In this document: piece by piece, positions 1 to 64,000 of the stretch
Position numbering within the stretch: position 1 is the first letter of the stretch
How the letters are laid out: the number at the start of each line of letters is the position of its first letter
NCBI RefSeq assembly: GCF_023715505.1
Contig: NZ_JAMBOH010000016.1
Coordinates: 65,602-129,601, forward strand
Length of the DNA: 64,000 nt
From: Neobacillus cucumis
GTDB lineage: Bacteria; Bacillota; Bacilli; Bacillales_B; DSM-18226
Reading direction: 5' to 3'
Notes under the pieces: model-generated
What the model saw: the letters and a program-made list of their open reading frames with translations, nothing else
Database searches by the model: none
What the model was told of the DNA's origin: nothing
Program-made: the position numbers and the translations under genes

Positions 1-113
1 TTATATAGATTCTCCAAATGCTTCCCATGTTTCCCCACCTTTGTGAAAATATCCTCTCTTAGCTTGTCACTAACCCGGAAACTAGATTCAAGATTATATT
101 TATATTTAGGCAT
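1..113 (-). CDS. Possible 5' end of a truncated hypothetical gene
   Basis: An ATG at 113 opens a frame that has no stop before the window edge (37 codons, beginning MPKYKYNLES). It points away from the cotW-like gene. No Shine-Dalgarno sequence is visible upstream and I do not recognise the peptide, so this could be a chance open frame. It is listed only because it stays open to the boundary and lies divergent to a spore-coat cluster. Confidence 0.25.
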   Translation of the reverse strand, partial: MPKYKYNLESSFRVSDKLREDIFTKVGKHGKHLENLY

Positions 114-181
114 TTCGTTTAGGTGAACGAGATGGGGATTGCATATGCTGATAAAAAAAACATCATGAAAGGGGCATATTT

Positions 182-400
182 GTGAGTAATTCATCGGACA
201 ATCCAATCATTCCAAAATCGGTGATTGATTTACTGGTAAGCGATATACTAAGAAAAAACGGGATTAGTATTGATAAAGCAAAGGGCAAAATTTCAGATGA
301 GCAGAAACAAATGTTAAAAGACTTAGTCAAAGATCTATCCCTGCAAGTGGATTCATTTGTTAAAAAACCAACTAAAGAACAAGAAATAGATCCCAAATGA
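182..400 (+). CDS. cotW: CotW-like spore coat protein
   Basis: This small (72 aa) hydrophilic, charged protein begins at a GTG with a purine-rich site (GAAAGGGG) upstream. Its core, roughly residues 12-60, follows the pattern of Bacillus CotW as I remember it: a short helix (LLVSDILRKNGISIDKAK), then a segment like SDEQKQMLKDLVKDL. Bacillus subtilis CotW is about 100 aa, so this copy has a shorter tail. CotW belongs to the insoluble outer-coat/crust fraction and is encoded beside cotX and cotV. The two cotX-like genes immediately downstream support the call. A terminator follows, so it appears to be a separate transcription unit, presumably made in the mother cell late in sporulation. Confidence 0.7.
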   Translation: MSNSSDNPIIPKSVIDLLVSDILRKNGISIDKAKGKISDEQKQMLKDLVKDLSLQVDSFVKKPTKEQEIDPK

Positions 401-410
401 TACTAACCTG

Positions 411-435
411 AAAACGCCATTTAGGCGTTTTTTTA
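411..435 (+). terminator. Rho-independent terminator after cotW
   Basis: An 8-bp perfect stem (AAAACGCC / GGCGTTTT) with a 5-nt loop is followed by a run of T. It separates cotW from the cotX-like pair. Confidence 0.8.
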
Positions 436-491
436 CTTTTGTTAAATGGGCAGAAATTAGGGACTCGTCCAATCAGAATGTAAGACAACCT

Positions 492-500
492 CATATATTA
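492..500 (+). promoter_or_regulatory. Candidate sigma-K -10 element upstream of cotX
   Basis: CATATATTA fits the sigma-K -10 consensus CATAnnnTA exactly and lies 32 nt before the cotX-like start codon, a normal leader distance. No clear AC-type -35 sits 16-17 bp upstream, so an activator such as GerE may be needed if the site is real. Late mother-cell expression is expected for cotX genes. Confidence 0.45.
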
Positions 501-531
501 AATCGAAACTAACAAAAAGGAGTGTTTAGGA

Positions 532-1041
532 ATGTCATCATCCAGCAGGGATAAACGCAATAGCAGCAGCGAGAAAAACCGTAGCAGCAGCCACCGCGAT
601 CACGAGAAAAAGGAGCGGAGGAGGAGTTCTTCACACGAAGATAAACATGATGATAAGAAGCATCATGATGCAGATGTAGTACAGGACGCAAACCAAGTCG
701 ATTTAATGGACCAAGAATCGGATGAACTAATCTTTATTAAAGATTCATGTAATATTAAGGTTCATTCAACCAATACTCAAGCAGCCGTTTCCTTACAAAT
801 TGCTCTACAACTTGCTATTGCAATAGTGATTAGAATTACCATTTTAGACAGTGCGGACAAAGACGGTGTAGTACAAGATCTTCTGCAGCATTTTGAGACA
901 GAGCAAACAAATAAACAGAAAATTTTCATCGAAAACTCCAAAGACGTCACTGTTAAGACTACTGACACAGACTTATCCGTCAATATTCAAGCATTATTAC
1001 AGGTTCTACTCACTTTAGTGGCTAAAGTAGACATTTTATAA
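532..1041 (+). CDS. cotX: Spore coat protein X-like (Coat_X), paralogue 1
   Basis: A spore outer-coat/crust protein of 169 aa. Residues 1-50 are low-complexity and rich in Ser, Arg, Lys, His and Asp. Residues 64-169 hold two consecutive copies of the spore coat protein X/V module, starting near LIFIKDSCNIKVHSTNTQ and IFIENSKDVTVKTTDTD. Each ends in a hydrophobic amphipathic stretch rich in Val, Ile, Leu and Ala. A strong ribosome site (AAAAAGGAGTG, 514-524) precedes the ATG. The downstream gene is a paralogue in the same unit, 26 nt away. Coat_X proteins contribute to the hydrophobic, cross-linked outer layer. The family call is confident; calling it CotX rather than CotV is less so. Confidence 0.85.
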   Translation: MSSSSRDKRNSSSEKNRSSSHRDHEKKERRRSSSHEDKHDDKKHHDADVVQDANQVDLMDQESDELIFIKDSCNIKVHSTNTQAAVSLQIALQLAIAIVIRITILDSADKDGVVQDLLQHFETEQTNKQKIFIENSKDVTVKTTDTDLSVNIQALLQVLLTLVAKVDIL

Positions 1042-1067
1042 AAAAATAATAAGAGGTGAGAAAAAAC

Positions 1068-1490
1068 ATGAGTGAAAATTGGAAAGCATTGGACCATTGC
1101 TGCGATAAAGGTAAGGATGAAGCTGTAACACAGGAAGCTGATCAACTGGTATCAAGTAAACAGCAGTCCTTTGAATGGATTGTTGTTAAGGATTCTGAAC
1201 AGGTTTGTGTTCATACAACGGATACTCAGATAGCTGTGTCACTTCAAGCTGCTATCCAAGCTGCGATTGCTGTTGTGATTAGCATTACAATTGGCGATAC
1301 TGAAAAAGCAAAAGCAGTGGTACAGGACTTAAAACAATTATTCAAAACAAAACAGCGCAACTCTCAGAAAACCATTATTAAGGGTAGCAAATGTGTTGAA
1401 GTAACAACAACTGATACACAAGTAGCTGTTAACATCCAAGCATTACTTCAAGTTTTAGTTGCCATCGTTGCAAAATTAGACATTCTATAA
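1068..1490 (+). CDS. cotX: Spore coat protein X-like (Coat_X), paralogue 2
   Basis: A 140-aa coat protein. The ATG at 1068 is preferred over an upstream in-frame GTG at 1056 because that GTG lies inside the ribosome site AGAGGTGAG (1052-1060), 7 nt before the ATG. After a short N-terminus containing a Cys pair (DHCCDKGKD), residues 35-140 carry two tandem Coat_X modules (IVVKDSEQVCVHTTDTQIAV and TIIKGSKCVEVTTTDTQVAV). These align closely with those of the preceding gene, so the pair arose by gene duplication on top of an older internal duplication. It has more Cys than its neighbour, which could support cross-linking. It is co-transcribed with the first cotX-like gene and ends at a bidirectional terminator. 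Confidence 0.85.
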   Translation: MSENWKALDHCCDKGKDEAVTQEADQLVSSKQQSFEWIVVKDSEQVCVHTTDTQIAVSLQAAIQAAIAVVISITIGDTEKAKAVVQDLKQLFKTKQRNSQKTIIKGSKCVEVTTTDTQVAVNIQALLQVLVAIVAKLDIL

Positions 1491-1513
1491 TTAATAAAAA
1501 CTATTCATAAAAC

Positions 1514-1542
1514 AAAAGGCTGCCAAAATCGGCAGCCTTTTA
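1514..1542. terminator. Bidirectional terminator between cotX and LTA synthase gene
   Basis: A perfect 11-bp stem (AAAAGGCTGCC / GGCAGCCTTTT) with a 6-nt loop lies between convergent genes. A-rich and T-rich flanks on both sides allow it to serve both strands. Confidence 0.85.
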
Positions 1543-1545
1543 TTG

Positions 1546-3498
1546 TTATTCAGTGGTACCATCCTTATGTGAAGGATTATAATCATATTTTGCTCGGTCA
1601 ACCGGAGTAAAGTTTTTAGGTGTATAGAAACGTAATAAATCTCCATTCACAACCTTATCTGAGAATGTGAGTTTTTCCTGAACCAATTGTTTATATTTCT
1701 TGGCCTCAGGCAACTTGTCCGATTCTAGCTTTAACCCTGTAGTTGAATCATAATATTTACCATCAACCGAGTAAATCGTCGGACTCACATAGTCACCGTT
1801 TCGGAATGCCACTAAACTATCATGTTGCTTAGACAGTAAATCCGTACCGAATTGAACATAATCTTTTGTATCAATTCCTAACAGGTGAAGAAGCGTTGGA
1901 AGAAGGTCAACTTGACCGCCATACTCATGGTTCACCCCACCCTGCATGCCTGGGACACGAATAAATAATGGTACACGTTGTAATCCAGCATTATCAACAG
2001 GTGTAATTTCTTTTCCAAGTATTTGCGCCATTGCTTTATTATGATTTTCAGAGATACCGTAATGATCACCATACATAATAATAATGGAATTATTATAAAG
2101 ACCAGACTTCTTAAGGTAGTCAAAAAATTGTCTTAGCGCTTCGTCCGCATAACGTGCTGTTTGGAAATATCCATCCACAGACTTATCACCTGTTGTAGCA
2201 GGTGCAATGGTTGCATCCTTTTGATTCATCGCATATGGATAGTGGTTAGCAACCGTAATAAATTTAGTATAGAATGGCTGCGGCAATGATTCCAATAGTG
2301 GGATAGATTGCTGATAGAATGGTTTATCCATTAAACCATATTCGGCCTCATCAGCAGAATTAATCTGATAATAGTTGGCATCAAAGAACTTGTCAAAACC
2401 AAGAGATTTGTAAATTTCATTACGATTCCAGAAACTTCCCGAATTCCCATGGAAAACAGCTGAAGTATACCCGTTCTGCCCTAAAATGGCAGGTGCTGCT
2501 TGGAATGTGTTTAACCCTTTCGTTGTAAAAACAGATCCCTCTGGTAAGCCAAACAAAGAATTCTCGAGCATGAATTCTGCATCAGATGTTTTTCCCTGTC
2601 CTGTTTGATGAAAAAAGTTATCAAAATACATTGTATTTTGGTCTTTTATCAATGAGTTTAAAAACGGTGTAACCTCTTCCCCATTTAACTTATAATTGAT
2701 CAAAAAGTTTTGCATGGATTCAAGGTGTAAGTAAATCACATTCATACCCTTCCCTGCACCAAAGGTAGCGGGATTGGGTTCGGCATAATTAGATTTGGTA
2801 TAGTTAATAACTTCTGTAATGTCATCGCTGCTCGCCATTACTCGTTGTGCCGAGGCATGTGTACTTTTAACAGCATCGTAAATGGTGTAATTGTACATAC
2901 CAAGGTATTTCACAATATAATTTCGGTCAAATCCTCTAGTAAGTAATTGAGGACGGTCTAATTCTGCCAGAGACAAGTTTACACAAGAGATAACAAGCGC
3001 TAAAGAGTATAATACCGAGATTTTCCTGCGTTTTATATCTTTAACCTCAATTTTAACAAAACGAAAAGCAAGCAGTGCCACCAACACAATAAAATCAACA
3101 AAGAAAAGAATGTCGTATGGTCTTAATAAAGAGAACACACTTCCACTTACGTCACCAAAATTTTGTGTCTGAGTTAAGGTAGGAAAAGTAATGAAGTCGT
3201 TGAAAAAACGGTAAAAAAGGACGTTTGCATATAATAGAAAAGATAATAGAAAATAAATAATCAACATCACCGTATATTTTTTTCTTCCTCTAAAAAAGGC
3301 TGAAATACCTAAGAAAATTAAGGAAGAACCTAATGGGTTAAAAAACAGAAGAAATTTCTGTAATGTATTTTCAATCCCTAATTGAAACTGGGTTAATTGT
3401 ACAAAATAGGTTTTTAACCAGAGTAGAAGTACAGACAAAAAGAAAAAGCCAATATATTTATTATAAATACTTTGACCCTTGTTTAATAGTTTATTCAT
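1546..3498 (-). CDS. ltaS: Lipoteichoic acid synthase family protein (LtaS-like sulfatase fold)
   Basis: A membrane enzyme of 650 aa, the usual LtaS size. Residues 1-180 contain about five transmembrane helices. The extracellular sulfatase-like domain follows, from near residue 250 (MNVIYLHLESMQNF), with the catalytic-Thr motif GKTSDAEFMLENSLF, the metal-site region YGDHYGISENH and a late sulfatase motif ending LLHLLGID. LtaS polymerises glycerol-phosphate from phosphatidylglycerol onto the lipoteichoic acid glycolipid anchor. Bacilli carry several paralogues (LtaS, YfnI, YqgS, and the primase YvgJ), and which one this is cannot be decided here. The start is supported by AGGTGATGAG upstream. 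It is a single-gene unit, convergent with cotX. Confidence 0.88.
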   Translation of the reverse strand: MNKLLNKGQSIYNKYIGFFFLSVLLLWLKTYFVQLTQFQLGIENTLQKFLLFFNPLGSSLIFLGISAFFRGRKKYTVMLIIYFLLSFLLYANVLFYRFFNDFITFPTLTQTQNFGDVSGSVFSLLRPYDILFFVDFIVLVALLAFRFVKIEVKDIKRRKISVLYSLALVISCVNLSLAELDRPQLLTRGFDRNYIVKYLGMYNYTIYDAVKSTHASAQRVMASSDDITEVINYTKSNYAEPNPATFGAGKGMNVIYLHLESMQNFLINYKLNGEEVTPFLNSLIKDQNTMYFDNFFHQTGQGKTSDAEFMLENSLFGLPEGSVFTTKGLNTFQAAPAILGQNGYTSAVFHGNSGSFWNRNEIYKSLGFDKFFDANYYQINSADEAEYGLMDKPFYQQSIPLLESLPQPFYTKFITVANHYPYAMNQKDATIAPATTGDKSVDGYFQTARYADEALRQFFDYLKKSGLYNNSIIIMYGDHYGISENHNKAMAQILGKEITPVDNAGLQRVPLFIRVPGMQGGVNHEYGGQVDLLPTLLHLLGIDTKDYVQFGTDLLSKQHDSLVAFRNGDYVSPTIYSVDGKYYDSTTGLKLESDKLPEAKKYKQLVQEKLTFSDKVVNGDLLRFYTPKNFTPVDRAKYDYNPSHKDGTTE

Positions 3499-3776
3499 TG
3501 TTTCTCATCACCTCATAGTGCATTATTATGACAAAAAAAATTTGACATTTAAATAGAAGATTCAACCCAAATTCACTAACATCTATCTTAACAGGTAAAT
3601 ATGAACAATTAATGAACAAACTTTGAAAATGTATATTTGTAGGAAGTACCTGTCAAATTCATTCCATAATAATTAAAGGATTAATTCTTTTAAGTATAGG
3701 AAAACTATCTCTGTGCACTTCAAGGAAGGAGGCACTAGTCCTGAACAACTTTTCTAATACCTTAAGGAGGGTAACA

Positions 3777-4289
3777 ATGGGAATTTTAAGTGGAAATCCA
3801 AAAGAAGAGCCATTGCATTATGGCGAAGTTTTTGATATTTGGGCATCACAATTAGCAGGCAACAATATGATTTCCGGTTATAAAACCATGTTAAATCATG
3901 CCGGTGATGAGGACTTAAAAAAATTACTAGTAGAAGTGATTGAGACAGGCGAACAGCAAAAAAAGCAAATTGAGGAGCTCTTAAAGGAAAACGGCGTCGG
4001 CCTTCCTCCAGTAATGCCTGACCCGCCTGAAGCTTGTTTAGAAGACATTCCAATTGGTGCCCGAATTCCGGATCCAGCGATTGCGGCTACCCTTGCAGCT
4101 GATACCGCTGCAGGGTTGGTTGCCTGCAGTCAAGTCATTGGAATGTCTATCAGGGAAGATGTTGCAATGATGTATGGTCAATTCCATATGCAAAAAGCTG
4201 CACTTGGTGCAAAGATTTTGCGTCTAAATAAAGAAAAAGGCTGGCTGATCCCGCCACCGCTTCATCTTAATAAACATCACGACTGCTAA
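3777..4289 (+). CDS. DUF3231 family protein (coat-F/ferritin-like helical bundle)
   Basis: A 170-aa protein of the DUF3231 family common in spore-forming bacilli. The helical N-terminus (LHYGEVFDIWASQLAGNNM), the central Pro-rich PPVMPDPPEA segment and the repeated long helices with IREDVAMMYGQFHMQKA fit one DUF3231 unit; many homologues carry two. The function is unknown; the fold is predicted to be a four-helix bundle related to spore coat protein F. The ribosome site TTAAGGAGGG is 7 nt before the ATG. The adjacent 55-aa gene is probably in the same transcript. Confidence 0.75.
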   Translation: MGILSGNPKEEPLHYGEVFDIWASQLAGNNMISGYKTMLNHAGDEDLKKLLVEVIETGEQQKKQIEELLKENGVGLPPVMPDPPEACLEDIPIGARIPDPAIAATLAADTAAGLVACSQVIGMSIREDVAMMYGQFHMQKAALGAKILRLNKEKGWLIPPPLHLNKHHDC

Positions 4290-4329
4290 AAAAGTTACCA
4301 TGTTGTAAGATCTTCTGGAGGTGAATGAA

Positions 4330-4497
4330 GTGGCTGAACAAAACAATAAGAATCAGAATTCAATCAACAGTCCAGAAGGATCTGGTTCTGAATATCATCG
4401 TGAACACGCAGGTAATGTTCCGGATTACGGCGGTAACAGTATGGAACAAATTGCCATAGAAGAATTAAAAAATGAAGCTAACAATACCAATATGTAG
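4330..4497 (+). CDS. Small hydrophilic protein, 55 aa, unknown function
   Basis: A short gene with GTG start at 4330, six nt after the ribosome site GGAGGTG (4318-4324). It encodes a 55-residue, Asn/Glu/Gly/Ser-rich soluble peptide (start MAEQNNKNQNS, end NEANNTNM) with no membrane segment or Cys. It lies 40 nt after the DUF3231 gene and ends just before a strong terminator, so the two probably form one unit. Its size, composition and position near coat genes suggest a small sporulation protein, but I do not recognise the family. A second in-frame GTG at 4321 lies inside the ribosome site and is unlikely to be used. Confidence 0.6.
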   Translation: MAEQNNKNQNSINSPEGSGSEYHREHAGNVPDYGGNSMEQIAIEELKNEANNTNM

Positions 4498-4532
4498 TTT
4501 TTATTTATCCCGCTGTTTGTGGTTTAAAAAAA

Positions 4533-4565
4533 GAAACCAGTCGATGGCTTGACTGGTTTCAATTT
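4533..4565. terminator. Bidirectional terminator between convergent genes
   Basis: A perfect 10-bp stem GAAACCAGTC / GACTGGTTTC with an 8-nt loop. It has an A-run on the left, which is a U-tract for the minus-strand deacetylase gene, and AATTTC to the right. Confidence 0.8.
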
Positions 4566-4567
4566 CA

Positions 4568-5374
4568 CTAGTTTTTCACTAGATTCATTTGTTCCCCTGC
4601 TTTAGCCTCGACAATTTGTTCGTCCACACTTAACCAGATAGGGATAGCAGAGGGATTATAAACAAAATAACTATTGGCAGAGAATTTTAGATTTTGGAAT
4701 GCCTTGATATAATCGACAATCTCAAGATTGGATGCATACCAGATGTCACTACGATTACCAATATATTCACAAAATTTTCCAATTAAATCCCAGTTTTGAT
4801 CCTGTTCAAATTCATAGCTGTGGCCCCATACATACATCATATACAAATATTGTTTTTTATGGAGCTGGACGAATTCCTCAGCAAGCTTTAATAAATTTCG
4901 GTTATGGTGGCAGGTTGGATTCCATTCGATAAAATCATCAGGAATTGAAAAATTTCCTGTACTATGGACTGTTCTTGCGTATTCAATCCCTAAGTATGGC
5001 AGCATCTCTTTAATCAATTGATTATAAGAACCATTTGGATAGGATAGCCCTCTCACAGTATAATCCACGATTTCCTCTAAGTTTTTTCGATCCTCCATTA
5101 CTTCTTCAATAAGCTGCTCTTTTGGCGACCTAGCAATCGTTGGATGGGTTACGGTATGAGCGGATACTTCATGTCCTTGATAAAGCCGTGAAACTTCCTC
5201 TCTAGGAATGCGATCGCCGGTTCCGAATAAGCCGGAATTCAAATGAAAGGTTCCCTTAATTCCATAACGATTAAAGATCTCGACAAGTTTTCTATCTGCT
5301 GATCTGCCATCGTCATAGCTCATCGTTAATACTTTGTGCTTCCCTTCAGGAAAGGTCATGATTACTTTCGGCAT
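4568..5374 (-). CDS. Polysaccharide deacetylase family protein (NodB homology)
   Basis: A 268-aa deacetylase-fold protein without signal peptide or membrane anchor, so probably cytoplasmic. The NodB motifs are visible: MSYDDG near residue 20 (a variant of TFDDG, both Asp kept) and the metal-binding HTVTHP (HxxxH) near residue 75. A later GLSYPNGSYN segment matches the R(S/G)LSYPxG motif. It is the last gene of the minus-strand pectin cluster, 83 nt after the GH4 gene. A cytoplasmic location suggests removal of acetyl groups from imported pectic oligosaccharides rather than action on peptidoglycan. That substrate is inferred from context only. Confidence 0.75.
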   Translation of the reverse strand: MPKVIMTFPEGKHKVLTMSYDDGRSADRKLVEIFNRYGIKGTFHLNSGLFGTGDRIPREEVSRLYQGHEVSAHTVTHPTIARSPKEQLIEEVMEDRKNLEEIVDYTVRGLSYPNGSYNQLIKEMLPYLGIEYARTVHSTGNFSIPDDFIEWNPTCHHNRNLLKLAEEFVQLHKKQYLYMMYVWGHSYEFEQDQNWDLIGKFCEYIGNRSDIWYASNLEIVDYIKAFQNLKFSANSYFVYNPSAIPIWLSVDEQIVEAKAGEQMNLVKN

Positions 5375-5457
5375 CCCTTGTCACCCCTATATAATAGTAG
5401 AATAGCACAAGAAGAATCCCTTCTGATTTTCAAATGCATTGGATTCTTCTCTTAAAA

Positions 5458-6864
5458 CTAATTTTTGACGGTTTCAAACTCCCTGCCTGATAAATAATTT
5501 TTTGTATTTAACAACATTTTTTCGAATAATTCTTCCACTTCCTCACGGGAGAGTGAGCTTAGTAGTGGATCTTGTAAAAATGCGAGAAGTGCTAATTCCT
5601 TATCACAGTTAATAGCTGCCTGAAGGGTCATTTCTTGAATATGGATATGACGATTCACCATATTATTGATGGACGTTGGCAGCTCTCCTGATAAAATAGG
5701 TTGAACGCTGTTGTAACTAAATACTGCATTCGTTTCCACAATTGCATTTTGTGGTACTCCACCCATTTGTCCCCTATTTGGAAAATTCACGTTTGAAGTA
5801 ATATCACCTAAACCAAGAAGTGCTTTGATCATTTGAACCCCTTCTTCACCAGTAGGTCTTAAGACAAAGTCTTCCGCTCCATTTGCCAGCCGCTGACCTT
5901 TTTCATAAAGTTCTTTCCCTCTTTCAATCCGCCAATCCACCGGAGTTAATCCAAATTTCCATTCCTTGACCTTTTGAGGACTTTGGAGATACCAGGTATT
6001 AGGCATAAACTCCGCTAAATGACGGTCACCTGCCGCAGCAATGAGGCCAAACTTTTTAAACAAATCAAATTTTACTCTTTGTGCTGAAGCGAAATGATCG
6101 TTCATCCAATTTCCTGCTTGTTTTCCTTCAAATCCAGATAAATAGTATTTGTCCACAAATTTCTGGTAGAGTGGGAATAGATCAATATTTTGATAGGATG
6201 CACGGTCAAGCCACGTAAAGTGATTGATACCTAAGACATTCACCTTAATGTCACTACGTTGAACATTTTCCAATCCTTCCATGTCCTCTAACATCATCGC
6301 CAGCAGCTTTTGCGTGCCAAAAACCTCATGACAGCAGCCAATTGCTTTAATCTCAGAGAATACTTCATATAGCGTCCTTGTACAAAGACTCATTGGATTC
6401 GTATAATTAATCACCCAAGCATTTGGTGCATGCTCTTTAATTTGCGAGGCAATTTCCACAAATAATGGAATCGTCCGCAGTGCCCTGACCAATCCTCCAG
6501 GTCCGACTGTATCTCCGACAGATTGATAGACACCATACTGTTCAGGGGTATGAACATCTGACTTCATTTCTAAAAATGTACCAGGCAGGATGGAGATAAT
6601 GACAAAATCAGCACCTGTTAAAGCTTCTTTTAACGTTCCTACGGCCTCATAGTCCCATTGACCGATTACATCATCACGGCCGCGCAAACGATTGCCGATA
6701 ATCTCATTTTGCTGGGCCGCATCAAAGTTGATATCATATAATTTGACGGTACCAGATACATTTTCCTCTAAAGCAAGGTCACTCATCAATCCCCATGCCC
6801 AGCCGCGTGAGCCTCCACCGATATAAGCGATTTGAACATCCTTTACATGTTTAGTCTTATTCAT
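5458..6864 (-). CDS. lplD: GH4 family alpha-galacturonidase (LplD-like)
   Basis: A 468-aa glycoside hydrolase family 4 enzyme. These use NAD+, Mn2+ and a redox-elimination mechanism. Visible features are the N-terminal dinucleotide-binding loop (IAYIGGGSRGWAWGLMSDLA), NYTNPMSLCTRTLYE, the metal-ligand segment GCCHEVFG and GINHFTW. Within GH4 the sequence resembles LplD of Bacillus, an alpha-galacturonidase, and the pectin context agrees. The start is the ATG at 6864, preceded by GGGGGACG. It overlaps the stop codon of the upstream GH105 gene (ATGA), so the two are translationally coupled. A start further upstream at 6912 would run deep into that gene and is rejected. Confidence 0.85.
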   Translation of the reverse strand: MNKTKHVKDVQIAYIGGGSRGWAWGLMSDLALEENVSGTVKLYDINFDAAQQNEIIGNRLRGRDDVIGQWDYEAVGTLKEALTGADFVIISILPGTFLEMKSDVHTPEQYGVYQSVGDTVGPGGLVRALRTIPLFVEIASQIKEHAPNAWVINYTNPMSLCTRTLYEVFSEIKAIGCCHEVFGTQKLLAMMLEDMEGLENVQRSDIKVNVLGINHFTWLDRASYQNIDLFPLYQKFVDKYYLSGFEGKQAGNWMNDHFASAQRVKFDLFKKFGLIAAAGDRHLAEFMPNTWYLQSPQKVKEWKFGLTPVDWRIERGKELYEKGQRLANGAEDFVLRPTGEEGVQMIKALLGLGDITSNVNFPNRGQMGGVPQNAIVETNAVFSYNSVQPILSGELPTSINNMVNRHIHIQEMTLQAAINCDKELALLAFLQDPLLSSLSREEVEELFEKMLLNTKNYLSGREFETVKN

Positions 6865-9041
6865 ACTAACGTCCCCCTTTGATTTGAATATTGATTGACT
6901 GAAGCCAGCCATTTTTTCAGCCTTAATGTCTCAATCCCTGCTAATAAAACAATACCAATACCATGAGTGTCATTGAGAATCCATGTTAGGTCATGCTTAT
7001 AATAATCCTTCGTAAACGCATAACCAGATCCTTGACATACACCATATACATTTCCCTTTTTATCGATTCCCACCTTTGAAAGACCTTCAAAGCCGCGTAA
7101 GACAGCCTCGATATACTCATTGGATTCTTCAAGCCAGCCAAATCGAACCCCTCTAGCAAAAGCATAAATAAACATGGAAGTACACGAAGTTTCTTCATAG
7201 GATACCGGATCTGTCAGCACTTGGTGCCACAAGCCATTTTCCCCTTGCAAAGCCAAATAGCCTTTCGATAGCTCTCTAAAAAATGATAACAACTCTTCGC
7301 GCTGCGGATGATCCTTAGGCAATACAGCTAGTAATTCGGAAAGTGAAAAAATCACCCATCCGTTACCGCGTCCCCACGGAACACCAGTTGCTGTATTGAA
7401 TTTAAAATCATAGACATGCGACATAATCTGCAGTTCCGGAATAAATAAATAGTCCTTGTAACATAAAAACTGATTCACAGCATCATCCAGGTAAGCAGGA
7501 TCATTTGTCAATTCGTAATACCTGGACAGAAATGGGGTACTCATATAAAGATCATCACACCAAATCGTATCTTTCATAAAATCCACACTGCCAAATCTCC
7601 GGTACAATGCCTGGTTTTCCAACCGGTCTTGTTGATTGATTATATAATCGGCTATTGAATCGGCAACATCCCTTGCTCCTCGAATATCTGTATCCTTACT
7701 TGCCGTCAGCATGGTCGCCCCAAACGAACCGCAATCATCTAAACTATCGATCGCTGACAATTGAGTATTGATACCTGCTGCCCCGTATTGCTCTCGGTCC
7801 CATAAGGAATATTGAAAAAAAGAGGTACAGGTTTCAATATGTTTTAAAACATAGTCCACAATGTCTTGACGATTCAACTCTTTTCCAGTTTGTAATAAAC
7901 CATACATTGTCACACCTAAAGGATAATCCCATTTCCCGAATAAAGGATTTTCTAAATAAGGACGGACCCATGTGTCTGGCATGTCTAAACGCCAATAAGT
8001 CGGGCCTTGATTACCCTCTAGTAAAATATCAAACCTTAACATTTCTTCGAATCTCAGTGGCGTTTCCAATGAAAAAGTCCCTGCATAGAGCCATACATCA
8101 TCTGTACCTTCTACTGGCACAGGAAGAGAAAAATTACCGCCATTCAATTCAAAGCCCCAATTCTCTCCATGACAAATACTTTTAACGACTACATTATGCT
8201 CACCATATGGCAGTTCTATAGCTACTTGGAAATTTTTTTCAGTATCCGACTGATACACACTCTCACCATTGACAAATAGCTCGATACCACCCTTGTTTTT
8301 CCCGTTCAATGTATAGGTCTGGATACCCGGCTTTTTACATATTAACTTCGTCCATGATATGGTATATTGATTATTTTTCTTTCCGAATATTCTTGTAAGC
8401 TGTAAGTCTGATTTTTCCCATTTCGCATTTGGGAGCCACACTAAATCCCCCTCTGCCTCATGTGTTCCTTCCATCGGCAACATTTCTAATTCCTTATCCT
8501 GGAATCCGGTATAAATCCAGCCTTCTTGACCATTTCTTTCTACAGAAGGTGTTATAAAATGCATAGGAAACCGCTTAAATGATCCTGTACCAAATACTCC
8601 GCCAAATCCTGAAGGAGTTTTCATAAACTCTAGGACGAAATGATTCCATCCTTCTTTTACCGGTATACGAAAATTCACCCTTCGTTTCGGATTCGTTTCT
8701 TCTATGTTTCTGGATTTAAAAACTAATTCACTATTAAGGTATACCCGAACAGGACCAAAACAGTTGATTGCTAAGACAACCTCTTTTGACTCGTCGCTCC
8801 ATAACTTGGCCCAAGCATAAACCAATTGACCATCATTCGCTTCCGGAAAGCGTTCTTCTAAATCCATTACATAGCGATAGTCTTTACCACGTAGAAAACC
8901 TTTACTGCAAAAGGCTCGGAACGTGAAGGGATGCGGCGGATTACTTCCTATATAACGGTCTGTAATGGTTGCTAAAATATTCTCAACTTGTTTATTCAGC
9001 TTGGAATAGATGCTCTCGTTCCTATGAAAATAGGATGACAA
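6861..9041 (-). CDS. GH105 unsaturated rhamnogalacturonyl/uronyl hydrolase with large N-terminal extension
   Basis: This 726-aa protein is about twice the length of a usual GH105 enzyme. Residues from about 340 to 715 form the (alpha/alpha)6-barrel hydrolase with DSLDDCGSFGATML, WCDDLYMSTPFLSRYYEL, VPWGRGNGWVIF and ETSCTSMFIYAFARG. These are typical of YteR/YesR-type enzymes that remove the 4,5-unsaturated uronic acid left by pectin lyases. Residues 1-330 lack homology I can name. They look like beta-sandwich modules (alternating beta, many Trp/Gly), possibly substrate-binding. There is no signal peptide, so it probably acts on imported oligomers. The start is TTG at 9041, after AAAGGAGAGGG. 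Its stop overlaps the GH4 start by 4 nt. Confidence 0.82.
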   Translation of the reverse strand: MSSYFHRNESIYSKLNKQVENILATITDRYIGSNPPHPFTFRAFCSKGFLRGKDYRYVMDLEERFPEANDGQLVYAWAKLWSDESKEVVLAINCFGPVRVYLNSELVFKSRNIEETNPKRRVNFRIPVKEGWNHFVLEFMKTPSGFGGVFGTGSFKRFPMHFITPSVERNGQEGWIYTGFQDKELEMLPMEGTHEAEGDLVWLPNAKWEKSDLQLTRIFGKKNNQYTISWTKLICKKPGIQTYTLNGKNKGGIELFVNGESVYQSDTEKNFQVAIELPYGEHNVVVKSICHGENWGFELNGGNFSLPVPVEGTDDVWLYAGTFSLETPLRFEEMLRFDILLEGNQGPTYWRLDMPDTWVRPYLENPLFGKWDYPLGVTMYGLLQTGKELNRQDIVDYVLKHIETCTSFFQYSLWDREQYGAAGINTQLSAIDSLDDCGSFGATMLTASKDTDIRGARDVADSIADYIINQQDRLENQALYRRFGSVDFMKDTIWCDDLYMSTPFLSRYYELTNDPAYLDDAVNQFLCYKDYLFIPELQIMSHVYDFKFNTATGVPWGRGNGWVIFSLSELLAVLPKDHPQREELLSFFRELSKGYLALQGENGLWHQVLTDPVSYEETSCTSMFIYAFARGVRFGWLEESNEYIEAVLRGFEGLSKVGIDKKGNVYGVCQGSGYAFTKDYYKHDLTWILNDTHGIGIVLLAGIETLRLKKWLASVNQYSNQRGTLV

Positions 9042-9260
9042 TACAACCCTCTCCTTTTACTTCCAACATAATTGACATCATCTCTTAACTTTAAAGAAAG
9101 AAAGGGTTTACAACAATAACACTTTTTTAATATACAGCTCTTAACGTTTAGCATTTTTTTGCCATGTTTGGATTAAAAACAATCAAAAAAGTACAACTCT
9201 AACAAAAAAGATAAATGGTGCAACAAAGGACAGTTTCTTTTTACTGTCCTTTGTTATCTT
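9042..9260 (-). promoter_or_regulatory. Intergenic region with promoter for the GH105-GH4-deacetylase unit and uxaA terminator
   Basis: This 219-bp gap holds the terminator of the uxaCBA unit (9222-9255) and the leader of the GH105 gene. On the minus strand TTGTAAACCCTTTCT matches the CcpA cre consensus at 14 of 15 positions, but the mismatch is in the usually invariant central CG. No other operator is clear. Confidence 0.4.
9222..9255 (-). terminator. Terminator-type hairpin downstream of uxaA
   Basis: A perfect 13-bp inverted repeat (AACAAAGGACAGT / ACTGTCCTTTGTT) lies just before the uxaA stop in window order, that is, immediately 3' of uxaA. The T-rich continuation on the minus strand is modest. 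Confidence 0.7.
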
Positions 9261-10754
9261 CTATAAAGTTACGCCACTTTTAAAAATAGAAATCTCTCTA
9301 AAGTCGTTCTTTTCATTATTGACGAACTCCCCACTTGCCACTTCGATTATATAATTAACGAAATCCTTTAACACCTGTTCCGACGAAACTTCATCTTCCA
9401 GTAAGATTCCGGCATTAAAATCAATCCAATGAGGCTTTGTTTCATAGATTTGGGTATTAGTAGAAATTTTCATTGTTGGTACAAAGGTTCCAAACGGTGT
9501 CCCCCGCCCCGTTGTAAACAACACCATATGACAGCCCGCCGCAGCAAGTGCAGTCGAAGCGATCAAGTCATTTCCCGGTGCACTAAGAAGATTTAATCCT
9601 TTTGTCTTAAGAACCCCACCATATTTCAAGACATCCACCACAGTTGAAGTCCCCGCCTTCTGTGTACAGCCAAGCGATTTGTCCTCAAGGGTGGTAATTC
9701 CTCCTGCCTTATTTCCTGGTGATGGGTTTTCATAGACAGGCTGATCATGCTGCAGGAAATACCCCTTAAAATCATTGATCAAATCGACTACTTTATGAAA
9801 TACCTCTTCATTTGCGGCACGTTCCATTAAAATGGTTTCAGCCCCAAACATTTCCGGTACTTCCGTTAGGACAGTCGTCCCCCCTTGGGCGATTAAATAA
9901 TCTGAGAACCTGCCCAAAAGAGGATTGGCCGTAATACCGGAAAATCCATCCGATCCACCGCATTTTAAACCAATTTTCAATTCAGATAAAGGAATATCCT
10001 CCCTTTTATCTTCTTTAGCATTTTCATAGATCTCCATCACTAGCTTAAAGCCTTCTTCGATTTCATCGGTAACTGCCTGGGAGACGAGAAATTTAATCCT
10101 GTCCTCATTTACTTCCCCAAGAGCCCTTTTAAATTCCGGCAACTCATTGTTTTCACATCCTAAACCTAGGACCAGGACACCCCCTGCATTCGGATGATTC
10201 ACTGCATTTAAGAGAATCTGTTTCGTATTTTCATGGTCATCACCTAATTGAGAACAGCCATAACTATGTTTCAGGACAAGAACGTTATCGAATGGGCTGA
10301 TATCACCTACATGCTTTTCAAAACGTTTGATAATTTTTTCAGCGATGCCGTTGACGCAGCCGACTGTGGGGGCAATCCACAGCTCGTTACGTATTCCGAC
10401 AGCTCCACTTACCCGACGGTAGCCCTTAAAGGTCCGATCCTCAAGCTTATAAGAAACTTCAGTTTGAATTGGATTGTATTCGTATTCCTCTGTACCAGAC
10501 AGGTTAGTTTTCGTGTTATGGGTATGGACAAGCTCGCCAGCATGGATCCGTGTGACGGCGTGACCGATTGGATAACCGTATTTGACAATATTCTCGTCTT
10601 GCTGGATATCACGAATCGCGACTTTATGTCCCCGATATACATCTTCCTTTAATTGAACGACGGTCCCGTTTACATTTAGCTGTTCATCCTTCTTTAAATC
10701 TTTCAAAGCAAGAATGATATTATCTTTCTCATGGATTTGCAGAAAATCTTTCAA
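9261..10754 (-). CDS. uxaA: Altronate dehydratase
   Basis: A 497-aa UxaA-family enzyme that dehydrates D-altronate to 2-keto-3-deoxy-D-gluconate, using Fe2+. The N-terminal SAF-like domain (residues 1-90, including GYPIGHAVTRIHAGELVHTHN) is followed by the catalytic region. That region has GYRRVSGAVGIRNELWI, VLVLKHSYGCSQLGDDHE, LKCGGSDGFSGITANPLLG and CTQKAGTSTVVDVL with conserved Cys and His. It is third in the order uxaC-uxaB-uxaA, 13 nt after uxaB, and ends at a strong hairpin. It is the last isomerase-reductase-dehydratase step visible; kdgK and kdgA are not in the window. Confidence 0.93.
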   Translation of the reverse strand: MKDFLQIHEKDNIILALKDLKKDEQLNVNGTVVQLKEDVYRGHKVAIRDIQQDENIVKYGYPIGHAVTRIHAGELVHTHNTKTNLSGTEEYEYNPIQTEVSYKLEDRTFKGYRRVSGAVGIRNELWIAPTVGCVNGIAEKIIKRFEKHVGDISPFDNVLVLKHSYGCSQLGDDHENTKQILLNAVNHPNAGGVLVLGLGCENNELPEFKRALGEVNEDRIKFLVSQAVTDEIEEGFKLVMEIYENAKEDKREDIPLSELKIGLKCGGSDGFSGITANPLLGRFSDYLIAQGGTTVLTEVPEMFGAETILMERAANEEVFHKVVDLINDFKGYFLQHDQPVYENPSPGNKAGGITTLEDKSLGCTQKAGTSTVVDVLKYGGVLKTKGLNLLSAPGNDLIASTALAAAGCHMVLFTTGRGTPFGTFVPTMKISTNTQIYETKPHWIDFNAGILLEDEVSSEQVLKDFVNYIIEVASGEFVNNEKNDFREISIFKSGVTL

Positions 10755-10767
10755 TCTTTACCCCACC

Positions 10768-12234
10768 TTACCTAATCGATGTCCCATAAAGTTCTTTAAG
10801 CGCATTTCTAATACCCTTTAGTTCAATCTGAAGAAGGTTAGCGGACACTGCATCCACCAAGCCTGGAATAGAAGCCAGGTCCATTTCCCATAGCGTTTGG
10901 TCACTTAAGACTTTTCTGGCTAATTCCTTTACTTCTATTAGACTATCCTCGTATTGCTGCCAGATTGTTTGGAAGAATTGCAGCGTTTCAGGTTGATCCT
11001 GCAATTGAATCGGTACCTCTCCCCGCTTGCCGCGATAAAAATAAATTAAACTACTTAAAGAGAAGACCATCCGTTTTGGCATTGACTCATTTTTTGCCAC
11101 ATGATCAAATAAAGCCGGTAAATTTCTTGTCTTAAATTTTGAAATCGAATTTAAAGAAATACTCATTAAATAATGCTTAATAAAAGGATTAGCAAAGCGG
11201 TTAAGTACGTCATCTGCATAGAGTGTAAGTTCCTCCAAATCCCCATCAAACGTTGGTATAATTTCATCTTCAATCAGTTCTCTAATAAATAATCCTATTT
11301 CAGGATCATTGACTGCCTCTTCAACCGTATCTAAACCAGATAAATAGGCCACAGGGGTCATCGACGTATGGGCACCGTTTAAAATTCTCACTTTTCGAGT
11401 GCGAAATGGAGTTAAATCGTCAACGATTAACGTGTTTAACCCCGTTCCTGCAACAGGAAGTTCCTGTTTTAAAGATTCCGGACCTTCAATCGCCCATAGA
11501 TGATATTGTTCTCCAACTACCATTAATTCATCATGGTAGCCAATTTCGGCCGTTTTTTCCTCGATTGAGTCCGTTGGGTAACCAGGGACAATCCGGTCAA
11601 CCAGGCTTGAACAAAAGGTATTTGCCTGATGGATCCAATCAGTAAATTCACTGTCTAAATTCCAGTGACTCGCATACTTTAGGACAACTTCCTTCAGCTT
11701 TCCGCCATTATTTTCAATCAATTCGCAGGGAATCAAGATACACCCACGATTTACATCTCCATCAAATGCAAGAAAACGATGATATAAAAAGGCTGTTAAT
11801 TTTCCTGGAAAACTCTTCTGAGGCCTGTCCTCTAAGCTATCTCCAGGATTAAAAACTATGCCAGCCTCTGTGGTGTTACTTATAATAAAACGAAGATCAT
11901 TACTTGCAGCAAGTTTTAAATATTCCTGATAATTCGTAAAAAGGTTAATTCCCCTGTTAATCGAGTCAATAATCATATGCTCATTGACAGGTTTTCCACC
12001 TTTTAATCCCTGTAAATAAAGGGTGAACAGTCCATCTTGGCTGTTTAACCTCTCAATCTTATCAGAACCTCTTGGCTGTACTACAACGACACTACCGTTA
12101 AAGTCAGTTTTCTCATTTAGAACCTGGATCTGCCAGTCAATAAAACCTCTTAAAAAATTCCCTTCTCCGAATTGAAGAATTTTTTCTGGATAGGTTTTGT
12201 ATTCCTTATAATTCGTTCGATTTAACTTTTGCAT
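10768..12234 (-). CDS. uxaB: Tagaturonate reductase (altronate oxidoreductase)
   Basis: A 488-aa member of the mannitol dehydrogenase superfamily. It reduces D-tagaturonate to D-altronate with NADH. Visible motifs are FGEGNFLRGFIDWQI at the N-terminus (nucleotide binding), ISNTTEAGIVF, FCSSLVDRIVPGYP and LNGAHTSMTPVAYLSGLDTV, all characteristic of UxaB. It sits between uxaC and uxaA. The ribosome site GGGGTGGAG is just before the ATG at 12234. The 155-nt gap to uxaC contains a GC-rich hairpin, so the two genes may be separately tuned although probably co-transcribed. Confidence 0.93.
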   Translation of the reverse strand: MQKLNRTNYKEYKTYPEKILQFGEGNFLRGFIDWQIQVLNEKTDFNGSVVVVQPRGSDKIERLNSQDGLFTLYLQGLKGGKPVNEHMIIDSINRGINLFTNYQEYLKLAASNDLRFIISNTTEAGIVFNPGDSLEDRPQKSFPGKLTAFLYHRFLAFDGDVNRGCILIPCELIENNGGKLKEVVLKYASHWNLDSEFTDWIHQANTFCSSLVDRIVPGYPTDSIEEKTAEIGYHDELMVVGEQYHLWAIEGPESLKQELPVAGTGLNTLIVDDLTPFRTRKVRILNGAHTSMTPVAYLSGLDTVEEAVNDPEIGLFIRELIEDEIIPTFDGDLEELTLYADDVLNRFANPFIKHYLMSISLNSISKFKTRNLPALFDHVAKNESMPKRMVFSLSSLIYFYRGKRGEVPIQLQDQPETLQFFQTIWQQYEDSLIEVKELARKVLSDQTLWEMDLASIPGLVDAVSANLLQIELKGIRNALKELYGTSIR

Positions 12235-12290
12235 ACTCCACCCCTGTTAACCCTTTAAGTATTTATGCACATGTTAACAATGCTATACAA

Positions 12291-12314
12291 CCACTGCCTT
12301 AACCTTGGCAGTGG
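12291..12314. other. Intercistronic hairpin between uxaC and uxaB
   Basis: An 8-bp perfect stem CCACTGCC / GGCAGTGG with an 8-nt loop has no adjacent T-run on the minus strand. It is therefore more likely an RNA-processing or stability element than a terminator. Two GTTAAC-containing half-sites (near 12246 and 12273) flank it on the uxaB side. Confidence 0.45.
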
Positions 12315-12389
12315 CATTGTTGACTGCTCAATGGTTGATGACACCCTGTTTATTATCCACATTAGCGCCAACCATCTAGTTAACTATTA

Positions 12390-13826
12390 TTAATTTAAAG
12401 GAAGACAATCAGCGGTTCCTACTTCCGTAAAATTAAAATATTCTTTGGCGTTGTAATAGGAGATTCCCTGAACAATCTTACCAAGCAATTCTAGATCATA
12501 GGGAACTTCGCCATCCTCTACCCATTCTCCAATCAAGTTGCAAACCAACCTGCGGAAATATTCATGTCTTGTATAGGATAAAAAGCTCCTCGAATCTGTG
12601 AGCATGCCGATGAATCTGCTAAAGAGTCCCACATTTGACAAAGCTTTCATTTGCGCCAGCATACCGTCCTTTGTATCATTGAACCACCAAGCAGTTCCAA
12701 ACTGAATTTTCCCAGGTGTTTTCCCATCTTGGAAACTGTTAATTATACTAGCAATTACATAGTTATCACCTGGATTTAACGAATAAAGAATGGTCTTCGG
12801 CAGTTTATTATCCTGTTCCAATGAGTCAAGAATTTTAACCAATGGTTTGGCAATCTGATCGTCATTGATACTGTCGTATCCTGTATCCGGTCCCAGCTCG
12901 TTAAACATTTTCGTGTTATTATTTCGGTGAGCATTGATATGGAATTGCATCGCCCAGTCAAGGTCCGCGTATAGTTTTCCAAGAAATATTAGTGTGTAAG
13001 TCTTAAATTTTCTCTCTTCTGCTACCGAAACGGCGTTTCCATTTAATCGATTTGAAAAAATCTCTGCAACCTCTTCAAACGATGCTTCTTCATACACGAC
13101 GGAATCTAGTGCATGATCTGAAACAGTGCCCCCTGCAGCATGGAAGAACTGGACACGTGATTCAAGTGCAGCCAGATAGTCCTCAAAATGATTTATTTCG
13201 ATTTCTGATGCCTGCTCTAGCTTTTCCACCCATTCAAGAAAGCCATCGCGATTTATTTCAAGTCCTTTATCGGGTCTGAAGCCTGGAACGACACTAACCG
13301 GGAAATCCTTCTCTCCTTTTAACAAAGTGTGGTATTCCAAACTATCTACTGGATCATCTGTTGTACAAATGACCCTCACATTGGACTTTACGATTAAATC
13401 ACGTACACTAAAGCCTTCCCCATTCAGTAAAGCATTAACTTTCTCCCAAATTGCTGGTGCACTTTGCTCGTTTAGAACATCATAAATTCCGAAAAATCTT
13501 TGTAATTCTAAATGCGACCAATTATATAATGGGTTCCCGATTGTCATAGGTATGGTTCTTGACCATGCAAGGAATTTCTCATAATCGCTTGCATTACCGG
13601 TTATGTAATCCTCGGAGATCCCATTTGCCCGCATTACTCTCCACTTATAATGGTCCCCGTAAAGCCATGCCTCCGTAATGTTTTTAAATTTTTTATTTTC
13701 ATAGATTTCCTTTGGGCTTAAATGACAGTGGTAATCAATGATCGGCATTTCCTTTGCAAAATCATGATACAACGAGACAGCGGTTTCATTTTTTAATAAA
13801 AAATTAGAACCCATAAACTTTCCCAT
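12390..13826 (-). CDS. uxaC: Uronate (glucuronate/galacturonate) isomerase
   Basis: A 478-aa UxaC enzyme that converts D-galacturonate to tagaturonate and D-glucuronate to fructuronate in the cytoplasm. The amidohydrolase-like fold shows PIIDYHCHLSPKEIYENK (metal-binding HxH), TEAWLYGDHYKWRVMRANG, FHINAHRNNNTKMF and the late WWFNDTKDGM and MLTDSRSFLSYTRHEYFRR segments. The start is set at the ATG at 13826 because AAGGGA lies 10 nt upstream and the resulting MGKFMGSNFLL resembles known UxaC N-termini. A GTG at 13835 abuts the ribosome site. It is the first gene of uxaC-uxaB-uxaA. Two palindromic operators lie upstream. Confidence 0.93.
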   Translation of the reverse strand: MGKFMGSNFLLKNETAVSLYHDFAKEMPIIDYHCHLSPKEIYENKKFKNITEAWLYGDHYKWRVMRANGISEDYITGNASDYEKFLAWSRTIPMTIGNPLYNWSHLELQRFFGIYDVLNEQSAPAIWEKVNALLNGEGFSVRDLIVKSNVRVICTTDDPVDSLEYHTLLKGEKDFPVSVVPGFRPDKGLEINRDGFLEWVEKLEQASEIEINHFEDYLAALESRVQFFHAAGGTVSDHALDSVVYEEASFEEVAEIFSNRLNGNAVSVAEERKFKTYTLIFLGKLYADLDWAMQFHINAHRNNNTKMFNELGPDTGYDSINDDQIAKPLVKILDSLEQDNKLPKTILYSLNPGDNYVIASIINSFQDGKTPGKIQFGTAWWFNDTKDGMLAQMKALSNVGLFSRFIGMLTDSRSFLSYTRHEYFRRLVCNLIGEWVEDGEVPYDLELLGKIVQGISYYNAKEYFNFTEVGTADCLPLN

Positions 13827-13852
13827 TACCAACACATCCCTTGAAAAATTTT

Positions 13853-13866
13853 TGTTAACGTGAACA
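13853..13866. promoter_or_regulatory. LacI-family-type operator (proximal) upstream of uxaC
   Basis: TGTTAACGTGAACA is an imperfect 14-bp palindrome centred on CG, 27 nt upstream of the uxaC start. It is one base off the perfect palindrome found 66 bp further upstream. The architecture fits a LacI/GalR-type regulator such as ExuR or KdgR, known to control galacturonate genes in Bacillus. No such regulator gene lies in this window. Confidence 0.6.
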
Positions 13867-13918
13867 GTTTTGTATAAATTGAGTTTATCAGAATAAATAA
13901 ATCTAGTAAATACTTTTT

Positions 13919-13932
13919 TGTTAACGTTAACA
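13919..13932. promoter_or_regulatory. LacI-family-type operator (distal) upstream of uxaC
   Basis: TGTTAACGTTAACA is a perfect 14-bp palindrome, centred 66 bp from the proximal copy, and it ends 11 nt before the stop codon of the neighbouring transporter gene. With one flanking base each side it also matches the CcpA cre consensus at all but one position, so either ExuR/KdgR or CcpA could bind. The pair brackets the presumed uxaC promoter. Confidence 0.6.
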
Positions 13933-13943
13933 TTATAGTGAAA

Positions 13944-15260
13944 TTAAACAGACTTATGTTCTTGTAGTTTATATTTCTGTCTTTGTGAAACAACCAGGAA
14001 TACAGCCATAAGTCCGATTATTTCACCGAATGACGCTGCAATAGCTCCCGCTCTTCCATTTAATTCAGGATGCAAGTAGACCAATGGAATGATGACCAGA
14101 ACGACTGCTGCCATGTTGCAAATTTGTGGCTTTAAAAGAGATTTTGTACTCTTCTGGAGCATAAGAATACCACCGAAGTAGTCCACCCATGGAAAGATAG
14201 CTGTTTTGATTAAGAAAAACTTTAAAACTGCAAGGCTTTCAGCAGCCAGTGTCACATCTGCCCCCATTACGTTTCTCATAAACCAAGGCCCTGCCGGAGT
14301 GAAACAAAGGGCACCAAGGAATAGGGACGGGACAATACTAAAAACAATCACGCATTTGATTACAGCCGGTTTATTATGTTTGTAAAACTGCAGGACAACT
14401 TGATGCGTGTACATAAAAAAGCTCAGCACAAGGTTTGTAATACTAAAGGCCAAGGCAAACGATGCAATTCCTAGGTGCACATCCTGAATCATGCCAAGAA
14501 ACGAATAGATGATTGGAATTAAGATGGTCTGAAACGACATGTAAAAAACTAATGGAAAATAGAAAGCACTTATTTCCTTTTGTTTTAAGGGCTTACCGGA
14601 CTTACTGTTTCCTCGTACAATTGTCTGACCACGCCAGACGCTGACCAAACATTCAATAGCCATTCCTGCCAAAAAGATCACCGCTCCAGCGACACTTGTA
14701 TTGGCAATCCTCAAGTGGTTAAAGCAGAGGGCAAGAACAAACATGACAACAAGTCTAATGATTACACCAAGTGTTACCCATTTCGTCTCCAATTGGTTAA
14801 TGATAACTCCTTGGTAAAGGCCACGCAGTCCAGAAAAAAGGATCACCACTGCTAGGACAAGAAAGGTCACCTTCAAGGAAGTAAGTGAGTCGGCATCCGC
14901 GTTAAACCCATAAATAAACACCCAATCCCCGATCCTAGTAAAACCAATTAACGCACATAATGCCGATACAAAAAAAGAAATTTTCACAAAGAAGGCAGCA
15001 ATATTGAAAAAAGCTGTATTCCCCTTTGCTAAGGCCGAAGTAGTTTGTCTGAAAACAATTGCCGGTCTTTCCAGAACACTGAAAAGAGATAACGCAATCG
15101 CATAATTGGCGATGATGATTTCCGCATGTTCTGCTCTGCTTAATGTACCATTAATAATAACATGGGAAACTGATGTTAAACTAGCTGATAAAGCTAATGG
15201 AATAAAAAATAGTAAAATTTTAGCAAATCCATAATCCCTTACTGAATCTTCCGTTTTCAT
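13944..15260 (-). CDS. Polytopic membrane transporter of MATE/MOP type
   Basis: A 438-aa integral membrane protein with about 12 hydrophobic helices and a pseudo-duplicated layout (a polar loop near residue 225 with GNSKSGKPLKQKE). The overall pattern resembles multidrug and toxin extrusion or polysaccharide flippase (MOP superfamily) proteins. No substrate can be read from the sequence. It lies 56 nt after the YesN-type regulator on the same strand, so it may be the last gene of the pectin-uptake unit, perhaps relieving sugar or metabolite stress. The ATG at 15260 directly follows GGAGGGG with almost no spacing. A TTG at 15269 overlaps that site, so the true start is uncertain. Confidence 0.65.
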   Translation of the reverse strand: MKTEDSVRDYGFAKILLFFIPLALSASLTSVSHVIINGTLSRAEHAEIIIANYAIALSLFSVLERPAIVFRQTTSALAKGNTAFFNIAAFFVKISFFVSALCALIGFTRIGDWVFIYGFNADADSLTSLKVTFLVLAVVILFSGLRGLYQGVIINQLETKWVTLGVIIRLVVMFVLALCFNHLRIANTSVAGAVIFLAGMAIECLVSVWRGQTIVRGNSKSGKPLKQKEISAFYFPLVFYMSFQTILIPIIYSFLGMIQDVHLGIASFALAFSITNLVLSFFMYTHQVVLQFYKHNKPAVIKCVIVFSIVPSLFLGALCFTPAGPWFMRNVMGADVTLAAESLAVLKFFLIKTAIFPWVDYFGGILMLQKSTKSLLKPQICNMAAVVLVIIPLVYLHPELNGRAGAIAASFGEIIGLMAVFLVVSQRQKYKLQEHKSV

Positions 15261-15325
15261 CCCCTCCAAAATTAAAAATAACTATTTTTTTCTAGATATT
15301 TACCCAATACCCCTCCAATATATGC

Positions 15326-16441
15326 CTACTTTAACTTCTTAAATTCTGCTGGTGAGTAACCTGTATATTTTTTAAAACTACTACTGAAATATTGAGGATT
15401 AGAGTAGCCTGTTTTTTCAGCTACCTCATAGGATTTTAGATCTGTCTGTCGGAACAGTTCCATTGCCTTTTCCATCCTGGTTTCAAGAAGAACGTCACCA
15501 AAGTTAATCCCTTTTTCCACTTTAAAAAGATTGCTCAAATAGGCAGAGCTCACATGGACTACTTCCGCTACACGCTGTAGATTTAGGCTTGTATCATGGT
15601 AATTATCACGAATGAACTTTATTGCTTTATCCACTAGGGAGTGTTTTTGATTTTCGTTTAGTTTACTCACAAAGACCGCTAAATCCAATGCAATCATTCG
15701 AACCTCGGTAAAAATCTCATCAACGGTCTGCAGCTTCATAATCCTGTTCTCAGAATCGTAAAATTTAGCTGAATCCCAGGTTTCGGCAAAGGTTGCAGCT
15801 TCATGGAAAATCAAATGAATTCCTTTAATAGCCAGCAAGGCAATCTCCGGAACAGAAACACTCGTGTGAGTTGCAAGACGTTGCCTTGTCCCCTCTAAAT
15901 GGTCGATTACTTTTTCTGGTATACCTAGTGAAATAAACTTGACTAAATCCTTATCAAACCAACGATTCACTTCTACATTCTTATTTAGACGCAGATTTTT
16001 TAGAAATTCCTGCTGAGTAAAGGACTTACTCTCAGTAAATTGCATTTCCTTCTGATGATCCACATCCCATTCCAGCGATGCCTGCTTTAACTTATCAATT
16101 AATTCGCTGGTTTCAACCGGTTTCAAAAGATAGTCAAATGCTCTTAATTTAATGGCCTCATGAGCATACTTAAAATCCTCGTAACCGGTCAATAAAATAA
16201 TTTTTGTTTTTGGATTAAATTCCTTGATAGCTCTTGTCATTTCCAGACCATCCATAAATGGCATTTGAATATCAGAAATTACAATTTGGGGAAGTTTCTC
16301 TTTAACTATTTCAAATCCTTTTTCACCATCCGCCGCTGAGCCAACAAGTTCAAATCCATGTTCTTCCCAGGGAATTAAGCTTGATAATCCTTTACGGATA
16401 ATTCGGTCATCATCCACTATTACAACCTTATGCACTTTCAT
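15326..16441 (-). CDS. yesN: YesN-type response regulator (REC plus AraC-type HTH)
   Basis: A 371-aa two-component response regulator. The receiver domain (residues 1-120) has the acidic pair VIVDDD, the phospho-acceptor segment VISDIQMPFMDGLEM and the conserved Lys in DYLLKPVE. The C-terminal 100 residues form an AraC/XylS-type DNA-binding domain (VHVSSAYLSNLFK, then EKTGYSNPQYFSSSFKKY). Its start overlaps the histidine kinase gene by 14 nt, so the two are coupled. YesN/YesM systems next to sugar ABC importers sense the oligosaccharide and activate the importer and lyase genes. Here that would be the upstream ABC, pectate lyase and GH105 genes. Confidence 0.88.
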   Translation of the reverse strand: MKVHKVVIVDDDRIIRKGLSSLIPWEEHGFELVGSAADGEKGFEIVKEKLPQIVISDIQMPFMDGLEMTRAIKEFNPKTKIILLTGYEDFKYAHEAIKLRAFDYLLKPVETSELIDKLKQASLEWDVDHQKEMQFTESKSFTQQEFLKNLRLNKNVEVNRWFDKDLVKFISLGIPEKVIDHLEGTRQRLATHTSVSVPEIALLAIKGIHLIFHEAATFAETWDSAKFYDSENRIMKLQTVDEIFTEVRMIALDLAVFVSKLNENQKHSLVDKAIKFIRDNYHDTSLNLQRVAEVVHVSSAYLSNLFKVEKGINFGDVLLETRMEKAMELFRQTDLKSYEVAEKTGYSNPQYFSSSFKKYTGYSPAEFKKLK

Positions 16442-18254
16442 TTACTCCTCCTTTTGTCATTGGAATCATCACTTTCGATCTTGTTCCAGTCCCTTCCTCA
16501 CTTTCGATTGTTAAACCATACTCATCACCGAAATGCATTTTGATTCTTTCATGGACACTCCTAAGTCCAATCCCTATTATGGAGGAATTACTCCTTTTAT
16601 TCGCTAACTCCTCTCTTATCTCATTCAGATTGTGTCGATTCATTCCAGAACCATTGTCAATCACTTCGATACAAATATTCCCGTTTTCTACATACCCATT
16701 AACAACAATCTCTCCTTTTCCTCTTTTTTGCTTAACACCATGATAAATGGCATTTTCAATTAGAGGTTGAAGAGTGAGTTTAACAATTTTGTAGTTTAGG
16801 AGAGTGGAATCCATATTAATTACGTAGGAAAAATCATCCCCATACCTCATTTCTTGAATAATAAGATAATTTTCGATATGGGCCAATTCTTCCTCTAAGT
16901 TGATAATTTCCTTCCCCCTGCTGATGCTGATTCGAAAGAAGTTTGATAAAGCGGTAATCATACTGCTTGCTTCCTTATTCATGCCCATATCGGCCAGGCC
17001 CTTAATAGAATATAGAGTATTATATAAAAAGTGAGGGTTGATCTGGGCATGTAAAACTGAAAACTCTAACTGCCTTTTTTGATCCTGTTCAAGTCTAATT
17101 TGTTCCAATAACGTGTTAATTCTTACCATTAAGTCTTCTAATGCTGTATTTAAGATTTCGATTTCCCTAGGACCATTATGATTAAAACTAAGATTCAAAT
17201 TATCTTCATTAATCTGCTTCGTTTGCGAAACAAGGGCAGAGACCGGATTTGTTATGTATTTAGAAAAAAAGTTGGCAATTAGAACTGCTACAGCTGTTAA
17301 CACCAAAATGACAATTAAGGTTACATATTTAATATAATTGGCTTTCTTGAGAATCTCATCTGTAGGGAATACTGCTGCAACCTTCCATTTATTGACACCG
17401 ATTGTATCGAAGATTATGGTCATATTTTTCCCATCGGCATTTTTAAATTCATATTTACCCTTTTCTTCTTGCAGTGTCTGCAAATATTTTATTTCTTTTG
17501 AACTCAAACGATATTGTTCAGCAACAGCTTTTGAGTTGAAGGTTCCTTCAGGACTGACAAGGGTAAGAAAGCCGTGTTCACCGATTAATGACTTATTAAA
17601 AACATTTTCGAAGAAATCCCTCCGTAAATTGAAAAGCAAGACGCCATTTACTTTTGAACTATCCGTACCGATTAATTTAAAAACGCTTACAACATCAGCT
17701 TTACTGGCAAAAATATCATCAGGATGTTCGTTATGCCAATAAAAACCCTCTTTATTGCCTTTGTATACTTCAGCATATTCTTTATAAGGAAAATGATTAA
17801 ATCTCATTCGATAATCGCTTTGATAAAGGGTAAATTCCCCATTATGCATGTCCACCAAAATGGAATCAATGATGGAGTCAAAGTTTAGATGAATCGACCT
17901 TAACAGATTGTTCATTTCAATATAATCTTGGGCGTTTATGTCTGAAGATTCAGAATCAATAATATCTAACGTCTTCGGATTATTCGAAAAAGCAACAAGC
18001 TGTTCAAAGATATCATAGAGTCTATTTTCCAAATATGCCTTTGTCTGAAAAACCGTATCATCCACACTTTTATAGGCATTTTCCTCAAGCTGGGTTACGG
18101 CAAGCTGGTAGGAAATCCAGCCGGTAAAGGCTATAAAAAAAATTATGACCGGAAGGAACAATGAAATAATGGTTGATCTGAGTGAAAAAAGAAAATACCT
18201 TTTGATAAACGTAACAAGTTTTTTTCTCATCGGCGCAACGGGAGGCGTTTGCAA
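16428..18254 (-). CDS. yesM: YesM-type sensor histidine kinase
   Basis: A membrane sensor kinase of about 608 aa. A first transmembrane helix (STIISLFLPVIIFFIAFTGW) and a second (VTLIVILVLTAVAVLIANFF) enclose a roughly 240-residue extracellular sensor domain. A HAMP linker follows, then the His_kinase domain with phospho-His in LHAQINPHFLYNTLYSIKG and an HATPase with VIDNGSGM and GIGLRSVHERI. The start was set at the TTG at 18254, nine nt after GGAGAGGG. ATG codons at 18293 and 18230 lack good ribosome sites, so the first 10-20 residues are uncertain. It is upstream of and coupled to the YesN-type regulator. Confidence 0.87.
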   Translation of the reverse strand: MQTPPVAPMRKKLVTFIKRYFLFSLRSTIISLFLPVIIFFIAFTGWISYQLAVTQLEENAYKSVDDTVFQTKAYLENRLYDIFEQLVAFSNNPKTLDIIDSESSDINAQDYIEMNNLLRSIHLNFDSIIDSILVDMHNGEFTLYQSDYRMRFNHFPYKEYAEVYKGNKEGFYWHNEHPDDIFASKADVVSVFKLIGTDSSKVNGVLLFNLRRDFFENVFNKSLIGEHGFLTLVSPEGTFNSKAVAEQYRLSSKEIKYLQTLQEEKGKYEFKNADGKNMTIIFDTIGVNKWKVAAVFPTDEILKKANYIKYVTLIVILVLTAVAVLIANFFSKYITNPVSALVSQTKQINEDNLNLSFNHNGPREIEILNTALEDLMVRINTLLEQIRLEQDQKRQLEFSVLHAQINPHFLYNTLYSIKGLADMGMNKEASSMITALSNFFRISISRGKEIINLEEELAHIENYLIIQEMRYGDDFSYVINMDSTLLNYKIVKLTLQPLIENAIYHGVKQKRGKGEIVVNGYVENGNICIEVIDNGSGMNRHNLNEIREELANKRSNSSIIGIGLRSVHERIKMHFGDEYGLTIESEEGTGTRSKVMIPMTKGGVNESA

Positions 18255-18360
18255 GATACTGCTCCCTCTCCATTCCTTTCCTACTATCATCATAGTATAT
18301 AAGATAACTTATTTTCTAAAAATGGTAAATGGGTCTTAACTCGTGTGAGCAGGGAATACT

Positions 18361-18394
18361 AACCAAACCCATAAAAAAATTTATGGGTTTGGTT
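18361..18394. other. Long hairpin 3' of the pectate lyase gene
   Basis: A 15-bp perfect inverted repeat (AACCAAACCCATAAA and its complement) with an A4 spacer lies between pel and the kinase gene. It has the size of a terminator but no T-run after the stem on the minus strand. It may reduce rather than block read-through from pel into the two-component genes. Confidence 0.5.
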
Positions 18395-18401
18395 CCAGAT
18401 C

Positions 18402-19709
18402 CTAATCAATCTTGCCAGTACCTGCCTTTGCTTTTACAAGTGCGGGTACCGCTTGAGTTGGTTGAATTTTGGTGTATAAAGTTGGTTTCCAGCCAACATT
18501 TTCATCCAGCTGGACGGAACTGGAATGGTTATGGGCTTTTACTAAATCCACTTCGCTTCCAGAGCTTTTACCGTTTACAAAGGAACCGTCTTCATAAATT
18601 GACGTTCCCTTCCAATCCTTTATGATCTTTCCAGGGTCAATATCTTCGTCGAAATTAAAATAGTTGTTTTCCGCGTAAATTTTAGATCTTACACCTACAC
18701 CAAGTGCATAATCAAACTCATAATCTGAATGACTATTAAACTCATAGTAATTGTTATAGACATGGACTTGACCATAACGAACCCTTGGCAGACGTTGTGT
18801 CAGTTTTTTGTAATAGTTATCATGAATAGTGACCTTTAAATGTCCTTCATCGCTTGTTTTACTGTCGCTGGAACCAATCAGCGAGGTTTTATCATGATCC
18901 TGTAAGACATTATAAGAAATGGTTACATAATCAGCACCGTTTGTTACATCAAGCAGGCCATCATGCTGCTGGTAGGTACGTCCAAAGTATTTGCCGAAAT
19001 CCTTATCGTGGTGTTCCCCATCACTAAATGTATTATGGTCAATCCAAACATGCTTGGTTCCATTAGTAACTGTTACATTATCGTATTCTGAATTCCACTC
19101 ACCAAATTCACCGTCCGTCGGGTCCCATTGCGGGAAGAAATCACGTGGTGCTTCAAATTCGATATTGCGGATAATAATATTTTCAACTCCGCTCATAATA
19201 AAGCTTCCGCCAATTATTTTTGCATCAGCACCAAGACCGATAATGGAGGTATTCGAACCAATATTAACGACAATCTGCTGTTTTTGTTTTTGCTGTGACC
19301 GAGCACGTGCATCCTCAAGTGGACCTGAAACTTCTTTTTCATGGCCCCATACCTCGGGGCTGAATGCTTTAAGGTAGGAGTTAAAATCATATGCCGGATC
19401 AGCGTAAAATTCCGGCCCGATTGGGTTGTTATGTTCATCTACATTAAAGTCGATCGTTCCCTTAATATAAATAATTTTAGGCGTGCTATCCCCGCCACCA
19501 AGAGCGTTAATAAGCTCACTTTTATTGCTTACGGTAAAAGCATGACTAGAATCGGCCTTAGCTCCTCCTGTTGTTCCCTCTCCATAGGCTGCCCAGCCAT
19601 CCTTCGGTTCAAGGACCTCCCTGCCTAAATTAGGTGAAGACGCTGAAACCGAGGAAATACTTATTGCCAACAATGAAGCTGCTAGAATACTGCTAACTGA
19701 CTTTTTCAC
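18402..19709 (-). CDS. pel: Secreted pectate lyase, polysaccharide lyase family 1
   Basis: A 435-aa extracellular enzyme that cleaves polygalacturonate by Ca2+-dependent beta-elimination. Residues 1-24 are a Sec signal peptide (MKKSVSSILAASLLAISISS, cleavage near SASS). The parallel beta-helix carries the PL1 signatures: GWAAYGEGTTGG near the N-terminus, VWIDHNTFSDGEHHDKDFG (Ca2+-binding Asp and vWiDH motif), DGLLDVTNGADYVTISYN and the catalytic Arg in RLPRVRYGQVHVYNNYY. It is 18 nt after the GH105 gene in the same direction, so it belongs to the importer operon. Its unsaturated products are substrates for the neighbouring GH105 and KdgF proteins. Confidence 0.92.
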   Translation of the reverse strand: MKKSVSSILAASLLAISISSVSASSPNLGREVLEPKDGWAAYGEGTTGGAKADSSHAFTVSNKSELINALGGGDSTPKIIYIKGTIDFNVDEHNNPIGPEFYADPAYDFNSYLKAFSPEVWGHEKEVSGPLEDARARSQQKQKQQIVVNIGSNTSIIGLGADAKIIGGSFIMSGVENIIIRNIEFEAPRDFFPQWDPTDGEFGEWNSEYDNVTVTNGTKHVWIDHNTFSDGEHHDKDFGKYFGRTYQQHDGLLDVTNGADYVTISYNVLQDHDKTSLIGSSDSKTSDEGHLKVTIHDNYYKKLTQRLPRVRYGQVHVYNNYYEFNSHSDYEFDYALGVGVRSKIYAENNYFNFDEDIDPGKIIKDWKGTSIYEDGSFVNGKSSGSEVDLVKAHNHSSSVQLDENVGWKPTLYTKIQPTQAVPALVKAKAGTGKID

Positions 19710-19727
19710 TTGTTCACACTCCTATTA

Positions 19728-20840
19728 TTATTCTATAAGATTGGCAAGTGCCATACTTGCTAAAATAAATGCTCCTACACCATGAAGATCATTTTCCGAT
19801 ACAGGGCGGGCAACATAGTAATCATATACACCAGCAGAAGTACCGATACAAATTCCTTTCATGATCAATGACTCGTCAGTTACTTCTATCATTTCATTTA
19901 ACAATCCCTGATAGCCATTTAAGGCAACATCTAGATATTTTTGGTCGATATAACCGGCTTCAACAGCCCTGGCAATGGTATAGATGAATAGGCTGGAGCA
20001 GGAAGATTCAAGCCAGTTATCCTCTTGATCACCTTTATTAACAATTTGATACCATAACCCGGTTTTTTCATCCTGATAGTTCACATAGCCCTTAATTAGA
20101 CTAGTAAGGGATTCGATTAACTCTCCTCTCCCACTGTGTTCTTTTGGCAGAAGTTCAAGGATATCAATAAGCGCTGTGCCATACCAGCCAACCGAGCGTC
20201 CCCAGAACTCCGGCGAACAGCCTGTTTTCGCATTCGCCCAAGGCATCTGTCTGCTTTCATCGTAGGCATGGTATAGGAGGCCTGTCTTCTCATCCTTCAT
20301 ATTTTTTCGCATCAGCTTTTCTTGATATAGAACCATTTCAGCTAAACCTTCCTCATTGAAGGCCCGCTGATACATCAACGCAAAAGGACCTGCCATAAAC
20401 AGTCCATCCAGCCACATTTGATAAGGATATTTGTCTTTATGCCAAAATCCGCCTTCTTTTGTTTTGTTCAACGTTCCGAATAAATTTATTAGTTTATCGG
20501 CTGCTTTTTTATAACGTTCGTCCTTCGTGACTTCCAGTAGAGGAAATAATAAAATTCCTACTTGAATGGAGTCAAGCTGATCACGCTCGAAAAGAAAATT
20601 ACCTTCTTCATCTACGAGAAAATCAATATAGCTTTTTAGATACTCAAAATATTCTTGATTGTTGGTCTTCTCCCAAACACGCTGTATCCCGTATAGATAA
20701 ACTCCCTGATGATAATGCCATACATTTGCTGGTGGGAGTTCCGCTGGAGTAAAGGTTTTCATCAGTGTCTTCGAAGCCTTCTCGGCCATTTCTAAAGCAG
20801 TTTTTGCAGTCAGAGTTGACGTCGATTCTGAAATACTCAT
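19728..20840 (-). CDS. yteR: GH105 unsaturated rhamnogalacturonyl hydrolase (YteR-like)
   Basis: A single-domain GH105 enzyme of 370 aa, close to YteR (about 373 aa). Recognisable segments are PANVWHYHQGVYLYGIQR, YQMWLDGLFMAGPFALMYQR (the catalytic Asp region), PEFWGRSVGWYGTALIDILE and SSCSSLFIYTIARAVEAGY. It has no signal peptide, so it hydrolyses imported unsaturated disaccharides in the cytoplasm. It lies between kdgF and pel. The window therefore has two GH105 genes of different build, suggesting different chain-end specificities. Confidence 0.9.
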   Translation of the reverse strand: MSISESTSTLTAKTALEMAEKASKTLMKTFTPAELPPANVWHYHQGVYLYGIQRVWEKTNNQEYFEYLKSYIDFLVDEEGNFLFERDQLDSIQVGILLFPLLEVTKDERYKKAADKLINLFGTLNKTKEGGFWHKDKYPYQMWLDGLFMAGPFALMYQRAFNEEGLAEMVLYQEKLMRKNMKDEKTGLLYHAYDESRQMPWANAKTGCSPEFWGRSVGWYGTALIDILELLPKEHSGRGELIESLTSLIKGYVNYQDEKTGLWYQIVNKGDQEDNWLESSCSSLFIYTIARAVEAGYIDQKYLDVALNGYQGLLNEMIEVTDESLIMKGICIGTSAGVYDYYVARPVSENDLHGVGAFILASMALANLIE

Positions 20841-20882
20841 TCATGTACCTCCTATTAAACTAGTATTTTATAGAAAATCTTC

Positions 20883-21191
20883 TCATTGCGGAGTAAATCT
20901 GTCTAATATGATGGAATCATCTTCAAGAGCCTTCACACCATGCAAGGTATTGGAAGGAATGTTGATGCTATCCCCTTTTTCCACTCTCTGAACATTCCGA
21001 TCAAGGGTAAATTCAAATCTTCCTTGGACAATATAGCTAATCTGTTCGGGGATATGGGAATGGACTTCACCTATTGCATCCTTTTGAAATGTGACTTCTG
21101 TCATCATCATACCTCCGCCCCGAGCCAAAAGCTTACGGCCTGCCCCTTCGCCCGCAGCAACAGACTCAACTGAATTAACTTTCACAATCAT
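20883..21191 (-). CDS. kdgF: KdgF-like cupin (unsaturated uronate linearisation)
   Basis: A 102-aa single-domain cupin resembling KdgF, which speeds conversion of 4,5-unsaturated galacturonate to a linear ketonised form during pectin and alginate catabolism. The metal-binding cupin motifs are present: EVHSHIPEQISYIVQGRFEF (two His and a Gln) and NIPSNTLHGVKALED (third His). The last segment matches the KdgF pattern VPSNVPHGVKALED. It is encoded between the ABC binding protein and the GH105 gene, where its substrate is produced. Confidence 0.85.
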   Translation of the reverse strand: MIVKVNSVESVAAGEGAGRKLLARGGGMMMTEVTFQKDAIGEVHSHIPEQISYIVQGRFEFTLDRNVQRVEKGDSINIPSNTLHGVKALEDDSIILDRFTPQ

Positions 21192-21228
21192 GACACAGCC
21201 TCCTTTTCACAGTTTTATGCATCAATCA

Positions 21229-21264
21229 AAAGCCGTCTCGAAAGTAGTATTTCTCGACGGCTCT
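21229..21264 (-). terminator. Hairpin between ABC binding protein gene and kdgF
   Basis: AGCCGTC / GACGGCT stem with an extended partly paired loop lies after the binding-protein stop on the minus strand. It is likely an attenuating terminator or stabiliser, which would raise binding-protein mRNA over the downstream enzyme genes. Confidence 0.55.
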
Positions 21265-21276
21265 ATTAATTAGTTT

Positions 21277-22620
21277 TTATTTTTTGAAGTGTTCATCGTA
21301 TTTCTTTTGAGCATCTTCAATGGCTTTTGCCCATTCATCCAAGAATTCCTCTACAGTCTTCTTCCCACTCAATACAGCTTGTGTGCCAGGGTCGACAACT
21401 GTATCAAGTATGGATCTGTATTCAGGCAGATAGAATGGCGGTTTATAAAGAACGGTTTTTGGGTCATCGTAAACTTTGAAAGCTGTTTGGATATGTGGAG
21501 ATTCTTTAACCCATTCTTCACTTAACACATCAGAGTTAGTTGGAATTTGTCCAACTTGCTGGTTCCAATAAGACTGGCTGTCCTTTGAATTTAGGAATGC
21601 TGCAAATTTCCATGCTGCATCAGGATGTTTAGTCGTTTTAAAGATACTGATGCCAATTGTATTTCCACCTTCAGCCACATATCTGCCGTCATCTGTCTTC
21701 GGAAGTGGGATAGCCTGGAACTGATCAGGTTTTAATGCTTCTTTATGTTCGCCAAAGGAACCAATATTGTGTTGAACCATTGCGACTGCACCTGTATCGA
21801 ATCCTGCGATCATTTCCTTATATCCGTTAGTGATATCACTTTGTGGAGTATACTTTTTATACAAAGCAAAATACTTTTTCAGGAACTCAACATGCTTTTT
21901 GTTATTAATTGTACTTTTGCCATTTTTAATGTAATCCTTCTCACCTGAGTAAGCATACATTAACCGCTGAAGCTGGAAGGAACCGCCAGCTCCACCGCGG
22001 ATAGTATAGCCATAACGGTTATTCGCTTTATCGGTCTGCTGCTCAACTGCAGTAAAGAACTCATCCCATGTTTCTGGGACTTTGATGCCCTTTTCTTTGA
22101 ACCAGTCTGGGCGTATCCAAAGAATATCAAGATTTTGTGTGTAAGGAATGCCGTAGAGTTTATGATCAACAACGATATCCTTATTAAATTTGACTGCTCC
22201 TTCATTTATCTTGTCTTTCTGATTCCACTTATCGAAATAAGAATCAAGTGGGAGTAAAGCTTCTCTCAGAGCAAATTCAGGAAGCCAGCTTGTTTGAACA
22301 CTTCCCATGTCAGGCGTATCTTCTGCTGCAATCGATGCATCGTACTTTGTCTTTGCAGAGTCCTTCGGTAATCCAACATATTCAACGTGAATATTTGGAT
22401 TCTTTTCCTCGAATCTTTTAATCAATTCTTCCCAGATAGGTGTACGCTGTGGGCCAGCATTTTCATCCCAGAATGTTAAAGTTACTTTTTCATTTGAGTC
22501 TGTCTTCTTTTCGTTTGCATTTGTACTTGATTTTTCACTAGAACCGGAACTGCAGCCGGCCAGCAATAACGAAACAGCCATTGACGATGCCGCAACGGTT
22601 TTTAATAATTTCTTGTACAC
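21277..22620 (-). CDS. Sugar ABC transporter substrate-binding lipoprotein
   Basis: A 447-aa extracellular solute-binding protein of family 1. The lipoprotein signal peptide ends at the lipobox LLLAGCSSG (Cys near residue 23). The body has the family pattern KVTLTFWDENAGPQRTPIWE, RYGYTIRGGAGGSF and PDAAWKFAAFLNSKDSQ. It pairs with the two permeases upstream. From its neighbours (pectate lyase, GH105, KdgF) the ligand is probably an unsaturated oligogalacturonide or rhamnogalacturonan fragment. No ATPase gene is nearby; bacilli commonly use the shared ATPase MsmX for such systems. Confidence 0.88.
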   Translation of the reverse strand: MYKKLLKTVAASSMAVSLLLAGCSSGSSEKSSTNANEKKTDSNEKVTLTFWDENAGPQRTPIWEELIKRFEEKNPNIHVEYVGLPKDSAKTKYDASIAAEDTPDMGSVQTSWLPEFALREALLPLDSYFDKWNQKDKINEGAVKFNKDIVVDHKLYGIPYTQNLDILWIRPDWFKEKGIKVPETWDEFFTAVEQQTDKANNRYGYTIRGGAGGSFQLQRLMYAYSGEKDYIKNGKSTINNKKHVEFLKKYFALYKKYTPQSDITNGYKEMIAGFDTGAVAMVQHNIGSFGEHKEALKPDQFQAIPLPKTDDGRYVAEGGNTIGISIFKTTKHPDAAWKFAAFLNSKDSQSYWNQQVGQIPTNSDVLSEEWVKESPHIQTAFKVYDDPKTVLYKPPFYLPEYRSILDTVVDPGTQAVLSGKKTVEEFLDEWAKAIEDAQKKYDEHFKK

Positions 22621-22672
22621 TAGAAATCCCCCTTACCCTTTGTTTATATATTATTTTTTCTTTACACCCTAA

Positions 22673-23509
22673 CTAACCTTTGACAGCTCCACCCATGCCA
22701 TTTACTAGATGTTTTTGCGCATAGGCAAAAAGGATAACTGCCGGAATTAAAGCGATTACACTGCCGGCTGCTAAAGCACCGTAGTTGATATTGAACTCGC
22801 CCATCATGTAACTTAAACCAATTGGCAGCGTGAATCTGCCCTGCTGGTTCGTAAGCATTAAAGCAATCAAGAATTCATTCCATGTATAAATGAAGGTAAA
22901 TACACTGGTTGCAACAATTCCTGGAATCAACAGCGGAAAAATGACAAATCGGATTGCCTGCAATCTGTTACATCCATCAATCATTGCAGCTTCTTCAAGT
23001 TCACGGGGAACATTCGAGATGAAGCCATTCATTAAAACGGTTGTAAATGGAATCTCTACAGCCGCGTAGGTAATGATTAAGGATAGCGGATTACTGATTA
23101 ATCCCAAATTCTTAAAAATAATAAACAGCGGGATAATCAGCATAGACCTAGGTATAAACTGAGTACAAAGCAGCATCAGCAGGAAAGCCCGCTTTCCCTT
23201 AAACTTATATCTGCTTAATGCATATCCAGATAAAGTAGAAAGGATTAACACAATTACAACTGTACATACACCAACTAGTAAACTATTTTTAAAATAAGTT
23301 GAAAACCCTACATTTGTCCAAGCTGATACGAAGTTTTCAATTGTTGGCGACACAGGGATATATCCAATTGGCCGTTTAACAATATCTCCCTCATGTTTAA
23401 AGGCTGTATTGAGTGTCCAATAGAGCGGAAAGAGAGTAAAAGCAAGCATGATAAGGACTGGAAGCTTGAAGGTGAATAACCGGTCAACCCTTTTCTGTGT
23501 TTTATTCAA
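22673..23509 (-). CDS. Carbohydrate ABC transporter permease (MalG/ThuG type)
   Basis: A 278-aa inner-membrane permease with six predicted helices and the permease EAA loop (PRELEEAAMIDGCNRLQAIR). The start is placed at TTG 23509 (MNKTQKRVDRLFTF), which follows GGGAGGGG and begins one nt after the stop of the preceding permease. The ATG candidates further upstream lie inside that permease gene. It forms the second half of the transmembrane channel. Confidence 0.88.
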   Translation of the reverse strand: MNKTQKRVDRLFTFKLPVLIMLAFTLFPLYWTLNTAFKHEGDIVKRPIGYIPVSPTIENFVSAWTNVGFSTYFKNSLLVGVCTVVIVLILSTLSGYALSRYKFKGKRAFLLMLLCTQFIPRSMLIIPLFIIFKNLGLISNPLSLIITYAAVEIPFTTVLMNGFISNVPRELEEAAMIDGCNRLQAIRFVIFPLLIPGIVATSVFTFIYTWNEFLIALMLTNQQGRFTLPIGLSYMMGEFNINYGALAAGSVIALIPAVILFAYAQKHLVNGMGGAVKG

Positions 23510-23510
23510 G

Positions 23511-24458
23511 TTAATTCCCCTCCCTTTCATATCGTGTAATGCGTAAATAAACGGCTGCAAAGATGAACAAAATTCCAAATGCGACAACAGTTAATGCGGA
23601 TCCATATCCAAAATTAGAGCCGTGGACTGCTTGTTCCGCAATATACATGGTTAATGTCGTCGTGCTATGTGCAGGGCCTCCGCCTGTGAGGTTGAAGAGG
23701 AGGTCCACGTTGTTAAACTCCCAAATTACCCTTAGTAAGGTTGTCAACACAATTGTATTTTTTAACTGCGGAAGTGTCACATGCCAGAACGATTTTATCC
23801 GTCCCGCACCATCTACCTTAGCCGCCTCATAGAGTTCTTCCGGAATACTTTGGAGAGATGCAAGTAAGGTGATGGCAAAGAATGGAATCCCCCTCCAAAG
23901 CTCAGCAATGATTACCGCAATGAATGCTGTCCCACTGTCAGCAAGCCATGCTTTATTCTCACTAATAATCCCAAGTTTCATTAGTAAATCATTGATTACA
24001 CCCATATGTTCATTGTACATTAACGACCACATGACGGAGGCTAAAACACCCGATATAGCCCAGGGAACAAAGGCTGCTGCTCTTACAATTCCTCTAAATC
24101 TAAACTTTTGATTAAGGAGAAGCGCTGCAGCTAAACCAAATACCAGCTGCAAGCCTACTTGTGACACTACCCATTTAAGCGTGTTTAGCAAGCTTGGCAG
24201 AAATAATTTGTCATCGGTAAAGATTTTCTTGAAATTATCTAACCCAGCAAACCCATTATAAAAGGGAGCGGATACATCGTAATTCTGAAGGCTGTAGTAA
24301 AATACCGTCCCGATTGGATAGAATAAAAAGGTTACAATCATCAATGTTGACGGTAGAATAAAAAAATAAGGAATCCATTTTTCAATTTTTACTTTTTTGG
24401 TAGGTTTTTGATTTTGGGTTGAAACAATTTGCACATCGAGCTCTTGTCGAAGATTCAT
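23511..24458 (-). CDS. Carbohydrate ABC transporter permease (MalF/ThuF type)
   Basis: A 315-aa permease. A polar N-terminus leads into the first helix (IPYFFILPSTLMIVTFLF), followed by further helices and an EAA loop (PEELYEAAKVDGAGRIKSFW). It is the first gene of the long minus-strand unit permease, permease, binding protein, kdgF, GH105, pel and (possibly) yesM, yesN. A good candidate cre box lies 36-50 nt upstream of its start, so carbon catabolite repression by CcpA is likely. Confidence 0.88.
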   Translation of the reverse strand: MNLRQELDVQIVSTQNQKPTKKVKIEKWIPYFFILPSTLMIVTFLFYPIGTVFYYSLQNYDVSAPFYNGFAGLDNFKKIFTDDKLFLPSLLNTLKWVVSQVGLQLVFGLAAALLLNQKFRFRGIVRAAAFVPWAISGVLASVMWSLMYNEHMGVINDLLMKLGIISENKAWLADSGTAFIAVIIAELWRGIPFFAITLLASLQSIPEELYEAAKVDGAGRIKSFWHVTLPQLKNTIVLTTLLRVIWEFNNVDLLFNLTGGGPAHSTTTLTMYIAEQAVHGSNFGYGSALTVVAFGILFIFAAVYLRITRYEREGN

Positions 24459-24493
24459 AGAATAGATCCTCCTTTCTTGTTTTTTATTCTAAC

Positions 24494-24508
24494 CGAAAAC
24501 GTTTTCAT
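24494..24508 (-). promoter_or_regulatory. Candidate cre (CcpA) box upstream of the pectin ABC operon
   Basis: On the minus strand ATGAAAACGTTTTCG matches WTGNAANCGNWNNCW at 14 of 15 positions and contains the palindrome GAAAACGTTTTC. It lies just upstream of the first permease gene. A LacI-type regulator other than CcpA could also use it. Confidence 0.6.
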
Positions 24509-24718
24509 TAAGAATTCAAAATTTTTAGGTAAATGTTTGATATTTTTATACGTTTCAAAAATTTTATTAATTTTTACTATAACGATCCGTTTAGCAGATT
24601 ATCGGGAAAAACTTGTATTTATTGGGCAAGATAATTATTATCTGAAACCCACGGAAAAAGACAGCTATTGTCAACTGCCTTCAATCAAACCATTAAACTC
24701 CTCAAAACCGCGGTCTTT
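24509..24718 (-). other. Intergenic region upstream of the ABC operon
   Basis: About 210 bp of AT-rich sequence between the acetylesterase stop and the operon's cre box. It presumably carries the operon promoter. I see no convincing gene, hairpin terminator or second operator here. Confidence 0.4.
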
Positions 24719-25516
24719 TTATTTTAAAATGTGGTTACGAAGGGGTACTAGCTTTAATTCCTCTATCCCCTCAAGGACGAGTCGGCCAATCTGCACAGCC
24801 CCAGCCTCCTGAAAATGTGTGTTATCCTGAACACCATTTGAATAGTTCACGCTCTCTCCAGCATCCAACCAGAGGAAAACATCCTTCGTTCTTTCCGGTC
24901 CAAGTTCTTGGAACAATGCCTTGCTTTTAGCTGTAAGATCGATTACCGGCACATTTTCTTCCAAGCCAATCTCCTTCATGGCCGCCGGATAATCACCATG
25001 CGAATCACGCGCAACTCCTTCCTCTGTAAAACGTCGCCGTTCAACTGGAGTTATAAGGACCGGAATAGCCTGTTTTTCGCGTGCACCGTCAATATACCGT
25101 TTTAAATAGCTTTTATAAGTTGAATATGGCTCTGTATAACGAGATGGATCGTCAATTTTTTCGTCATTATGTCCAAATTGAATAAAAAGATAATCCCCTT
25201 TCTCTATCTGACTTAATATGGAATCAAGTCTCCCTTCATCTATAAAACTTTTTGAGCTTCTGCCAGAGGAGGCTTCATTTTTTACGATGATTTTATCATC
25301 AAAAAACTGATCAAAAACCTGTCCCCAGCCTGTCCTTGGTGCTAGCGAGCTCGAATAGTCAGATACAGTCGAATCTCCGGCCAGATAAACAGTAATACTA
25401 TTTTTGTGGGTGTTTTCGTAATTCGCTGCTTTAGCAAAGCTGTTTCCAAAAATCAAGCCAGGGATTACTAAAAACAAGGTTACCAGCAGCATTTTTTGTT
25501 TAAGATTATTCCGCAT
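24719..25516 (-). CDS. rhgT: Secreted rhamnogalacturonan acetylesterase (SGNH hydrolase, CE12-like)
   Basis: A 265-aa SGNH/GDSL hydrolase with an N-terminal Sec signal peptide (hydrophobic residues 8-28, MLLVTLFLVIPGLIFGN). The catalytic blocks are in order: block I VYLAGDSTVSDY with the nucleophile Ser, block II Gly in ASSGRSSKSF, block III FIQFGHNDEKID, and block V DNTHFQEAGA with the Asp-His pair. This matches rhamnogalacturonan acetylesterases of the RhgT/YesT type, which remove acetyl esters from pectin backbone and so expose it to lyases. It is a single gene between the ABC operon and the polygalacturonase remnant. Confidence 0.87.
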   Translation of the reverse strand: MRNNLKQKMLLVTLFLVIPGLIFGNSFAKAANYENTHKNSITVYLAGDSTVSDYSSSLAPRTGWGQVFDQFFDDKIIVKNEASSGRSSKSFIDEGRLDSILSQIEKGDYLFIQFGHNDEKIDDPSRYTEPYSTYKSYLKRYIDGAREKQAIPVLITPVERRRFTEEGVARDSHGDYPAAMKEIGLEENVPVIDLTAKSKALFQELGPERTKDVFLWLDAGESVNYSNGVQDNTHFQEAGAVQIGRLVLEGIEELKLVPLRNHILK

Positions 25517-25606
25517 AATATTCCTCCTTCATGAACAATTAAATAGATTAATAAAATAAGTGAGAACCTGCCCAAATGGCAGCAAGTTCTCCTTAATCGA
25601 TCTTGA

Positions 25607-27012
25607 TTAGTTTTTGTTTGGCCCTTTCGTCGTAACCTTAATACTAGGCCCAAACCCACTCCATTTTCCTGCTGCATCGCCTGCTTCAATCTTGAATACG
25701 TAAGTAGTATTTGGAGCTAGTCCTTGGATTCGATACTCAGTTCCAGATGCGGTGCTCTCCGTATTAATAGGAGTAAAGGTGACCTTTTCATTTACTGGCT
25801 TTCCATCTTGATAAATACGATAACCCATAACCTTTTTATCATCATAAGCATTTGGCCAGCTTAATTTCACACTTGTTTGGGTAATTGCTTTGACAGTAAT
25901 TATGCTTTCTTCCGGCCACTTAGGAGCGCTATGGTCAAATGCCTCATTCGTTTTGACTGATAATACTTGTGGATAACTTGATTCATTTCCCGTTTCATCT
26001 AATACTTTTATTTTAAAGTTATAAGCTGTATCAGGATTTAATTTTTTCACTGTAAACGACAATTCATTTCCTGCTGTTTCCCCGACTTTTTCCCCATTTG
26101 CAAATATTTCATACTTTTTAATCCCGTAAAGGTCAGTTGCACCTTTCCATTGAAGCTTCGCCCAGGTGCCACCAAGGCTTCCAGTTACATCGCTAAGTGT
26201 AAGCGAATCATCACCGGTTGGCACATCAGGAGAGACTATATCCTTTGTTCCAGATGTCGTGAACGTAGTTATAGGTCCATTGTCTGACCGATTCCCTGTT
26301 CCATCAACTGCTTCCACTTTAAACTGATAGTTTAAAGCAGGTGAAAGTCTTTCCACATTGTAAGAAGTTTGTTGCCCTTTAACAGAAGCAATTGGATTTT
26401 CACCATTATAAATAAGATACGAAGCTACTGCTGTATTGTCTGCTGCTCTTGTCCAGCTGAGAGTCGCAGAAACATCCTTTACATTTATTGCTTGTAAACT
26501 GGAGTCTCCAGTCCATTTCGGACCTTCAGCAGCGTTAGTCGATACAGATGTGGCTGTAGTATCACCTTCAAATTTTAATCCAGTAGAGTTCGTAATGACC
26601 CATGGATTTGCTGTAGAAATGAATTTTACATTTTTAAAAGAACTGTCTTTTAAAAAGTCTATCTTGGTTGGCTTCGCTTTCATAAATAAAACATTTTCAA
26701 AGTGGATAGCCTCATGGAATTGGTCAGGAACGCCTGCTACTTCGATTGGTTCCTTGCCAGTTCCATTAACGGTGATGTTTGACGTAAATGTCTCTAAATT
26801 GTGCTTTTTGGGCTGCTGGCTCAACCTCAATTGCAGCATTAGCGTCTGAGTAGGCAGATGTAAAAATAAAGGCTTATATCTTTCATGGCATTATCTCTAA
26901 AGATGATATTTCTTGCACCACCGCCATTATCCGGGTTGGTTTTACAGCGGAGGCCAATGTCTGTCTTATACATGACATTATCCTCTGCAAGAATCCCCTC
27001 TATCCAAGCTCC
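25607..27012 (-). pseudogene. GH28 polygalacturonase remnant with three C-terminal fibronectin type III domains
   Basis: Reading from 27012 downwards, the minus strand encodes the C-terminal strands of a GH28 beta-helix (GAWIEGILAEDNVMYKTDIG, then RCKTNPDNGGGARNI). The frame then shifts near 26874, continues in the second frame (AFIFTSAYSDANAAIEVEP, AQFRDIYV) and shifts again near 26782 into the frame that runs to the stop (SNITVNGTGKEPIEVAGV). Three fibronectin type III modules follow, each with a Pro-x-(W/P) start and a Y-F-K-I/V-E-A-x-D pattern. The N-terminal catalytic part of the gene, including the signal peptide, is absent upstream of 27012. An open frame from 26839 alone would be annotated as a short Fn3 protein, but it has no ribosome site. 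The gene is broken by truncation plus two frameshifts. Confidence 0.85.
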
Positions 27013-27071
27013 TTAATTATTAAAATTATACCCCTATTTAAATATTAGGGCTGTTCTATATCAAAAGGAAA

Positions 27072-27098
27072 AGGACTTACCAATGGAAGGTAAGTCCT
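27072..27098. terminator. Hairpin between the polygalacturonase remnant and the diguanylate cyclase remnant
   Basis: A perfect 10-bp stem AGGACTTACC / GGTAAGTCCT. It lies 12 nt past the reconstructed stop of the GGDEF pseudogene, so it is probably that gene's original terminator, although the T-run is short. Confidence 0.6.
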
Positions 27099-27109
27099 CT
27101 ATACGATAG

Positions 27110-28327
27110 TCAGCTATTTTTTTGAGAGGTTAATCGATTCCGGCCATTAGTCTTAGATTGAAGCATCAATTGGTCTGCATATATATATCCTTTTCCATTG
27201 ACACATTCTCATTTGACTTATAAAAATAGAGACCCAAGGAAGTAGTATATTTAATCTTAGCAGTATCACCATTATATTCCAAATTAAGTGTACTATTTTC
27301 AATGTCCAAAAGGATTTTACCTAACAATAATTTTGTTTCATCAAAAGATTTATTTCGTAAAAACATCGTAAATTCTTCTCCGCCGCTTCACAAAAAGGTA
27401 ATCTTCCTTTCCTACATACTTTTTTAGAGTATCAGCGAAATGCTTAATTACTTGATCTCCCACAGCATGGTTATAATTATCATTAATTTTTTTAAAATTA
27501 TCGATATCCCCTACAACGATCCCAATCCATTCACCGCTATTATTTAATTCTTTCATTTTCTTATCCATGTAGGCCCTATTATGGATACCAGTTAAAAAGT
27601 CAGTATATGCCATTTGTTCAAATTGATCACGCTCAGCTTTATGCTGAATTAATTGTGCCTTTGAAATAAAAGAATGACCTACTAAATAATTAATAATAAA
27701 AAGGCCGAGTACCATTTCCCAGAGCCCTTCTTTAATTAATAGAAATAACATCCCAATGATAAAAGAAATCCTAAGGATACTTCTACTTTTAATAAAGCTA
27801 ATCAGTTCTTTCTTAGTGCTAATTTCTTTCATCAGATAAAAAAAAATAATTAAGAAAGTATCTGATAAAATAGCATTCAAAATAACCAAGATAAACATTA
27901 ATATCCAAAATCCAAATGGTAGGTAGGAGAAGGGTTTGTTTAGTATTTGGTAAACAAAGAAAGTAAGAGTATTTTGCAGGACAAACGAACCGATGTTATA
28001 AAAAATATGCAGTAACTCATCCGGATCATCTGTTTTTGTTATTTTTTTATAAAAATACGCTGTAATCCTAAATAGGGATTCAAAAACTAATAAACCCACT
28101 GGGCCAAAAATTAAAATAAAGGATAAACTATAATTGATCCCATAATCGACAGTATCTTTACCTTTTTTACTTATTGTACGTAAATGGAAGGAAAGGATTG
28201 TAAATACCCAATACATGAATAAGGCCTTGAAAAAGAAGGTTTCTCCAATTGGGTGACTCTTTGGGAGTAATGAACCCAACAGTGATACTAAAAATAATAG
28301 AATAATATAAATTTTATCTTTACTCAA
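27110..28327 (-). pseudogene. Membrane diguanylate cyclase with frameshifted GGDEF domain
   Basis: The first 220 residues contain about seven transmembrane helices. A GGDEF domain follows (AYTDFLTGIHNRAYMDKKM, VVGDIDNFKKINDNYNHAVG). The frame is lost near 27389, immediately before the active-site motif. The next frame resumes exactly with SGGEEFTMFL and runs to another shift near 27191. Beyond that the expected end of the domain (GYIYADQLMLQSKTNGRNRL) lies in a third frame with a stop at 27110. GGEEF itself is intact, so the enzyme was recently functional. As written the sequence gives a product cut before the active site. Sequencing error is the main alternative. Confidence 0.8.
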
Positions 28328-28568
28328 TTTACATTTGCCCTCTTTCCATCTACCTATATGTACTTAAATCATAATTTGCTGCTTTTAGTTACAAATAGTC
28401 CATTATATCTCATAATATATTAACAAAATAATTAGACATAGTTAATCATTATTTAAATCCAATATTCACTATCATTTAAATATCCCTTGTGCACATAGGA
28501 AATTGGAACTTTTCTTTAAAAATTAAAAGTCCATTCCGCTGGGGGAATGAACTTAAGTCGTAACCTTC
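28328..28568. other. Intergenic region between thiolase and cyclase remnant
   Basis: This 241-bp AT-rich gap contains the thiolase terminator (28527-28554) and presumably the promoter of the cyclase remnant. Nothing else is recognisable. Confidence 0.4.
28527..28554 (-). terminator. Terminator downstream of the thiolase gene
   Basis: AAGTCCATTCC / GGAATGAACTT stem (one G-T type mismatch) lies 15 nt after the thiolase stop. On the minus strand it is followed by TTTTAATTTTT. Confidence 0.7.
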
Positions 28569-29744
28569 TTATAATCTCTCCCAAATAGAAGCGATTCCTT
28601 GTCCTCCACCAATACAAACTGCAGATGCCCCGTATTTTCCACCGCGTCTCTGTAATTCATAGACAAGTGAAAGGGTAATCCTTGTACCACTCGCTGCAAG
28701 TGGATGCCCAAGAGCAATGGCACCGCCATTCACATTTCCGATCTCCGGATCAAAACCTAACTCTTTTTGGCAGGCTAGATACTGCGCGGAGAAGGCTTCA
28801 TTAATTTCAATCAAATCCAAATCTTCCAGTTTTAAACCTGCTTTTTGGAGAGCCGTTTGAATGGCGGGAACCGGTCCAATCCCCATATATTTTGGATCCA
28901 CCCCTACTACACCCCACGATACGAGTCTTGCGATAGGCTTCAACCCTTTTTCAGCGGCAAATTCACTGGAAGTCACAATAACAGCTGCTGCTCCATCAAC
29001 CATCCCGCTTGCGTTTCCAGGGGTTACAACCCCATTCTCGATAAAACGAGGTTTTAGTTTTGCCAGCTTCTCCATACTTGTTTTACGCACATGTTCATCT
29101 TGGTCAACGACTCTACTCCCTTTTCTTTCCTTTACGGTAACGGGAACTATTTCTTCATTCAGATACCCTTTTTCAATCGCTGCAAGTGCCCGTTCATGAC
29201 TTGAAAGAGCATGCCGATCAACTTCTTCACGAGAAATGTTATATTTTTTGGCCAGATTTTCCGCCGTGTCAGACATAGTAACGTCACCAACCGTATCGTA
29301 TAAACCATCCCAGACCCAGTCTTCAATTACAGGACCGCCTAGTCCGCTTCCCCATCTCATTCCTGGGATTACATGGGGGACGTTACTCATGCTTTCTGTC
29401 CCTCCGGCCAGAACAGCGTTTGCTTCACCTGTTAGAATGTAACGAGCCGCAGTTAAAATGGCTTCTACTCCACTGCCGCACAAACGATTAATCGTTAACG
29501 CTGGAACGTGAATAGGCAATCCCGCCTTTAAGCCAACATGACGAGCCAGAAGATGGGCATCCTTACTTGATTGCTGAACATTTGCAAACACAACTTGATC
29601 GATCTCTTCCGGATTAATCTTTGCTTTCTGGACTGCACCACGGGCTGCTTCTACACCTAAATCGGTCGCCGAGATTCCTCTAAACGTTCCGGAAATTTCT
29701 GTAAAGGCTGTCCGTGCCCCTTCAACGATAACAATATGACTCAT
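28569..29744 (-). CDS. Thiolase (acetyl-CoA C-acyltransferase / acetyltransferase)
   Basis: A 391-aa thiolase. The nucleophilic Cys lies in LTINRLCGSGVEAILTAA (near residue 88). The second active-site region has NEAFSAQYLACQKELG, GGAIALGHPLAASGTR (catalytic His) and the second Cys in ASAVCIGGGQG. It cleaves 3-ketoacyl-CoA in beta-oxidation or forms acetoacetyl-CoA. The ATG at 29744 lies 9 nt after GGAGGAG; a TTG at 29753 abuts that site and is rejected. It is separated from the rest of the catabolic island by a GC-rich repeat, so it may be transcribed alone. A near-cre palindrome (AAAGCGCTTT) overlaps its leader. Confidence 0.9.
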   Translation of the reverse strand: MSHIVIVEGARTAFTEISGTFRGISATDLGVEAARGAVQKAKINPEEIDQVVFANVQQSSKDAHLLARHVGLKAGLPIHVPALTINRLCGSGVEAILTAARYILTGEANAVLAGGTESMSNVPHVIPGMRWGSGLGGPVIEDWVWDGLYDTVGDVTMSDTAENLAKKYNISREEVDRHALSSHERALAAIEKGYLNEEIVPVTVKERKGSRVVDQDEHVRKTSMEKLAKLKPRFIENGVVTPGNASGMVDGAAAVIVTSSEFAAEKGLKPIARLVSWGVVGVDPKYMGIGPVPAIQTALQKAGLKLEDLDLIEINEAFSAQYLACQKELGFDPEIGNVNGGAIALGHPLAASGTRITLSLVYELQRRGGKYGASAVCIGGGQGIASIWERL

Positions 29745-29763
29745 GTAATCCAACTCCTCCTCA

Positions 29764-29780
29764 AAAGCGCTTTCATATTT
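29764..29780. promoter_or_regulatory. Weak cre-like palindrome in the thiolase leader
   Basis: On the minus strand ATGAAAGCGCTTTTGAG contains the palindrome AAAGCGCTTT and matches the cre consensus except at the conserved C near its 3' end. It lies just upstream of the ribosome site of the thiolase gene. Fatty-acid or branched-chain catabolic thiolases are often under CcpA control, but the match is imperfect. Confidence 0.35.
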
Positions 29781-29913
29781 TATTAAGTACTATTCTTTTT
29801 ATCAATGATTCTATCTTTATTGTAAATACTTACCTTTCATATTGTTATCCTCAGTTCAAACGAAAAAGGGTATCTTTCTTCCTACATTTTGCTGGTTTTG
29901 CTTATAAAAAAAT

Positions 29914-30095
29914 GGCTGTGTTAAACTTGAGAGTTGATTTCCGCTCCAGGCGCTTCGCTTTCCGCGGGCGGTCCGGGGAGCCTCCTCGGCGCTATGCGCC
30001 TGTGGGGTCTCCCCAGCCCCGTACTCCCGCAGGAGTCTACGCGCCTTCCGCTCCAATCAACATGCCAAAAATCAACAATAGCCTTTAACACAGCC
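29914..30095. repeat. GC-rich palindromic element with 12-bp terminal inverted repeats
   Basis: A 182-bp block, visibly far more GC-rich than its surroundings, is bounded by perfect 12-bp inverted repeats (GGCTGTGTTAAA at 29914 and TTTAACACAGCC ending at 30095). Inside are a nested pair GTTGATT / AATCAAC, two direct copies of TCCGCTCC and several hairpins (GGCGC-TAT-GCGCC, GGGG-TCT-CCCC). I recognise the core as similar to a dispersed intergenic element found in many Bacillaceae genomes. It encodes no credible protein and looks like a MITE or structured-RNA repeat. It sits between the thiolase and a hypothetical gene. Confidence 0.75.
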
Positions 30096-30104
30096 TAAAA
30101 ATAA

Positions 30105-30136
30105 AAGCTGTCAATCTAGTTTATAGACGGCAGCTT
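30105..30136 (-). terminator. Probable terminator downstream of the 185-aa hypothetical gene
   Basis: AAGCTG / CAGCTT stem with partly paired interior, followed on the minus strand by TTTATTTTT. It lies just after the stop codon. Confidence 0.5.
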
Positions 30137-30143
30137 CCTATTT

Positions 30144-30701
30144 TTACAATAGATAGAATGTGTTCCCTTTTGGACCTAAAGGCAGATGTCCTTCCTCTAA
30201 AAGTTCTATTAGAACTGATAGAGCTTCATGATCATCAGCTAATTCAGCAGTACAGGCTAAAATACTTACATACATGGCATGACCAACTAGGAATTTAATC
30301 GTATTCTCATCCTTAAAAGTCATAAAAGCTTGTTTGTATGCACTATGAAAAATTGCTTCAGGCACTCTATCAACAACCTCATTTAGAAGTCTTTCATTCT
30401 CAAGGCTGTCAATTTTCTTTTTCCATTGTTCCGGTAATTCCTTCAGTACCTCCCAAAGAGCGCTGCCTTCAAATGAAAGCGTTTTGATTGTTTCAGGTAC
30501 CTGCTCTATGCAAATCCATTTGATTTCATAATCATGAACCCCAAAAGCACTCATAAACTGTGCTAATTTTCCTTCGATTTTAGGGGAATATTTACCAGCA
30601 TTTGAATACCAGTTGATCGATGTCAATTTTTCAATTAATTCATTGACTGAACGGACTGTAAGGCCATATTTTCCTTCATTGAATAATTGGGCCAAAGCCA
30701 T
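30144..30701 (-). CDS. Hypothetical protein in the aromatic-catabolism cluster
   Basis: A 185-aa soluble, largely helical, acidic protein that I do not recognise. It has no signal peptide or transmembrane helix. Single His residues occur in FGVHDYEIKW, FHSAYKQAF, VGHAMYVS and DDHEAL, and Cys in KWICIEQ and LACTAE. It follows the FAD monooxygenase gene by 40 nt in the same direction, preceded by a ribosome site (AAAGGAGCAAG), and is the last gene of the unit. It could be an accessory protein or an unrecognised isomerase for the gentisate route, which lacks a maleylpyruvate isomerase here. The sequence itself does not show this. Confidence 0.6.
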   Translation of the reverse strand: MALAQLFNEGKYGLTVRSVNELIEKLTSINWYSNAGKYSPKIEGKLAQFMSAFGVHDYEIKWICIEQVPETIKTLSFEGSALWEVLKELPEQWKKKIDSLENERLLNEVVDRVPEAIFHSAYKQAFMTFKDENTIKFLVGHAMYVSILACTAELADDHEALSVLIELLEEGHLPLGPKGNTFYLL

Positions 30702-30741
30702 TTTATCTTGCTCCTTTCAGGCGGTTTCATAGTATATGAGC

Positions 30742-31974
30742 TTAGTATTTCGTAGTTAATTCCGGAGGACCAAATTTTGGACCATACGGACCTTCCTCTA
30801 ACCAACGGCCCAGCCTCGGCACAATTGATACGAGTGAAGCAGCAAGCTCCCGCTTAAGATTCATTTCCGAAGAATTTCCTTGAAGATGGTGTAATGCGGT
30901 TGTTGAACAATCACGATTCCAATTGGCAGCAATGCGTCGTTCTCTTGCCGCTAAATAAATGGCGTCTCCTCGTTCATCTTCTGTTTTGGCTTGAATTGCC
31001 CTCTCAATTCCCGAAACTGCCTTAAGCGCATCTGGAACACCGGAGTTTAGTCCGCGGGCACCAAATGGAGCAAATAAATGAGCCGCTTCCCCAGCAAGAA
31101 GTACTCTCCGCTTAGGATCTGTCAATGAACTGGCCACTACCTGATGGAAACGATAGGTAGAGACCCAGGTAACACGTTCTGCATATTTAGGATCCATCAC
31201 TTTTGGCAGCCATTGTTTCACACCTTCCATGCTAGTAAAATCGTCTGGATTATCTCCCTCTAATAACTGAAGGTCAACACGCCATCCTCCCTTAAATGGA
31301 ACAAACATTACATTTCTTCCACCGGTTGCGGGATGTTGATAATGAAAAGTACGTTCAAGCGGCAGTGGATTCACCTCATCTTCTTTTACGTCCAAAACAA
31401 GGAATGTGTCTTCCGTACGTGGTCCTTCAAATACAAGACCTGCCTGTTCTCTTACAACTGAACGGGCTCCATCACATCCAATAATGTATTGAGCCTCAAA
31501 TGTTTCACCTGAGGCTATTTTCAAAATGGTACCGGTATCGTTGATTTCTAATTCTTTAACCGGAGAATCCCAAATTATTTCTACACCAGCATCCATACAG
31601 GCATTATAGATGTGTTTCTCAATTTCATCCTGATGAAGCGACGTGAAATGCGGCAATTCACTCGAATCATTATTATTGGTGATTCCATAATTACGTACAT
31701 ATACTTCTTTTCCTTTATATAAAGTCCGAACGACTGGCCAGATAATTCCGTTCCGGGCAAGTATGAAGCCAAGACCTTTTGAAGTCTCCTCTAAATGCTT
31801 CAAGGTGGCATTGTGTAAGTAAATGGCTCTGCTTCCTGGACGCGGCCGTCCGAATGGATCGGCTTCGATCACAACGGAAGAAATCCCTTTTTGTTTTAAT
31901 GCAAGACCTGCAACAAGACCAACAGGCCCAGCACCCACAACAATAACGTCATATTTCCTTCTCTTTTCCATCAT
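30742..31974 (-). CDS. FAD-dependent aromatic-ring monooxygenase
   Basis: A 410-aa group A flavoprotein hydroxylase (PheA/TfdB/MhpA clan). The Rossmann motif VIVVGAGPVGLVAGLAL is at residues 9-25, the conserved DG motif in YIIGCDGARSVVREQAG, and the second FAD motif in VLLAGEAAHLFAPFGARGLN near residue 290. MhpA proteins are longer (about 550 aa) and have a C-terminal thioredoxin-like domain, which is missing here. Such enzymes hydroxylate phenolic acids ortho or para to a hydroxyl group. With a gentisate-dioxygenase-like neighbour it may make gentisate from 3-hydroxybenzoate or salicylate (or its CoA ester). Substrate is inferred from context. ATG codons at 31974 and 31971 are both possible. 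Confidence 0.8.
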   Translation of the reverse strand: MMEKRRKYDVIVVGAGPVGLVAGLALKQKGISSVVIEADPFGRPRPGSRAIYLHNATLKHLEETSKGLGFILARNGIIWPVVRTLYKGKEVYVRNYGITNNNDSSELPHFTSLHQDEIEKHIYNACMDAGVEIIWDSPVKELEINDTGTILKIASGETFEAQYIIGCDGARSVVREQAGLVFEGPRTEDTFLVLDVKEDEVNPLPLERTFHYQHPATGGRNVMFVPFKGGWRVDLQLLEGDNPDDFTSMEGVKQWLPKVMDPKYAERVTWVSTYRFHQVVASSLTDPKRRVLLAGEAAHLFAPFGARGLNSGVPDALKAVSGIERAIQAKTEDERGDAIYLAARERRIAANWNRDCSTTALHHLQGNSSEMNLKRELAASLVSIVPRLGRWLEEGPYGPKFGPPELTTKY

Positions 31975-32039
31975 TTTCGGCGCTCCCTTTTATTTTGAAA
32001 TAGATTTATTCATAAATTATTTACTAGTCTCATACTCTT

Positions 32040-32888
32040 TCAGTATTTGTCCGAATATCTAACATCTACGCTAAATTCGCCAATTCTTTCAATTTTAATC
32101 CGTACTGTATCACCCGATTCAATCGGTCCTACTCCTGCAGGGGTTCCTGTTGCGATAATGTCCCCTGGTTGTAATGTCATATCTTGATTGGCTATCTCAA
32201 AACACTTAAAGCAGTCGTAAATCAAATACTTGGTATTCCCGTCCTGACGCAGTTCATCATTGATCCAGAGCTTCATGTCTAAATCATTGGGATTTTCAAT
32301 TTCATCGGAGGTCACAATCCATGGCCCAATCGGTGTAAAAGTATCGAATGATTTACGCCACGTTCTTTCCTCGTTGCCTCTTATAGAGATATCAAGTAAG
32401 GCAAAATAACCGAAAATGTAATCCTTCGCTTCAGATGAGGATCTATTTTTCGCTTTTTTCCCGATAACATAACCTAATTCTGCCTCATGGTCCGTTCTGC
32501 GATCCTTAAAAGGTAAAACGATAGGATCATTGGGACCTGATAGGGAATCTGGTGATTTTAAAAACAAACCAAGTTCTTCTATTGTTCGAGGGGCGTTATT
32601 AAACATCTCATTCATTTCTTTTTGATGGTTTCGATAATTGACGGGTGCTGCCCAAATCTTTCCAGTACCGGGAACTGGTGATTTCAATGTGACGTTTGAG
32701 AGAAGATAGGAAGGGCATGCTTCTATTTCCCTCTCTATCCTCACTTTTATTTCATCAAAGTTATCAATGAGCCGGAGAAAGGATTCACGTGGATTCTCAG
32801 AATTCCAGCCTGCTAAATTGGAAACATCTACGACTGAATCCCCTTTTACTATGCCTAGGGTATCTTCGTTAAAAATGGCGATTTTCAT
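32040..32888 (-). CDS. Fumarylacetoacetate hydrolase family protein (likely fumaryl- or maleylpyruvate hydrolase)
   Basis: A 282-aa FAH-fold hydrolase. The catalytic and metal-binding signatures are visible in the order KIWAAPVNYRNHQKEM (catalytic His), DHEAELGYVIGKKAKN (Glu pair), FGYFALLDISIRGNE (Asp) and GDIIATGTPAGVGPIESGD. These enzymes hydrolyse C-C bonds in acylpyruvates, the final step of the gentisate and homogentisate routes. The stop-start overlap with the double-cupin gene upstream (ATGA, 4 nt) indicates tight coupling, supporting the role of hydrolysing the ring-cleavage product. Confidence 0.85.
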   Translation of the reverse strand: MKIAIFNEDTLGIVKGDSVVDVSNLAGWNSENPRESFLRLIDNFDEIKVRIEREIEACPSYLLSNVTLKSPVPGTGKIWAAPVNYRNHQKEMNEMFNNAPRTIEELGLFLKSPDSLSGPNDPIVLPFKDRRTDHEAELGYVIGKKAKNRSSSEAKDYIFGYFALLDISIRGNEERTWRKSFDTFTPIGPWIVTSDEIENPNDLDMKLWINDELRQDGNTKYLIYDCFKCFEIANQDMTLQPGDIIATGTPAGVGPIESGDTVRIKIERIGEFSVDVRYSDKY

Positions 32889-34015
32889 TTATAGTCCCCC
32901 TGCTCATTGTCTGGGACGAAAACTTTTTCAATGATTTGATGTCCGTCGTTTTCCTTAAATGGCTCACTGTACTCTAATTCCAATTTCTGCATCACGGGTT
33001 TGTCATTAAAAGAAAACAAATAGACATCTTCTTCTCCCGTATTCACATGCTCATGAAAGCTCCATGGCGGAAGGATAAAGAAATCACCTTTCTCCCATTC
33101 AAACTTTTGACCATCTATAATGGTATAGCCGTTCCCTTCAAGAACATGATAGATCGCACTATGTACATGACGGTGAGCCATAGTTTGCATGCCAGGCATA
33201 AGCTTTTGCATCATTGTACCAATTCGAGAATCAGCTGATCCTCCCGTTAGTGGATTCACGTATTCAATGGCATATCCATCGAACGGGTCACTATCGTTTT
33301 CCTTCATCTTATCAAGCAAAAATTTCACTCTTTCAAACTTATATCCATAAATTGGAGATGGGTATCCCGGACATTTCGTCTCGTTTAGCTTTTTAAAAGC
33401 ACCCATGGAAAATTGTTTAGTAGAATAGTTTTCAGGAACTTCCATCGGATAGGACTCCTCTTCATATGGTTCAAAAAAGGAAGCAGCTAATGTCTTTACA
33501 AGACCTACATCTAATCCATCCAACCAAAATACCGGCTCCGTTCCTTCATGTTTGTGCTCATGCCATGTCCACGCAGGGGTCAAGACCATATCCCCGCGTT
33601 CCATATATGTTTTTTCCCCATTTACGGCTGTATAAGCCCCGCTGCCTTCGATAATAAAACGAATCGCAGACTGGGAATGATGGTGTGATGGTGCACTTTC
33701 CCCTGGGAGCAATAACTGAATACCCGCATATAAGGTGTGAGTCCCATATCCGACAAGACCATGCTTTAAAAGGCTGGGATTTTGTAGATACACCACTCTC
33801 CGTTCCGCATCCTTTCCAGGTTTTAAAAGCTCTCCAGCTTTTAAGACATATTCACGGATTACTTTCCACTTCCACAAATAAGGTTCTACATCATGAACCG
33901 GTTCTTTGGTTACCATATGGCCAAGGTCATACCATAGTGGTCCTAAGTGATTTTTCTTCATTCCATCATAGTAAGGTTGTAAACTATCTCTAATCGAGAC
34001 TTCATTTTTTGACAT
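32885..34015 (-). CDS. Gentisate 1,2-dioxygenase-like double-cupin protein
   Basis: A 376-aa bicupin. Each half has a metal-binding cupin motif: SAPSHHHSQSAIRFIIEGSG with LTPAWTWHEHKHEG in the N-terminal half, and MAHRHVHSAIYHVLEGNG with LPPWSFHEHVNTG in the C-terminal half. The layout and length match gentisate 1,2-dioxygenase, an Fe(II) enzyme that opens gentisate to maleylpyruvate. 1-Hydroxy-2-naphthoate dioxygenase is a close relative and cannot be excluded. It overlaps the FAH-family gene by 4 nt and sits 45 nt after the acyl-CoA dehydrogenase gene, in one catabolic unit. Confidence 0.85.
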   Translation of the reverse strand: MSKNEVSIRDSLQPYYDGMKKNHLGPLWYDLGHMVTKEPVHDVEPYLWKWKVIREYVLKAGELLKPGKDAERRVVYLQNPSLLKHGLVGYGTHTLYAGIQLLLPGESAPSHHHSQSAIRFIIEGSGAYTAVNGEKTYMERGDMVLTPAWTWHEHKHEGTEPVFWLDGLDVGLVKTLAASFFEPYEEESYPMEVPENYSTKQFSMGAFKKLNETKCPGYPSPIYGYKFERVKFLLDKMKENDSDPFDGYAIEYVNPLTGGSADSRIGTMMQKLMPGMQTMAHRHVHSAIYHVLEGNGYTIIDGQKFEWEKGDFFILPPWSFHEHVNTGEEDVYLFSFNDKPVMQKLELEYSEPFKENDGHQIIEKVFVPDNEQGDYK

Positions 34016-34060
34016 AAATTCCTCTCCATTCTGATACAGCCGTCAAGTGAATTAGTGAAT

Positions 34061-35764
34061 CTAACAATGGTAGCGTTCCTTCTCGATCACATATTCGGCA
34101 ATTCTACGTTTGACGAATATTATATTTTCTGAACTGCTCATGATTAATAGACTAGCAATACGTGAAAAAATACCTGCATCACCAAAATGATTGATCATAT
34201 TTAATGCTGTTAATGCGAGTTTTTGGGATGCCTCATGTGTATAAACCCTCGTACAATCAAGCTTCTGCCGATTTTGTTCTTCACCGGTGTTCAGTATAGA
34301 TTTTTCCGTCCGTAAAACCGCACTTTCAATTCCATAAATACCGATAACCAAATCGGCCATGAAAGCGGCAATTTCTTGTTCTGTATTAAAATCACTAAGG
34401 GAATTCTTTTTAATTGATCCAATTGCTGCATGGAATAATTTTTTCATTAGTTGAAGAACCTGCTTTTCACGTTGAAGCAAACCAATTTTCAATTCTTCCT
34501 CTTCACTTGGTTCGACATCGTTTTTCAACACGGTAGTGGCAATGAGTATCCTATTAATTTCATTCGTCCCCTCAAAGATCCGATTGATTCTAGAATCACG
34601 ATAAAGTGTTTCGATCTCATATTCAGCCATATATCCATAACCACCGTGAATTTGGACCGCTTCATCAACAATTTGATCGAGGAATTCCGTCGACATCACC
34701 TTGTTAATGGAACATTCGACCGCATAACGGGCAATGGTTGCTCCAAAATCATTCCCGCTTTTCTTCATTTCCTCGAAACCCTTCTGCATTAATCCTGCTG
34801 TTCGGTAGACAGCGCTTTCATTAATATGTGTTTTAATGACCATGTCAGCAATTTTGTTTTTAATTATATTAAAATTAGAAAGAGACTGGCCAAATTGCTT
34901 TCGTTCATTGGCATACTTAACCGCAAGTTCAATCGCCCGTTTAGCCGTACCGAGGGATGTCGCTGAAATCTTGTGGCGGCCAATGTTTAACACGTTAAAA
35001 GCAATAATATGTCCCCGGCCCACGTCACCGATTACATTTTCAACTGGAACTAGAACATTTTCCAGGATTAATGAACGAGTCGACGAACCTTTCAACCCCA
35101 TCTTTTTTTCTTCGGAACTGGTGGAAACACCTTGGTAGCCTTTTTCCACAATAAAAGCCGTAAACTTTGTTCCATCTACCTTCGCATACACGATAAATAT
35201 ATCCGCAAATGCTGAATTCGTGATCCACTGCTTTTCTCCATTTATTCGATAATACTTACCGCACTCCGTTAACACCGCAGTCGTTTTTGCACTCAATGCA
35301 TCAGTTCCAGAAGAAGGCTCAGTTAAGGCATAGGCAGCAATTTTTCCCCCGCTTATAATATCAGGCAGGTACTTATTTTTCTGACTAGGACTCCCAAAAT
35401 AGGCAATTGGTAATGCCCCAATACCTGTTTGTCCGCCAAATGTTATTGAAAAAGAACGACCAACTGCCATATTTTCAGCAATAATAGTAGCACTTACCTT
35501 TCCTAACTCCAGTCCGCCATCATCAACTGAGATATCTGCTCCAATAAGACCAAGTTCACCGGCTTCTCTAATAAGAGTAATTGTTTCGGCAAATTCTTGT
35601 TTTTCAATCTTCTCTAGTTTTGGATAGACTTCATTCATTACAAATTTACTTGTCATCTCTGCAATCATTTTATGCTCATCCTCAAAATCCTCAGGGGTGA
35701 AGGTGTCAGCTTGTGAGATTTCACTATATAAGAAATGATGATTTGCCTTTTTTTCAATAAGCAT
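34061..35764 (-). CDS. Acyl-CoA dehydrogenase (long form, FadE-like)
   Basis: A 567-aa FAD enzyme, longer than the usual 380 aa. The dehydrogenase core is residues 30-420 with YALTEPSSGTDALSAKT (FAD and substrate contacts), the family motif QWITNSAFADIFIVYA, NERKQFGQSL and the C-terminal signature IHGGYGYMAEYEIETLYRDS. That motif is followed by the region of the catalytic Glu (FEGTNEINR). An extra C-terminal helical domain of about 150 residues is typical of the FadE/YusJ type. It introduces the 2,3 double bond in an acyl-CoA. It is two nt from the thioesterase gene, in a run with the ligase, hydratase and dehydrogenase genes. Confidence 0.9.
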   Translation of the reverse strand: MLIEKKANHHFLYSEISQADTFTPEDFEDEHKMIAEMTSKFVMNEVYPKLEKIEKQEFAETITLIREAGELGLIGADISVDDGGLELGKVSATIIAENMAVGRSFSITFGGQTGIGALPIAYFGSPSQKNKYLPDIISGGKIAAYALTEPSSGTDALSAKTTAVLTECGKYYRINGEKQWITNSAFADIFIVYAKVDGTKFTAFIVEKGYQGVSTSSEEKKMGLKGSSTRSLILENVLVPVENVIGDVGRGHIIAFNVLNIGRHKISATSLGTAKRAIELAVKYANERKQFGQSLSNFNIIKNKIADMVIKTHINESAVYRTAGLMQKGFEEMKKSGNDFGATIARYAVECSINKVMSTEFLDQIVDEAVQIHGGYGYMAEYEIETLYRDSRINRIFEGTNEINRILIATTVLKNDVEPSEEEELKIGLLQREKQVLQLMKKLFHAAIGSIKKNSLSDFNTEQEIAAFMADLVIGIYGIESAVLRTEKSILNTGEEQNRQKLDCTRVYTHEASQKLALTALNMINHFGDAGIFSRIASLLIMSSSENIIFVKRRIAEYVIEKERYHC

Positions 35765-35766
35765 GG

Positions 35767-36186
35767 TTACCCCTCTACGGTTCCGACTTTGGACACCATC
35801 TTTTCACGAATAAAATCCGGGATTGGATGAGCTTTAGGTTTTCCTTCAAAAGAAGTCCAAGCACGCACTTCATATCCTTCTGCCATGATTTGGTCTTCTT
35901 TTATAAATACATGCTTAATTTTAAAGACTTTATTACGAAGTTCTTCAACAAAGCTTTGTACGATAACTTGGTCTTCAAATAAGAGCGGTCTCTTGAAAAC
36001 ACAGTTTGCTTCCAATAATGGTACACCGATCTGATGCTCCGCAAAGAGCTTAGAAGATGGATAGCCGATTTGGGCTAAAAAATCATGTGTTGCATCATCC
36101 ATCCATTTATAGAAGTTGGGATAAAATACAATTCCGGCCGCGTCCGTATCTCCCCAGCGTACTTGGAACGGATATTCTGTTTTCAT
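35767..36186 (-). CDS. Acyl-CoA thioesterase of the 4-hydroxybenzoyl-CoA thioesterase family
   Basis: A 139-aa hot-dog-fold thioesterase. The motif WGDTDAAGIVFYPNFYKWMD near residue 10 carries the catalytic Asp of the 4-hydroxybenzoyl-CoA thioesterase/YbgC group (GDxDxxGIVxYPN). The central GVPLLEANCVFKRPLLFED region also resembles the characterised aroyl-CoA thioesterase. It would hydrolyse an aroyl-CoA or short acyl-CoA to free acid. Placed between the acyl-CoA dehydrogenase and the CoA ligase, it could release the ring acid before hydroxylation and ring cleavage. Confidence 0.85.
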   Translation of the reverse strand: MKTEYPFQVRWGDTDAAGIVFYPNFYKWMDDATHDFLAQIGYPSSKLFAEHQIGVPLLEANCVFKRPLLFEDQVIVQSFVEELRNKVFKIKHVFIKEDQIMAEGYEVRAWTSFEGKPKAHPIPDFIREKMVSKVGTVEG

Positions 36187-36201
36187 TTTTCTTTTCTCCT
36201 T

Positions 36202-37764
36202 TCAGTTTTGAATGAATTTGCTGACTTTATTACCGATCTCCTCGCGAAGTTTTAGTTTCATAATCTTGCCACTGGCTGTAACAGGGAATTTATCGGTAAA
36301 AATAACCTTACCAGGGACCTTGAAAATGGCGATCTGCTCCTTTAAATAGGCTTTAATCTCTTCTTCACTGCTTAGTTCCCCGTTTTTCAGCTGTACAACG
36401 GCACAAACAATTTCTCCTAACGTTTCATCCGGGAGGCCAATTACTGCGGAATCAACCACTTTGGGATGTTTGGCAAGGATAGCTTCAATTTCTTGAGGAT
36501 AAATATTGAAACCGCCTCGGATAATCAATTCTTTTTTTCTGCCTATAAATTTCAAATAACCTTGGTCATCAAGTATGCCTAAATCGCCAGTATAATACCA
36601 ACCATCGTGATCGATTACTGCAGCTGTTTGCTCTGGGAGTTTATAATAGCCTTTCATCGTACCAAAGCTCTTAATTGCAATTTCCCCTTTTTCACCAGCT
36701 GGTAATGCTTGGCGATTATCATCAACGATACTTAACTCTACTCCAGGAAGTGGTTTTCCAAGTGTTTCTGTTATATTTTTTTCATTATCGCTATACGGGG
36801 TAAGTGTTACCGAAACTGTCTCCGTAATACCGAACGATTGGCAAAGGTTAATACCTAAACGATCTCGTATTTCTTTCACTTTTGATGCTGGAATCGGGGA
36901 TGCACCAACCACACCTGTTCGTAGGGAAGATAAATCATAACTAGCAAAATCATCAGCTTCTAGAAGTTTAATAAACATGGTCGGTACACCATTAAGAATG
37001 GTTATTTTTTCTTGTTCAATCAAATGGAGTATTTCTTGAGGAGTAAATTTTTCTAATAAAACAATTCGCGTTCCAGCAAAGACAGCACAAAACAAGTTAA
37101 CCGCCATGCCAAAAATGTGGAATAGTGGAGAAGGCAGGATTAATACATCATTTTCTGACCAGAATAGCTCTTTACCCATCACATTCGCTGACTGGACAAC
37201 ACTGCGGTGGGGAATCATGACCCCTTTGGGTACTCCAGTAGTTCCGGATGTATAAAGTATACAAAATAGGTCGTTATTCACATCAATCTCCGACTCTACC
37301 GATTCAGTTGGCTCCTCCCTCATTAAATCCTGATAGGACGTAAGGTCTCCCCAATTAAATCGAACGGTAATGATTTCCGGAACCGTAAACAGGGCTTCCT
37401 TTATTCCGATATTTCGATCAAATTCTTCCGAAACAATCGCTGCTCTCGGTTCTGAGTTTCTTAAGATGTGGTTAACCTCATGGGATTTATATTTAGGGTT
37501 AAATGGTACAAGAGTTGCATCAATTTTAGCAGCAGCAAAAAAAATAACGACTGTTTCATACCAATTGGGTAAGGAAACTGCAATTCTGTCCCCTCTCTTA
37601 AAACCTCTTCTTGTAAGAGCAGCCGCAAACCGATCCGCATCACTTTTAATCTGCGAAAATGTAAATCTCGTTTTTAAATCGAATAATGCCTCTTTCTCTC
37701 CATATACTTTAGCAGCATACTCGATAACCCCATAAACCGTATAATAATTACGATCTTTTGCCAT
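36202..37764 (-). CDS. AMP-forming acyl-CoA (or aryl acid) synthetase
   Basis: A 520-aa member of the ANL adenylate-forming family. The P-loop-like motif A3 is LYTSGTTGVPKGVMIPHR. A5 is QSFGITETVSVTLTPY, A7 YYTGDLGILDDQGYLKF, A8 GRKKELIIRGGFNIYPQE and the catalytic Lys of A10 lies in VTASGKIMKLKLRE. It activates a carboxylic acid to its CoA thioester. Cluster context points to an aromatic or aryl-alkanoic acid, but no specificity can be read directly. The start at ATG 37764 is 9 nt after GGAGTG; an in-frame upstream extension to 37851 is rejected because it passes through a perfect intercistronic hairpin. Confidence 0.88.
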   Translation of the reverse strand: MAKDRNYYTVYGVIEYAAKVYGEKEALFDLKTRFTFSQIKSDADRFAAALTRRGFKRGDRIAVSLPNWYETVVIFFAAAKIDATLVPFNPKYKSHEVNHILRNSEPRAAIVSEEFDRNIGIKEALFTVPEIITVRFNWGDLTSYQDLMREEPTESVESEIDVNNDLFCILYTSGTTGVPKGVMIPHRSVVQSANVMGKELFWSENDVLILPSPLFHIFGMAVNLFCAVFAGTRIVLLEKFTPQEILHLIEQEKITILNGVPTMFIKLLEADDFASYDLSSLRTGVVGASPIPASKVKEIRDRLGINLCQSFGITETVSVTLTPYSDNEKNITETLGKPLPGVELSIVDDNRQALPAGEKGEIAIKSFGTMKGYYKLPEQTAAVIDHDGWYYTGDLGILDDQGYLKFIGRKKELIIRGGFNIYPQEIEAILAKHPKVVDSAVIGLPDETLGEIVCAVVQLKNGELSSEEEIKAYLKEQIAIFKVPGKVIFTDKFPVTASGKIMKLKLREEIGNKVSKFIQN

Positions 37765-37806
37765 CCAATACATCACTCCATTAACGAACACTTTTACCAC
37801 CACTGA

Positions 37807-37844
37807 AAGATGAAGTATCGATTTAAAACTTGATACTTCATCTT
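37807..37844. other. Perfect intercistronic hairpin between enoyl-CoA hydratase and CoA ligase genes
   Basis: A 13-bp perfect stem (AAGATGAAGTATC / GATACTTCATCTT) with a 12-nt loop. No T-run follows on either strand, so an mRNA processing or stability role is more likely than termination. It lies 14 nt downstream of the enoyl-CoA hydratase stop codon in the transcript. Confidence 0.5.
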
Positions 37845-37857
37845 GATTCACGAACCT

Positions 37858-38637
37858 TTATTTCCCTGCAAAAACCGGTTTTCTTTTTTCTACAAATGCC
37901 TTGAGCCCTTCTTTTCTGTCTTCAGTTGAAAATGCATTAGCAAAACAAGTACTTTCAATAATTAAACCTGAATCAATATCCGTGTTTCCTCCAGTATTAA
38001 CTGCTAGTTTTACCATTTGAAGCGCAACTGGCGGTTTTTGAGCCAGTTTCTCTGCCCATTCCTTCGCTGCATCTTGTAACTCTTCCACAGGAGTTAATTT
38101 GTTTACGATGTTCAATTCTAATGCACGGTAGGCATCAAACATTTCACCGAAATATAGAAGTTCTTTGGCAACACCTTGGCCAACAATTTTTTGTAGACGC
38201 TGCGTGCCGCCTCCTCCAGGGATAATCCCAAGTCCAACTTCTGGGAATGCAAACTTTGCCTTTGTAGAACTAATACGTAAATCACACGCAAGCGCCAATT
38301 CAAGTCCTCCGCCAAGTGCCAGCCCGTTTATTGCGGCAATGACAGGCTTTGTTAGATTTTCAGTTTTGGAGAAAACTTCCCTAGATGCCTTGTTCATTTT
38401 ATTGATTCCAACAAGATCAAGGTTAGCCATTTCATTAATGTCTGCACCAGCAACGAATGCCTTTTCACCGCTTCCCGTTAGCACGATGGCCCGTACTTCA
38501 TCATTGGCTTCGAGTTCATCAAACAAATAAGCTAATTCTTTAAAAACCTTAGTGCTCAATGGGTTTACTGGCGGTCGGTTAATTGTTACAACCGCTACCT
38601 TATTTTCAATTTCACACAATAAAAATTCCAAACTCAT
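37858..38637 (-). CDS. Enoyl-CoA hydratase / isomerase family protein
   Basis: A 259-aa crotonase. The oxyanion-hole segments are VLTGSGEKAFVAGADINEMA and AINGLALGGGLELALACDLR. The catalytic Glu pair is expected in KAKFAFPEVGLGIIPGGGGT, which keeps both Glu-region positions of true hydratases. It hydrates enoyl-CoA to 3-hydroxyacyl-CoA. The start is ATG 38637 after GGAGGGAATACTA; ATG 38652 overlaps that ribosome site. It directly follows the hydroxyacyl-CoA dehydrogenase gene (18 nt). Confidence 0.9.
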   Translation of the reverse strand: MSLEFLLCEIENKVAVVTINRPPVNPLSTKVFKELAYLFDELEANDEVRAIVLTGSGEKAFVAGADINEMANLDLVGINKMNKASREVFSKTENLTKPVIAAINGLALGGGLELALACDLRISSTKAKFAFPEVGLGIIPGGGGTQRLQKIVGQGVAKELLYFGEMFDAYRALELNIVNKLTPVEELQDAAKEWAEKLAQKPPVALQMVKLAVNTGGNTDIDSGLIIESTCFANAFSTEDRKEGLKAFVEKRKPVFAGK

Positions 38638-38655
38638 TAGTATTCCCTCCATTCA

Positions 38656-39510
38656 TTATTCGTAATCGTAAAATCCTGCACCTGTTTTCTTTCCTAATCT
38701 CCCTGCTCTAACAAGTTGTTTTAGTAGAAGAGGTGGTGCAAACTGGTTGTTATTAAATTCTTCTTTAAAGTACTCCATTACATGGTAGCCAATTTCAACA
38801 CCGGCAAAGTCCTGCAATTCAAACGGTCCCATCGGATAATTCAAGCCTAGTTTAACTGCCTTATCAATATCTTCATACGATGCAACGCCTTCTTCTACTA
38901 GTTTAATAGCTTCGATAAACTGTGGCAGCATGATCCGATTGACAATAAAACCTGGTGAATCCTTTTTCACTTCTACTGGTTCTTTAGTCAACCTCTTAGA
39001 CAACGCTTTCAATTCTTGAACGGTTTCGTCACTCGTTTTATAACCACGAACTACTTCTACTAGCTTCATTAACTGAGCTGGATTAAAGAAATGCATGCCC
39101 GCTACAAGCTCTGGTCGGTTTGTGGCCGCAGCAATTTCTGTAATCGACATTGAAGATGTATTGGTAGCCAAGATAACTCCTTCACGGACAATTTGATCAA
39201 GTGCAGAAAATACTTCCTTTTTTAAATTAAGGTCTTCTAGGACTGCTTCAATAACAACATCAGCATCTTTTAAATCTTCTAATCTAGTAGTTGTTTGAAT
39301 ACGGCCAAGTGCCTCTTGTTTTTGCTCTTCTGTCATTTTTCCTCTGGCTACACTTTTATCCATAAATTTACTCATGCGCTGTAAGGAGCCTACTAAGAAA
39401 CGCTCTTCAACATCACGTAAAATAACATTAAATCCATTTATAGCAGCAAGGTTAGCGATGCCAGTTCCCATTGATCCTGCTCCTACCACTCCAATTGTTT
39501 GAATGGCCAT
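38656..39510 (-). CDS. 3-Hydroxyacyl-CoA (3-hydroxybutyryl-CoA) dehydrogenase
   Basis: A 284-aa NAD-dependent enzyme. The N-terminal Rossmann motif is IGVVGAGSMGTGIANLAA, followed by ADVVIEAVLEDLNLKKEVF, the catalytic His in ELVAGMHFFNPAQLMKLVEV, and the C-terminal signature DSPGFIVNRIMLPQF. It oxidises 3-hydroxyacyl-CoA to 3-ketoacyl-CoA. The start at ATG 39510 follows AAAGGAGATGG; a start at 39537 lacks a site. It is the first gene of the catabolic unit downstream of the PucR-type regulator gene. Confidence 0.9.
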   Translation of the reverse strand: MAIQTIGVVGAGSMGTGIANLAAINGFNVILRDVEERFLVGSLQRMSKFMDKSVARGKMTEEQKQEALGRIQTTTRLEDLKDADVVIEAVLEDLNLKKEVFSALDQIVREGVILATNTSSMSITEIAAATNRPELVAGMHFFNPAQLMKLVEVVRGYKTSDETVQELKALSKRLTKEPVEVKKDSPGFIVNRIMLPQFIEAIKLVEEGVASYEDIDKAVKLGLNYPMGPFELQDFAGVEIGYHVMEYFKEEFNNNQFAPPLLLKQLVRAGRLGKKTGAGFYDYE

Positions 39511-39761
39511 ATTTCCATCTCCTTTTATCTTAATCATTTTCTGTAAATTAATTATAGCTAATTATTGTCTAGCAATTGTACCTACACCATGTAGGAAAAA
39601 CCTTTATCTTTTTAATCAAAATTACGGTTAGTCAATCTCATAAGATAAAGAACAGTGTGCTCAACGAAAGATCGGCTCAACTATTATTGATTTCTTGAAT
39701 TACATTTAATAGAAACAGGTAAATAAATAATTTGAATTTCCAGTGACTTAACCCGAATAAT
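39511..39761. other. Intergenic region upstream of the beta-oxidation/aromatic unit
   Basis: About 250 bp of AT-rich sequence, before the regulator's terminator, that should contain the promoter and the PucR-type regulator's site for the catabolic unit. I see no clean palindrome or riboswitch. Nothing else can be supported. Confidence 0.4.
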
Positions 39762-39810
39762 AAAAAAGGTCAATAGCCTGTTAAGTTGTTCCACTAACAC
39801 ACTATTGACC
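39762..39810 (-). terminator. Terminator downstream of the PucR-type regulator gene
   Basis: GGTCAATAG / CTATTGACC outer stem with an additional TGTTA / TAACA inner pairing. On the minus strand it is followed by TTTTTT. It lies 13 nt after the regulator stop codon. Confidence 0.8.
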
Positions 39811-39822
39811 AAGCAGCATATT

Positions 39823-42054
39823 TTACATTAATAGTGCAGCCTTTTCTATTTTCCCCCCGTACATATCATATAGTTTTAGAGCCATCATTAAATTGAATCT
39901 CACTTCTGCATCACTTAATTGAACATCTAAAAGGGATTCAATTCTTTCAAGACGATAGAGTAACGAACTACGGTGGATAAAAAGGTCCTCTGCTGTATTC
40001 TTTACATTTCCGTTATTTTGCAGAAATGTATGAAGCGTGTTGCATAAATCAGTATTCTTCCCTTCTGAATAAGAAAGTAACGGCCCCAACTGTTTCATTA
40101 CAAATAGGTCTACTGCCTTTGAATAATTTAAATGGTGTAGAATGGCATATGATCCGAGCTCGTCAAACAGTGAAAATCCTAAATGCTGTAAACGGCTGTT
40201 GACTATATTTAATGCCTGTATACCTTGCTGATAACTCAAATAATAATCAGAAAGGTTTGAAGTTTTTCCCCCAATCCCCATCCCAATTTTACAGCTAATA
40301 GATGTTTCGTTGGCCCATTTTTTCAATTGATCGTAAAGGTCAAACCAAAACTTTTTCGAGATAGTAGTTTCATCTTTAATGGGAACGATTAAAATATTTT
40401 TCTCATCATGGTAGGCACATAAACTCTTTGGGTCTTTCTTTAAAAGATTTGATTTAATATTATCCCAGATAAGATTCTTTTTTGCATTTTGCTCCAAAAG
40501 ATTGCTCCCCTTCAGTTCTCTATCTTCTAATGAAATTGACATCACAGCAATCTGATGACTTTGAAAAGGGTCCCACTGAAAAAGATTGGCATACTGGAGA
40601 ATAGCCTCTTTATCATCAATTCTCTCTACCAACAATTTAGCGATAAAGCTATCCTTCGCTTGTTCTTTTGCATCTAGAACCAGCTTTTGTTTAATAAATT
40701 GGATTGAACAAATATTTCTAGCAAGTTCAATGGTTAGGTGGTCGATTTCATCGATATATCCACTTGGTCTTCGTAAAGCTAAAAACCCGAGCAGACTTCC
40801 ACCTCCATTGATCATCCAAAAGGAGTATAAATCGGACGTTTCGTTAGGAACTAGTATCGAAAAATAATCGTCCCCTTTTGAATAACTCTTTTCTCTAATA
40901 GCAATTTCAAGAAACGCCTCAGGCAACTGTGTCCTATCTTCAGAATCATACATATCAACTGATATCGGCTGCATAAAACGATCAAATAAAATGACTGGGC
41001 TTTGAAAAAGGCTTGAAAGTTTATAGGTTATACCATCAAAATTCTCTACATCGACTGTTTCTTTTACTAGGGCTTGTTGATAATCTAATAGGTACTGAAG
41101 GCGGTTTTTCTGCTCTTTCTCATTGTTAAATAAACGAGCATTCTCGATAATAGCAGCAACGTGGTTGGATAATAACTCAAGCATCCGTTGATCATTTTCT
41201 GTAAAAACGACCTCCTTTTGGTTTTCAATGTGCAGGACACCAATTGTCTTTAAGTCAATGGTCAATGGGACCGTCAATTGCGAACCTCCTGGCTTCTCTA
41301 AAAACGGAAAATATTTATTTAACAAATAATTCTCTTCAATCATAATTTTATTAGGACCGATAAACTCACCGTAGGAAGGCGGCTGGTAAACAAAACAGTT
41401 TTTCTTTTCATCAAATAAATAAATGCAAGCAAAATCGGCATTGGTTCCTTTACCTGCCCTTAAGGTCAACTCAGCAATTTGCTGCTCGATTGGTGCATTG
41501 AGGGATAAATTCTTGCTGAGCCATTCGATACCCTCCATTTTGTTCAATTGTGATTTTTTCTCACGGGCCATCGCCATTGCAACAGCAATATCTTTACCGA
41601 ATTCCTCAAAGTGGGTCTCCATATCAAGAAGTGGTACATAGTTTAAAAAACCAACAATACAGAAACCCAAATTGAAATCGTTATCATTTAATGGAACGGT
41701 GAACCAAGTTTTAACCTTAGCCTCTTTAAGTATATTTGACATTTGACATGCTTCAGGAGAATCAGCTCTTTCGTAGGTTAAACTCTGTTGGAGAAGTTTT
41801 GGGGAACAAGTATGTATTTCTATTGGGAAAGCTTCAGTCACTGCAGATTGATTGCCACTCCAAGCTTTTATGACATAGTGGCTTCCCTCATTTTGAATGA
41901 CACCTACAAAATCACAATATAATTCAGAACGGAATGCAGCTGTTAAATATTGAAGAACCTCTTCTTCGGTATCAAACTTAATAAGTTGTCTAGCTGTTGA
42001 ACGTAAATGATTCTCCAATTTTTTCATTAATCGATCTTTGTTCATGTAAGGCAT
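39823..42054 (-). CDS. PucR-type transcriptional regulator with GAF domains
   Basis: A 743-aa cytoplasmic regulator. The first 310 residues hold two GAF-like sensor domains (the second near KGTNADFACIYLFDEKKN and HVAAIIENARLFNNEKEQ). A coiled linker and a central PucR/CdaR-like region follow. The C-terminal HTH (FLQNNGNVKNTAEDLFIHRS, then SLLYRLERIESLLDV) is the PucR family signature. It is encoded between the Liv-type importer and the catabolic genes, all in one direction, and is the obvious candidate activator for them, probably sensing an aromatic acid or its CoA ester. It has its own terminator. Confidence 0.85.
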   Translation of the reverse strand: MPYMNKDRLMKKLENHLRSTARQLIKFDTEEEVLQYLTAAFRSELYCDFVGVIQNEGSHYVIKAWSGNQSAVTEAFPIEIHTCSPKLLQQSLTYERADSPEACQMSNILKEAKVKTWFTVPLNDNDFNLGFCIVGFLNYVPLLDMETHFEEFGKDIAVAMAMAREKKSQLNKMEGIEWLSKNLSLNAPIEQQIAELTLRAGKGTNADFACIYLFDEKKNCFVYQPPSYGEFIGPNKIMIEENYLLNKYFPFLEKPGGSQLTVPLTIDLKTIGVLHIENQKEVVFTENDQRMLELLSNHVAAIIENARLFNNEKEQKNRLQYLLDYQQALVKETVDVENFDGITYKLSSLFQSPVILFDRFMQPISVDMYDSEDRTQLPEAFLEIAIREKSYSKGDDYFSILVPNETSDLYSFWMINGGGSLLGFLALRRPSGYIDEIDHLTIELARNICSIQFIKQKLVLDAKEQAKDSFIAKLLVERIDDKEAILQYANLFQWDPFQSHQIAVMSISLEDRELKGSNLLEQNAKKNLIWDNIKSNLLKKDPKSLCAYHDEKNILIVPIKDETTISKKFWFDLYDQLKKWANETSISCKIGMGIGGKTSNLSDYYLSYQQGIQALNIVNSRLQHLGFSLFDELGSYAILHHLNYSKAVDLFVMKQLGPLLSYSEGKNTDLCNTLHTFLQNNGNVKNTAEDLFIHRSSLLYRLERIESLLDVQLSDAEVRFNLMMALKLYDMYGGKIEKAALLM

Positions 42055-42151
42055 AATCCTATCCCCTCATCCCAATTTCTTCTTACTTCTATCTTAATAT
42101 AATCATTAAATTTTGAAAAATATTAATTTTCATAACAATTAATAAAAAATT

Positions 42152-42181
42152 AAATCCCAAAGAGATTACTCCTCGGGATTT
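42152..42181 (-). terminator. Terminator downstream of livF
   Basis: AAATCCC / GGGATTT stem with additional inner pairing. The minus strand continues into TTAATTTTTT. It closes the Liv-type transporter operon. Confidence 0.75.
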
Positions 42182-42186
42182 GAATT

Positions 42187-42915
42187 TCAGGCACTATTCG
42201 TTTTGATCCCAAGATATGCAGACATCACCTGGGGATTAGAACTAATTTCCTCTCGTGAACCAGAAAGAATGATTCTCCCTTGGTCTAACACATAGGCTCT
42301 GTCAGTCACTTGTAATGCTGCTTTTACATTTTGTTCTACTAAAATAACCATTGTTCCTAGCTCGTTTTTAATGATCATTAAAGTCTCTAGAATTTCATTT
42401 ACTATTTTGGGTGCAAGACCCATAGATGGTTCATCTAGTAAAATAATTTTTGGGTTAGACATCAATCCTCTTCCAATGGCCAGCATTTGCTGCTCGCCGC
42501 CACTTAAATTACCGCCAAGATTATGCATATGCTTTTTTAGGCCCGGAAACATATCGAGAATTTTGGTTATATTCTCATTCGCATGTTTTTTCTCTTTATA
42601 ATATTTAGAGAACATACCTAGCATTAAATTTTCTTTAACGGAAAGACTAGAAAAAATTTGCCTCCCCTCAGGAACAAGACTTAGACCTTTTGCTACCACT
42701 TTAAAGGCAGGTAAACCGCTAATCACTTCATTTTCGAGTGTCACCGTACCAGCGGTAGGACGATAAAGACCGGCCAACGTATTTAAGAGCGTACTTTTCC
42801 CAGCTCCATTGGCACCAATAATCGAAACAATCTCTCCCTTGTTAACCTTAATATCGATATCATCAAGAATTTGGATTCTACCAATATGGGTGCAAAGCCC
42901 TTTGACCTTTAGCAT
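42187..42915 (-). CDS. livF: ABC transporter ATP-binding protein, LivF type
   Basis: A 242-aa ATPase of the branched-chain amino acid/aromatic-acid importer family. Walker A is IGANGAGKSTLLNTLAG, the signature NLSGGEQQMLAIGRGL and Walker B IILLDEPSMGLAP. The switch His occurs after the D-loop as VEQ, the LivF-type variation (MVILVEQNV). It is last in the order binding protein, livH, livM, livG, livF; its start touches the livG stop. Confidence 0.93.
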   Translation of the reverse strand: MLKVKGLCTHIGRIQILDDIDIKVNKGEIVSIIGANGAGKSTLLNTLAGLYRPTAGTVTLENEVISGLPAFKVVAKGLSLVPEGRQIFSSLSVKENLMLGMFSKYYKEKKHANENITKILDMFPGLKKHMHNLGGNLSGGEQQMLAIGRGLMSNPKIILLDEPSMGLAPKIVNEILETLMIIKNELGTMVILVEQNVKAALQVTDRAYVLDQGRIILSGSREEISSNPQVMSAYLGIKTNSA

Positions 42916-43682
42916 TAAACAACCTCCTCACCTAAATAAGCAGCAATTACTTTCTCATTTTGCTGAATTTCTTCCGGCGTTCCTTCCGCAATTTTTTTCC
43001 CAAAGTCCAGAACAACAATCCGGTCCGCCAACTCCATTACGGTAGCCATTTTATGTTCAACAAACAAGAAGGAGTGCCCCTTCATTTTTAAGTCTTGGAT
43101 ATATCCTGCCATACGATTGGTTTCGGAATCATTTAAGCCAGCCATCGGTTCGTCTAACATAATTAAATTAGGATCATAGACAATCGCTCTGGCAAATTCC
43201 AACTGTTTTTGCAGTCCATAAGATAATTGCCCGGCCTTTTCATACATTAAATCTTCTAACTCTACTAATTTAATTACCTCTAAGGCTAATTCGTATGCAA
43301 TTTTTTCATCTTTTATAATACGAGGCATACGGAAAGCTGCATTTAGAACATTGGTCTTTAATTTAACGTGCGCCCCCATCATGACGTTTTCGAGAACTGT
43401 CATATTATCAAATATCTGCAGATTCTGGAATGTTCGTGACATACCTAATTGGGCTAACTGCGGAATCTTCTTACCTGTTAACTTGTTACCTTTAAAAAAT
43501 ACCTCTCCAGTAGTCGGTGGTAGAAAACAGGAAATCATATTAAATAGTGTTGTTTTACCCGCTCCGTTTGGTCCGATTACCGCTACAATTTCTCCTTCTC
43601 CAACCTCAAAACTGACATCTGAAACGGCTGTAACACCACCAAATTGTTTGGTTAAACCCTGTACCACTAATAAATTTTCCAT
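42915..43682 (-). CDS. livG: ABC transporter ATP-binding protein, LivG type
   Basis: A 255-aa ATPase. Walker A is IGPNGAGKTTLFNMIS, followed by the Q-loop in GMSRTFQNLQIF, the signature QLSYGLQKQLEFARAIV (a degenerate LSGGQ as in other LivG proteins), Walker B LIMLDEPMAGLND and the switch His in FVEHKM. The C-terminal tail IQQNEKVIAAYLGEE is typical of LivG. It is adjacent to livM by one nt and coupled to livF. Confidence 0.93.
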   Translation of the reverse strand: MENLLVVQGLTKQFGGVTAVSDVSFEVGEGEIVAVIGPNGAGKTTLFNMISCFLPPTTGEVFFKGNKLTGKKIPQLAQLGMSRTFQNLQIFDNMTVLENVMMGAHVKLKTNVLNAAFRMPRIIKDEKIAYELALEVIKLVELEDLMYEKAGQLSYGLQKQLEFARAIVYDPNLIMLDEPMAGLNDSETNRMAGYIQDLKMKGHSFLFVEHKMATVMELADRIVVLDFGKKIAEGTPEEIQQNEKVIAAYLGEEVV

Positions 43683-43683
43683 T

Positions 43684-44721
43684 TCATACTCCTTTTTCAG
43701 TAATCATCTCTTTGTGATCCTTTGCAGCTAAATGCTTTTTACTTTCAAATCTTTTAAAGAACTGCGAGAAAACTGGCATTAGTCCTTTTGGTACATACAT
43801 CATAATTAAGATAATAATTAAACCGTAAACAACAATCTCTACTTCACCGCTAATCCCAAAATAAGTATGACCAACAAAGCGGATCATTTCATTTAAGAAC
43901 ATAATAATCGTAGTCCCCAAGATAGCTCCCCAAATAGAGCTCGCTCCTCCAACCATTACCATGATTAAAAACAAAATAGATTTGGTGATATAAAATGTAG
44001 GCGGAGCAACAAAGGTAATATAATGGGCATAAATACTACCGGCCAGTGAAGCGAAGGCTGCACTTAACGCAAAAATAGCTACTTTGTATTTAGAAACTTG
44101 AACTCCGAGTGTCTCAGTTGCAATTTCACTATCATGAATACTCCTTAAAACTCTGCCAACATGCGAACGAACAATATTTAATGATAATAATAGAATGACG
44201 AAGGCGGCTGCCCAAACAAAGTAGTAGAAATAGACTTTGTCTATTAGAGGAATGCCAAATACCGATAGAGTTGGAATGCCAACTAAACCGGCTGCTCCAC
44301 CTGTCCAGTGATCCAGACCCAAAATCAAAATATAGAATATAATATTAATGCCAAGAGTGGCGAGGGCAAGAAAATGTCCTTTCAGCTTTAAAATAGGAAT
44401 GCCAATAACGTAAGCAATCAAAAAGGTGGCCCCCATCCCAATGACAATAGCAAGCCAAGGGGAAATTTGATAATGAGTAGTGAGCACTCCTGAAGTATAG
44501 GCGCCAATCCCGAAGAAGGCCGCATGGCCAAGGGAAATTTGTCCTGCATAACCAATCAATAGACATAAGCCAAAAGAAACGATCGAATAAATGCCTATTA
44601 ATATTAAAATTGTAAATATATAAGGTGAGTTCACCATTAATGGCAAAACCAACACTAGCGTAATCATGAAAATCAACGGTTTCAAACGACTGCCATACAA
44701 AACGTTTTCCAATTTCGACAT
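43684..44721 (-). CDS. livM: ABC transporter permease, LivM type
   Basis: A 345-aa membrane permease with about nine helices. The conserved GYAGQISLGHAAFFGIGAYT is near residue 53, and the cytoplasmic loop has SEIATETLGVQVSKYKVAIF, both typical of LivM. It pairs with LivH to make the channel. The ligand is unknown; Liv-type systems next to aromatic catabolic genes often import aromatic acids, so that is the inference here. Confidence 0.92.
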   Translation of the reverse strand: MSKLENVLYGSRLKPLIFMITLVLVLPLMVNSPYIFTILILIGIYSIVSFGLCLLIGYAGQISLGHAAFFGIGAYTSGVLTTHYQISPWLAIVIGMGATFLIAYVIGIPILKLKGHFLALATLGINIIFYILILGLDHWTGGAAGLVGIPTLSVFGIPLIDKVYFYYFVWAAAFVILLLSLNIVRSHVGRVLRSIHDSEIATETLGVQVSKYKVAIFALSAAFASLAGSIYAHYITFVAPPTFYITKSILFLIMVMVGGASSIWGAILGTTIIMFLNEMIRFVGHTYFGISGEVEIVVYGLIIILIMMYVPKGLMPVFSQFFKRFESKKHLAAKDHKEMITEKGV

Positions 44722-44736
44722 CTATATACCTCCCTA

Positions 44737-45609
44737 CTAAACTCTTTCACCAGAAGCTCTAGCAAAAATCCCATTCGGTTTTAAAAATAAAACGAGGATT
44801 AAAACGGTAAACGTAATCGCATCGCTATAAAAGGTGGATACAAATGCACCTGAAAAAGTTTCTAATAATCCAACGATTAATGCTCCCGCTACAGCACCTG
44901 GAATACTATGCATTCCACCGATTACCATCCCGACAAATCCTTTTACTCCTATAAGAAAGCCCATTTCATAAGTGGCATCGGTAATAGGGGCAATCATAAT
45001 CCCGGCAATCGCCCCTAAGGCTGCAGCCAAGGTAAAGGCAAGGGCAGACATCGTACTCGTATTAATTCCCATGAGTTTTGCAGCACGAGGATTCTTTTCA
45101 CTCGCTCGTAAGGCGGATCCGATATAAGTCTTTTCAAAAAATACATATAAAGCCGCTAATAGAATAAACAAAACAATAAAGATGAAAATACTTTGAGGAT
45201 TAATGACAGCGCCCATAAATTGAATGGGCTTTGCCTGAATAATCGGAGCGAGCTGTTTAGGATTAGAGCCCCAAACGATTAGACCCAATCCTTTTAAAAA
45301 TGTAGATAATCCAATCGTAATAATAATTAAAATGATGACGGACTTATTTCGCGCATGAAGAATCGCCGTTCTTTCGACAATAAACCCGATTACAGCCGTT
45401 ATAAGAATGGCTAATAATATGGAAGCAAACATAGGTAAACCTGTATTAACCAACGTAATACAAGTCAACGCCCCGATCATGGCAAATTCACCTTGAGCAA
45501 AATTTAAGATTCCAGTAATGTTATAGATAGTCACAAATCCAATTGCCAGCAGTGCATAAATACTTCCAACGGTTAAACCCGTTACAAGATATTGCATGAG
45601 TAAATCCAT
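44737..45609 (-). CDS. livH: ABC transporter permease, LivH type
   Basis: A 290-aa permease with about eight helices. LivH signatures are GSIYALLAIGFVTIYNITGI followed by LNFAQGEFAMIGAL near the N-terminus, and SEKNPRAAKLMGINTSTM in the cytoplasmic loop. It follows the binding-protein gene after a 103-nt gap with a strong hairpin, so binding-protein mRNA is probably more abundant. Confidence 0.93.
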   Translation of the reverse strand: MDLLMQYLVTGLTVGSIYALLAIGFVTIYNITGILNFAQGEFAMIGALTCITLVNTGLPMFASILLAILITAVIGFIVERTAILHARNKSVIILIIITIGLSTFLKGLGLIVWGSNPKQLAPIIQAKPIQFMGAVINPQSIFIFIVLFILLAALYVFFEKTYIGSALRASEKNPRAAKLMGINTSTMSALAFTLAAALGAIAGIMIAPITDATYEMGFLIGVKGFVGMVIGGMHSIPGAVAGALIVGLLETFSGAFVSTFYSDAITFTVLILVLFLKPNGIFARASGERV

Positions 45610-45631
45610 CGCCGAACTCCTTCCATAATAT

Positions 45632-45661
45632 CAATGGCAGAAACCTAAGATTCTGCCATTG
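45632..45661 (-). other. Intercistronic hairpin 3' of the Liv-type binding-protein gene
   Basis: An 11-bp perfect stem CAATGGCAGAA / TTCTGCCATTG with an 8-nt loop. No T-run follows on the minus strand. Its position after a binding-protein gene and before its permeases is a typical place for an mRNA-stabilising or partial termination element. Confidence 0.5.
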
Positions 45662-45712
45662 ATTTTTTACTATTCGTAAGATAATCATTTTTGTCGTAAA
45701 TTTATCATGTCC

Positions 45713-46873
45713 TTACTCTTCAAACTTCCATTGATTGTTCTCAATCCCGAGAACTGCAAAACCATCTTCATACGGACCTATATAATCAGACTGTAATTCA
45801 AATGTACCGGTTAAACCTTCATATTTTCCTGCTTTCTTTTTCAAGTAAGTTTGGATATCCTTAGAAGTGATATTTCCGGCTTTAATTGCCTCAAAAATTA
45901 AATTGAATCCGTCGGCAGCATGGGCAGTAAAGTTATCAGGGTCACTCATGAACATAGCTCGATAGTCTTCACGGAATTTCTTTAAACGCTCTTTCTGCTC
46001 TCCAGCTGTTAATTGGTCGACAACACTTAATTTGCTTCCAATAACATAAAGATTTTCATTGTTATCTTTTACTTGATTTAAGAAGCCTTGATTTGCAGAA
46101 GCAGACGATTGAATCATTGGAATATCAAAACCTAATGATTTAAAGTTGCGGGCAACAATTCCAGCACCAGGTGTTCTTGACCAAACTATCACTGCCTGTG
46201 GATTTTTCTTCCGAATATTGGTTAATTGAACAGTCATATCTGTAGCAGTAGCATCGAATTCTTCATGTGCCACGATGTCAATGTTGTTTTCTTTTGCTAC
46301 CTTTTCGAAAGACGGAAGGCCATCCACACCAAATCCATCGCGGGCATTAATCCATGCTACTTTCGATATGTTATGTTTCTTTAAAAATTTTAAAATTAGA
46401 TTCGCATTGGTTAAGTTGCTAGGAGCCATTTGGAAGATCCCCTTAGCATCAGGCTTTACTGGTGCCACCGTCATTAATGGTATTCCTGCAGCCGTAATCT
46501 TAGGTAAGATCGCCATGGATGTACTAGCTTGAGTTGCCCCCACTACAGCGACAACCCCGTCTGAAATCAGCTTATCAGCTGCGACCACGGCTTTCGTATC
46601 GTCTGTTTCATAATCTTGCATGACAATTTCGATCTTCTTTCCTTTAATTTTGCCTTGATCATCTAATTGTTTCTGAAGCAGTTTTACTAGATTTACTTGT
46701 GTTTTTCCTAAAGTGGATGCCGGGCCAGTTTCAGCAAAAATAGCACCTATTTTAATGACATTCCCATTGCTTGCCCCGTTTCCTCCTGTACTTTCTGCAT
46801 TACAGGCTGATAATACAAATAATAGAACTACAATTAAGGCCATTGCACTATACTTCTTTAGAAACTTATTCAT
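45713..46873 (-). CDS. livJ: Liv-type ABC transporter substrate-binding lipoprotein
   Basis: A 386-aa periplasmic-binding-fold lipoprotein. The signal peptide ends in the lipobox VLSACNAES (Cys near residue 24). The mature part begins IKIGAIFAETGPASTLGKTQ, with later VAVVGATQASTSMAILPKIT and FTAHAADGFNLIFEAIK, all typical of family 5/6 receptors for branched-chain amino acids and aromatic acids. It is the first gene of the liv operon. A candidate cre box lies 109-123 nt upstream. Confidence 0.9.
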   Translation of the reverse strand: MNKFLKKYSAMALIVVLLFVLSACNAESTGGNGASNGNVIKIGAIFAETGPASTLGKTQVNLVKLLQKQLDDQGKIKGKKIEIVMQDYETDDTKAVVAADKLISDGVVAVVGATQASTSMAILPKITAAGIPLMTVAPVKPDAKGIFQMAPSNLTNANLILKFLKKHNISKVAWINARDGFGVDGLPSFEKVAKENNIDIVAHEEFDATATDMTVQLTNIRKKNPQAVIVWSRTPGAGIVARNFKSLGFDIPMIQSSASANQGFLNQVKDNNENLYVIGSKLSVVDQLTAGEQKERLKKFREDYRAMFMSDPDNFTAHAADGFNLIFEAIKAGNITSKDIQTYLKKKAGKYEGLTGTFELQSDYIGPYEDGFAVLGIENNQWKFEE

Positions 46874-47204
46874 AATAATGCCCCCTTCTTTTAATAGAAA
46901 TGAGAATCTCTTATACAGGACTATTTATGTATAATCCTTGAAGGTTTCAAGCAATTTGATCTCTCAATTATTCACCTCCATTTGTAATCGCTTCCATTTG
47001 GCACCTAGCCAAATAGTTTCATTAGTAAAAAAACACAATTAAAACTTTTAAGAATGTCCTGAATTTTGTACCTTCATTATAGTTGATAGAAAATGGAAAA
47101 AATACCTACATAATACACTAAAAGGCTGTTTGAAATTCCTTAAAAATGTGGAATAACTTAAGTATCTATAGGTCACTTAGCTTATAAGCTCTCGTTAAAA
47201 ACAA
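46874..47204. other. Intergenic region upstream of the Liv-type operon
   Basis: About 330 bp, AT-rich, carrying the operon promoter region and one candidate cre box (46982-46996). No open frame with a ribosome site is visible. Confidence 0.45.
46982..46996 (+). promoter_or_regulatory. Candidate cre (CcpA) box upstream of the Liv-type operon
   Basis: TTGTAATCGCTTCCA matches the degenerate consensus WTGNAANCGNWNNCW at all 15 positions. The palindrome is only partial, so binding could be weak. Confidence 0.45.
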
Positions 47205-47242
47205 AAATCCAGACTCTTGGAATACTCCTTGAATCTGGATTT
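47205..47242 (-). terminator. Terminator downstream of the CitT/DcuR-type regulator gene
   Basis: AAATCCAGA / TCTGGATTT stem with a 20-nt partly paired interior lies 26 nt after the regulator stop. The minus strand continues GTTTTTAACG. Confidence 0.65.
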
Positions 47243-47268
47243 AATCAAAACAATAAATCTATAATAAG

Positions 47269-48000
47269 TTACTCAGCTAGCTTATTAATCATATTATCTA
47301 CTAGAATATAAACCCGTTCCGGCCGCCCAACTGTGCCATAAGACAAATCTGCTTCTATTTTTTCAATCGATACTAGATGTTCCAAATATCTTCTTGCGGT
47401 TGTACGACTAACACCTACCTCTTTGGCAACCGTTTCTGCTGTAAGTCCAGTTTTAACTTTCCCTAGAACTTCGATTACTTTTTCAAGGGTGAGAGGGTCA
47501 ATACCCTTCGGAAGGTAAGCCCTTTCATTATTAATGCTGTCGTTTTCTTTCCATAAGAGCTTGTCAACCTCCTGCTGTGAAACATGAGAATTTTCTTTGC
47601 TTAATTTTAATAGATTCTCACGGTACTCCTTATATCTTTGTAAGGATTGTTTAAACCGGTCAAAAATGACTGGTTTTATAATGTAATCAAATACACCTAA
47701 CCGAATCGCCGCTTGGACTTTATCAATCTCCTTTGCAGCGGTAATCATGATGACATCTATTTGTTTTGTAAGAATCTTTGTTTCTTTTAATAACTCTAAC
47801 CCGTTCATATCAGGAAAATAGACATCAAGAAGAATTAAATCCGGCTGTAATATTTCGATTAACGTTTTTGCCTCAACATAGCTCGCTGCAATGCCAACTG
47901 CTTGAAAGCCATCGATTAGGTCTAGAAATCGTTTCTGAATTTCTGCAATCCTTAAATCATCTTCAACAATTAATACTTCGATATCTCTGTTCCCCTTCAT
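47269..48000 (-). CDS. CitT/DcuR-type response regulator
   Basis: A 243-aa regulator. The receiver domain (residues 8-125) has LIVEDD, the phospho-Asp segment LILLDVYFPDMNGLELL and FDYIIKPV. The C-terminal helix-turn-helix has TAETVAKEVGVSRTTARRYL, typical of the CitB/DcuR/DpiA group. Its start (AGGGGG ribosome site) overlaps the 3' end of the sensor gene by 38 nt. The pair sits immediately downstream of tctCBA, so it probably controls uptake of a di- or tricarboxylate. Confidence 0.88.
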   Translation of the reverse strand: MKGNRDIEVLIVEDDLRIAEIQKRFLDLIDGFQAVGIAASYVEAKTLIEILQPDLILLDVYFPDMNGLELLKETKILTKQIDVIMITAAKEIDKVQAAIRLGVFDYIIKPVIFDRFKQSLQRYKEYRENLLKLSKENSHVSQQEVDKLLWKENDSINNERAYLPKGIDPLTLEKVIEVLGKVKTGLTAETVAKEVGVSRTTARRYLEHLVSIEKIEADLSYGTVGRPERVYILVDNMINKLAE

Positions 48001-49588
48001 TTAACGACCCCCTGCTTTTTGGTATCGCCACTGTAAAAATCGTTCCTTTCCCCATTGTTGAAGAAAAGGTTAGATAGCCGCCTAAGTCGTGGATTGCTTT
48101 TTGTGCCAAGCTAAGCCCTATACCGGAATTACTGCTTGTCTTTTTGGTCGAAAAACCAGGCTTAAATATATGGTCCTGAACCCGAGACTCCATTCCAACT
48201 CCATTATCTTCCACTTCAATAATCAGTTCTTTTCCAAGATCCGTTAAAAAAAGTGAGACTCTTTTTTCATCCTTTTGACACTCTCTAACTGCCTCAAAGG
48301 CATTGTTAACAAGATTACCAATAATGGTGACTAACATGTCTCTATTAATCTCAGCCGGAACATCTTTAAAACTGCTGCCTCGATCAATGGTAAGATCTAT
48401 TTTCAGTTCACTTGCAAGGCTTACCTTTCCTAAGATAAAACCAGCAATAATCGGATCGGGTATCTCTTTCATTAAAAATTGAATGAAACCTTGCGCGACA
48501 TCCACTTCCCTTGAAATAAAATCAATCGCTTCTTTATAGGACCCAAGCTGAATGAGGCCAAGCAGCGTATAAAGCCGGTTCGAGTATTCATGTGTTTGCG
48601 CCCGCAGCCCCTCCGCATAGGCTTTAATATGTGATAATTCTTTGAGTAAATTAGCAAGCTCTGACTTATTCCGAAAGCTCGCGACCGCCCCAATTACTTC
48701 ACTTTTCTTATTAAAAATTGGAATCCGGTTGGCCAAATAAATATCCCCGTTAATGATAATTTCTTGATCATACTCTGCCTTACCTGATTTAACCACTTCA
48801 TATAATTGTGTATTTTCAAGCACTGTTTCAATTCTTTTACCTCGTAAAAGAACATCATTCGGGACACCTAAAATAGAATGTGCCGTTTCATTTACGACTG
48901 TAATACGACTATCCGTATCTATTGCTATGATTCCTTCATGAATAGACTCAAGAATCGCATGTTTTTCCTGGTACATCCAGGCAATCTCTTTCGGTTCTAG
49001 TCCAAAAATGGCCCTTTTGATATTGAGCGAGATTAGTATCGCAGCAAAAAGACTCCCCGCCAAAATGATTAGAGTAGCCACAAAAATTTTCTGTTGTAAT
49101 TTCGAAACCTCTCGTTGAATGTCTGTTTGGAGATAACCAACGGAAACCACTCCGATTACTTTCCCCCCACTAAAAATAGGAGCCTTTCCTCTCAATGAAG
49201 GACCAAGTGTGCCCGTCGACTCTGTGATGACTGACTCTCCTTTAAACACCATCCCATTATCACCGCCGACCATTTTTTGACCGATTCTATCTGGATTCGG
49301 GTGGGAATAACGAACTTCGTTCCGGTTACCAACCACAATAAATTCGGCACCTACCTGCTTTCTAATGTTTTCGGCAATCGGTTGAATGTGTGCGGAAGGA
49401 TGGTCTAAAGTAAATGCAGCCTGGATATCTGGCATATTTGCGATGGTTTGCGCGACGGATAAGGCTTTCGTACCAATTTCATGTTTAAGATTGGATTCCA
49501 TAATTTGCTTAAACGTAAATTCAATGATTGCCCCCATAATAATAATTAAAATAGATATTCCAAGCATTAATTTCGTATGTAAACGCAT
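47963..49588 (-). CDS. CitA/DcuS-type sensor histidine kinase
   Basis: A 541-aa membrane kinase. Transmembrane helix 1 covers residues 8-28, an extracellular single-Cache domain lies at 30-170, helix 2 at 172-194 (VATLIILAGSLFAAILISL) and a cytoplasmic PAS domain at 215-320. The phospho-acceptor region with RAQTHEYSNRLYTLLGLIQ and an HATPase domain (VEDNGVGM, GIGLSLAQKAI) follow. This layout is that of citrate/C4-dicarboxylate/malate sensors. It is separated from tctA by a terminator, so the two-component genes may have their own promoter. Confidence 0.9.
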   Translation of the reverse strand: MRLHTKLMLGISILIIIMGAIIEFTFKQIMESNLKHEIGTKALSVAQTIANMPDIQAAFTLDHPSAHIQPIAENIRKQVGAEFIVVGNRNEVRYSHPNPDRIGQKMVGGDNGMVFKGESVITESTGTLGPSLRGKAPIFSGGKVIGVVSVGYLQTDIQREVSKLQQKIFVATLIILAGSLFAAILISLNIKRAIFGLEPKEIAWMYQEKHAILESIHEGIIAIDTDSRITVVNETAHSILGVPNDVLLRGKRIETVLENTQLYEVVKSGKAEYDQEIIINGDIYLANRIPIFNKKSEVIGAVASFRNKSELANLLKELSHIKAYAEGLRAQTHEYSNRLYTLLGLIQLGSYKEAIDFISREVDVAQGFIQFLMKEIPDPIIAGFILGKVSLASELKIDLTIDRGSSFKDVPAEINRDMLVTIIGNLVNNAFEAVRECQKDEKRVSLFLTDLGKELIIEVEDNGVGMESRVQDHIFKPGFSTKKTSSNSGIGLSLAQKAIHDLGGYLTFSSTMGKGTIFTVAIPKSRGSLNEGEQRYRSINC

Positions 49589-49614
49589 GCAAACACCTCT
49601 ATTTCTATTATATT

Positions 49615-49643
49615 AAAAAAACTCCTTATTAAAAGGAGTTTTT
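49615..49643 (-). terminator. Terminator between tctA and the sensor kinase gene
   Basis: AAAACTCCTT / AAGGAGTTTT stem with a short loop and a T-run on the minus strand lies 16 nt after the tctA stop. It closes the transporter operon. Confidence 0.8.
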
Positions 49644-49659
49644 AAACTATTTGAAAAAT

Positions 49660-51186
49660 TCACCCTTCGACATTGATAACGATTTCCTTCCCCCGTTTTT
49701 TCATCAAAAACGGAATGACTAACCAAAGAGCCGTTATGAGCAGAAAAACAAGTGAAATCGGGCGAGTAAAGAAAACTCCATAATCACCATTTGAAATCGT
49801 TAAAGCCCTTCGTAGATTATTCTCAACCATAGGCCCTAAAACAAGGCCAAGTACCAGCGGGGCAATCGGGTAATCATTTTTACTAAGGAAATATCCAAAA
49901 ACTCCACATCCCAATAAAAGCAATAGATCATTGGTTGAGACTTGAACGGCATAGACACCAAAGATGGAGACAGCGATAATCATCGGAATTAAATATTTTT
50001 TTGGCGTTTGGATAATTTTCGCAAATACTTTTACTAGTGGGAGGTTGAGAATTAACAACATGATGTTTCCGATAAACATACTGGCAATCAATCCCCAGGC
50101 TACCTGCGGATGGTCTTCAAATAATAATGGGCCTGGCTGGACGTTATACATCATCAGTGCCCCCATTAATATAGCCGTTGTTCCAGAGCCAGGAATCCCT
50201 AAAGTTAATAGGGGAATCATAGCACCGCCTGAGGCTGCGTTATTAGCCGATTCCGGTGCAGCTACCCCTGCAATTGCTCCCGTTCCAAATTTAGAAGGGT
50301 TTTTAGATATTCTTTTCTCAAGTAAGTAGGAAAAGAACGAAGCAAGAGTTGCCCCGGCACCTGGTAAAATACCGACGAAAAAACCTAAGATGGAACCACG
50401 GGCAATTGGGCCTGCTGATTCCTTAAATTCTTGTTTGGATGGAAGCAGATTATTAATCCTAGCAATCTCGCCATCTTCCTCATCCTTTTCCAAAATCGTT
50501 TTAAATACCTCGCCAAGTGCAAACAATCCAACGGCAATCGTTAAGAATTCAATTCCTTGAAAGAGCCATGGAATATTAAAAGTAAAGCGTGCAATTCCAG
50601 AAACAGTGTCGATCCCAATTGTTCCTAATAATAAGCCGCATATGGTCATAATTAATGCTTTAGTAACTGATTTACCAGCAAGGCCGCTGACAGCACCGAG
50701 CCCCAATAACATTAATGAAAAATATTCTGCAGGACCGAATTTAAGCGCAACGGTTGACAACGGTTTCGCTAATCCAATCAAAGCGATTAGGGTAACGATT
50801 CCTGCCACAAAGGAACCAATCGCTGCAATCGATAAGGCACTTCCCGCTCTTCCTTTTTTCGCCATTTGATACCCATCCAGTGTAGTGACAACGGAGGAGG
50901 ATTCCCCAGGAGTGTTTAATAGTATAGAAGTTGTTGAGCCACCATACATTGCCCCGTAGTAAACACCAGCTAATAAAATAATAGCACTAGTGGCCGCCTG
51001 TTCCGGCGGCAGACCACCTGTAATCGAGGCCGTAACGGGAATCAGCAGTGCCACCCCGCTCATCGGTCCAATTCCGGGGAGCACACCAACAGCTGTTCCA
51101 ATTAAGACGCCAACAAAGGCAAATAAAATATTATACCAAACGAGCGCTGTACCAAATCCTTGCAATAAATAATCGAGTGTACTCAT
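49660..51186 (-). CDS. tctA: Tripartite tricarboxylate transporter, large permease subunit TctA
   Basis: A 508-aa membrane protein with about 11-12 helices. TctA signatures are GTAVGVLPGIGPMSGVALLI near residue 30, YGGSTTSILLNTPGESSSVV, and the repeated half GFFVGILPGAGATLASFFSY with EAANNAASGGAMIPLLTLGIP-type motif (here PESANNAASGGAMIPLLTLG). It forms the main channel of a secondary importer for citrate or related carboxylates. Order of transcription is tctC, tctB, tctA. Confidence 0.93.
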   Translation of the reverse strand: MSTLDYLLQGFGTALVWYNILFAFVGVLIGTAVGVLPGIGPMSGVALLIPVTASITGGLPPEQAATSAIILLAGVYYGAMYGGSTTSILLNTPGESSSVVTTLDGYQMAKKGRAGSALSIAAIGSFVAGIVTLIALIGLAKPLSTVALKFGPAEYFSLMLLGLGAVSGLAGKSVTKALIMTICGLLLGTIGIDTVSGIARFTFNIPWLFQGIEFLTIAVGLFALGEVFKTILEKDEEDGEIARINNLLPSKQEFKESAGPIARGSILGFFVGILPGAGATLASFFSYLLEKRISKNPSKFGTGAIAGVAAPESANNAASGGAMIPLLTLGIPGSGTTAILMGALMMYNVQPGPLLFEDHPQVAWGLIASMFIGNIMLLILNLPLVKVFAKIIQTPKKYLIPMIIAVSIFGVYAVQVSTNDLLLLLGCGVFGYFLSKNDYPIAPLVLGLVLGPMVENNLRRALTISNGDYGVFFTRPISLVFLLITALWLVIPFLMKKRGKEIVINVEG

Positions 51187-51220
51187 GTTTGGACCCCTTT
51201 CTATAGTTTCTAGTTATAAT

Positions 51221-51673
51221 TTAAAACCAAATCGGCCAGCCTGGGAGTGTTCCCTTTAAGACATCTACAAATAAGAAATAGACGATTCCAGAGAAAGCAG
51301 CTGATATTATAATAGAAGAAAGCAGCTTTTTTTTCTCCATGGTTTGAAAGCAAACCACTAAGAAGAGAAAAGTGGTGATGACATATCCGACCGATTCCAG
51401 CGTTAAGATATAAACCAACGTAGCAATAAATATAATGAAGAAAGGCTTGTACTGTAGTTCCTCTTTCTTACTCTTGCTGCTCTGCTTTATGAATGTTTCA
51501 TAAAATAATCGGATACTAAGTAAAACAAGAAGAATACCGAGAATTAATGGAAAAATATCAGGACCGACTACACTTCCATAAGAAGAGCTCGAAATATGCT
51601 TGCTGCCAATAATAAATAGAACACCGACGGTTAAAAACAAAATAGATGCGAAGCGGTCAAATTTTATATCCAC
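51221..51673 (-). CDS. tctB: Tripartite tricarboxylate transporter, small subunit TctB
   Basis: A 150-aa membrane protein with four predicted helices (for example FASILFLTVGVLFIIGS and FFIIFIATLVYILTLESVGY), as expected for TctB. The start is the GTG at 51673, which follows GGAGGTATTCAA. A longer frame to 51754 would add 27 residues encoded by a dispersed repeat and has no ribosome site, so it is rejected. It lies between tctC and tctA. Confidence 0.85.
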   Translation of the reverse strand: MDIKFDRFASILFLTVGVLFIIGSKHISSSSYGSVVGPDIFPLILGILLVLLSIRLFYETFIKQSSKSKKEELQYKPFFIIFIATLVYILTLESVGYVITTFLFLVVCFQTMEKKKLLSSIIISAAFSGIVYFLFVDVLKGTLPGWPIWF

Positions 51674-51690
51674 TTGAATACCTCCTATAA

Positions 51691-51842
51691 GAAAAGCGTA
51701 AGCGCCTTGGTCAGGGAAAAAATGAACTACTTTTTTCCTAGCCTCGACAAGCATAAGACGAGCCGGCTGAAAGGTTGTTTTTTAACCTTTTGGACGGATT
51801 GGCTGTAGACCATCGAGGGGCTAGGCGCTGGAGCTAGACAAT
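51691..51842. repeat. Bacillaceae dispersed palindromic repeat between tctC and tctB
   Basis: A block of about 152 bp begins GAAAAGCGTAAGCGCC and ends CTGGAGCTAGACA. It includes a complementary pair (CTAGCC-TCGA and TCGAGGGGCTAG), a hairpin GGAAAAAA / TTTTTTCC, and AAGGTT / AACCTT. I recognise this type of element from other Bacillus-group intergenic regions. It inserts an extensive secondary structure in the tctC-tctB mRNA. Confidence 0.7.
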
Positions 51843-51910
51843 TCTCAAAGTCAAAAACTTTTATACTTATCCTTAAAATAGGGAGGAGATAATCCCCCTC
51901 CCCTTCCAGC

Positions 51911-52951
51911 TTACTTCTGCATCCCTAACGCAGTTAATAATTGTTGGACCTGTTTATCTTGTTCTGCTAAGAACTTTTTGAAGTCGGATCTGTTTTTATA
52001 TTCTAATTCCCAGCCCTGTGTTTCTACTTCTTGTTTCCATTCAGGGGATTGAACTAATTTATCGATGGTCTTTTCCCAATAAGTCTTAGCTTCTTTGGAC
52101 ATTTTTTCCGGACCAAAAATACCGCGCCAAATAGTAAACTCTGCATCAACACCTTGTTCTTTTGCAGTAGGGACATCCTTGAAATCTCCGCCTAGTCGTT
52201 CAGAGGCAGTTATCGCGAGTACTCGTACCTTTCCGGCTTTTAAGAACTCCTTCACACTTGATGCATCGGTACCAATTACATCAGCATTACCGCCAAGAAG
52301 TGCCGTAATCGCTTCACCACCCCCATCATAAGAAACATATTTAATTTTAGTAGGATCCACTCCGTATTTATAAGCCGGAAGGATTGAAATTAAATGGTCC
52401 ATGGAACCTGGTGCGGAACCACCTGCAAATGTTAATTTAGAAGGATTCTTCTTAACTTCATCTAGCACGGATTTTAAATCCTTAAATTTAGAATCCTTTT
52501 TAACCACAATGGCCCCGAAATCTTTTGTCAGCTGGGCGAGCGGTGTGGTATTTTTGTATCCGTATGGACTGTTCCCCTCTTTTTTGAGATTGTTGATAAT
52601 AATTGGCGGTGAACTCACAAAGAGCATTTCATTATTTTCAGCCTGCTGTGTTGCATATTCGGCCATAAAGACTGCTCCGCCCCCGCCCGGCTTGTTCTCA
52701 ACCGTCATAGGCTGTTTAACGAGTTTTGTTTCACTTAGTACCTTTGTAAAGGAACGGGCTGTTAGATCCCAACCACCTCCAGCACCAGACGGCGCAACCA
52801 CTGTGATTGCTTTTGTAGGATAATTGGTATTCTCCTCTTTCTTACCAGAATTCGAACCTGCTGTCTCTTTACTGCTGCTGCTACATGCACCCAAGCTTAA
52901 TGCCAAAGCACCTGCACACATTACTGCTGAGATTTTTTTAATAGAAAACAT
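51911..52951 (-). CDS. tctC: Tripartite tricarboxylate transporter substrate-binding lipoprotein TctC (Bug family)
   Basis: A 346-aa extracellular binding protein. The lipoprotein signal peptide ends in LALSLGACSSSS (Cys near residue 23). The Bug-family body includes ITVVAPSGAGGGWDLTARSF, AGGSAPGSMDHL and DGGGEAITALLGGNADV. It captures a carboxylate for TctAB. It is first in the operon, with a perfect-consensus cre box between promoter and ribosome site. Confidence 0.92.
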   Translation of the reverse strand: MFSIKKISAVMCAGALALSLGACSSSSKETAGSNSGKKEENTNYPTKAITVVAPSGAGGGWDLTARSFTKVLSETKLVKQPMTVENKPGGGGAVFMAEYATQQAENNEMLFVSSPPIIINNLKKEGNSPYGYKNTTPLAQLTKDFGAIVVKKDSKFKDLKSVLDEVKKNPSKLTFAGGSAPGSMDHLISILPAYKYGVDPTKIKYVSYDGGGEAITALLGGNADVIGTDASSVKEFLKAGKVRVLAITASERLGGDFKDVPTAKEQGVDAEFTIWRGIFGPEKMSKEAKTYWEKTIDKLVQSPEWKQEVETQGWELEYKNRSDFKKFLAEQDKQVQQLLTALGMQK

Positions 52952-52965
52952 TTCACATTCCCCCT

Positions 52966-52980
52966 TGTAAACGTTTTCTT
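52966..52980 (+). promoter_or_regulatory. Cre (CcpA) box upstream of tctC
   Basis: TTGTAAACGTTTTCT matches WTGNAANCGNWNNCW at all 15 positions and is nearly palindromic. It lies 15-29 nt upstream of the tctC start, downstream of the likely promoter, a position typical of CcpA roadblock repression. Confidence 0.75.
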
Positions 52981-53080
52981 AATTTTACAAAATTTTCGAT
53001 TGTTTTAAATATTATATATTTAAGTCGCATTAAAAACTTAATCACCATTTTGTTCATAAAGTTCATGACTGAAAAATTCC

Positions 53081-53123
53081 AAAAAGAATACCACCTAGTT
53101 TTTTCTCTAGTGGTACTCTTTTT
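53081..53123 (-). terminator. Terminator of the 37-aa ORF unit
   Basis: AAAAAGAATACCACCTAG pairs with CTAGTGGTACTCTTTTT (one mismatch) around a T/C loop. Read on the minus strand it is a strong stem followed by a T-run, 32 nt after the stop of the small ORF. Confidence 0.7.
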
Positions 53124-53154
53124 ATTGTTTACTTATTGTCAAACTAGCTATATC

Positions 53155-53268
53155 CTATCGTCCCTGTTTTAAGAGATACTTGGATGTATTTTCTAAGATT
53201 GCTAAACGGATCAGCTTCACTTTTATATCCTTACTCAGTGAAAGCCATTCAGGTGTACTAATTTTCAA
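53155..53268 (-). CDS. Possible small protein of 37 aa, unknown function
   Basis: A TTG at 53268 follows AAGGGGGAG at a normal distance. The frame encodes a basic peptide (MKISTPEWLSLSKDIKVKLI to the end SKYLLKQGR) predicted to be helical. A strong terminator lies just downstream, giving a self-contained unit of ribosome site, frame and terminator between tctC and the carboxypeptidase gene. I do not recognise a family and the coding evidence is limited to this architecture. A decayed gene end is the alternative. Confidence 0.5.
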   Translation of the reverse strand: MKISTPEWLSLSKDIKVKLIRLAILENTSKYLLKQGR

Positions 53269-53566
53269 TTTATACTCCCCCTTAAGATTATTTTTCAATT
53301 TTTTTGATTAATCCGGATGGGTTAATATAACGTTTTCGATACTTATGTTTTTCCCGAATGTCCGAATACTCTAACATAGTTTTCATTACCATTTTCTTTG
53401 AAATTTCAACATATTTTTCGATCTATATATTTGGTTCTAGTTAATGGAATCTTACTTTAAGACTAGTAGTTTATTACTAACTTTCAAAATTTTTGAAATT
53501 GATAGTTTATTAGGTAAACGAAGTATGTTAGTATTTCTTTAATTAAATAACACTTGGAGGGAATAA
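53269..53566. other. Intergenic region upstream of the M14 carboxypeptidase gene
   Basis: About 300 bp of very AT-rich sequence that must contain the divergent promoters of the 37-aa ORF and the carboxypeptidase gene. No gene, repeat or clear operator is visible. Confidence 0.4.
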
Positions 53567-53569
53567 GTG

Positions 53570-54865
53570 ATGAAAAAGAAAAAGGTATTCGGATACATAC
53601 TATCAACCGGCATTTTAGCTGCTTCACTTGGATGCGGTTCCACGGCTGTTTTTGCAGAACCAACCACTACTCCTAATGGACCATGGGTACAGGACCAACA
53701 GTACCCTTCCTTTGAAAGTTTAATGTCAAATGAGCAATTAGAGGCAAAATTAAAGCAGTTGGAACAATCTTCTAATGGAAAAATGAAACTTGAGCAATTT
53801 GGAACATCCAATGATGGCAATCCCCTTTACGTGGCAAAACTTGGTGATAATGATCCAAATAAGAAGCGGGTTCTAGTATATACACAAATACATGGTAACG
53901 AACCGCTCGGCACAGAAGCAACAGTCGAGTTGATCCAAAAACTATCAACTGGAGGCAAGGAGGCTGATAATATATTGGACAAGGTCAATGTTTGGTTCGT
54001 CCCTCGTATTAATCCGGATGGTACAGCTAATCAATACGAAGGCAAGCCATTCCCTGTTAGATACTCACACCAAACCTGGAATCCAGAAGAATTAGGGCTG
54101 CCAGCAGGCACGATTGCTCCTTGGTATTACAATGCAGAAGGCAGTGAACGAGCGCAAAATAATGATGGTAAAGTGGTATACGGCATACCTGGGTTTGACC
54201 TAAATCGTGATTTTAACCCAAATTATGATTTTAATATAAACGAAGAAATTAAAAAGAATCCGCAAAAAGTGGCAAATTTATTAAATAGCAGTGGTACAAA
54301 CAATGGTTCACAAGCATCATTCGTCTTTTCACCTGAAACACGTGCCTTAACAAAATTAGTAAAGGCATTTGATCCAGATGTGGCAATTGACCTTCACCAT
54401 CGCGGTTTTAATCAGTTATCAGAAGAGGATAACCGTTCTGTCTCTATTCAGCTTTTAGCTCTATTTACAACTAAACCATACATTGATCCTTTCAGTGGAA
54501 GGACATATAAAGTGGATTACAATGTAGAAACATTTAGCAAAAAAGTAAATGCAGTGGCCTATGAATCCTTGCAGCGAGGGAATTCTTCTTACGGAGCGAT
54601 TCAAAAATACCCTCAAGTGAATTACCCCGGTTCAGGGTTAGGAGCCATCCAGTTAAATGGCACTGCCACCATGTTAATTGAGATAAAGGGACAAACCCAG
54701 ACATTGGGGCAAAAGCAAAATGGAATGTTAAAGGAAACAGCAAAAGTGCCTGTTATGGGTGTTCTGAATAGTTTAGCTGATGGTTCAATTGAGAATGCAG
54801 ATCCGGCGGTTTATGATGCAATCCCAGATTATTCATTGCCAGTAAACGCTGGCGGGAATAAATAA
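53570..54865 (+). CDS. Secreted M14 family zinc carboxypeptidase
   Basis: A 431-aa protein with an N-terminal Sec signal peptide (KKKKVFGYILSTGILAASLG, cleavage near AVFAEP). The M14 metal ligands are visible: HGNEPLGTEATVELIQ (HxxE) and the third His in VAIDLHHRGF, with VPRINPDGTANQYEG and FDLNRDFNPNYDF forming the substrate (Asn-Arg) pocket. The catalytic Glu lies in MLIEIKGQTQTLGQK. It removes C-terminal amino acids from extracellular peptides. The ATG at 53570 is used, 8 nt after GGAGGG; a GTG one codon earlier is possible. It is a single-gene unit with its own terminator. Confidence 0.88.
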   Translation: MKKKKVFGYILSTGILAASLGCGSTAVFAEPTTTPNGPWVQDQQYPSFESLMSNEQLEAKLKQLEQSSNGKMKLEQFGTSNDGNPLYVAKLGDNDPNKKRVLVYTQIHGNEPLGTEATVELIQKLSTGGKEADNILDKVNVWFVPRINPDGTANQYEGKPFPVRYSHQTWNPEELGLPAGTIAPWYYNAEGSERAQNNDGKVVYGIPGFDLNRDFNPNYDFNINEEIKKNPQKVANLLNSSGTNNGSQASFVFSPETRALTKLVKAFDPDVAIDLHHRGFNQLSEEDNRSVSIQLLALFTTKPYIDPFSGRTYKVDYNVETFSKKVNAVAYESLQRGNSSYGAIQKYPQVNYPGSGLGAIQLNGTATMLIEIKGQTQTLGQKQNGMLKETAKVPVMGVLNSLADGSIENADPAVYDAIPDYSLPVNAGGNK

Positions 54866-54877
54866 TAAATAAATGAT

Positions 54878-54917
54878 ACAAGGGATGAGTTAAATAGCTC
54901 ATCCCTTGTACTTTTTT
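54878..54917 (+). terminator. Terminator after the carboxypeptidase gene
   Basis: A perfect 12-bp stem ACAAGGGATGAG / CTCATCCCTTGT with an 8-nt loop is followed by ACTTTTTT. Confidence 0.88.
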
Positions 54918-55085
54918 CCAAAGATATATATATAGCCTCTATTTGGATAACTAACATTCATATCCTATTGCATTTTCCATGTTAGGAAACCTAACACATT
55001 CAATGAAATCCTCTATTACCTCCTTTATACTTCAACGTATCAACCTAATAAAGGTTCTTCATTTTTAATTGAGGAACAAAAATTG

Positions 55086-55216
55086 CTTTCTAGGGTTCCG
55101 TTTAAACACGTTTTTAAAGCCTGGTCCGAGAGAGAGCGTACAGTTCAGCTGTATACACGGAGGGATAAAAGCCCGGGAGAATTTTAAATATAAAATTCTC
55201 CCGGGCTTTTTCTTTT
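55086..55216 (+). promoter_or_regulatory. Guanidine-I (ykkC) riboswitch with intrinsic terminator, copy 1
   Basis: The aptamer has the ykkC consensus blocks in order: TCTAGGGTTCCG (55090-55100), CTGGTCCGAGAGA (55121-55133), TACACGGAGGGATAAAAGCC and CCCGGGAGA (to 55180). It binds guanidinium. The final aptamer segment GCCCGGGAGAATTTTA (55171-55186) is also the 5' arm of a perfect 16-bp terminator stem whose 3' arm is 55191-55206, followed by TTTTTCTTTTT. Ligand binding should hold the 5' arm in the aptamer and turn the downstream permease gene on. Confidence 0.93.
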
Positions 55217-55241
55217 TCAGAAAAAGGATGGAAAGGGATGG

Positions 55242-56600
55242 ATGAAAATGAATGAAAACCCAACACTTGTAAAATCACTGACACTGCACCAAGTTGTTTT
55301 TATGGGACTTGCTTGGATGACACCAATGATCTATTTCACTGTTTATGGAGTCGCCTCCCGGGCCGCCGGAGGAATGCTAGCAGCGGCTTATGTAACGGCT
55401 TTTATTGCTATCTTCTTTACGGCTTACAGCTATAGTCAAATGGTCAAGGCCTATCCAATCTCAGGTTCAGCCTATATTTATACGAAAAAGGCAGTCCATC
55501 CTATTGCTGGCTATCTTGTTGGCTGGGCCCTTCTATTAGATTATATATTCTCACCAATCATTGCGATCCTCACCTTTGGGATATTCATGAATACCGAATT
55601 CCCTTCTATTCCTGTTTTTGTTTGGATTATCGTGATGAATATTGTCCTTGCCATCGTCAACATTGTTGGCATAAAATCAGCGGCACGTGTGAGTGGTTTA
55701 TCTGTCCTTTTTCAAATAGCTTTCATCATTCTCTTTTGTATTTTAGTAGCAAAGGATATCATTACGGGTCAAGCAGACTCTAACTCTATTTTCTCTTTGG
55801 CACCTTTTTTTAACGACCAACTCTCCGTTGGCGGAGTTCTATCAGGCGCTGCACTTATCTGCTTCTGTTTCCTTGGTTTTGATGCTGTTACTACCATGGC
55901 TGAAGAGACCATCAAAGCCAAGAAAACGATACCTAAAGCCATTTACCTTATAGTCATAATTGCAGTGATTATGTATGTTGCTATATCCTATTTATCGCAA
56001 ATTGCCTTTCCAGATTTCACTTTTACAAATCCGGATAATGCGGCATATAGCCTAGTTCATCTTGTTGGCGGCAACTTATTAAGCTCCATCTTTATTATGG
56101 TACTAATCGTAGCTACTTTTACACAGGGAGTCTCTTCTGTTACAAGTGTCAGCCGCTTCCTTTTTGCACTTGGGCGTGAATCCATTTTACCAAAAAAATT
56201 ATTTACGACCATTCATCCAAAATACAAAACACCTGTTTCCAACATAATCTTTGTTTCGGTAATATCGCTTTCCGCTGTGTTTATTAATCTGGATTCAGCT
56301 GTTCTATTTGTAAGTTTTGGTGCGTTAACTGCATTTACCTTTGTTAATCTTTCAGTCATCTTCCATTACTATATAAAGCAAAAAAGAAGGTCACCAAAAG
56401 AAACGTTTTTGTACCTAGTTTTCCCACTTGTTGGTGCTGCTTTCATCGGTTGGCTCCTTACCTTACTTGATAAAACCACTCTTATGATTGGATTGATTTG
56501 GGTAACGATTGGATTTGTTTACTTAATTATTAAAACAAAATGGGAGGCAGCAAGAACCAGAAAATACCCAATCTCAAATGTTAATCAAATAATAGATTAG
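55242..56600 (+). CDS. APC superfamily permease, guanidine-riboswitch-controlled
   Basis: A 452-aa amino acid-polyamine-organocation permease with about 12 helices. The first helix has the APC-type GLAWMTPMIYFTVYGVAS, with YSQMVKAYPISGSAYIYTKK after helix 2, and GALICFCFLGFDAVTTMAEE (APC helix 6 region). Because a guanidine-I riboswitch lies directly upstream and guanidine-degradation genes follow, guanidine or a guanidino compound is the likely substrate, and import fits a nitrogen-scavenging locus best. That assignment is inferred. The ATG at 55242 follows AAAGGGATGG; ATG 55248 is a possible alternative. Confidence 0.85.
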   Translation: MKMNENPTLVKSLTLHQVVFMGLAWMTPMIYFTVYGVASRAAGGMLAAAYVTAFIAIFFTAYSYSQMVKAYPISGSAYIYTKKAVHPIAGYLVGWALLLDYIFSPIIAILTFGIFMNTEFPSIPVFVWIIVMNIVLAIVNIVGIKSAARVSGLSVLFQIAFIILFCILVAKDIITGQADSNSIFSLAPFFNDQLSVGGVLSGAALICFCFLGFDAVTTMAEETIKAKKTIPKAIYLIVIIAVIMYVAISYLSQIAFPDFTFTNPDNAAYSLVHLVGGNLLSSIFIMVLIVATFTQGVSSVTSVSRFLFALGRESILPKKLFTTIHPKYKTPVSNIIFVSVISLSAVFINLDSAVLFVSFGALTAFTFVNLSVIFHYYIKQKRRSPKETFLYLVFPLVGAAFIGWLLTLLDKTTLMIGLIWVTIGFVYLIIKTKWEAARTRKYPISNVNQIID

Positions 56601-56707
56601 TAAAAACCATGTTAGTAAATCTAACACAAATGTTGTTGGATCTGACAAACAAACGATATACTAAAACCATCTTAAATAAAGGTTTCCACAAGGGTTGGAG
56701 ACAAAAA

Positions 56708-56838
56708 AGCTGTCTAGGGTTCCGTTTAAAGAAATATCTTTAAAGACTGGTCCGAGAGATAGCGTACAGTTTCTACTGTATACACGGAAGGATAAAAGCC
56801 TGGGAGATTTACTCTCTCGATGGTTTTTATCCTTTTTT
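56708..56838 (+). promoter_or_regulatory. Guanidine-I (ykkC) riboswitch with intrinsic terminator, copy 2
   Basis: The same consensus blocks recur: GTCTAGGGTTCCG (56712-56724), CTGGTCCGAGAGATAGCGTACAG, TATACACGGAAGGATAAAAG and CCTGGGAGA. The terminator differs from copy 1. GGATAAAAGCC (56790-56800) pairs with GGTTTTTATCC (56822-56832) around a GAGA/TCTC extension, followed by TTTTTT, so it competes with the aptamer's 3' strand and the linker before it. It precedes the four-gene degradation operon. Confidence 0.93.
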
Positions 56839-56862
56839 ATTTATTCAAAGGAGGAAAATGAC

Positions 56863-57600
56863 ATGAACAGCATATCACCCGTTATTTCAAAAATCATCCC
56901 AGCAGGCGGAAAATGGTCAGGGCATATCAGTTGGGGAAAGCAGATCACTTTCACTGCACTTGAGGACAGTGCAAATGTTTCTCTGCTATTATATAACGCT
57001 AATGATCCTGCCGAACGTTACAATATGCCGGATACATTGAAAGCTCAGCACACTTCCCATCTCACGAAAGGGAATGTCCTTATGAGTGACAATGGCCGGG
57101 TACTAGCGAGCATCATTGAAGATTCGGTCGGCTGGCATGATACCATTACAGGTTATACGACTCGATCATTGACCAATCAAAAATATGGAATCACTACTTA
57201 TCAAATCGAACGAAATGACTATTACAGAAGCGGCGAAGAAAACTTTGCGGTTGAGCTTTTCCGAAATGGCTTGACCTCTAGAGATCTCTCCACTGTCGTT
57301 AATCTGTTTTCCAAAGTTTATTGCGATAATGAAGGTGATCTACATTATGTTACAAAGAACTGCAAAAAAGGTGACACGATCACGCTTCGAACAGAAATGG
57401 ATGTGATTTTGGTATTATCCAATACACCCAATCCGCTGAACCCAAATCGTTCATACCCATCAGTACCAGTTCAATTCACGATTACTGAAGCTGAACCAAT
57501 GTCAGAAAATGATACCTGCTTAAACCATCGACCTGAAAACCGACGTGCTTTCGAAAATACATGGGAATACGTTCTATTATCCAAAGGAGGAATCCGCTAA
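56863..57600 (+). CDS. DUF1989 protein, carboxyguanidine deiminase-type subunit (urea-carboxylase-associated protein)
   Basis: A 245-aa cytoplasmic protein of the DUF1989 family, often annotated as urea carboxylase-associated protein. The family pattern is KIIPAGGKWSGHISWGKQIT, then EDSVGWHDTITGYTTRSL and ILVLSNTPNPLNPNR. Paired members of this family are known to convert carboxyguanidine to allophanate and ammonia. This subunit keeps the WHDT motif but lacks the Cys residues present in its partner. The start is ATG 56863 after AAAGGAGG; an open frame running back through the riboswitch to 56695 is not coding. It overlaps the next gene by one nt (TAATG). Confidence 0.87.
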   Translation: MNSISPVISKIIPAGGKWSGHISWGKQITFTALEDSANVSLLLYNANDPAERYNMPDTLKAQHTSHLTKGNVLMSDNGRVLASIIEDSVGWHDTITGYTTRSLTNQKYGITTYQIERNDYYRSGEENFAVELFRNGLTSRDLSTVVNLFSKVYCDNEGDLHYVTKNCKKGDTITLRTEMDVILVLSNTPNPLNPNRSYPSVPVQFTITEAEPMSENDTCLNHRPENRRAFENTWEYVLLSKGGIR

Positions 57601-58250
57601 TGGCTGTTTTAAATCATGCAATCAGTGAAAGGAAAATGGAAAATAGCTTTTACAACAAAACCATTCCAGCTGGAGAAGGCTGGATTTACACACTCGAACC
57701 AGGCCAAGTCCTACGAATCGTTGATTTAGAAGGAAATCAGGCGGCAGATACCCTGTTTTACGATGCTGACCAGCCATCTGACCATTACAGTGCCATTAAC
57801 ACCATTCAGCGTCAAGGAAATGTTTATTTATCAACAGGTTCGATTCTTGTATCTGAATCTGGAAAAGAGCTTGTAAAAATTGTTGCCGATACATGCGGAC
57901 GTCACGATACACTAGGCGGTGCTTGTTCTGCACAAAGCAACACGGTTAGATATTCACACAATACTCTGCCAATGCATAATTGCCGCGATACCTTTATGCT
58001 TCAGCTAGCCAAACACGACAGCCGCTTTACTAAACGGGATTTGGCTCCAAATGTCAATTTTTTTATGAACGTCCCTCTTACTCCAGAGGGAGGATTGACT
58101 TTTGAAGATGGTGTCTCAGCTCCAGGTAAATATGTTGAACTGCAAGCAATCAGCAAAACACTCGTCTTAATCAGCAACTGCCCGCAGCTTAACAACCCAT
58201 GCAACGCTTATAACCCTACACCTATACAAGTATTGATTTGGGATAAATAA
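57600..58250 (+). CDS. DUF1989 protein, carboxyguanidine deiminase-type catalytic subunit
   Basis: A 216-aa DUF1989 protein, the paralogous partner of the preceding gene. It carries ADTCGRHDTLGGACSAQSNT (Cys-Gly-Arg-His-Asp and Gly-Gly-Ala-Cys) and SNCPQLNNPCNAYNPTPIQ with further conserved Cys. In the other subunit these are Ser/Thr/Gly or absent, so this one is the better candidate for the active site. The start ATG 57600 shares a base with the upstream stop and follows AAAGGAGG (57584-57591). It acts between the carboxylase and allophanate hydrolase steps. Confidence 0.88.
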   Translation: MAVLNHAISERKMENSFYNKTIPAGEGWIYTLEPGQVLRIVDLEGNQAADTLFYDADQPSDHYSAINTIQRQGNVYLSTGSILVSESGKELVKIVADTCGRHDTLGGACSAQSNTVRYSHNTLPMHNCRDTFMLQLAKHDSRFTKRDLAPNVNFFMNVPLTPEGGLTFEDGVSAPGKYVELQAISKTLVLISNCPQLNNPCNAYNPTPIQVLIWDK

Positions 58251-58270
58251 CAACTAAAGGAGTGCTCATC

Positions 58271-61200
58271 ATGTTTAAAAGAATATTAATTGCCAACCGC
58301 GGTGCTATTGCCGTTCGAATTGAAAGAACATTGCGAAAGATGGGCATCCAATCTGTCGCAGTCTATACGAAAGCCGATCAAGACAGCTTGCATGTGGACC
58401 TAGCTGACCTAGCTATTTTGATTGGTGAAGGGGCTGCTAAAGACAGCTACTTAAATGCAGACCTTATTTTGAAGGCCGCTTTAGACAATCATGTAGATGC
58501 TATTCACCCCGGCTATGGATTTTTAAGTGAAAATGCAGATTTCGCCCGTGCCTGCCGTGAAAAAGGGATTACCTTTATTGGACCAACACCTGAACAAATG
58601 GAGTTATTTGGATTAAAACACTCTGCACGAGAAATTGCAGTCAAAGCGAGTGTTCCCCTCCTTCCAGGTACTTCACTTATCACCGATTTAACTACTGCCT
58701 TAACAGAAGCAGAACGGATTGGTTATCCTGTTATGTTAAAAAGTACTGCCGGCGGTGGCGGGATTGGCATGCGAGTTTGCCCGGATGCCATATCCCTCCG
58801 CGAGGCATTCGATTCTGTCTGCAGACTGGCAGAAGCAAACTTTAATAATGGCGGTGTCTTTTTAGAAAAATACATTCAGAAGGCCCGTCATGTAGAGGTT
58901 CAGATTTTTGGAAACGAGTTTGGTGAAGTCGCAGCGCTCGGTGAACGCGACTGTTCGATTCAACGCCGCAATCAAAAAGTTGTCGAGGAAAGCCCGGCTC
59001 CTTGTCTCCCCTCTTCCGTAAGAGAAGAAATGCTCGCTTCAGCGAAACGGTTAGCCATGGAAGTGGGATACCGAAGTGCAGGTACGGTAGAATTTTTGTA
59101 TGATCCAGATGAAAAGCGTTTTTACTTTCTTGAAGTAAATACACGACTTCAAGTGGAACACGGTGTCACCGAAGAAGTGTTGAATATTGATTTAGTTGAA
59201 TGGATGGTTCGGGAAGCAGCCGGTGAATTACGCTCATTAGATTCACTATATACCGCACCTAATGGACACAGTATCCAAGCTCGTATCTATGCTGAAGACT
59301 GCTTGAATGATTTTCGTCCAAGCGGCGGGCAGCTTGACAAGGTTCATTTTTCCGACAATGCCCGAATTGAAACGTGGGTTCGTGATGGTCTGGTTGTCAC
59401 TCCCCTTTATGATCCAATGCTTGCGAAAATAATTGTTCACGCAGAATCCCGGGAAGAAGCGATTAGGCAATTAAGCTTAGCCCTTGAACAAACTCGCCTT
59501 TATGGAGTGACTACTAACCTTCAATATATACAGGCGCTTTTAGAGGAAGAGGATTGCCGAATAGGCAATGTCCATACGCAAATGTTAAAGGAATTCTCCC
59601 CAGATGAACGTGCGATAGAAATCCTTGATGGCGGCATTCAAACAACTGTTCAGGATTGGCCTGGCCGTATTGGGCATTGGGATGTAGGCGTTCCGCCTTG
59701 CGGACCAATGGACCCGTTCTCTTTTAGAATAGGGAATAAATTACTTGGAAATGAAGATCATGCTGCTGGCCTTGAATTAACACTTCGCGGCGGCTCCTTT
59801 CGCTTCCGCAGTGATATGAGGATTGCTCTTACAGGTGCTAATATGAGTGCTAAGCTCGATGAAAATGATGTTCCAATGTATCAGGTTCTAACTGTTAAAC
59901 GCGGCCAAGTGCTGTCCTTTGGTGAAGCGGCATCCGGCATGCGAACCTATTTATTGGTAGCAGGCGGATTGGATATGCCCCTTCATCTCGGCAGTGCATC
60001 AACGTTCACACTCGGTGGATTTGGTGGTCATGGCGGCCGGGCACTTCGTACCGGTGATGTACTACGCGTAAATAAAAGTACGACTCTTGCAGTAGGTGGG
60101 CTTCCTGCCGTAAAACAGCCTACTATTGAACGAAATTGGACCATTGGCGTAATCCCTGGTCCACATTGTACCGAGGAATTCTTACTGCCTGATTACCTAA
60201 ATCAGTTAACGAATACAAGCTGGGAAGTTCATTTTAATAGTTCACGGACCGGTGTCCGCTTAATTGGCCCTGCCCCGTTTTGGGCACGAGAAGATGGCGG
60301 AGAAGCAGGTCTCCATCCATCGAATATACACGATAATGCTTATGCGATTGGAACACTGGATTTAACTGGTGATATGCCGATTTTACTTGGACCTGATGGC
60401 CCTAGTTTGGGTGGTTTTGTATGTCCTGTCACGACCGCATCAGCTGAATTCTGGAAGATTGGCCAGCTTCATGCGGGCGACCGGATCAAGTTCCGGTTAC
60501 TAACTCTTGAAGAAGCAGATAAACTTCGAAAACAGCAGGAACAATTCCTGGAAGCAGTCGCCACAAATGATCAAATAGTTTCTAATGTTCCTTCCTTGCC
60601 TGGTGAGGTTAAACAGTTTTCAACAGACTACCCAATTCTTAAAAGAAATACAGATGGTAATTTCCCAATGACCATTCGTGCTGCTGGAGATGAGAACGTT
60701 CTAATAGAATATGGTAATTTAGAGCTTGATCTTCTCCTTCGTTTTCAGGTTCATGCATTAATGGAAGCTATCGAAACGGAAAGAACAATTCCGGTTTTAG
60801 ATTTGACACCAGGAATTCGTTCCCTTCAGGTTCATTTTGATTCAACCAAAATGGCGATTTTATCCGTTTGTGAAATGATCGAATCCATCAATGATAAGCT
60901 CCCTCGCTTAGAGGAAATGGAAGTACCATCACGTATTGTTCGTCTGCCGCTTTCATGGGACGATCCGGCAACAAGACTTGCGATCGATCGTTACCAACAA
61001 AATGTACGGCCGGATGCACCTTGGTGCCCTAACAATTTAGAATTTATCCGCCGTGTAAATGGTCTTAATGATATTGATGATGTAAAGAGAATCGTTTTTG
61101 ATGCGAATTACCTTGTTCTCGGTCTTGGTGATGTTTATCTCGGGGCTCCAGTAGCTACGCCAGTTGATCCCCGTCACCGTTTAGTGACGACTAAATATAA

Positions 61201-61930
61201 TCCTGCCCGTACATGGACACCGGAAAATGCTGTTGGAATTGGCGGCGCCTATATGTGTGTATATGGAATGGAAGGCCCTGGAGGTTATCAATTTGTAGGA
61301 CGGACTGTCCAAGTTTGGAATCGCCTCCGTGAAACGAGAAGTTTCCAAGCAGACAAACCATGGCTGCTTCGCTTCTTTGACCAAATTCAATTTTATCCGG
61401 TCAGTGCAGAGGAACTGCTGGAAATGCGGGAGGACTTTTTACGAGGCCGTTTTGAAGTAGATATTACCGAAACAACGTTTAAGCTTGGCGATTACTTAAC
61501 TTTCCTAGACTCAATCAAAGAAAGCACTGACAGCTTCCGAGAAACCCAGCAAGCTGCATTCCGTGAGGAGCGTGAAAATTGGCGCAAGAACGGCCTTGCT
61601 GAATTTGTTTCTGAACATGAAGTAGCTGAAGCAGTTGAGGAAGTTTTGCCAGAGGGAGCAGAAGGGGTTCGCACCGCCCTTCCGGGAAGCATATGGAAGG
61701 TACTTATCACTCTAGGTGATGAAGTGAAAAAAGGTGACACTTTAATAATAGAAGAGAGTATGAAAATGGAATTTCCACAGCTAGCTCCATGTGACGGATA
61801 TATTCATTCTATACATGTTTCACCTGGCGATGAGGTTCATGCAGGTCAGTTAATTGTCTCTATTACAAAAGAAATGCGAGGTGCAGCCCATGCAAACGAT
61901 CAACATGCCACAAACGCTATCCATTCATGA
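58271..61930 (+). CDS. Biotin-dependent guanidine/urea carboxylase
   Basis: A 1219-aa multidomain carboxylase. Residues 1-445 are biotin carboxylase (KRILIANRGAIAVRIERTL, the ATP-grasp Gly loop KSTAGGGGIGMRV, EVNTRLQVEHGVTEE). Residues about 460-760 and 790-1130 are the AHS2 and AHS1 (KipA/KipI-like) carboxyltransferase domains, including KYNPARTWTPENAVGIGG and YGMEGPGGYQFVGRT. The C-terminal 80 residues are a biotinyl domain with the biotin Lys in ESMKMEF near residue 1165. The enzyme uses ATP and bicarbonate. Control by a guanidine-I riboswitch and the deiminase pair upstream argue for guanidine rather than urea as substrate. The start is ATG 58271 after AAAGGAGTG; it overlaps the hydrolase gene by 41 nt. 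Confidence 0.92.
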   Translation: MFKRILIANRGAIAVRIERTLRKMGIQSVAVYTKADQDSLHVDLADLAILIGEGAAKDSYLNADLILKAALDNHVDAIHPGYGFLSENADFARACREKGITFIGPTPEQMELFGLKHSAREIAVKASVPLLPGTSLITDLTTALTEAERIGYPVMLKSTAGGGGIGMRVCPDAISLREAFDSVCRLAEANFNNGGVFLEKYIQKARHVEVQIFGNEFGEVAALGERDCSIQRRNQKVVEESPAPCLPSSVREEMLASAKRLAMEVGYRSAGTVEFLYDPDEKRFYFLEVNTRLQVEHGVTEEVLNIDLVEWMVREAAGELRSLDSLYTAPNGHSIQARIYAEDCLNDFRPSGGQLDKVHFSDNARIETWVRDGLVVTPLYDPMLAKIIVHAESREEAIRQLSLALEQTRLYGVTTNLQYIQALLEEEDCRIGNVHTQMLKEFSPDERAIEILDGGIQTTVQDWPGRIGHWDVGVPPCGPMDPFSFRIGNKLLGNEDHAAGLELTLRGGSFRFRSDMRIALTGANMSAKLDENDVPMYQVLTVKRGQVLSFGEAASGMRTYLLVAGGLDMPLHLGSASTFTLGGFGGHGGRALRTGDVLRVNKSTTLAVGGLPAVKQPTIERNWTIGVIPGPHCTEEFLLPDYLNQLTNTSWEVHFNSSRTGVRLIGPAPFWAREDGGEAGLHPSNIHDNAYAIGTLDLTGDMPILLGPDGPSLGGFVCPVTTASAEFWKIGQLHAGDRIKFRLLTLEEADKLRKQQEQFLEAVATNDQIVSNVPSLPGEVKQFSTDYPILKRNTDGNFPMTIRAAGDENVLIEYGNLELDLLLRFQVHALMEAIETERTIPVLDLTPGIRSLQVHFDSTKMAILSVCEMIESINDKLPRLEEMEVPSRIVRLPLSWDDPATRLAIDRYQQNVRPDAPWCPNNLEFIRRVNGLNDIDDVKRIVFDANYLVLGLGDVYLGAPVATPVDPRHRLVTTKYNPARTWTPENAVGIGGAYMCVYGMEGPGGYQFVGRTVQVWNRLRETRSFQADKPWLLRFFDQIQFYPVSAEELLEMREDFLRGRFEVDITETTFKLGDYLTFLDSIKESTDSFRETQQAAFREERENWRKNGLAEFVSEHEVAEAVEEVLPEGAEGVRTALPGSIWKVLITLGDEVKKGDTLIIEESMKMEFPQLAPCDGYIHSIHVSPGDEVHAGQLIVSITKEMRGAAHANDQHATNAIHS

Positions 61931-63629
61931 GTTGAAGAAAAACTATCAATCTAAAAAACTTACACCTGAAGCTCTTTGCATGGAAATTGTAAAGCGTGCG
62001 GAATCAGATAAAGAGTTTAATATTTGGATTACCGCTCCTTCGATGGAGATCATCCAGCCCTATCTTGAAAGATTAAATCAAATGGACCCAGAGCAAACAC
62101 CGCTCTGGGGAATCCCTTTCGCCATAAAAGATAATATTGATTTGGCAGATGTTCCTACCACTGCCGGCTGCCCTGACTATTCCTTCACCCCAAGTGAGCA
62201 TGCGACAGCAGTGAAGCGTTTGATTGAAGCGGGCGCCATTCCAATTGGTAAAACAAACCTCGATCAATTTGCAACAGGACTCGTAGGTACACGCAGCCCT
62301 TACGGAGAAACAAAAAACGCCCTCTCCCCCGACCTAATCAGCGGCGGCTCAAGTTCAGGTTCCGCAGTTTCCGTTGCCCGTGGTCTCGCCGCGTTTTCCC
62401 TAGGTACAGATACCGCAGGATCCGGTCGTGTTCCAGCAGCCTTAAATAGACTAGTAGGGTTAAAGACAAGTATTGGAGCTTGGCCGGTAAAGGGTCTGGT
62501 TCCTGCTTGCGCAAGTCTAGATTGCATTACAGTCTTTGCAAACAGCCTTACGGATGCATTAATGGTGGATGTAGTAGTCCGGGGATTTGAGGAAAATGAT
62601 CCTTGGTCTCGCCAGATAGAACGCCGAACAAACGCCCTTCCGGAAAAAATTCTTTTATTAAAAAAAGAACCTGAATTTTTCGGACCCTTTGCTGAGGAAT
62701 ATCGGCAAGCATGGGAGTCAGCTGTTGATCGAATAAACCACCTTTCCATTCCGATTGAATACATCGACGGAAGTTATTTATCTGAGGCAGCTTCTATTTT
62801 ATATGATGGCCCGTGGGTGGCAGAGCGCTGGGCGGATTTAGGCTCCTTCATTAATTCAAACGAAAAGACTGTTTTTCCTGTAACAGAAACAGTGCTTCGC
62901 AATGGAGCGAATCCAGATTACGATGCCGCTTCTGTTTTTAATGCTATTCACAAACTGCAAGCATTTAAACAAAAAGCGCATCAACAACTTAAGAATGCCG
63001 TATTAATCATGCCAACATCCGGCGGTACCTGGACAAGAGAACAAGTACGGGAAAATCCAATTGAGACCAATAGCAAAATGGGACTTTACACGAATCATTG
63101 TAATCTTTTAGACTTGTGTGCGATCGCGGTACCATGTGATGATGCTTCGGAAAATCTTCCGTTTGGAATTTCGATGTTCTCAAGTAATGTGAATGAACAC
63201 TTGATTTCTGGTCTATCCGATTTATTTTTAAATGGTGTTCGTTCATCGGTTAATAAAGCTACTACTCTAGTTGCGGTTTGTGGCCTTCACATGAGAGGCT
63301 TTGCGCTGGAAAAACAAATGAAGGATCATGGCGCTGTATTTGTTCGAGAGGATAAAACAGCTGGTAAATACAAAATGGTTAAGTTACCCTCTCTTCCTCC
63401 AAAACCGGGTTTAATCCGAACAAATGGTTCGGGAGTTTCAATTGAACTGGAGTTATGGGAAATGCCCTTGTCAGAGCTTGGATCTTTTGCAACATTAATC
63501 CCTTCCCCACTAGGACTTGGGAAGGTTGAACTCGAAGATGGAACCGAAGTATTGGGATTTGTATGTGAGGCAATCGCTGCTGAGGATGCCGAAGATATTT
63601 CGTATACTGGCGGCTGGCGCTATATTTAA
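61890..63629 (+). CDS. atzF: Allophanate hydrolase
   Basis: A 579-aa amidase-signature enzyme that hydrolyses allophanate to ammonia and CO2. The Ser-cisSer-Lys triad is visible: the Lys in WGIPFAIKDNIDLADVPTTA, then SGGSSSGSAVSVARG, and the nucleophile Ser in GTDTAGSGRVPAAL. The C-terminal 130 residues (from near AVCGLHMRGFALEKQMK) form the additional domain found in allophanate hydrolases. The start at ATG 61890 follows CGAGGTG, inside the 3' end of the carboxylase gene; the overlap suggests coupled translation. It completes a guanidine-to-ammonia pathway and is followed by a terminator. Confidence 0.92.
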   Translation: MQTINMPQTLSIHELKKNYQSKKLTPEALCMEIVKRAESDKEFNIWITAPSMEIIQPYLERLNQMDPEQTPLWGIPFAIKDNIDLADVPTTAGCPDYSFTPSEHATAVKRLIEAGAIPIGKTNLDQFATGLVGTRSPYGETKNALSPDLISGGSSSGSAVSVARGLAAFSLGTDTAGSGRVPAALNRLVGLKTSIGAWPVKGLVPACASLDCITVFANSLTDALMVDVVVRGFEENDPWSRQIERRTNALPEKILLLKKEPEFFGPFAEEYRQAWESAVDRINHLSIPIEYIDGSYLSEAASILYDGPWVAERWADLGSFINSNEKTVFPVTETVLRNGANPDYDAASVFNAIHKLQAFKQKAHQQLKNAVLIMPTSGGTWTREQVRENPIETNSKMGLYTNHCNLLDLCAIAVPCDDASENLPFGISMFSSNVNEHLISGLSDLFLNGVRSSVNKATTLVAVCGLHMRGFALEKQMKDHGAVFVREDKTAGKYKMVKLPSLPPKPGLIRTNGSGVSIELELWEMPLSELGSFATLIPSPLGLGKVELEDGTEVLGFVCEAIAAEDAEDISYTGGWRYI

Positions 63630-63636
63630 TGAAAGA

Positions 63637-63672
63637 AGTCCATGTAGACAAGATTCTACATGGACTTTTTTT
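63637..63672 (+). terminator. Terminator of the guanidine degradation operon
   Basis: A perfect 12-bp stem AGTCCATGTAGA / TCTACATGGACT with a 6-nt loop is followed by TTTTTTTC. Confidence 0.88.
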
Positions 63673-63742
63673 CTTTTAAAGCAGATATTGTCGGACATTT
63701 GTTTTTCTAGAAGTTAGACTTCGAAAAAAGCCTTGATTAATT

Positions 63743-63873
63743 ATTGACTACCCATTTTGTTCTTTCCGTTTAATTTCGGTCATCAATACCCTTCATTGAT
63801 GACCCATTTTGTTCTTTCCATTTAACTTCGGTCGTCAATACCTTTCATTGACGACTCATTTTGTTCTTTCCAT
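63743..63873. repeat. 52-bp tandem repeat forming covarying hairpins, interrupted by an insertion sequence
   Basis: Two and a half units of 52 bp (63743-63794, 63795-63846 and 63847-63873) share the core CATTTTGTTCTTTCC. The unit junctions form hairpins: GGTCATCAAT / ATTGATGACC and GTCGTCAAT / ATTGACGAC, around a 7-nt loop. Where the left arm changes from A to G the right arm changes from T to C, so pairing is kept. The third unit matches up to position 63873 and then stops where the insertion sequence begins. Confidence 0.8.
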
Positions 63874-64000
63874 GATTAAGTCCGTATAATTGTGTAAAAA
63901 GAAAAGGAGTCAAATTAATTCCTCTTGTCAACAATGTTAACAGCGACGAAAACAATGAGGAGGAATTAATCATGACTCAAATTCAGTTTAACCTAAATAT
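63874..64000 (+). mobile_element. IS256-family insertion sequence, left end (truncated by window edge)
   Basis: The sequence GATTAAGTCCGTATAATTGT (63874-63893) resembles the terminal inverted repeat of Bacillus IS256-type elements. It starts exactly where the tandem repeat is broken off. A transposase gene starts 98 bp inside. The right end and any target duplication are outside the window. Confidence 0.7.
63972..64000 (+). CDS. IS256-family transposase, N-terminal fragment
   Basis: Only the first nine codons are present (MTQIQFNLN), with a strong ribosome site (AGGAGGAATTAATC) before the ATG at 63972. The MTQIQFNL start is characteristic of IS256-group transposases of bacilli. The remainder of the gene lies beyond the window, so the call rests on this start and the neighbouring terminal repeat. 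Confidence 0.65.

Follow-up and report, generated by a model that had tools for sequence, protein, structure and literature searches.

A gene cluster of Neobacillus cucumis predicted to join phenylpropanoid beta-oxidation to gentisate ring cleavage through a putative aroyl-CoA hydroxylase

Gene content and layout of the cluster

The window, by which we mean the whole stretch of 64,000 nucleotides of Neobacillus cucumis DNA that was analyzed, carries genes for an importer, a regulator, beta-oxidation and gentisate-type ring cleavage (Table 1). All of them lie on the minus strand within 28569-46873. The original prediction had put the PucR regulator and the Liv-type importer upstream on the same strand as the catabolic genes, and its start and end were correct; all the families that it named were found, although it had overlooked a 185-amino-acid gene, here termed U185. 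The genes of the ligase, hydratase, hydroxyacyl-CoA dehydrogenase and thiolase all lie within one gene run, and family and gene order place the thioesterase together with the hydroxylase and the gentisate genes. A hairpin 3' of LivF, predicted by consensus scan only, would close the importer unit; this kind of scan found 12 terminator-like sites in the region against 13.4 in shuffles, a number not above chance.

Table 1. Genes and terminator-like sites of the cluster, in window positions.
Feature	Position	Strand	Basis
LivK-type substrate-binding lipoprotein, ABC importer	45713..46873	-	Pfam Peripla_BP_6; best solved relatives Liv-type binding proteins, E 4.4e-21 and weaker
LivH-type permease	44737..45609	-	BPD_transp_2; LivH model under its cut-off
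LivM-type permease	43684..44721	-	BPD_transp_2; LivM model under its cut-off
LivG-type ATPase	42915..43682	-	family models
LivF-type ATPase	42187..42915	-	family models
Terminator-like hairpin, 13 pairs, 3' of LivF	42152..42181	-	consensus scan
PucR-type regulator with GAF domain	39823..42054	-	HTH_30, GGDEF_2, GAF_2
3-hydroxyacyl-CoA dehydrogenase (HAD)	38656..39537	-	3HCDH_N, 3HCDH
Enoyl-CoA hydratase (ECH)	37858..38652	-	ECH_1
AMP-forming acyl-CoA ligase (LIG)	36202..37851	-	AMP-binding
4HBT-type thioesterase (TE)	35767..36186	-	4HBT_2
Acyl-CoA dehydrogenase, FadE-like (ACAD)	34061..35764	-	NF058590, 719 bits (cut-off 600)
Gentisate 1,2-dioxygenase-like bicupin (GDO)	32885..34015	-	solved relatives 3bu7, 2d40
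FAH-family hydrolase (FAH), closest to maleylpyruvate hydrolase	32040..32888	-	solved relative 6jvv
Class A FAD monooxygenase (FMO), proposed aroyl-CoA hydroxylase	30742..31974	-	FAD_binding_3; family context
U185, 185-aa protein of an undescribed family, proposed FMO partner	30144..30701	-	co-occurrence with FMO
Thiolase	28569..29753	-	Thiolase_N, Thiolase_C
Terminator-like hairpin 3' of thiolase	28527..28554	-	consensus scan

LIG, the only ligase of the window, is of the class that accompanies beta-oxidation genes. Malonyl-CoA synthetase, FadD13 and 4-coumarate-CoA ligase are among its solved relatives, which did not single out a substrate, just as the solved relatives of LivK did not single out a ligand. 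The beta-oxidation enzyme families are themselves too general to indicate a substrate. TE is predicted to be a thioesterase, its best solved relative being 5wh9 (E 1.1e-41), which the depositors named '4-hydroxybenzoyl-CoA thioesterase'. GDO aligns near full length to 3bu7 and 2d40 (E about 1e-82), and its first cupin keeps the HxH and WH-H segments, whose histidines presumably have a role in gentisate dioxygenases; we call it GDO-like because its score with TIGR02272 (337.9 bits) is below the equivalog cut-off of 442.1. The closest solved relative of FAH is the maleylpyruvate hydrolase 6jvv (E 5.3e-74, residues 1-277, full length), the next family match being 1gtt (E 6.9e-46).

Conservation of the cluster

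Related loci were compared using the best 80 of 146 FMO relatives, which were screened by tblastn with the window's proteins and seven reference proteins at no more than 10 kb from the FMO gene. In Neobacillus drentensis the run from PucR to thiolase has an identical order, and variants of the cluster are also present in Peribacillus, Metabacillus and Lysinibacillus; the extent to which these genes stay together across species exceeds chance expectation. The cluster had been described as a composite island, a description that we abandon together with that of foreign DNA, because its base composition is ordinary (GC of 0.364-0.413 in the 4-kb bins touching the cluster vs 0.357-0.434 over the window) and its variants recur in many Bacillaceae loci. 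Of 30 plasmid records with an FMO relative, 3 were inspected; one haloarchaeal relative sits among cupin, thioesterase, CoA-ligase-family, IclR and FAH genes, and a second one, also haloarchaeal, lacks neighbours of this kind.

Modules found beside the hydroxylase relatives

Over the 60 listed loci with an FMO of at least 53% identity, and with identity thresholds that were chosen after the data were seen, 22 had the HAD and ECH pair, 20 a PaaK-like ligase and 8 an aryl-type ligase of a second kind; TE (at least 36% identity) was present in 39, and 36 carried either of two gentisate modules. LivK (at least 50%) occurred in four of these 60 loci, all of which have the HAD and ECH pair, as do 14 of the 15 with PucR (at least 35%). 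The closest loci, with an FMO at least 59% identical, carried one of three CoA-ligase classes in 35 of 42 cases and a thioesterase (at least 45%) in 30 of 42, leaving 7 and 12, respectively, without them, several of which are truncated by contig ends. A candidate isomerase, counted for the DinB type only, accompanied the other gentisate module in 22/22 loci vs 0/14 for the window's module alone.

The three feeder labels (beta-oxidation, PaaK-like ligase, second-type ligase) were then placed on an FMO tree built from stretches of more than 330 residues, with L055 and L063 outside it. They required 13 changes over 41 labelled rows, the minimum possible being 2, while 39 of the 80 rows carried no label and loci with several feeders were given one (beta-oxidation for L018, L044, L047 and L048; second-type ligase for L015 and L037; PaaK for L014, L019 and L031). 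The labels are somewhat clustered, since the mean over 200 shuffles was 16.2 changes and 9 of the shuffles needed no more than 13; the sister FMOs of Brevibacillus fluminis (L030 and L032) carry different feeders. Moreover, 0 of 410 alignment columns, 99 of them invariant, separated the 22 beta-fed from the 19 ligase-fed FMOs. Because the feeders swap on the tree and no FMO column separates them, both probably deliver the same aroyl-CoA. The predicted model of FMO (mean pLDDT 75) matches class A hydroxylases in general and gave no insight into CoA binding.

U185, a small protein that accompanies the hydroxylase

U185 had no match in NCBIfam or Pfam and no significant match with Foldseek. Its predicted model (pLDDT 90.7) weakly resembles the immunity protein RhsI2 (8cm0, 9t38) at 11% identity; of the 20 ORFs scanned from 28569 to 51754, none matched a toxin family. 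A fold common to U185 and an immunity protein would not show function.

When 299 genomes of one order were searched for FMO (matches at E ≤ 1e-80, six candidates scored per genome), U185 was present in the same 8 genomes as FMO, four of them reached through FMO loci (L003, L015, L018 and L063) and the other four independently, and genomes with more distant FMOs were without U185. Only one glycine is invariant among 26 diverse members, for which reason we do not favour U185 as a pathway enzyme. W30, W82, P89, P113, A124, P173 and G175 are kept in at least 24 of the 26, and the best-kept polar residues (E114, H118, Y143, E168 and H171) in 22, so that a catalytic role may still be envisaged.

Proposed pathway and its alternatives

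The original prediction had proposed that a phenylpropanoid side chain is shortened with gentisate as outlet, which family assignments and gene context support. We hold, with moderate confidence, that the cluster catabolizes a monohydroxylated phenylpropanoid, with p-coumarate and/or 4-hydroxyphenylpropionate as the likeliest substrates, via 4-hydroxybenzoyl-CoA and a carboxyl-shift hydroxylation to gentisate. The substrate would be taken up by the Liv-type importer and activated with CoA by LIG, ACAD would desaturate saturated side chains, and hydration by ECH, oxidation by HAD and thiolysis by the thiolase would yield acetyl-CoA and 4-hydroxybenzoyl-CoA. FMO would hydroxylate the ring as the CoA thioester, in the case of the 4-hydroxy isomer by attacking C1 while the thioester carbonyl migrates, to give gentisyl-CoA, from which TE would release gentisate; GDO would open the ring to maleylpyruvate, and FAH may yield pyruvate and maleate from this directly, with no need for an isomerase. 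PucR would control the gene set and U185 would act as a non-catalytic partner of the hydroxylase. All these steps are drawn from family and context.

Hydroxylation of the CoA ester ahead of the thioesterase, which had been offered as the second choice, is favoured here, because relatives of FMO lie beside beta-oxidation genes or beside an aryl-type CoA ligase, and such a ligase would serve no purpose if FMO acted on free acids. The order that had been preferred, in which TE frees 3-hydroxybenzoate from the 3-hydroxybenzoyl-CoA made by beta-oxidation and FMO acts on the free acid as a 3-hydroxybenzoate 6-hydroxylase, is thus the less likely of the two and, in our view, rather improbable: TE could precede FMO, and 3-hydroxybenzoate 6-hydroxylases feeding gentisate are described in the available part of PMC3572157, but FMO relatives that lie beside aryl-type CoA ligases and a thioesterase, without beta-oxidation genes, are left unexplained. 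The ring to be hydroxylated should already carry one hydroxyl, because the cluster has a single hydroxylase and the product is dihydroxylated; the 2-, 3- and 4-hydroxy isomers could each be turned into gentisyl-CoA if hydroxylated para to that group, so the cluster alone cannot separate them. Salicylyl-CoA, which the second choice had named, appears to fit no better than 4-hydroxybenzoyl-CoA with a carboxyl shift, which would fit as well or better. It would arise from o-coumarate or melilotate and be hydroxylated at C5, in the manner of a salicylyl-CoA 5-hydroxylase, before TE frees gentisate; product and gene set would be identical, the carboxyl shift would not be needed, and such a route is known in Streptomyces. 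Against it weigh, each slightly, that o-coumarate is much rarer among plant acids than p-coumarate, that TE is nearest to a protein named for 4-hydroxybenzoyl-CoA, and that a Streptomyces relative of FMO lies among genes of 4-aminobenzoate synthesis, and thus of a para-substituted ring; we consider a 2-hydroxylated substrate unlikely.

Two further explanations depart more from the preferred one. Unsubstituted cinnamate or 3-phenylpropionate could give benzoyl-CoA that is then hydroxylated towards gentisate, and Haloferax sp. D1227 degrades both acids via gentisate, according to the available part of PMC4005966. However, two ring hydroxylations would be required of a cluster with one hydroxylase. 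Class A flavin hydroxylases, to our knowledge, use as substrates rings on which an OH or NH2 is already present, and we regard this origin as very unlikely. It is harder still to believe that the beta-oxidation and gentisate genes serve separate substrates and are neighbours only through shared use on plant matter: the parts are rearranged or separate in other genomes, but in the window both sets interleave in one gene run, and HAD and ECH co-locate with FMO in 22 of the 60 listed loci.

We also tentatively put forward a bolder combination, which we think possible although doubtful. U185 would found an undescribed family of obligate, non-catalytic partners of the aroyl-CoA hydroxylases of Bacillota. 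In this family a fold like that of an immunity protein would have become a subunit or gate of a flavoenzyme, needed only in the lineage with hydroxylases about 59% or more identical to that of the window, and the cluster would channel an aroyl-CoA from beta-oxidation straight into carboxyl-shifting hydroxylation, the benzoic acid never being freed. If the preferred explanation is right, bacilli join hydroxycinnamate beta-oxidation with CoA-thioester hydroxylation to gentisate, one activation serving side chain and ring, and an unusual carboxyl-shift chemistry extends from 4-hydroxybenzoate to plant cell-wall phenolics; moreover, substrates would be suggested for proteins whose present name is just 'FAD-dependent monooxygenase' or 'hypothetical', and a new kind of partner protein for hydroxylases would be indicated.

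Comparison with known systems

A search by titles and abstract openings, in a literature that missed most subscription journals, found no such route in bacilli that is fed by beta-oxidation. The three genes phgABC take 4-hydroxybenzoate to gentisate via the CoA ester, hydroxylation with an NIH shift and thioester hydrolysis (Zhao et al. 2018, as cited in the available part of PMC7862547); in Pseudomonas chlororaphis, that same part reports, no gentisate from phgABC was detected. Degradation of 4-hydroxybenzoate via gentisate has been reported in Bacillus and Haloarcula (PMC3572157, available part). By description, the window shares with PhgABC the CoA ester, hydroxylase, thioesterase and gentisate, and related Bacillota loci hold ligase, FMO, TE and gentisate genes; unlike PhgABC, its aroyl-CoA would come from side-chain beta-oxidation and not from a benzoate-type ligase, and U185 is an extra gene. 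The phgABC genes reportedly come from Brevibacillus laterosporus. Other FMO relatives have PaaK-like or second-type ligases as neighbours, whereas a 4-hydroxybenzoate-CoA ligase gene is absent beside the window's FMO, and for this reason we class the cluster as working like PhgABC and not as a member.

The ligase, hydratase, dehydrogenase and thiolase resemble those of the CoA-dependent hydroxycinnamate beta-oxidation systems Phd of Corynebacterium and Cou of Rhodococcus; these end in free 4-hydroxybenzoate and protocatechuate, whereas the outlet of the window is gentisate. SdgABCD of Streptomyces, a salicylyl-CoA 5-hydroxylase route, is similar by description in that an aroyl-CoA is hydroxylated to gentisyl-CoA, but it begins from salicylate and has no beta-oxidation. 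Haloferax sp. D1227 also leads a phenylpropanoid to gentisate, a likeness of description and not of genes, its route being archaeal and its ring unsubstituted, as the available part of PMC4005966 describes it.

Organization of the cluster

Read on the minus strand from 46873, the genes are LivK, LivH, LivM, LivG and LivF (a Liv-type ABC importer), a terminator-like hairpin, a PucR-type regulator, and then HAD (3-hydroxyacyl-CoA dehydrogenase), ECH (enoyl-CoA hydratase), LIG (AMP-forming acyl-CoA ligase), TE (4HBT-type thioesterase), ACAD (acyl-CoA dehydrogenase), GDO (gentisate 1,2-dioxygenase-like bicupin), FAH (FAH-family hydrolase), FMO (class A FAD monooxygenase), U185 (a 185-aa protein), a thiolase and a second hairpin; the gene calls of the original prediction were correct at the family level. 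The FMO shares up to 94% identity with database proteins, and 84-88% with its counterparts in Neobacillus drentensis and "Bacillus renqingensis", thus by sequence the window looks like Bacillaceae DNA. Describing the cluster as an island, as had been proposed, is not favoured.

Positions of other features in the window and at loci of FMO relatives (L numbers)
Location	Coordinates	Strand	Feature
Window	29933-30055		GC-rich intergenic sequence between U185 and thiolase
Window	47269-51754		Genes for a DcuS/DcuR-like two-component system and for the TctA and TctB components of a tripartite tricarboxylate transporter, adjoining the Liv genes
Window	55079-55181	+	Guanidine-I riboswitch, close to ORFs
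Window	56703-56808	+	Guanidine-I riboswitch, close to ORFs; overlaps a mechanically called ORF
L001	14219-14731		DinB/S-transferase-like protein
L063, Heyndrickxia coagulans 36D1	10001-11168		FMO, followed by U185
L083, Streptomyces plasmid	3506-12513		FMO relative (about 46%) amid AMP-binding proteins, pabB and a class IV aminotransferase

The intergenic sequence next to U185 is perhaps a dispersed repeat; its 21-base end has seven exact matches in the N. drentensis genome holding locus L002, and none in three other genomes or in any of the 83 loci.

Conservation and feeder genes

One genome per species was scanned with the FMO alignment and the best 80 of 146 relatives were kept, FMO identity being at least 53% in 60 of them. 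The order from PucR to thiolase is the same in N. drentensis (L002) as in the window, and thiolase follows ECH in Peribacillus butanolivorans (L003), Bacillus sp. ISL-34 (L004) and Metabacillus niabensis (L006). LivK at 50% identity or more, with Liv genes, was found at four of the 60 loci (L013, L020, L025 and L027), all carrying HAD and ECH. ACAD is present in 10 of the 22 loci with HAD and ECH (best 80 of 146), and so looks like an optional add-on for saturated side chains. The FMO of L063 may be broken or misread, since its match in one frame covers residues 3-254 only.

Three kinds of genes that would supply an aroyl-CoA ("feeders") lie near FMO at the 60 loci (best 80 of 146): HAD plus ECH (22), a PaaK-like short ligase (20) and a second aryl-type AMP ligase (8), some loci having more than one. 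On a tree of the 80 FMOs, 41 of them labeled by feeder, the labels need 13 changes, against a possible minimum of 2 and a mean of 16.2 when shuffled (as low as 13 in 9 of 200 shuffles); feeder swaps are thus frequent, with labels somewhat clustered. Moreover, no column of the FMO alignment separates the 22 beta-fed from the 19 ligase-fed enzymes, at least 28% of residues still being common to both groups in the best columns. The simplest reading of swaps and columns together is that all feeders would supply one aroyl-CoA and that FMO would act on the thioester. The cluster is real, and the original prediction, side-chain shortening to an aroyl-CoA followed by gentisate formation and ring opening, is largely upheld; its main version placed thioester release before hydroxylation, and we favour its alternative order, hydroxylation on the CoA ester.

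Near an FMO relative (48% identity) on a haloarchaeal plasmid, the other strand carries a cupin, a thioesterase, IclR, FAH, an annotated acetate-CoA ligase family protein and a CoA-binding protein, and no annotated beta-oxidation genes are found near it. Another haloarchaeal relative is without cupin, thioesterase, CoA-ligase-family, IclR or FAH neighbours. L083, where desaturase genes and one for an acyl carrier protein lie farther along, is possibly a natural-product cluster using 4-aminobenzoate.

Gentisate outlets and the entering ring

Two gentisate modules accompany FMO, and the GDO-like bicupin common to both supports the view that FMO and TE together yield gentisate. DinB-type proteins, the only isomerase kind sought in the relatives, occur in none of the 14 loci with solely the window kind of GDO and FAH, and in all 22 with the second kind, L001 included (best 80 of 146). 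The window FAH is closest to maleylpyruvate hydrolase (E 5.3e-74), while the one second-kind FAH tested (L001) has closer relatives among other FAH proteins than maleylpyruvate hydrolase, which it matches at E 2.8e-39. Maleylpyruvate would be hydrolysed directly in the window-kind outlet; in the second, thiol-dependent isomerisation would precede fumarylpyruvate hydrolysis. The DinB/S-transferase-like protein may be a bacillithiol-dependent maleylpyruvate isomerase; maleylpyruvate would then be one of the natural substrates being sought for its superfamily (PMC5815605).

Given one hydroxylase and a product with two hydroxyl groups, the entering acid should bear one. Conversion of 2-, 3- or 4-hydroxybenzoyl-CoA to gentisyl-CoA is in each case a hydroxylation para to the existing hydroxyl, which for the 4-hydroxy isomer means attack at C1 and carbonyl migration. 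We favour this isomer, by inference from several pointers: p-coumarate is the commonest plant acid of the monohydroxylated phenylpropanoid kind, the window TE is closest to a protein named 4-hydroxybenzoyl-CoA thioesterase, the 4-aminobenzoate genes around the Streptomyces relative indicate a para-substituted ring, and degradation of 4-hydroxybenzoate via gentisate is reported for Bacillus and Haloarcula (PMC3572157). The CoA-ester order is trusted more than the isomer.

PhgABC is the case cited in PMC7862547 for a 4-hydroxy route to gentisyl-CoA with carbonyl migration. The pathway proposed here would join known modules in a new combination, U185 being the part of the cluster most distant from anything described.
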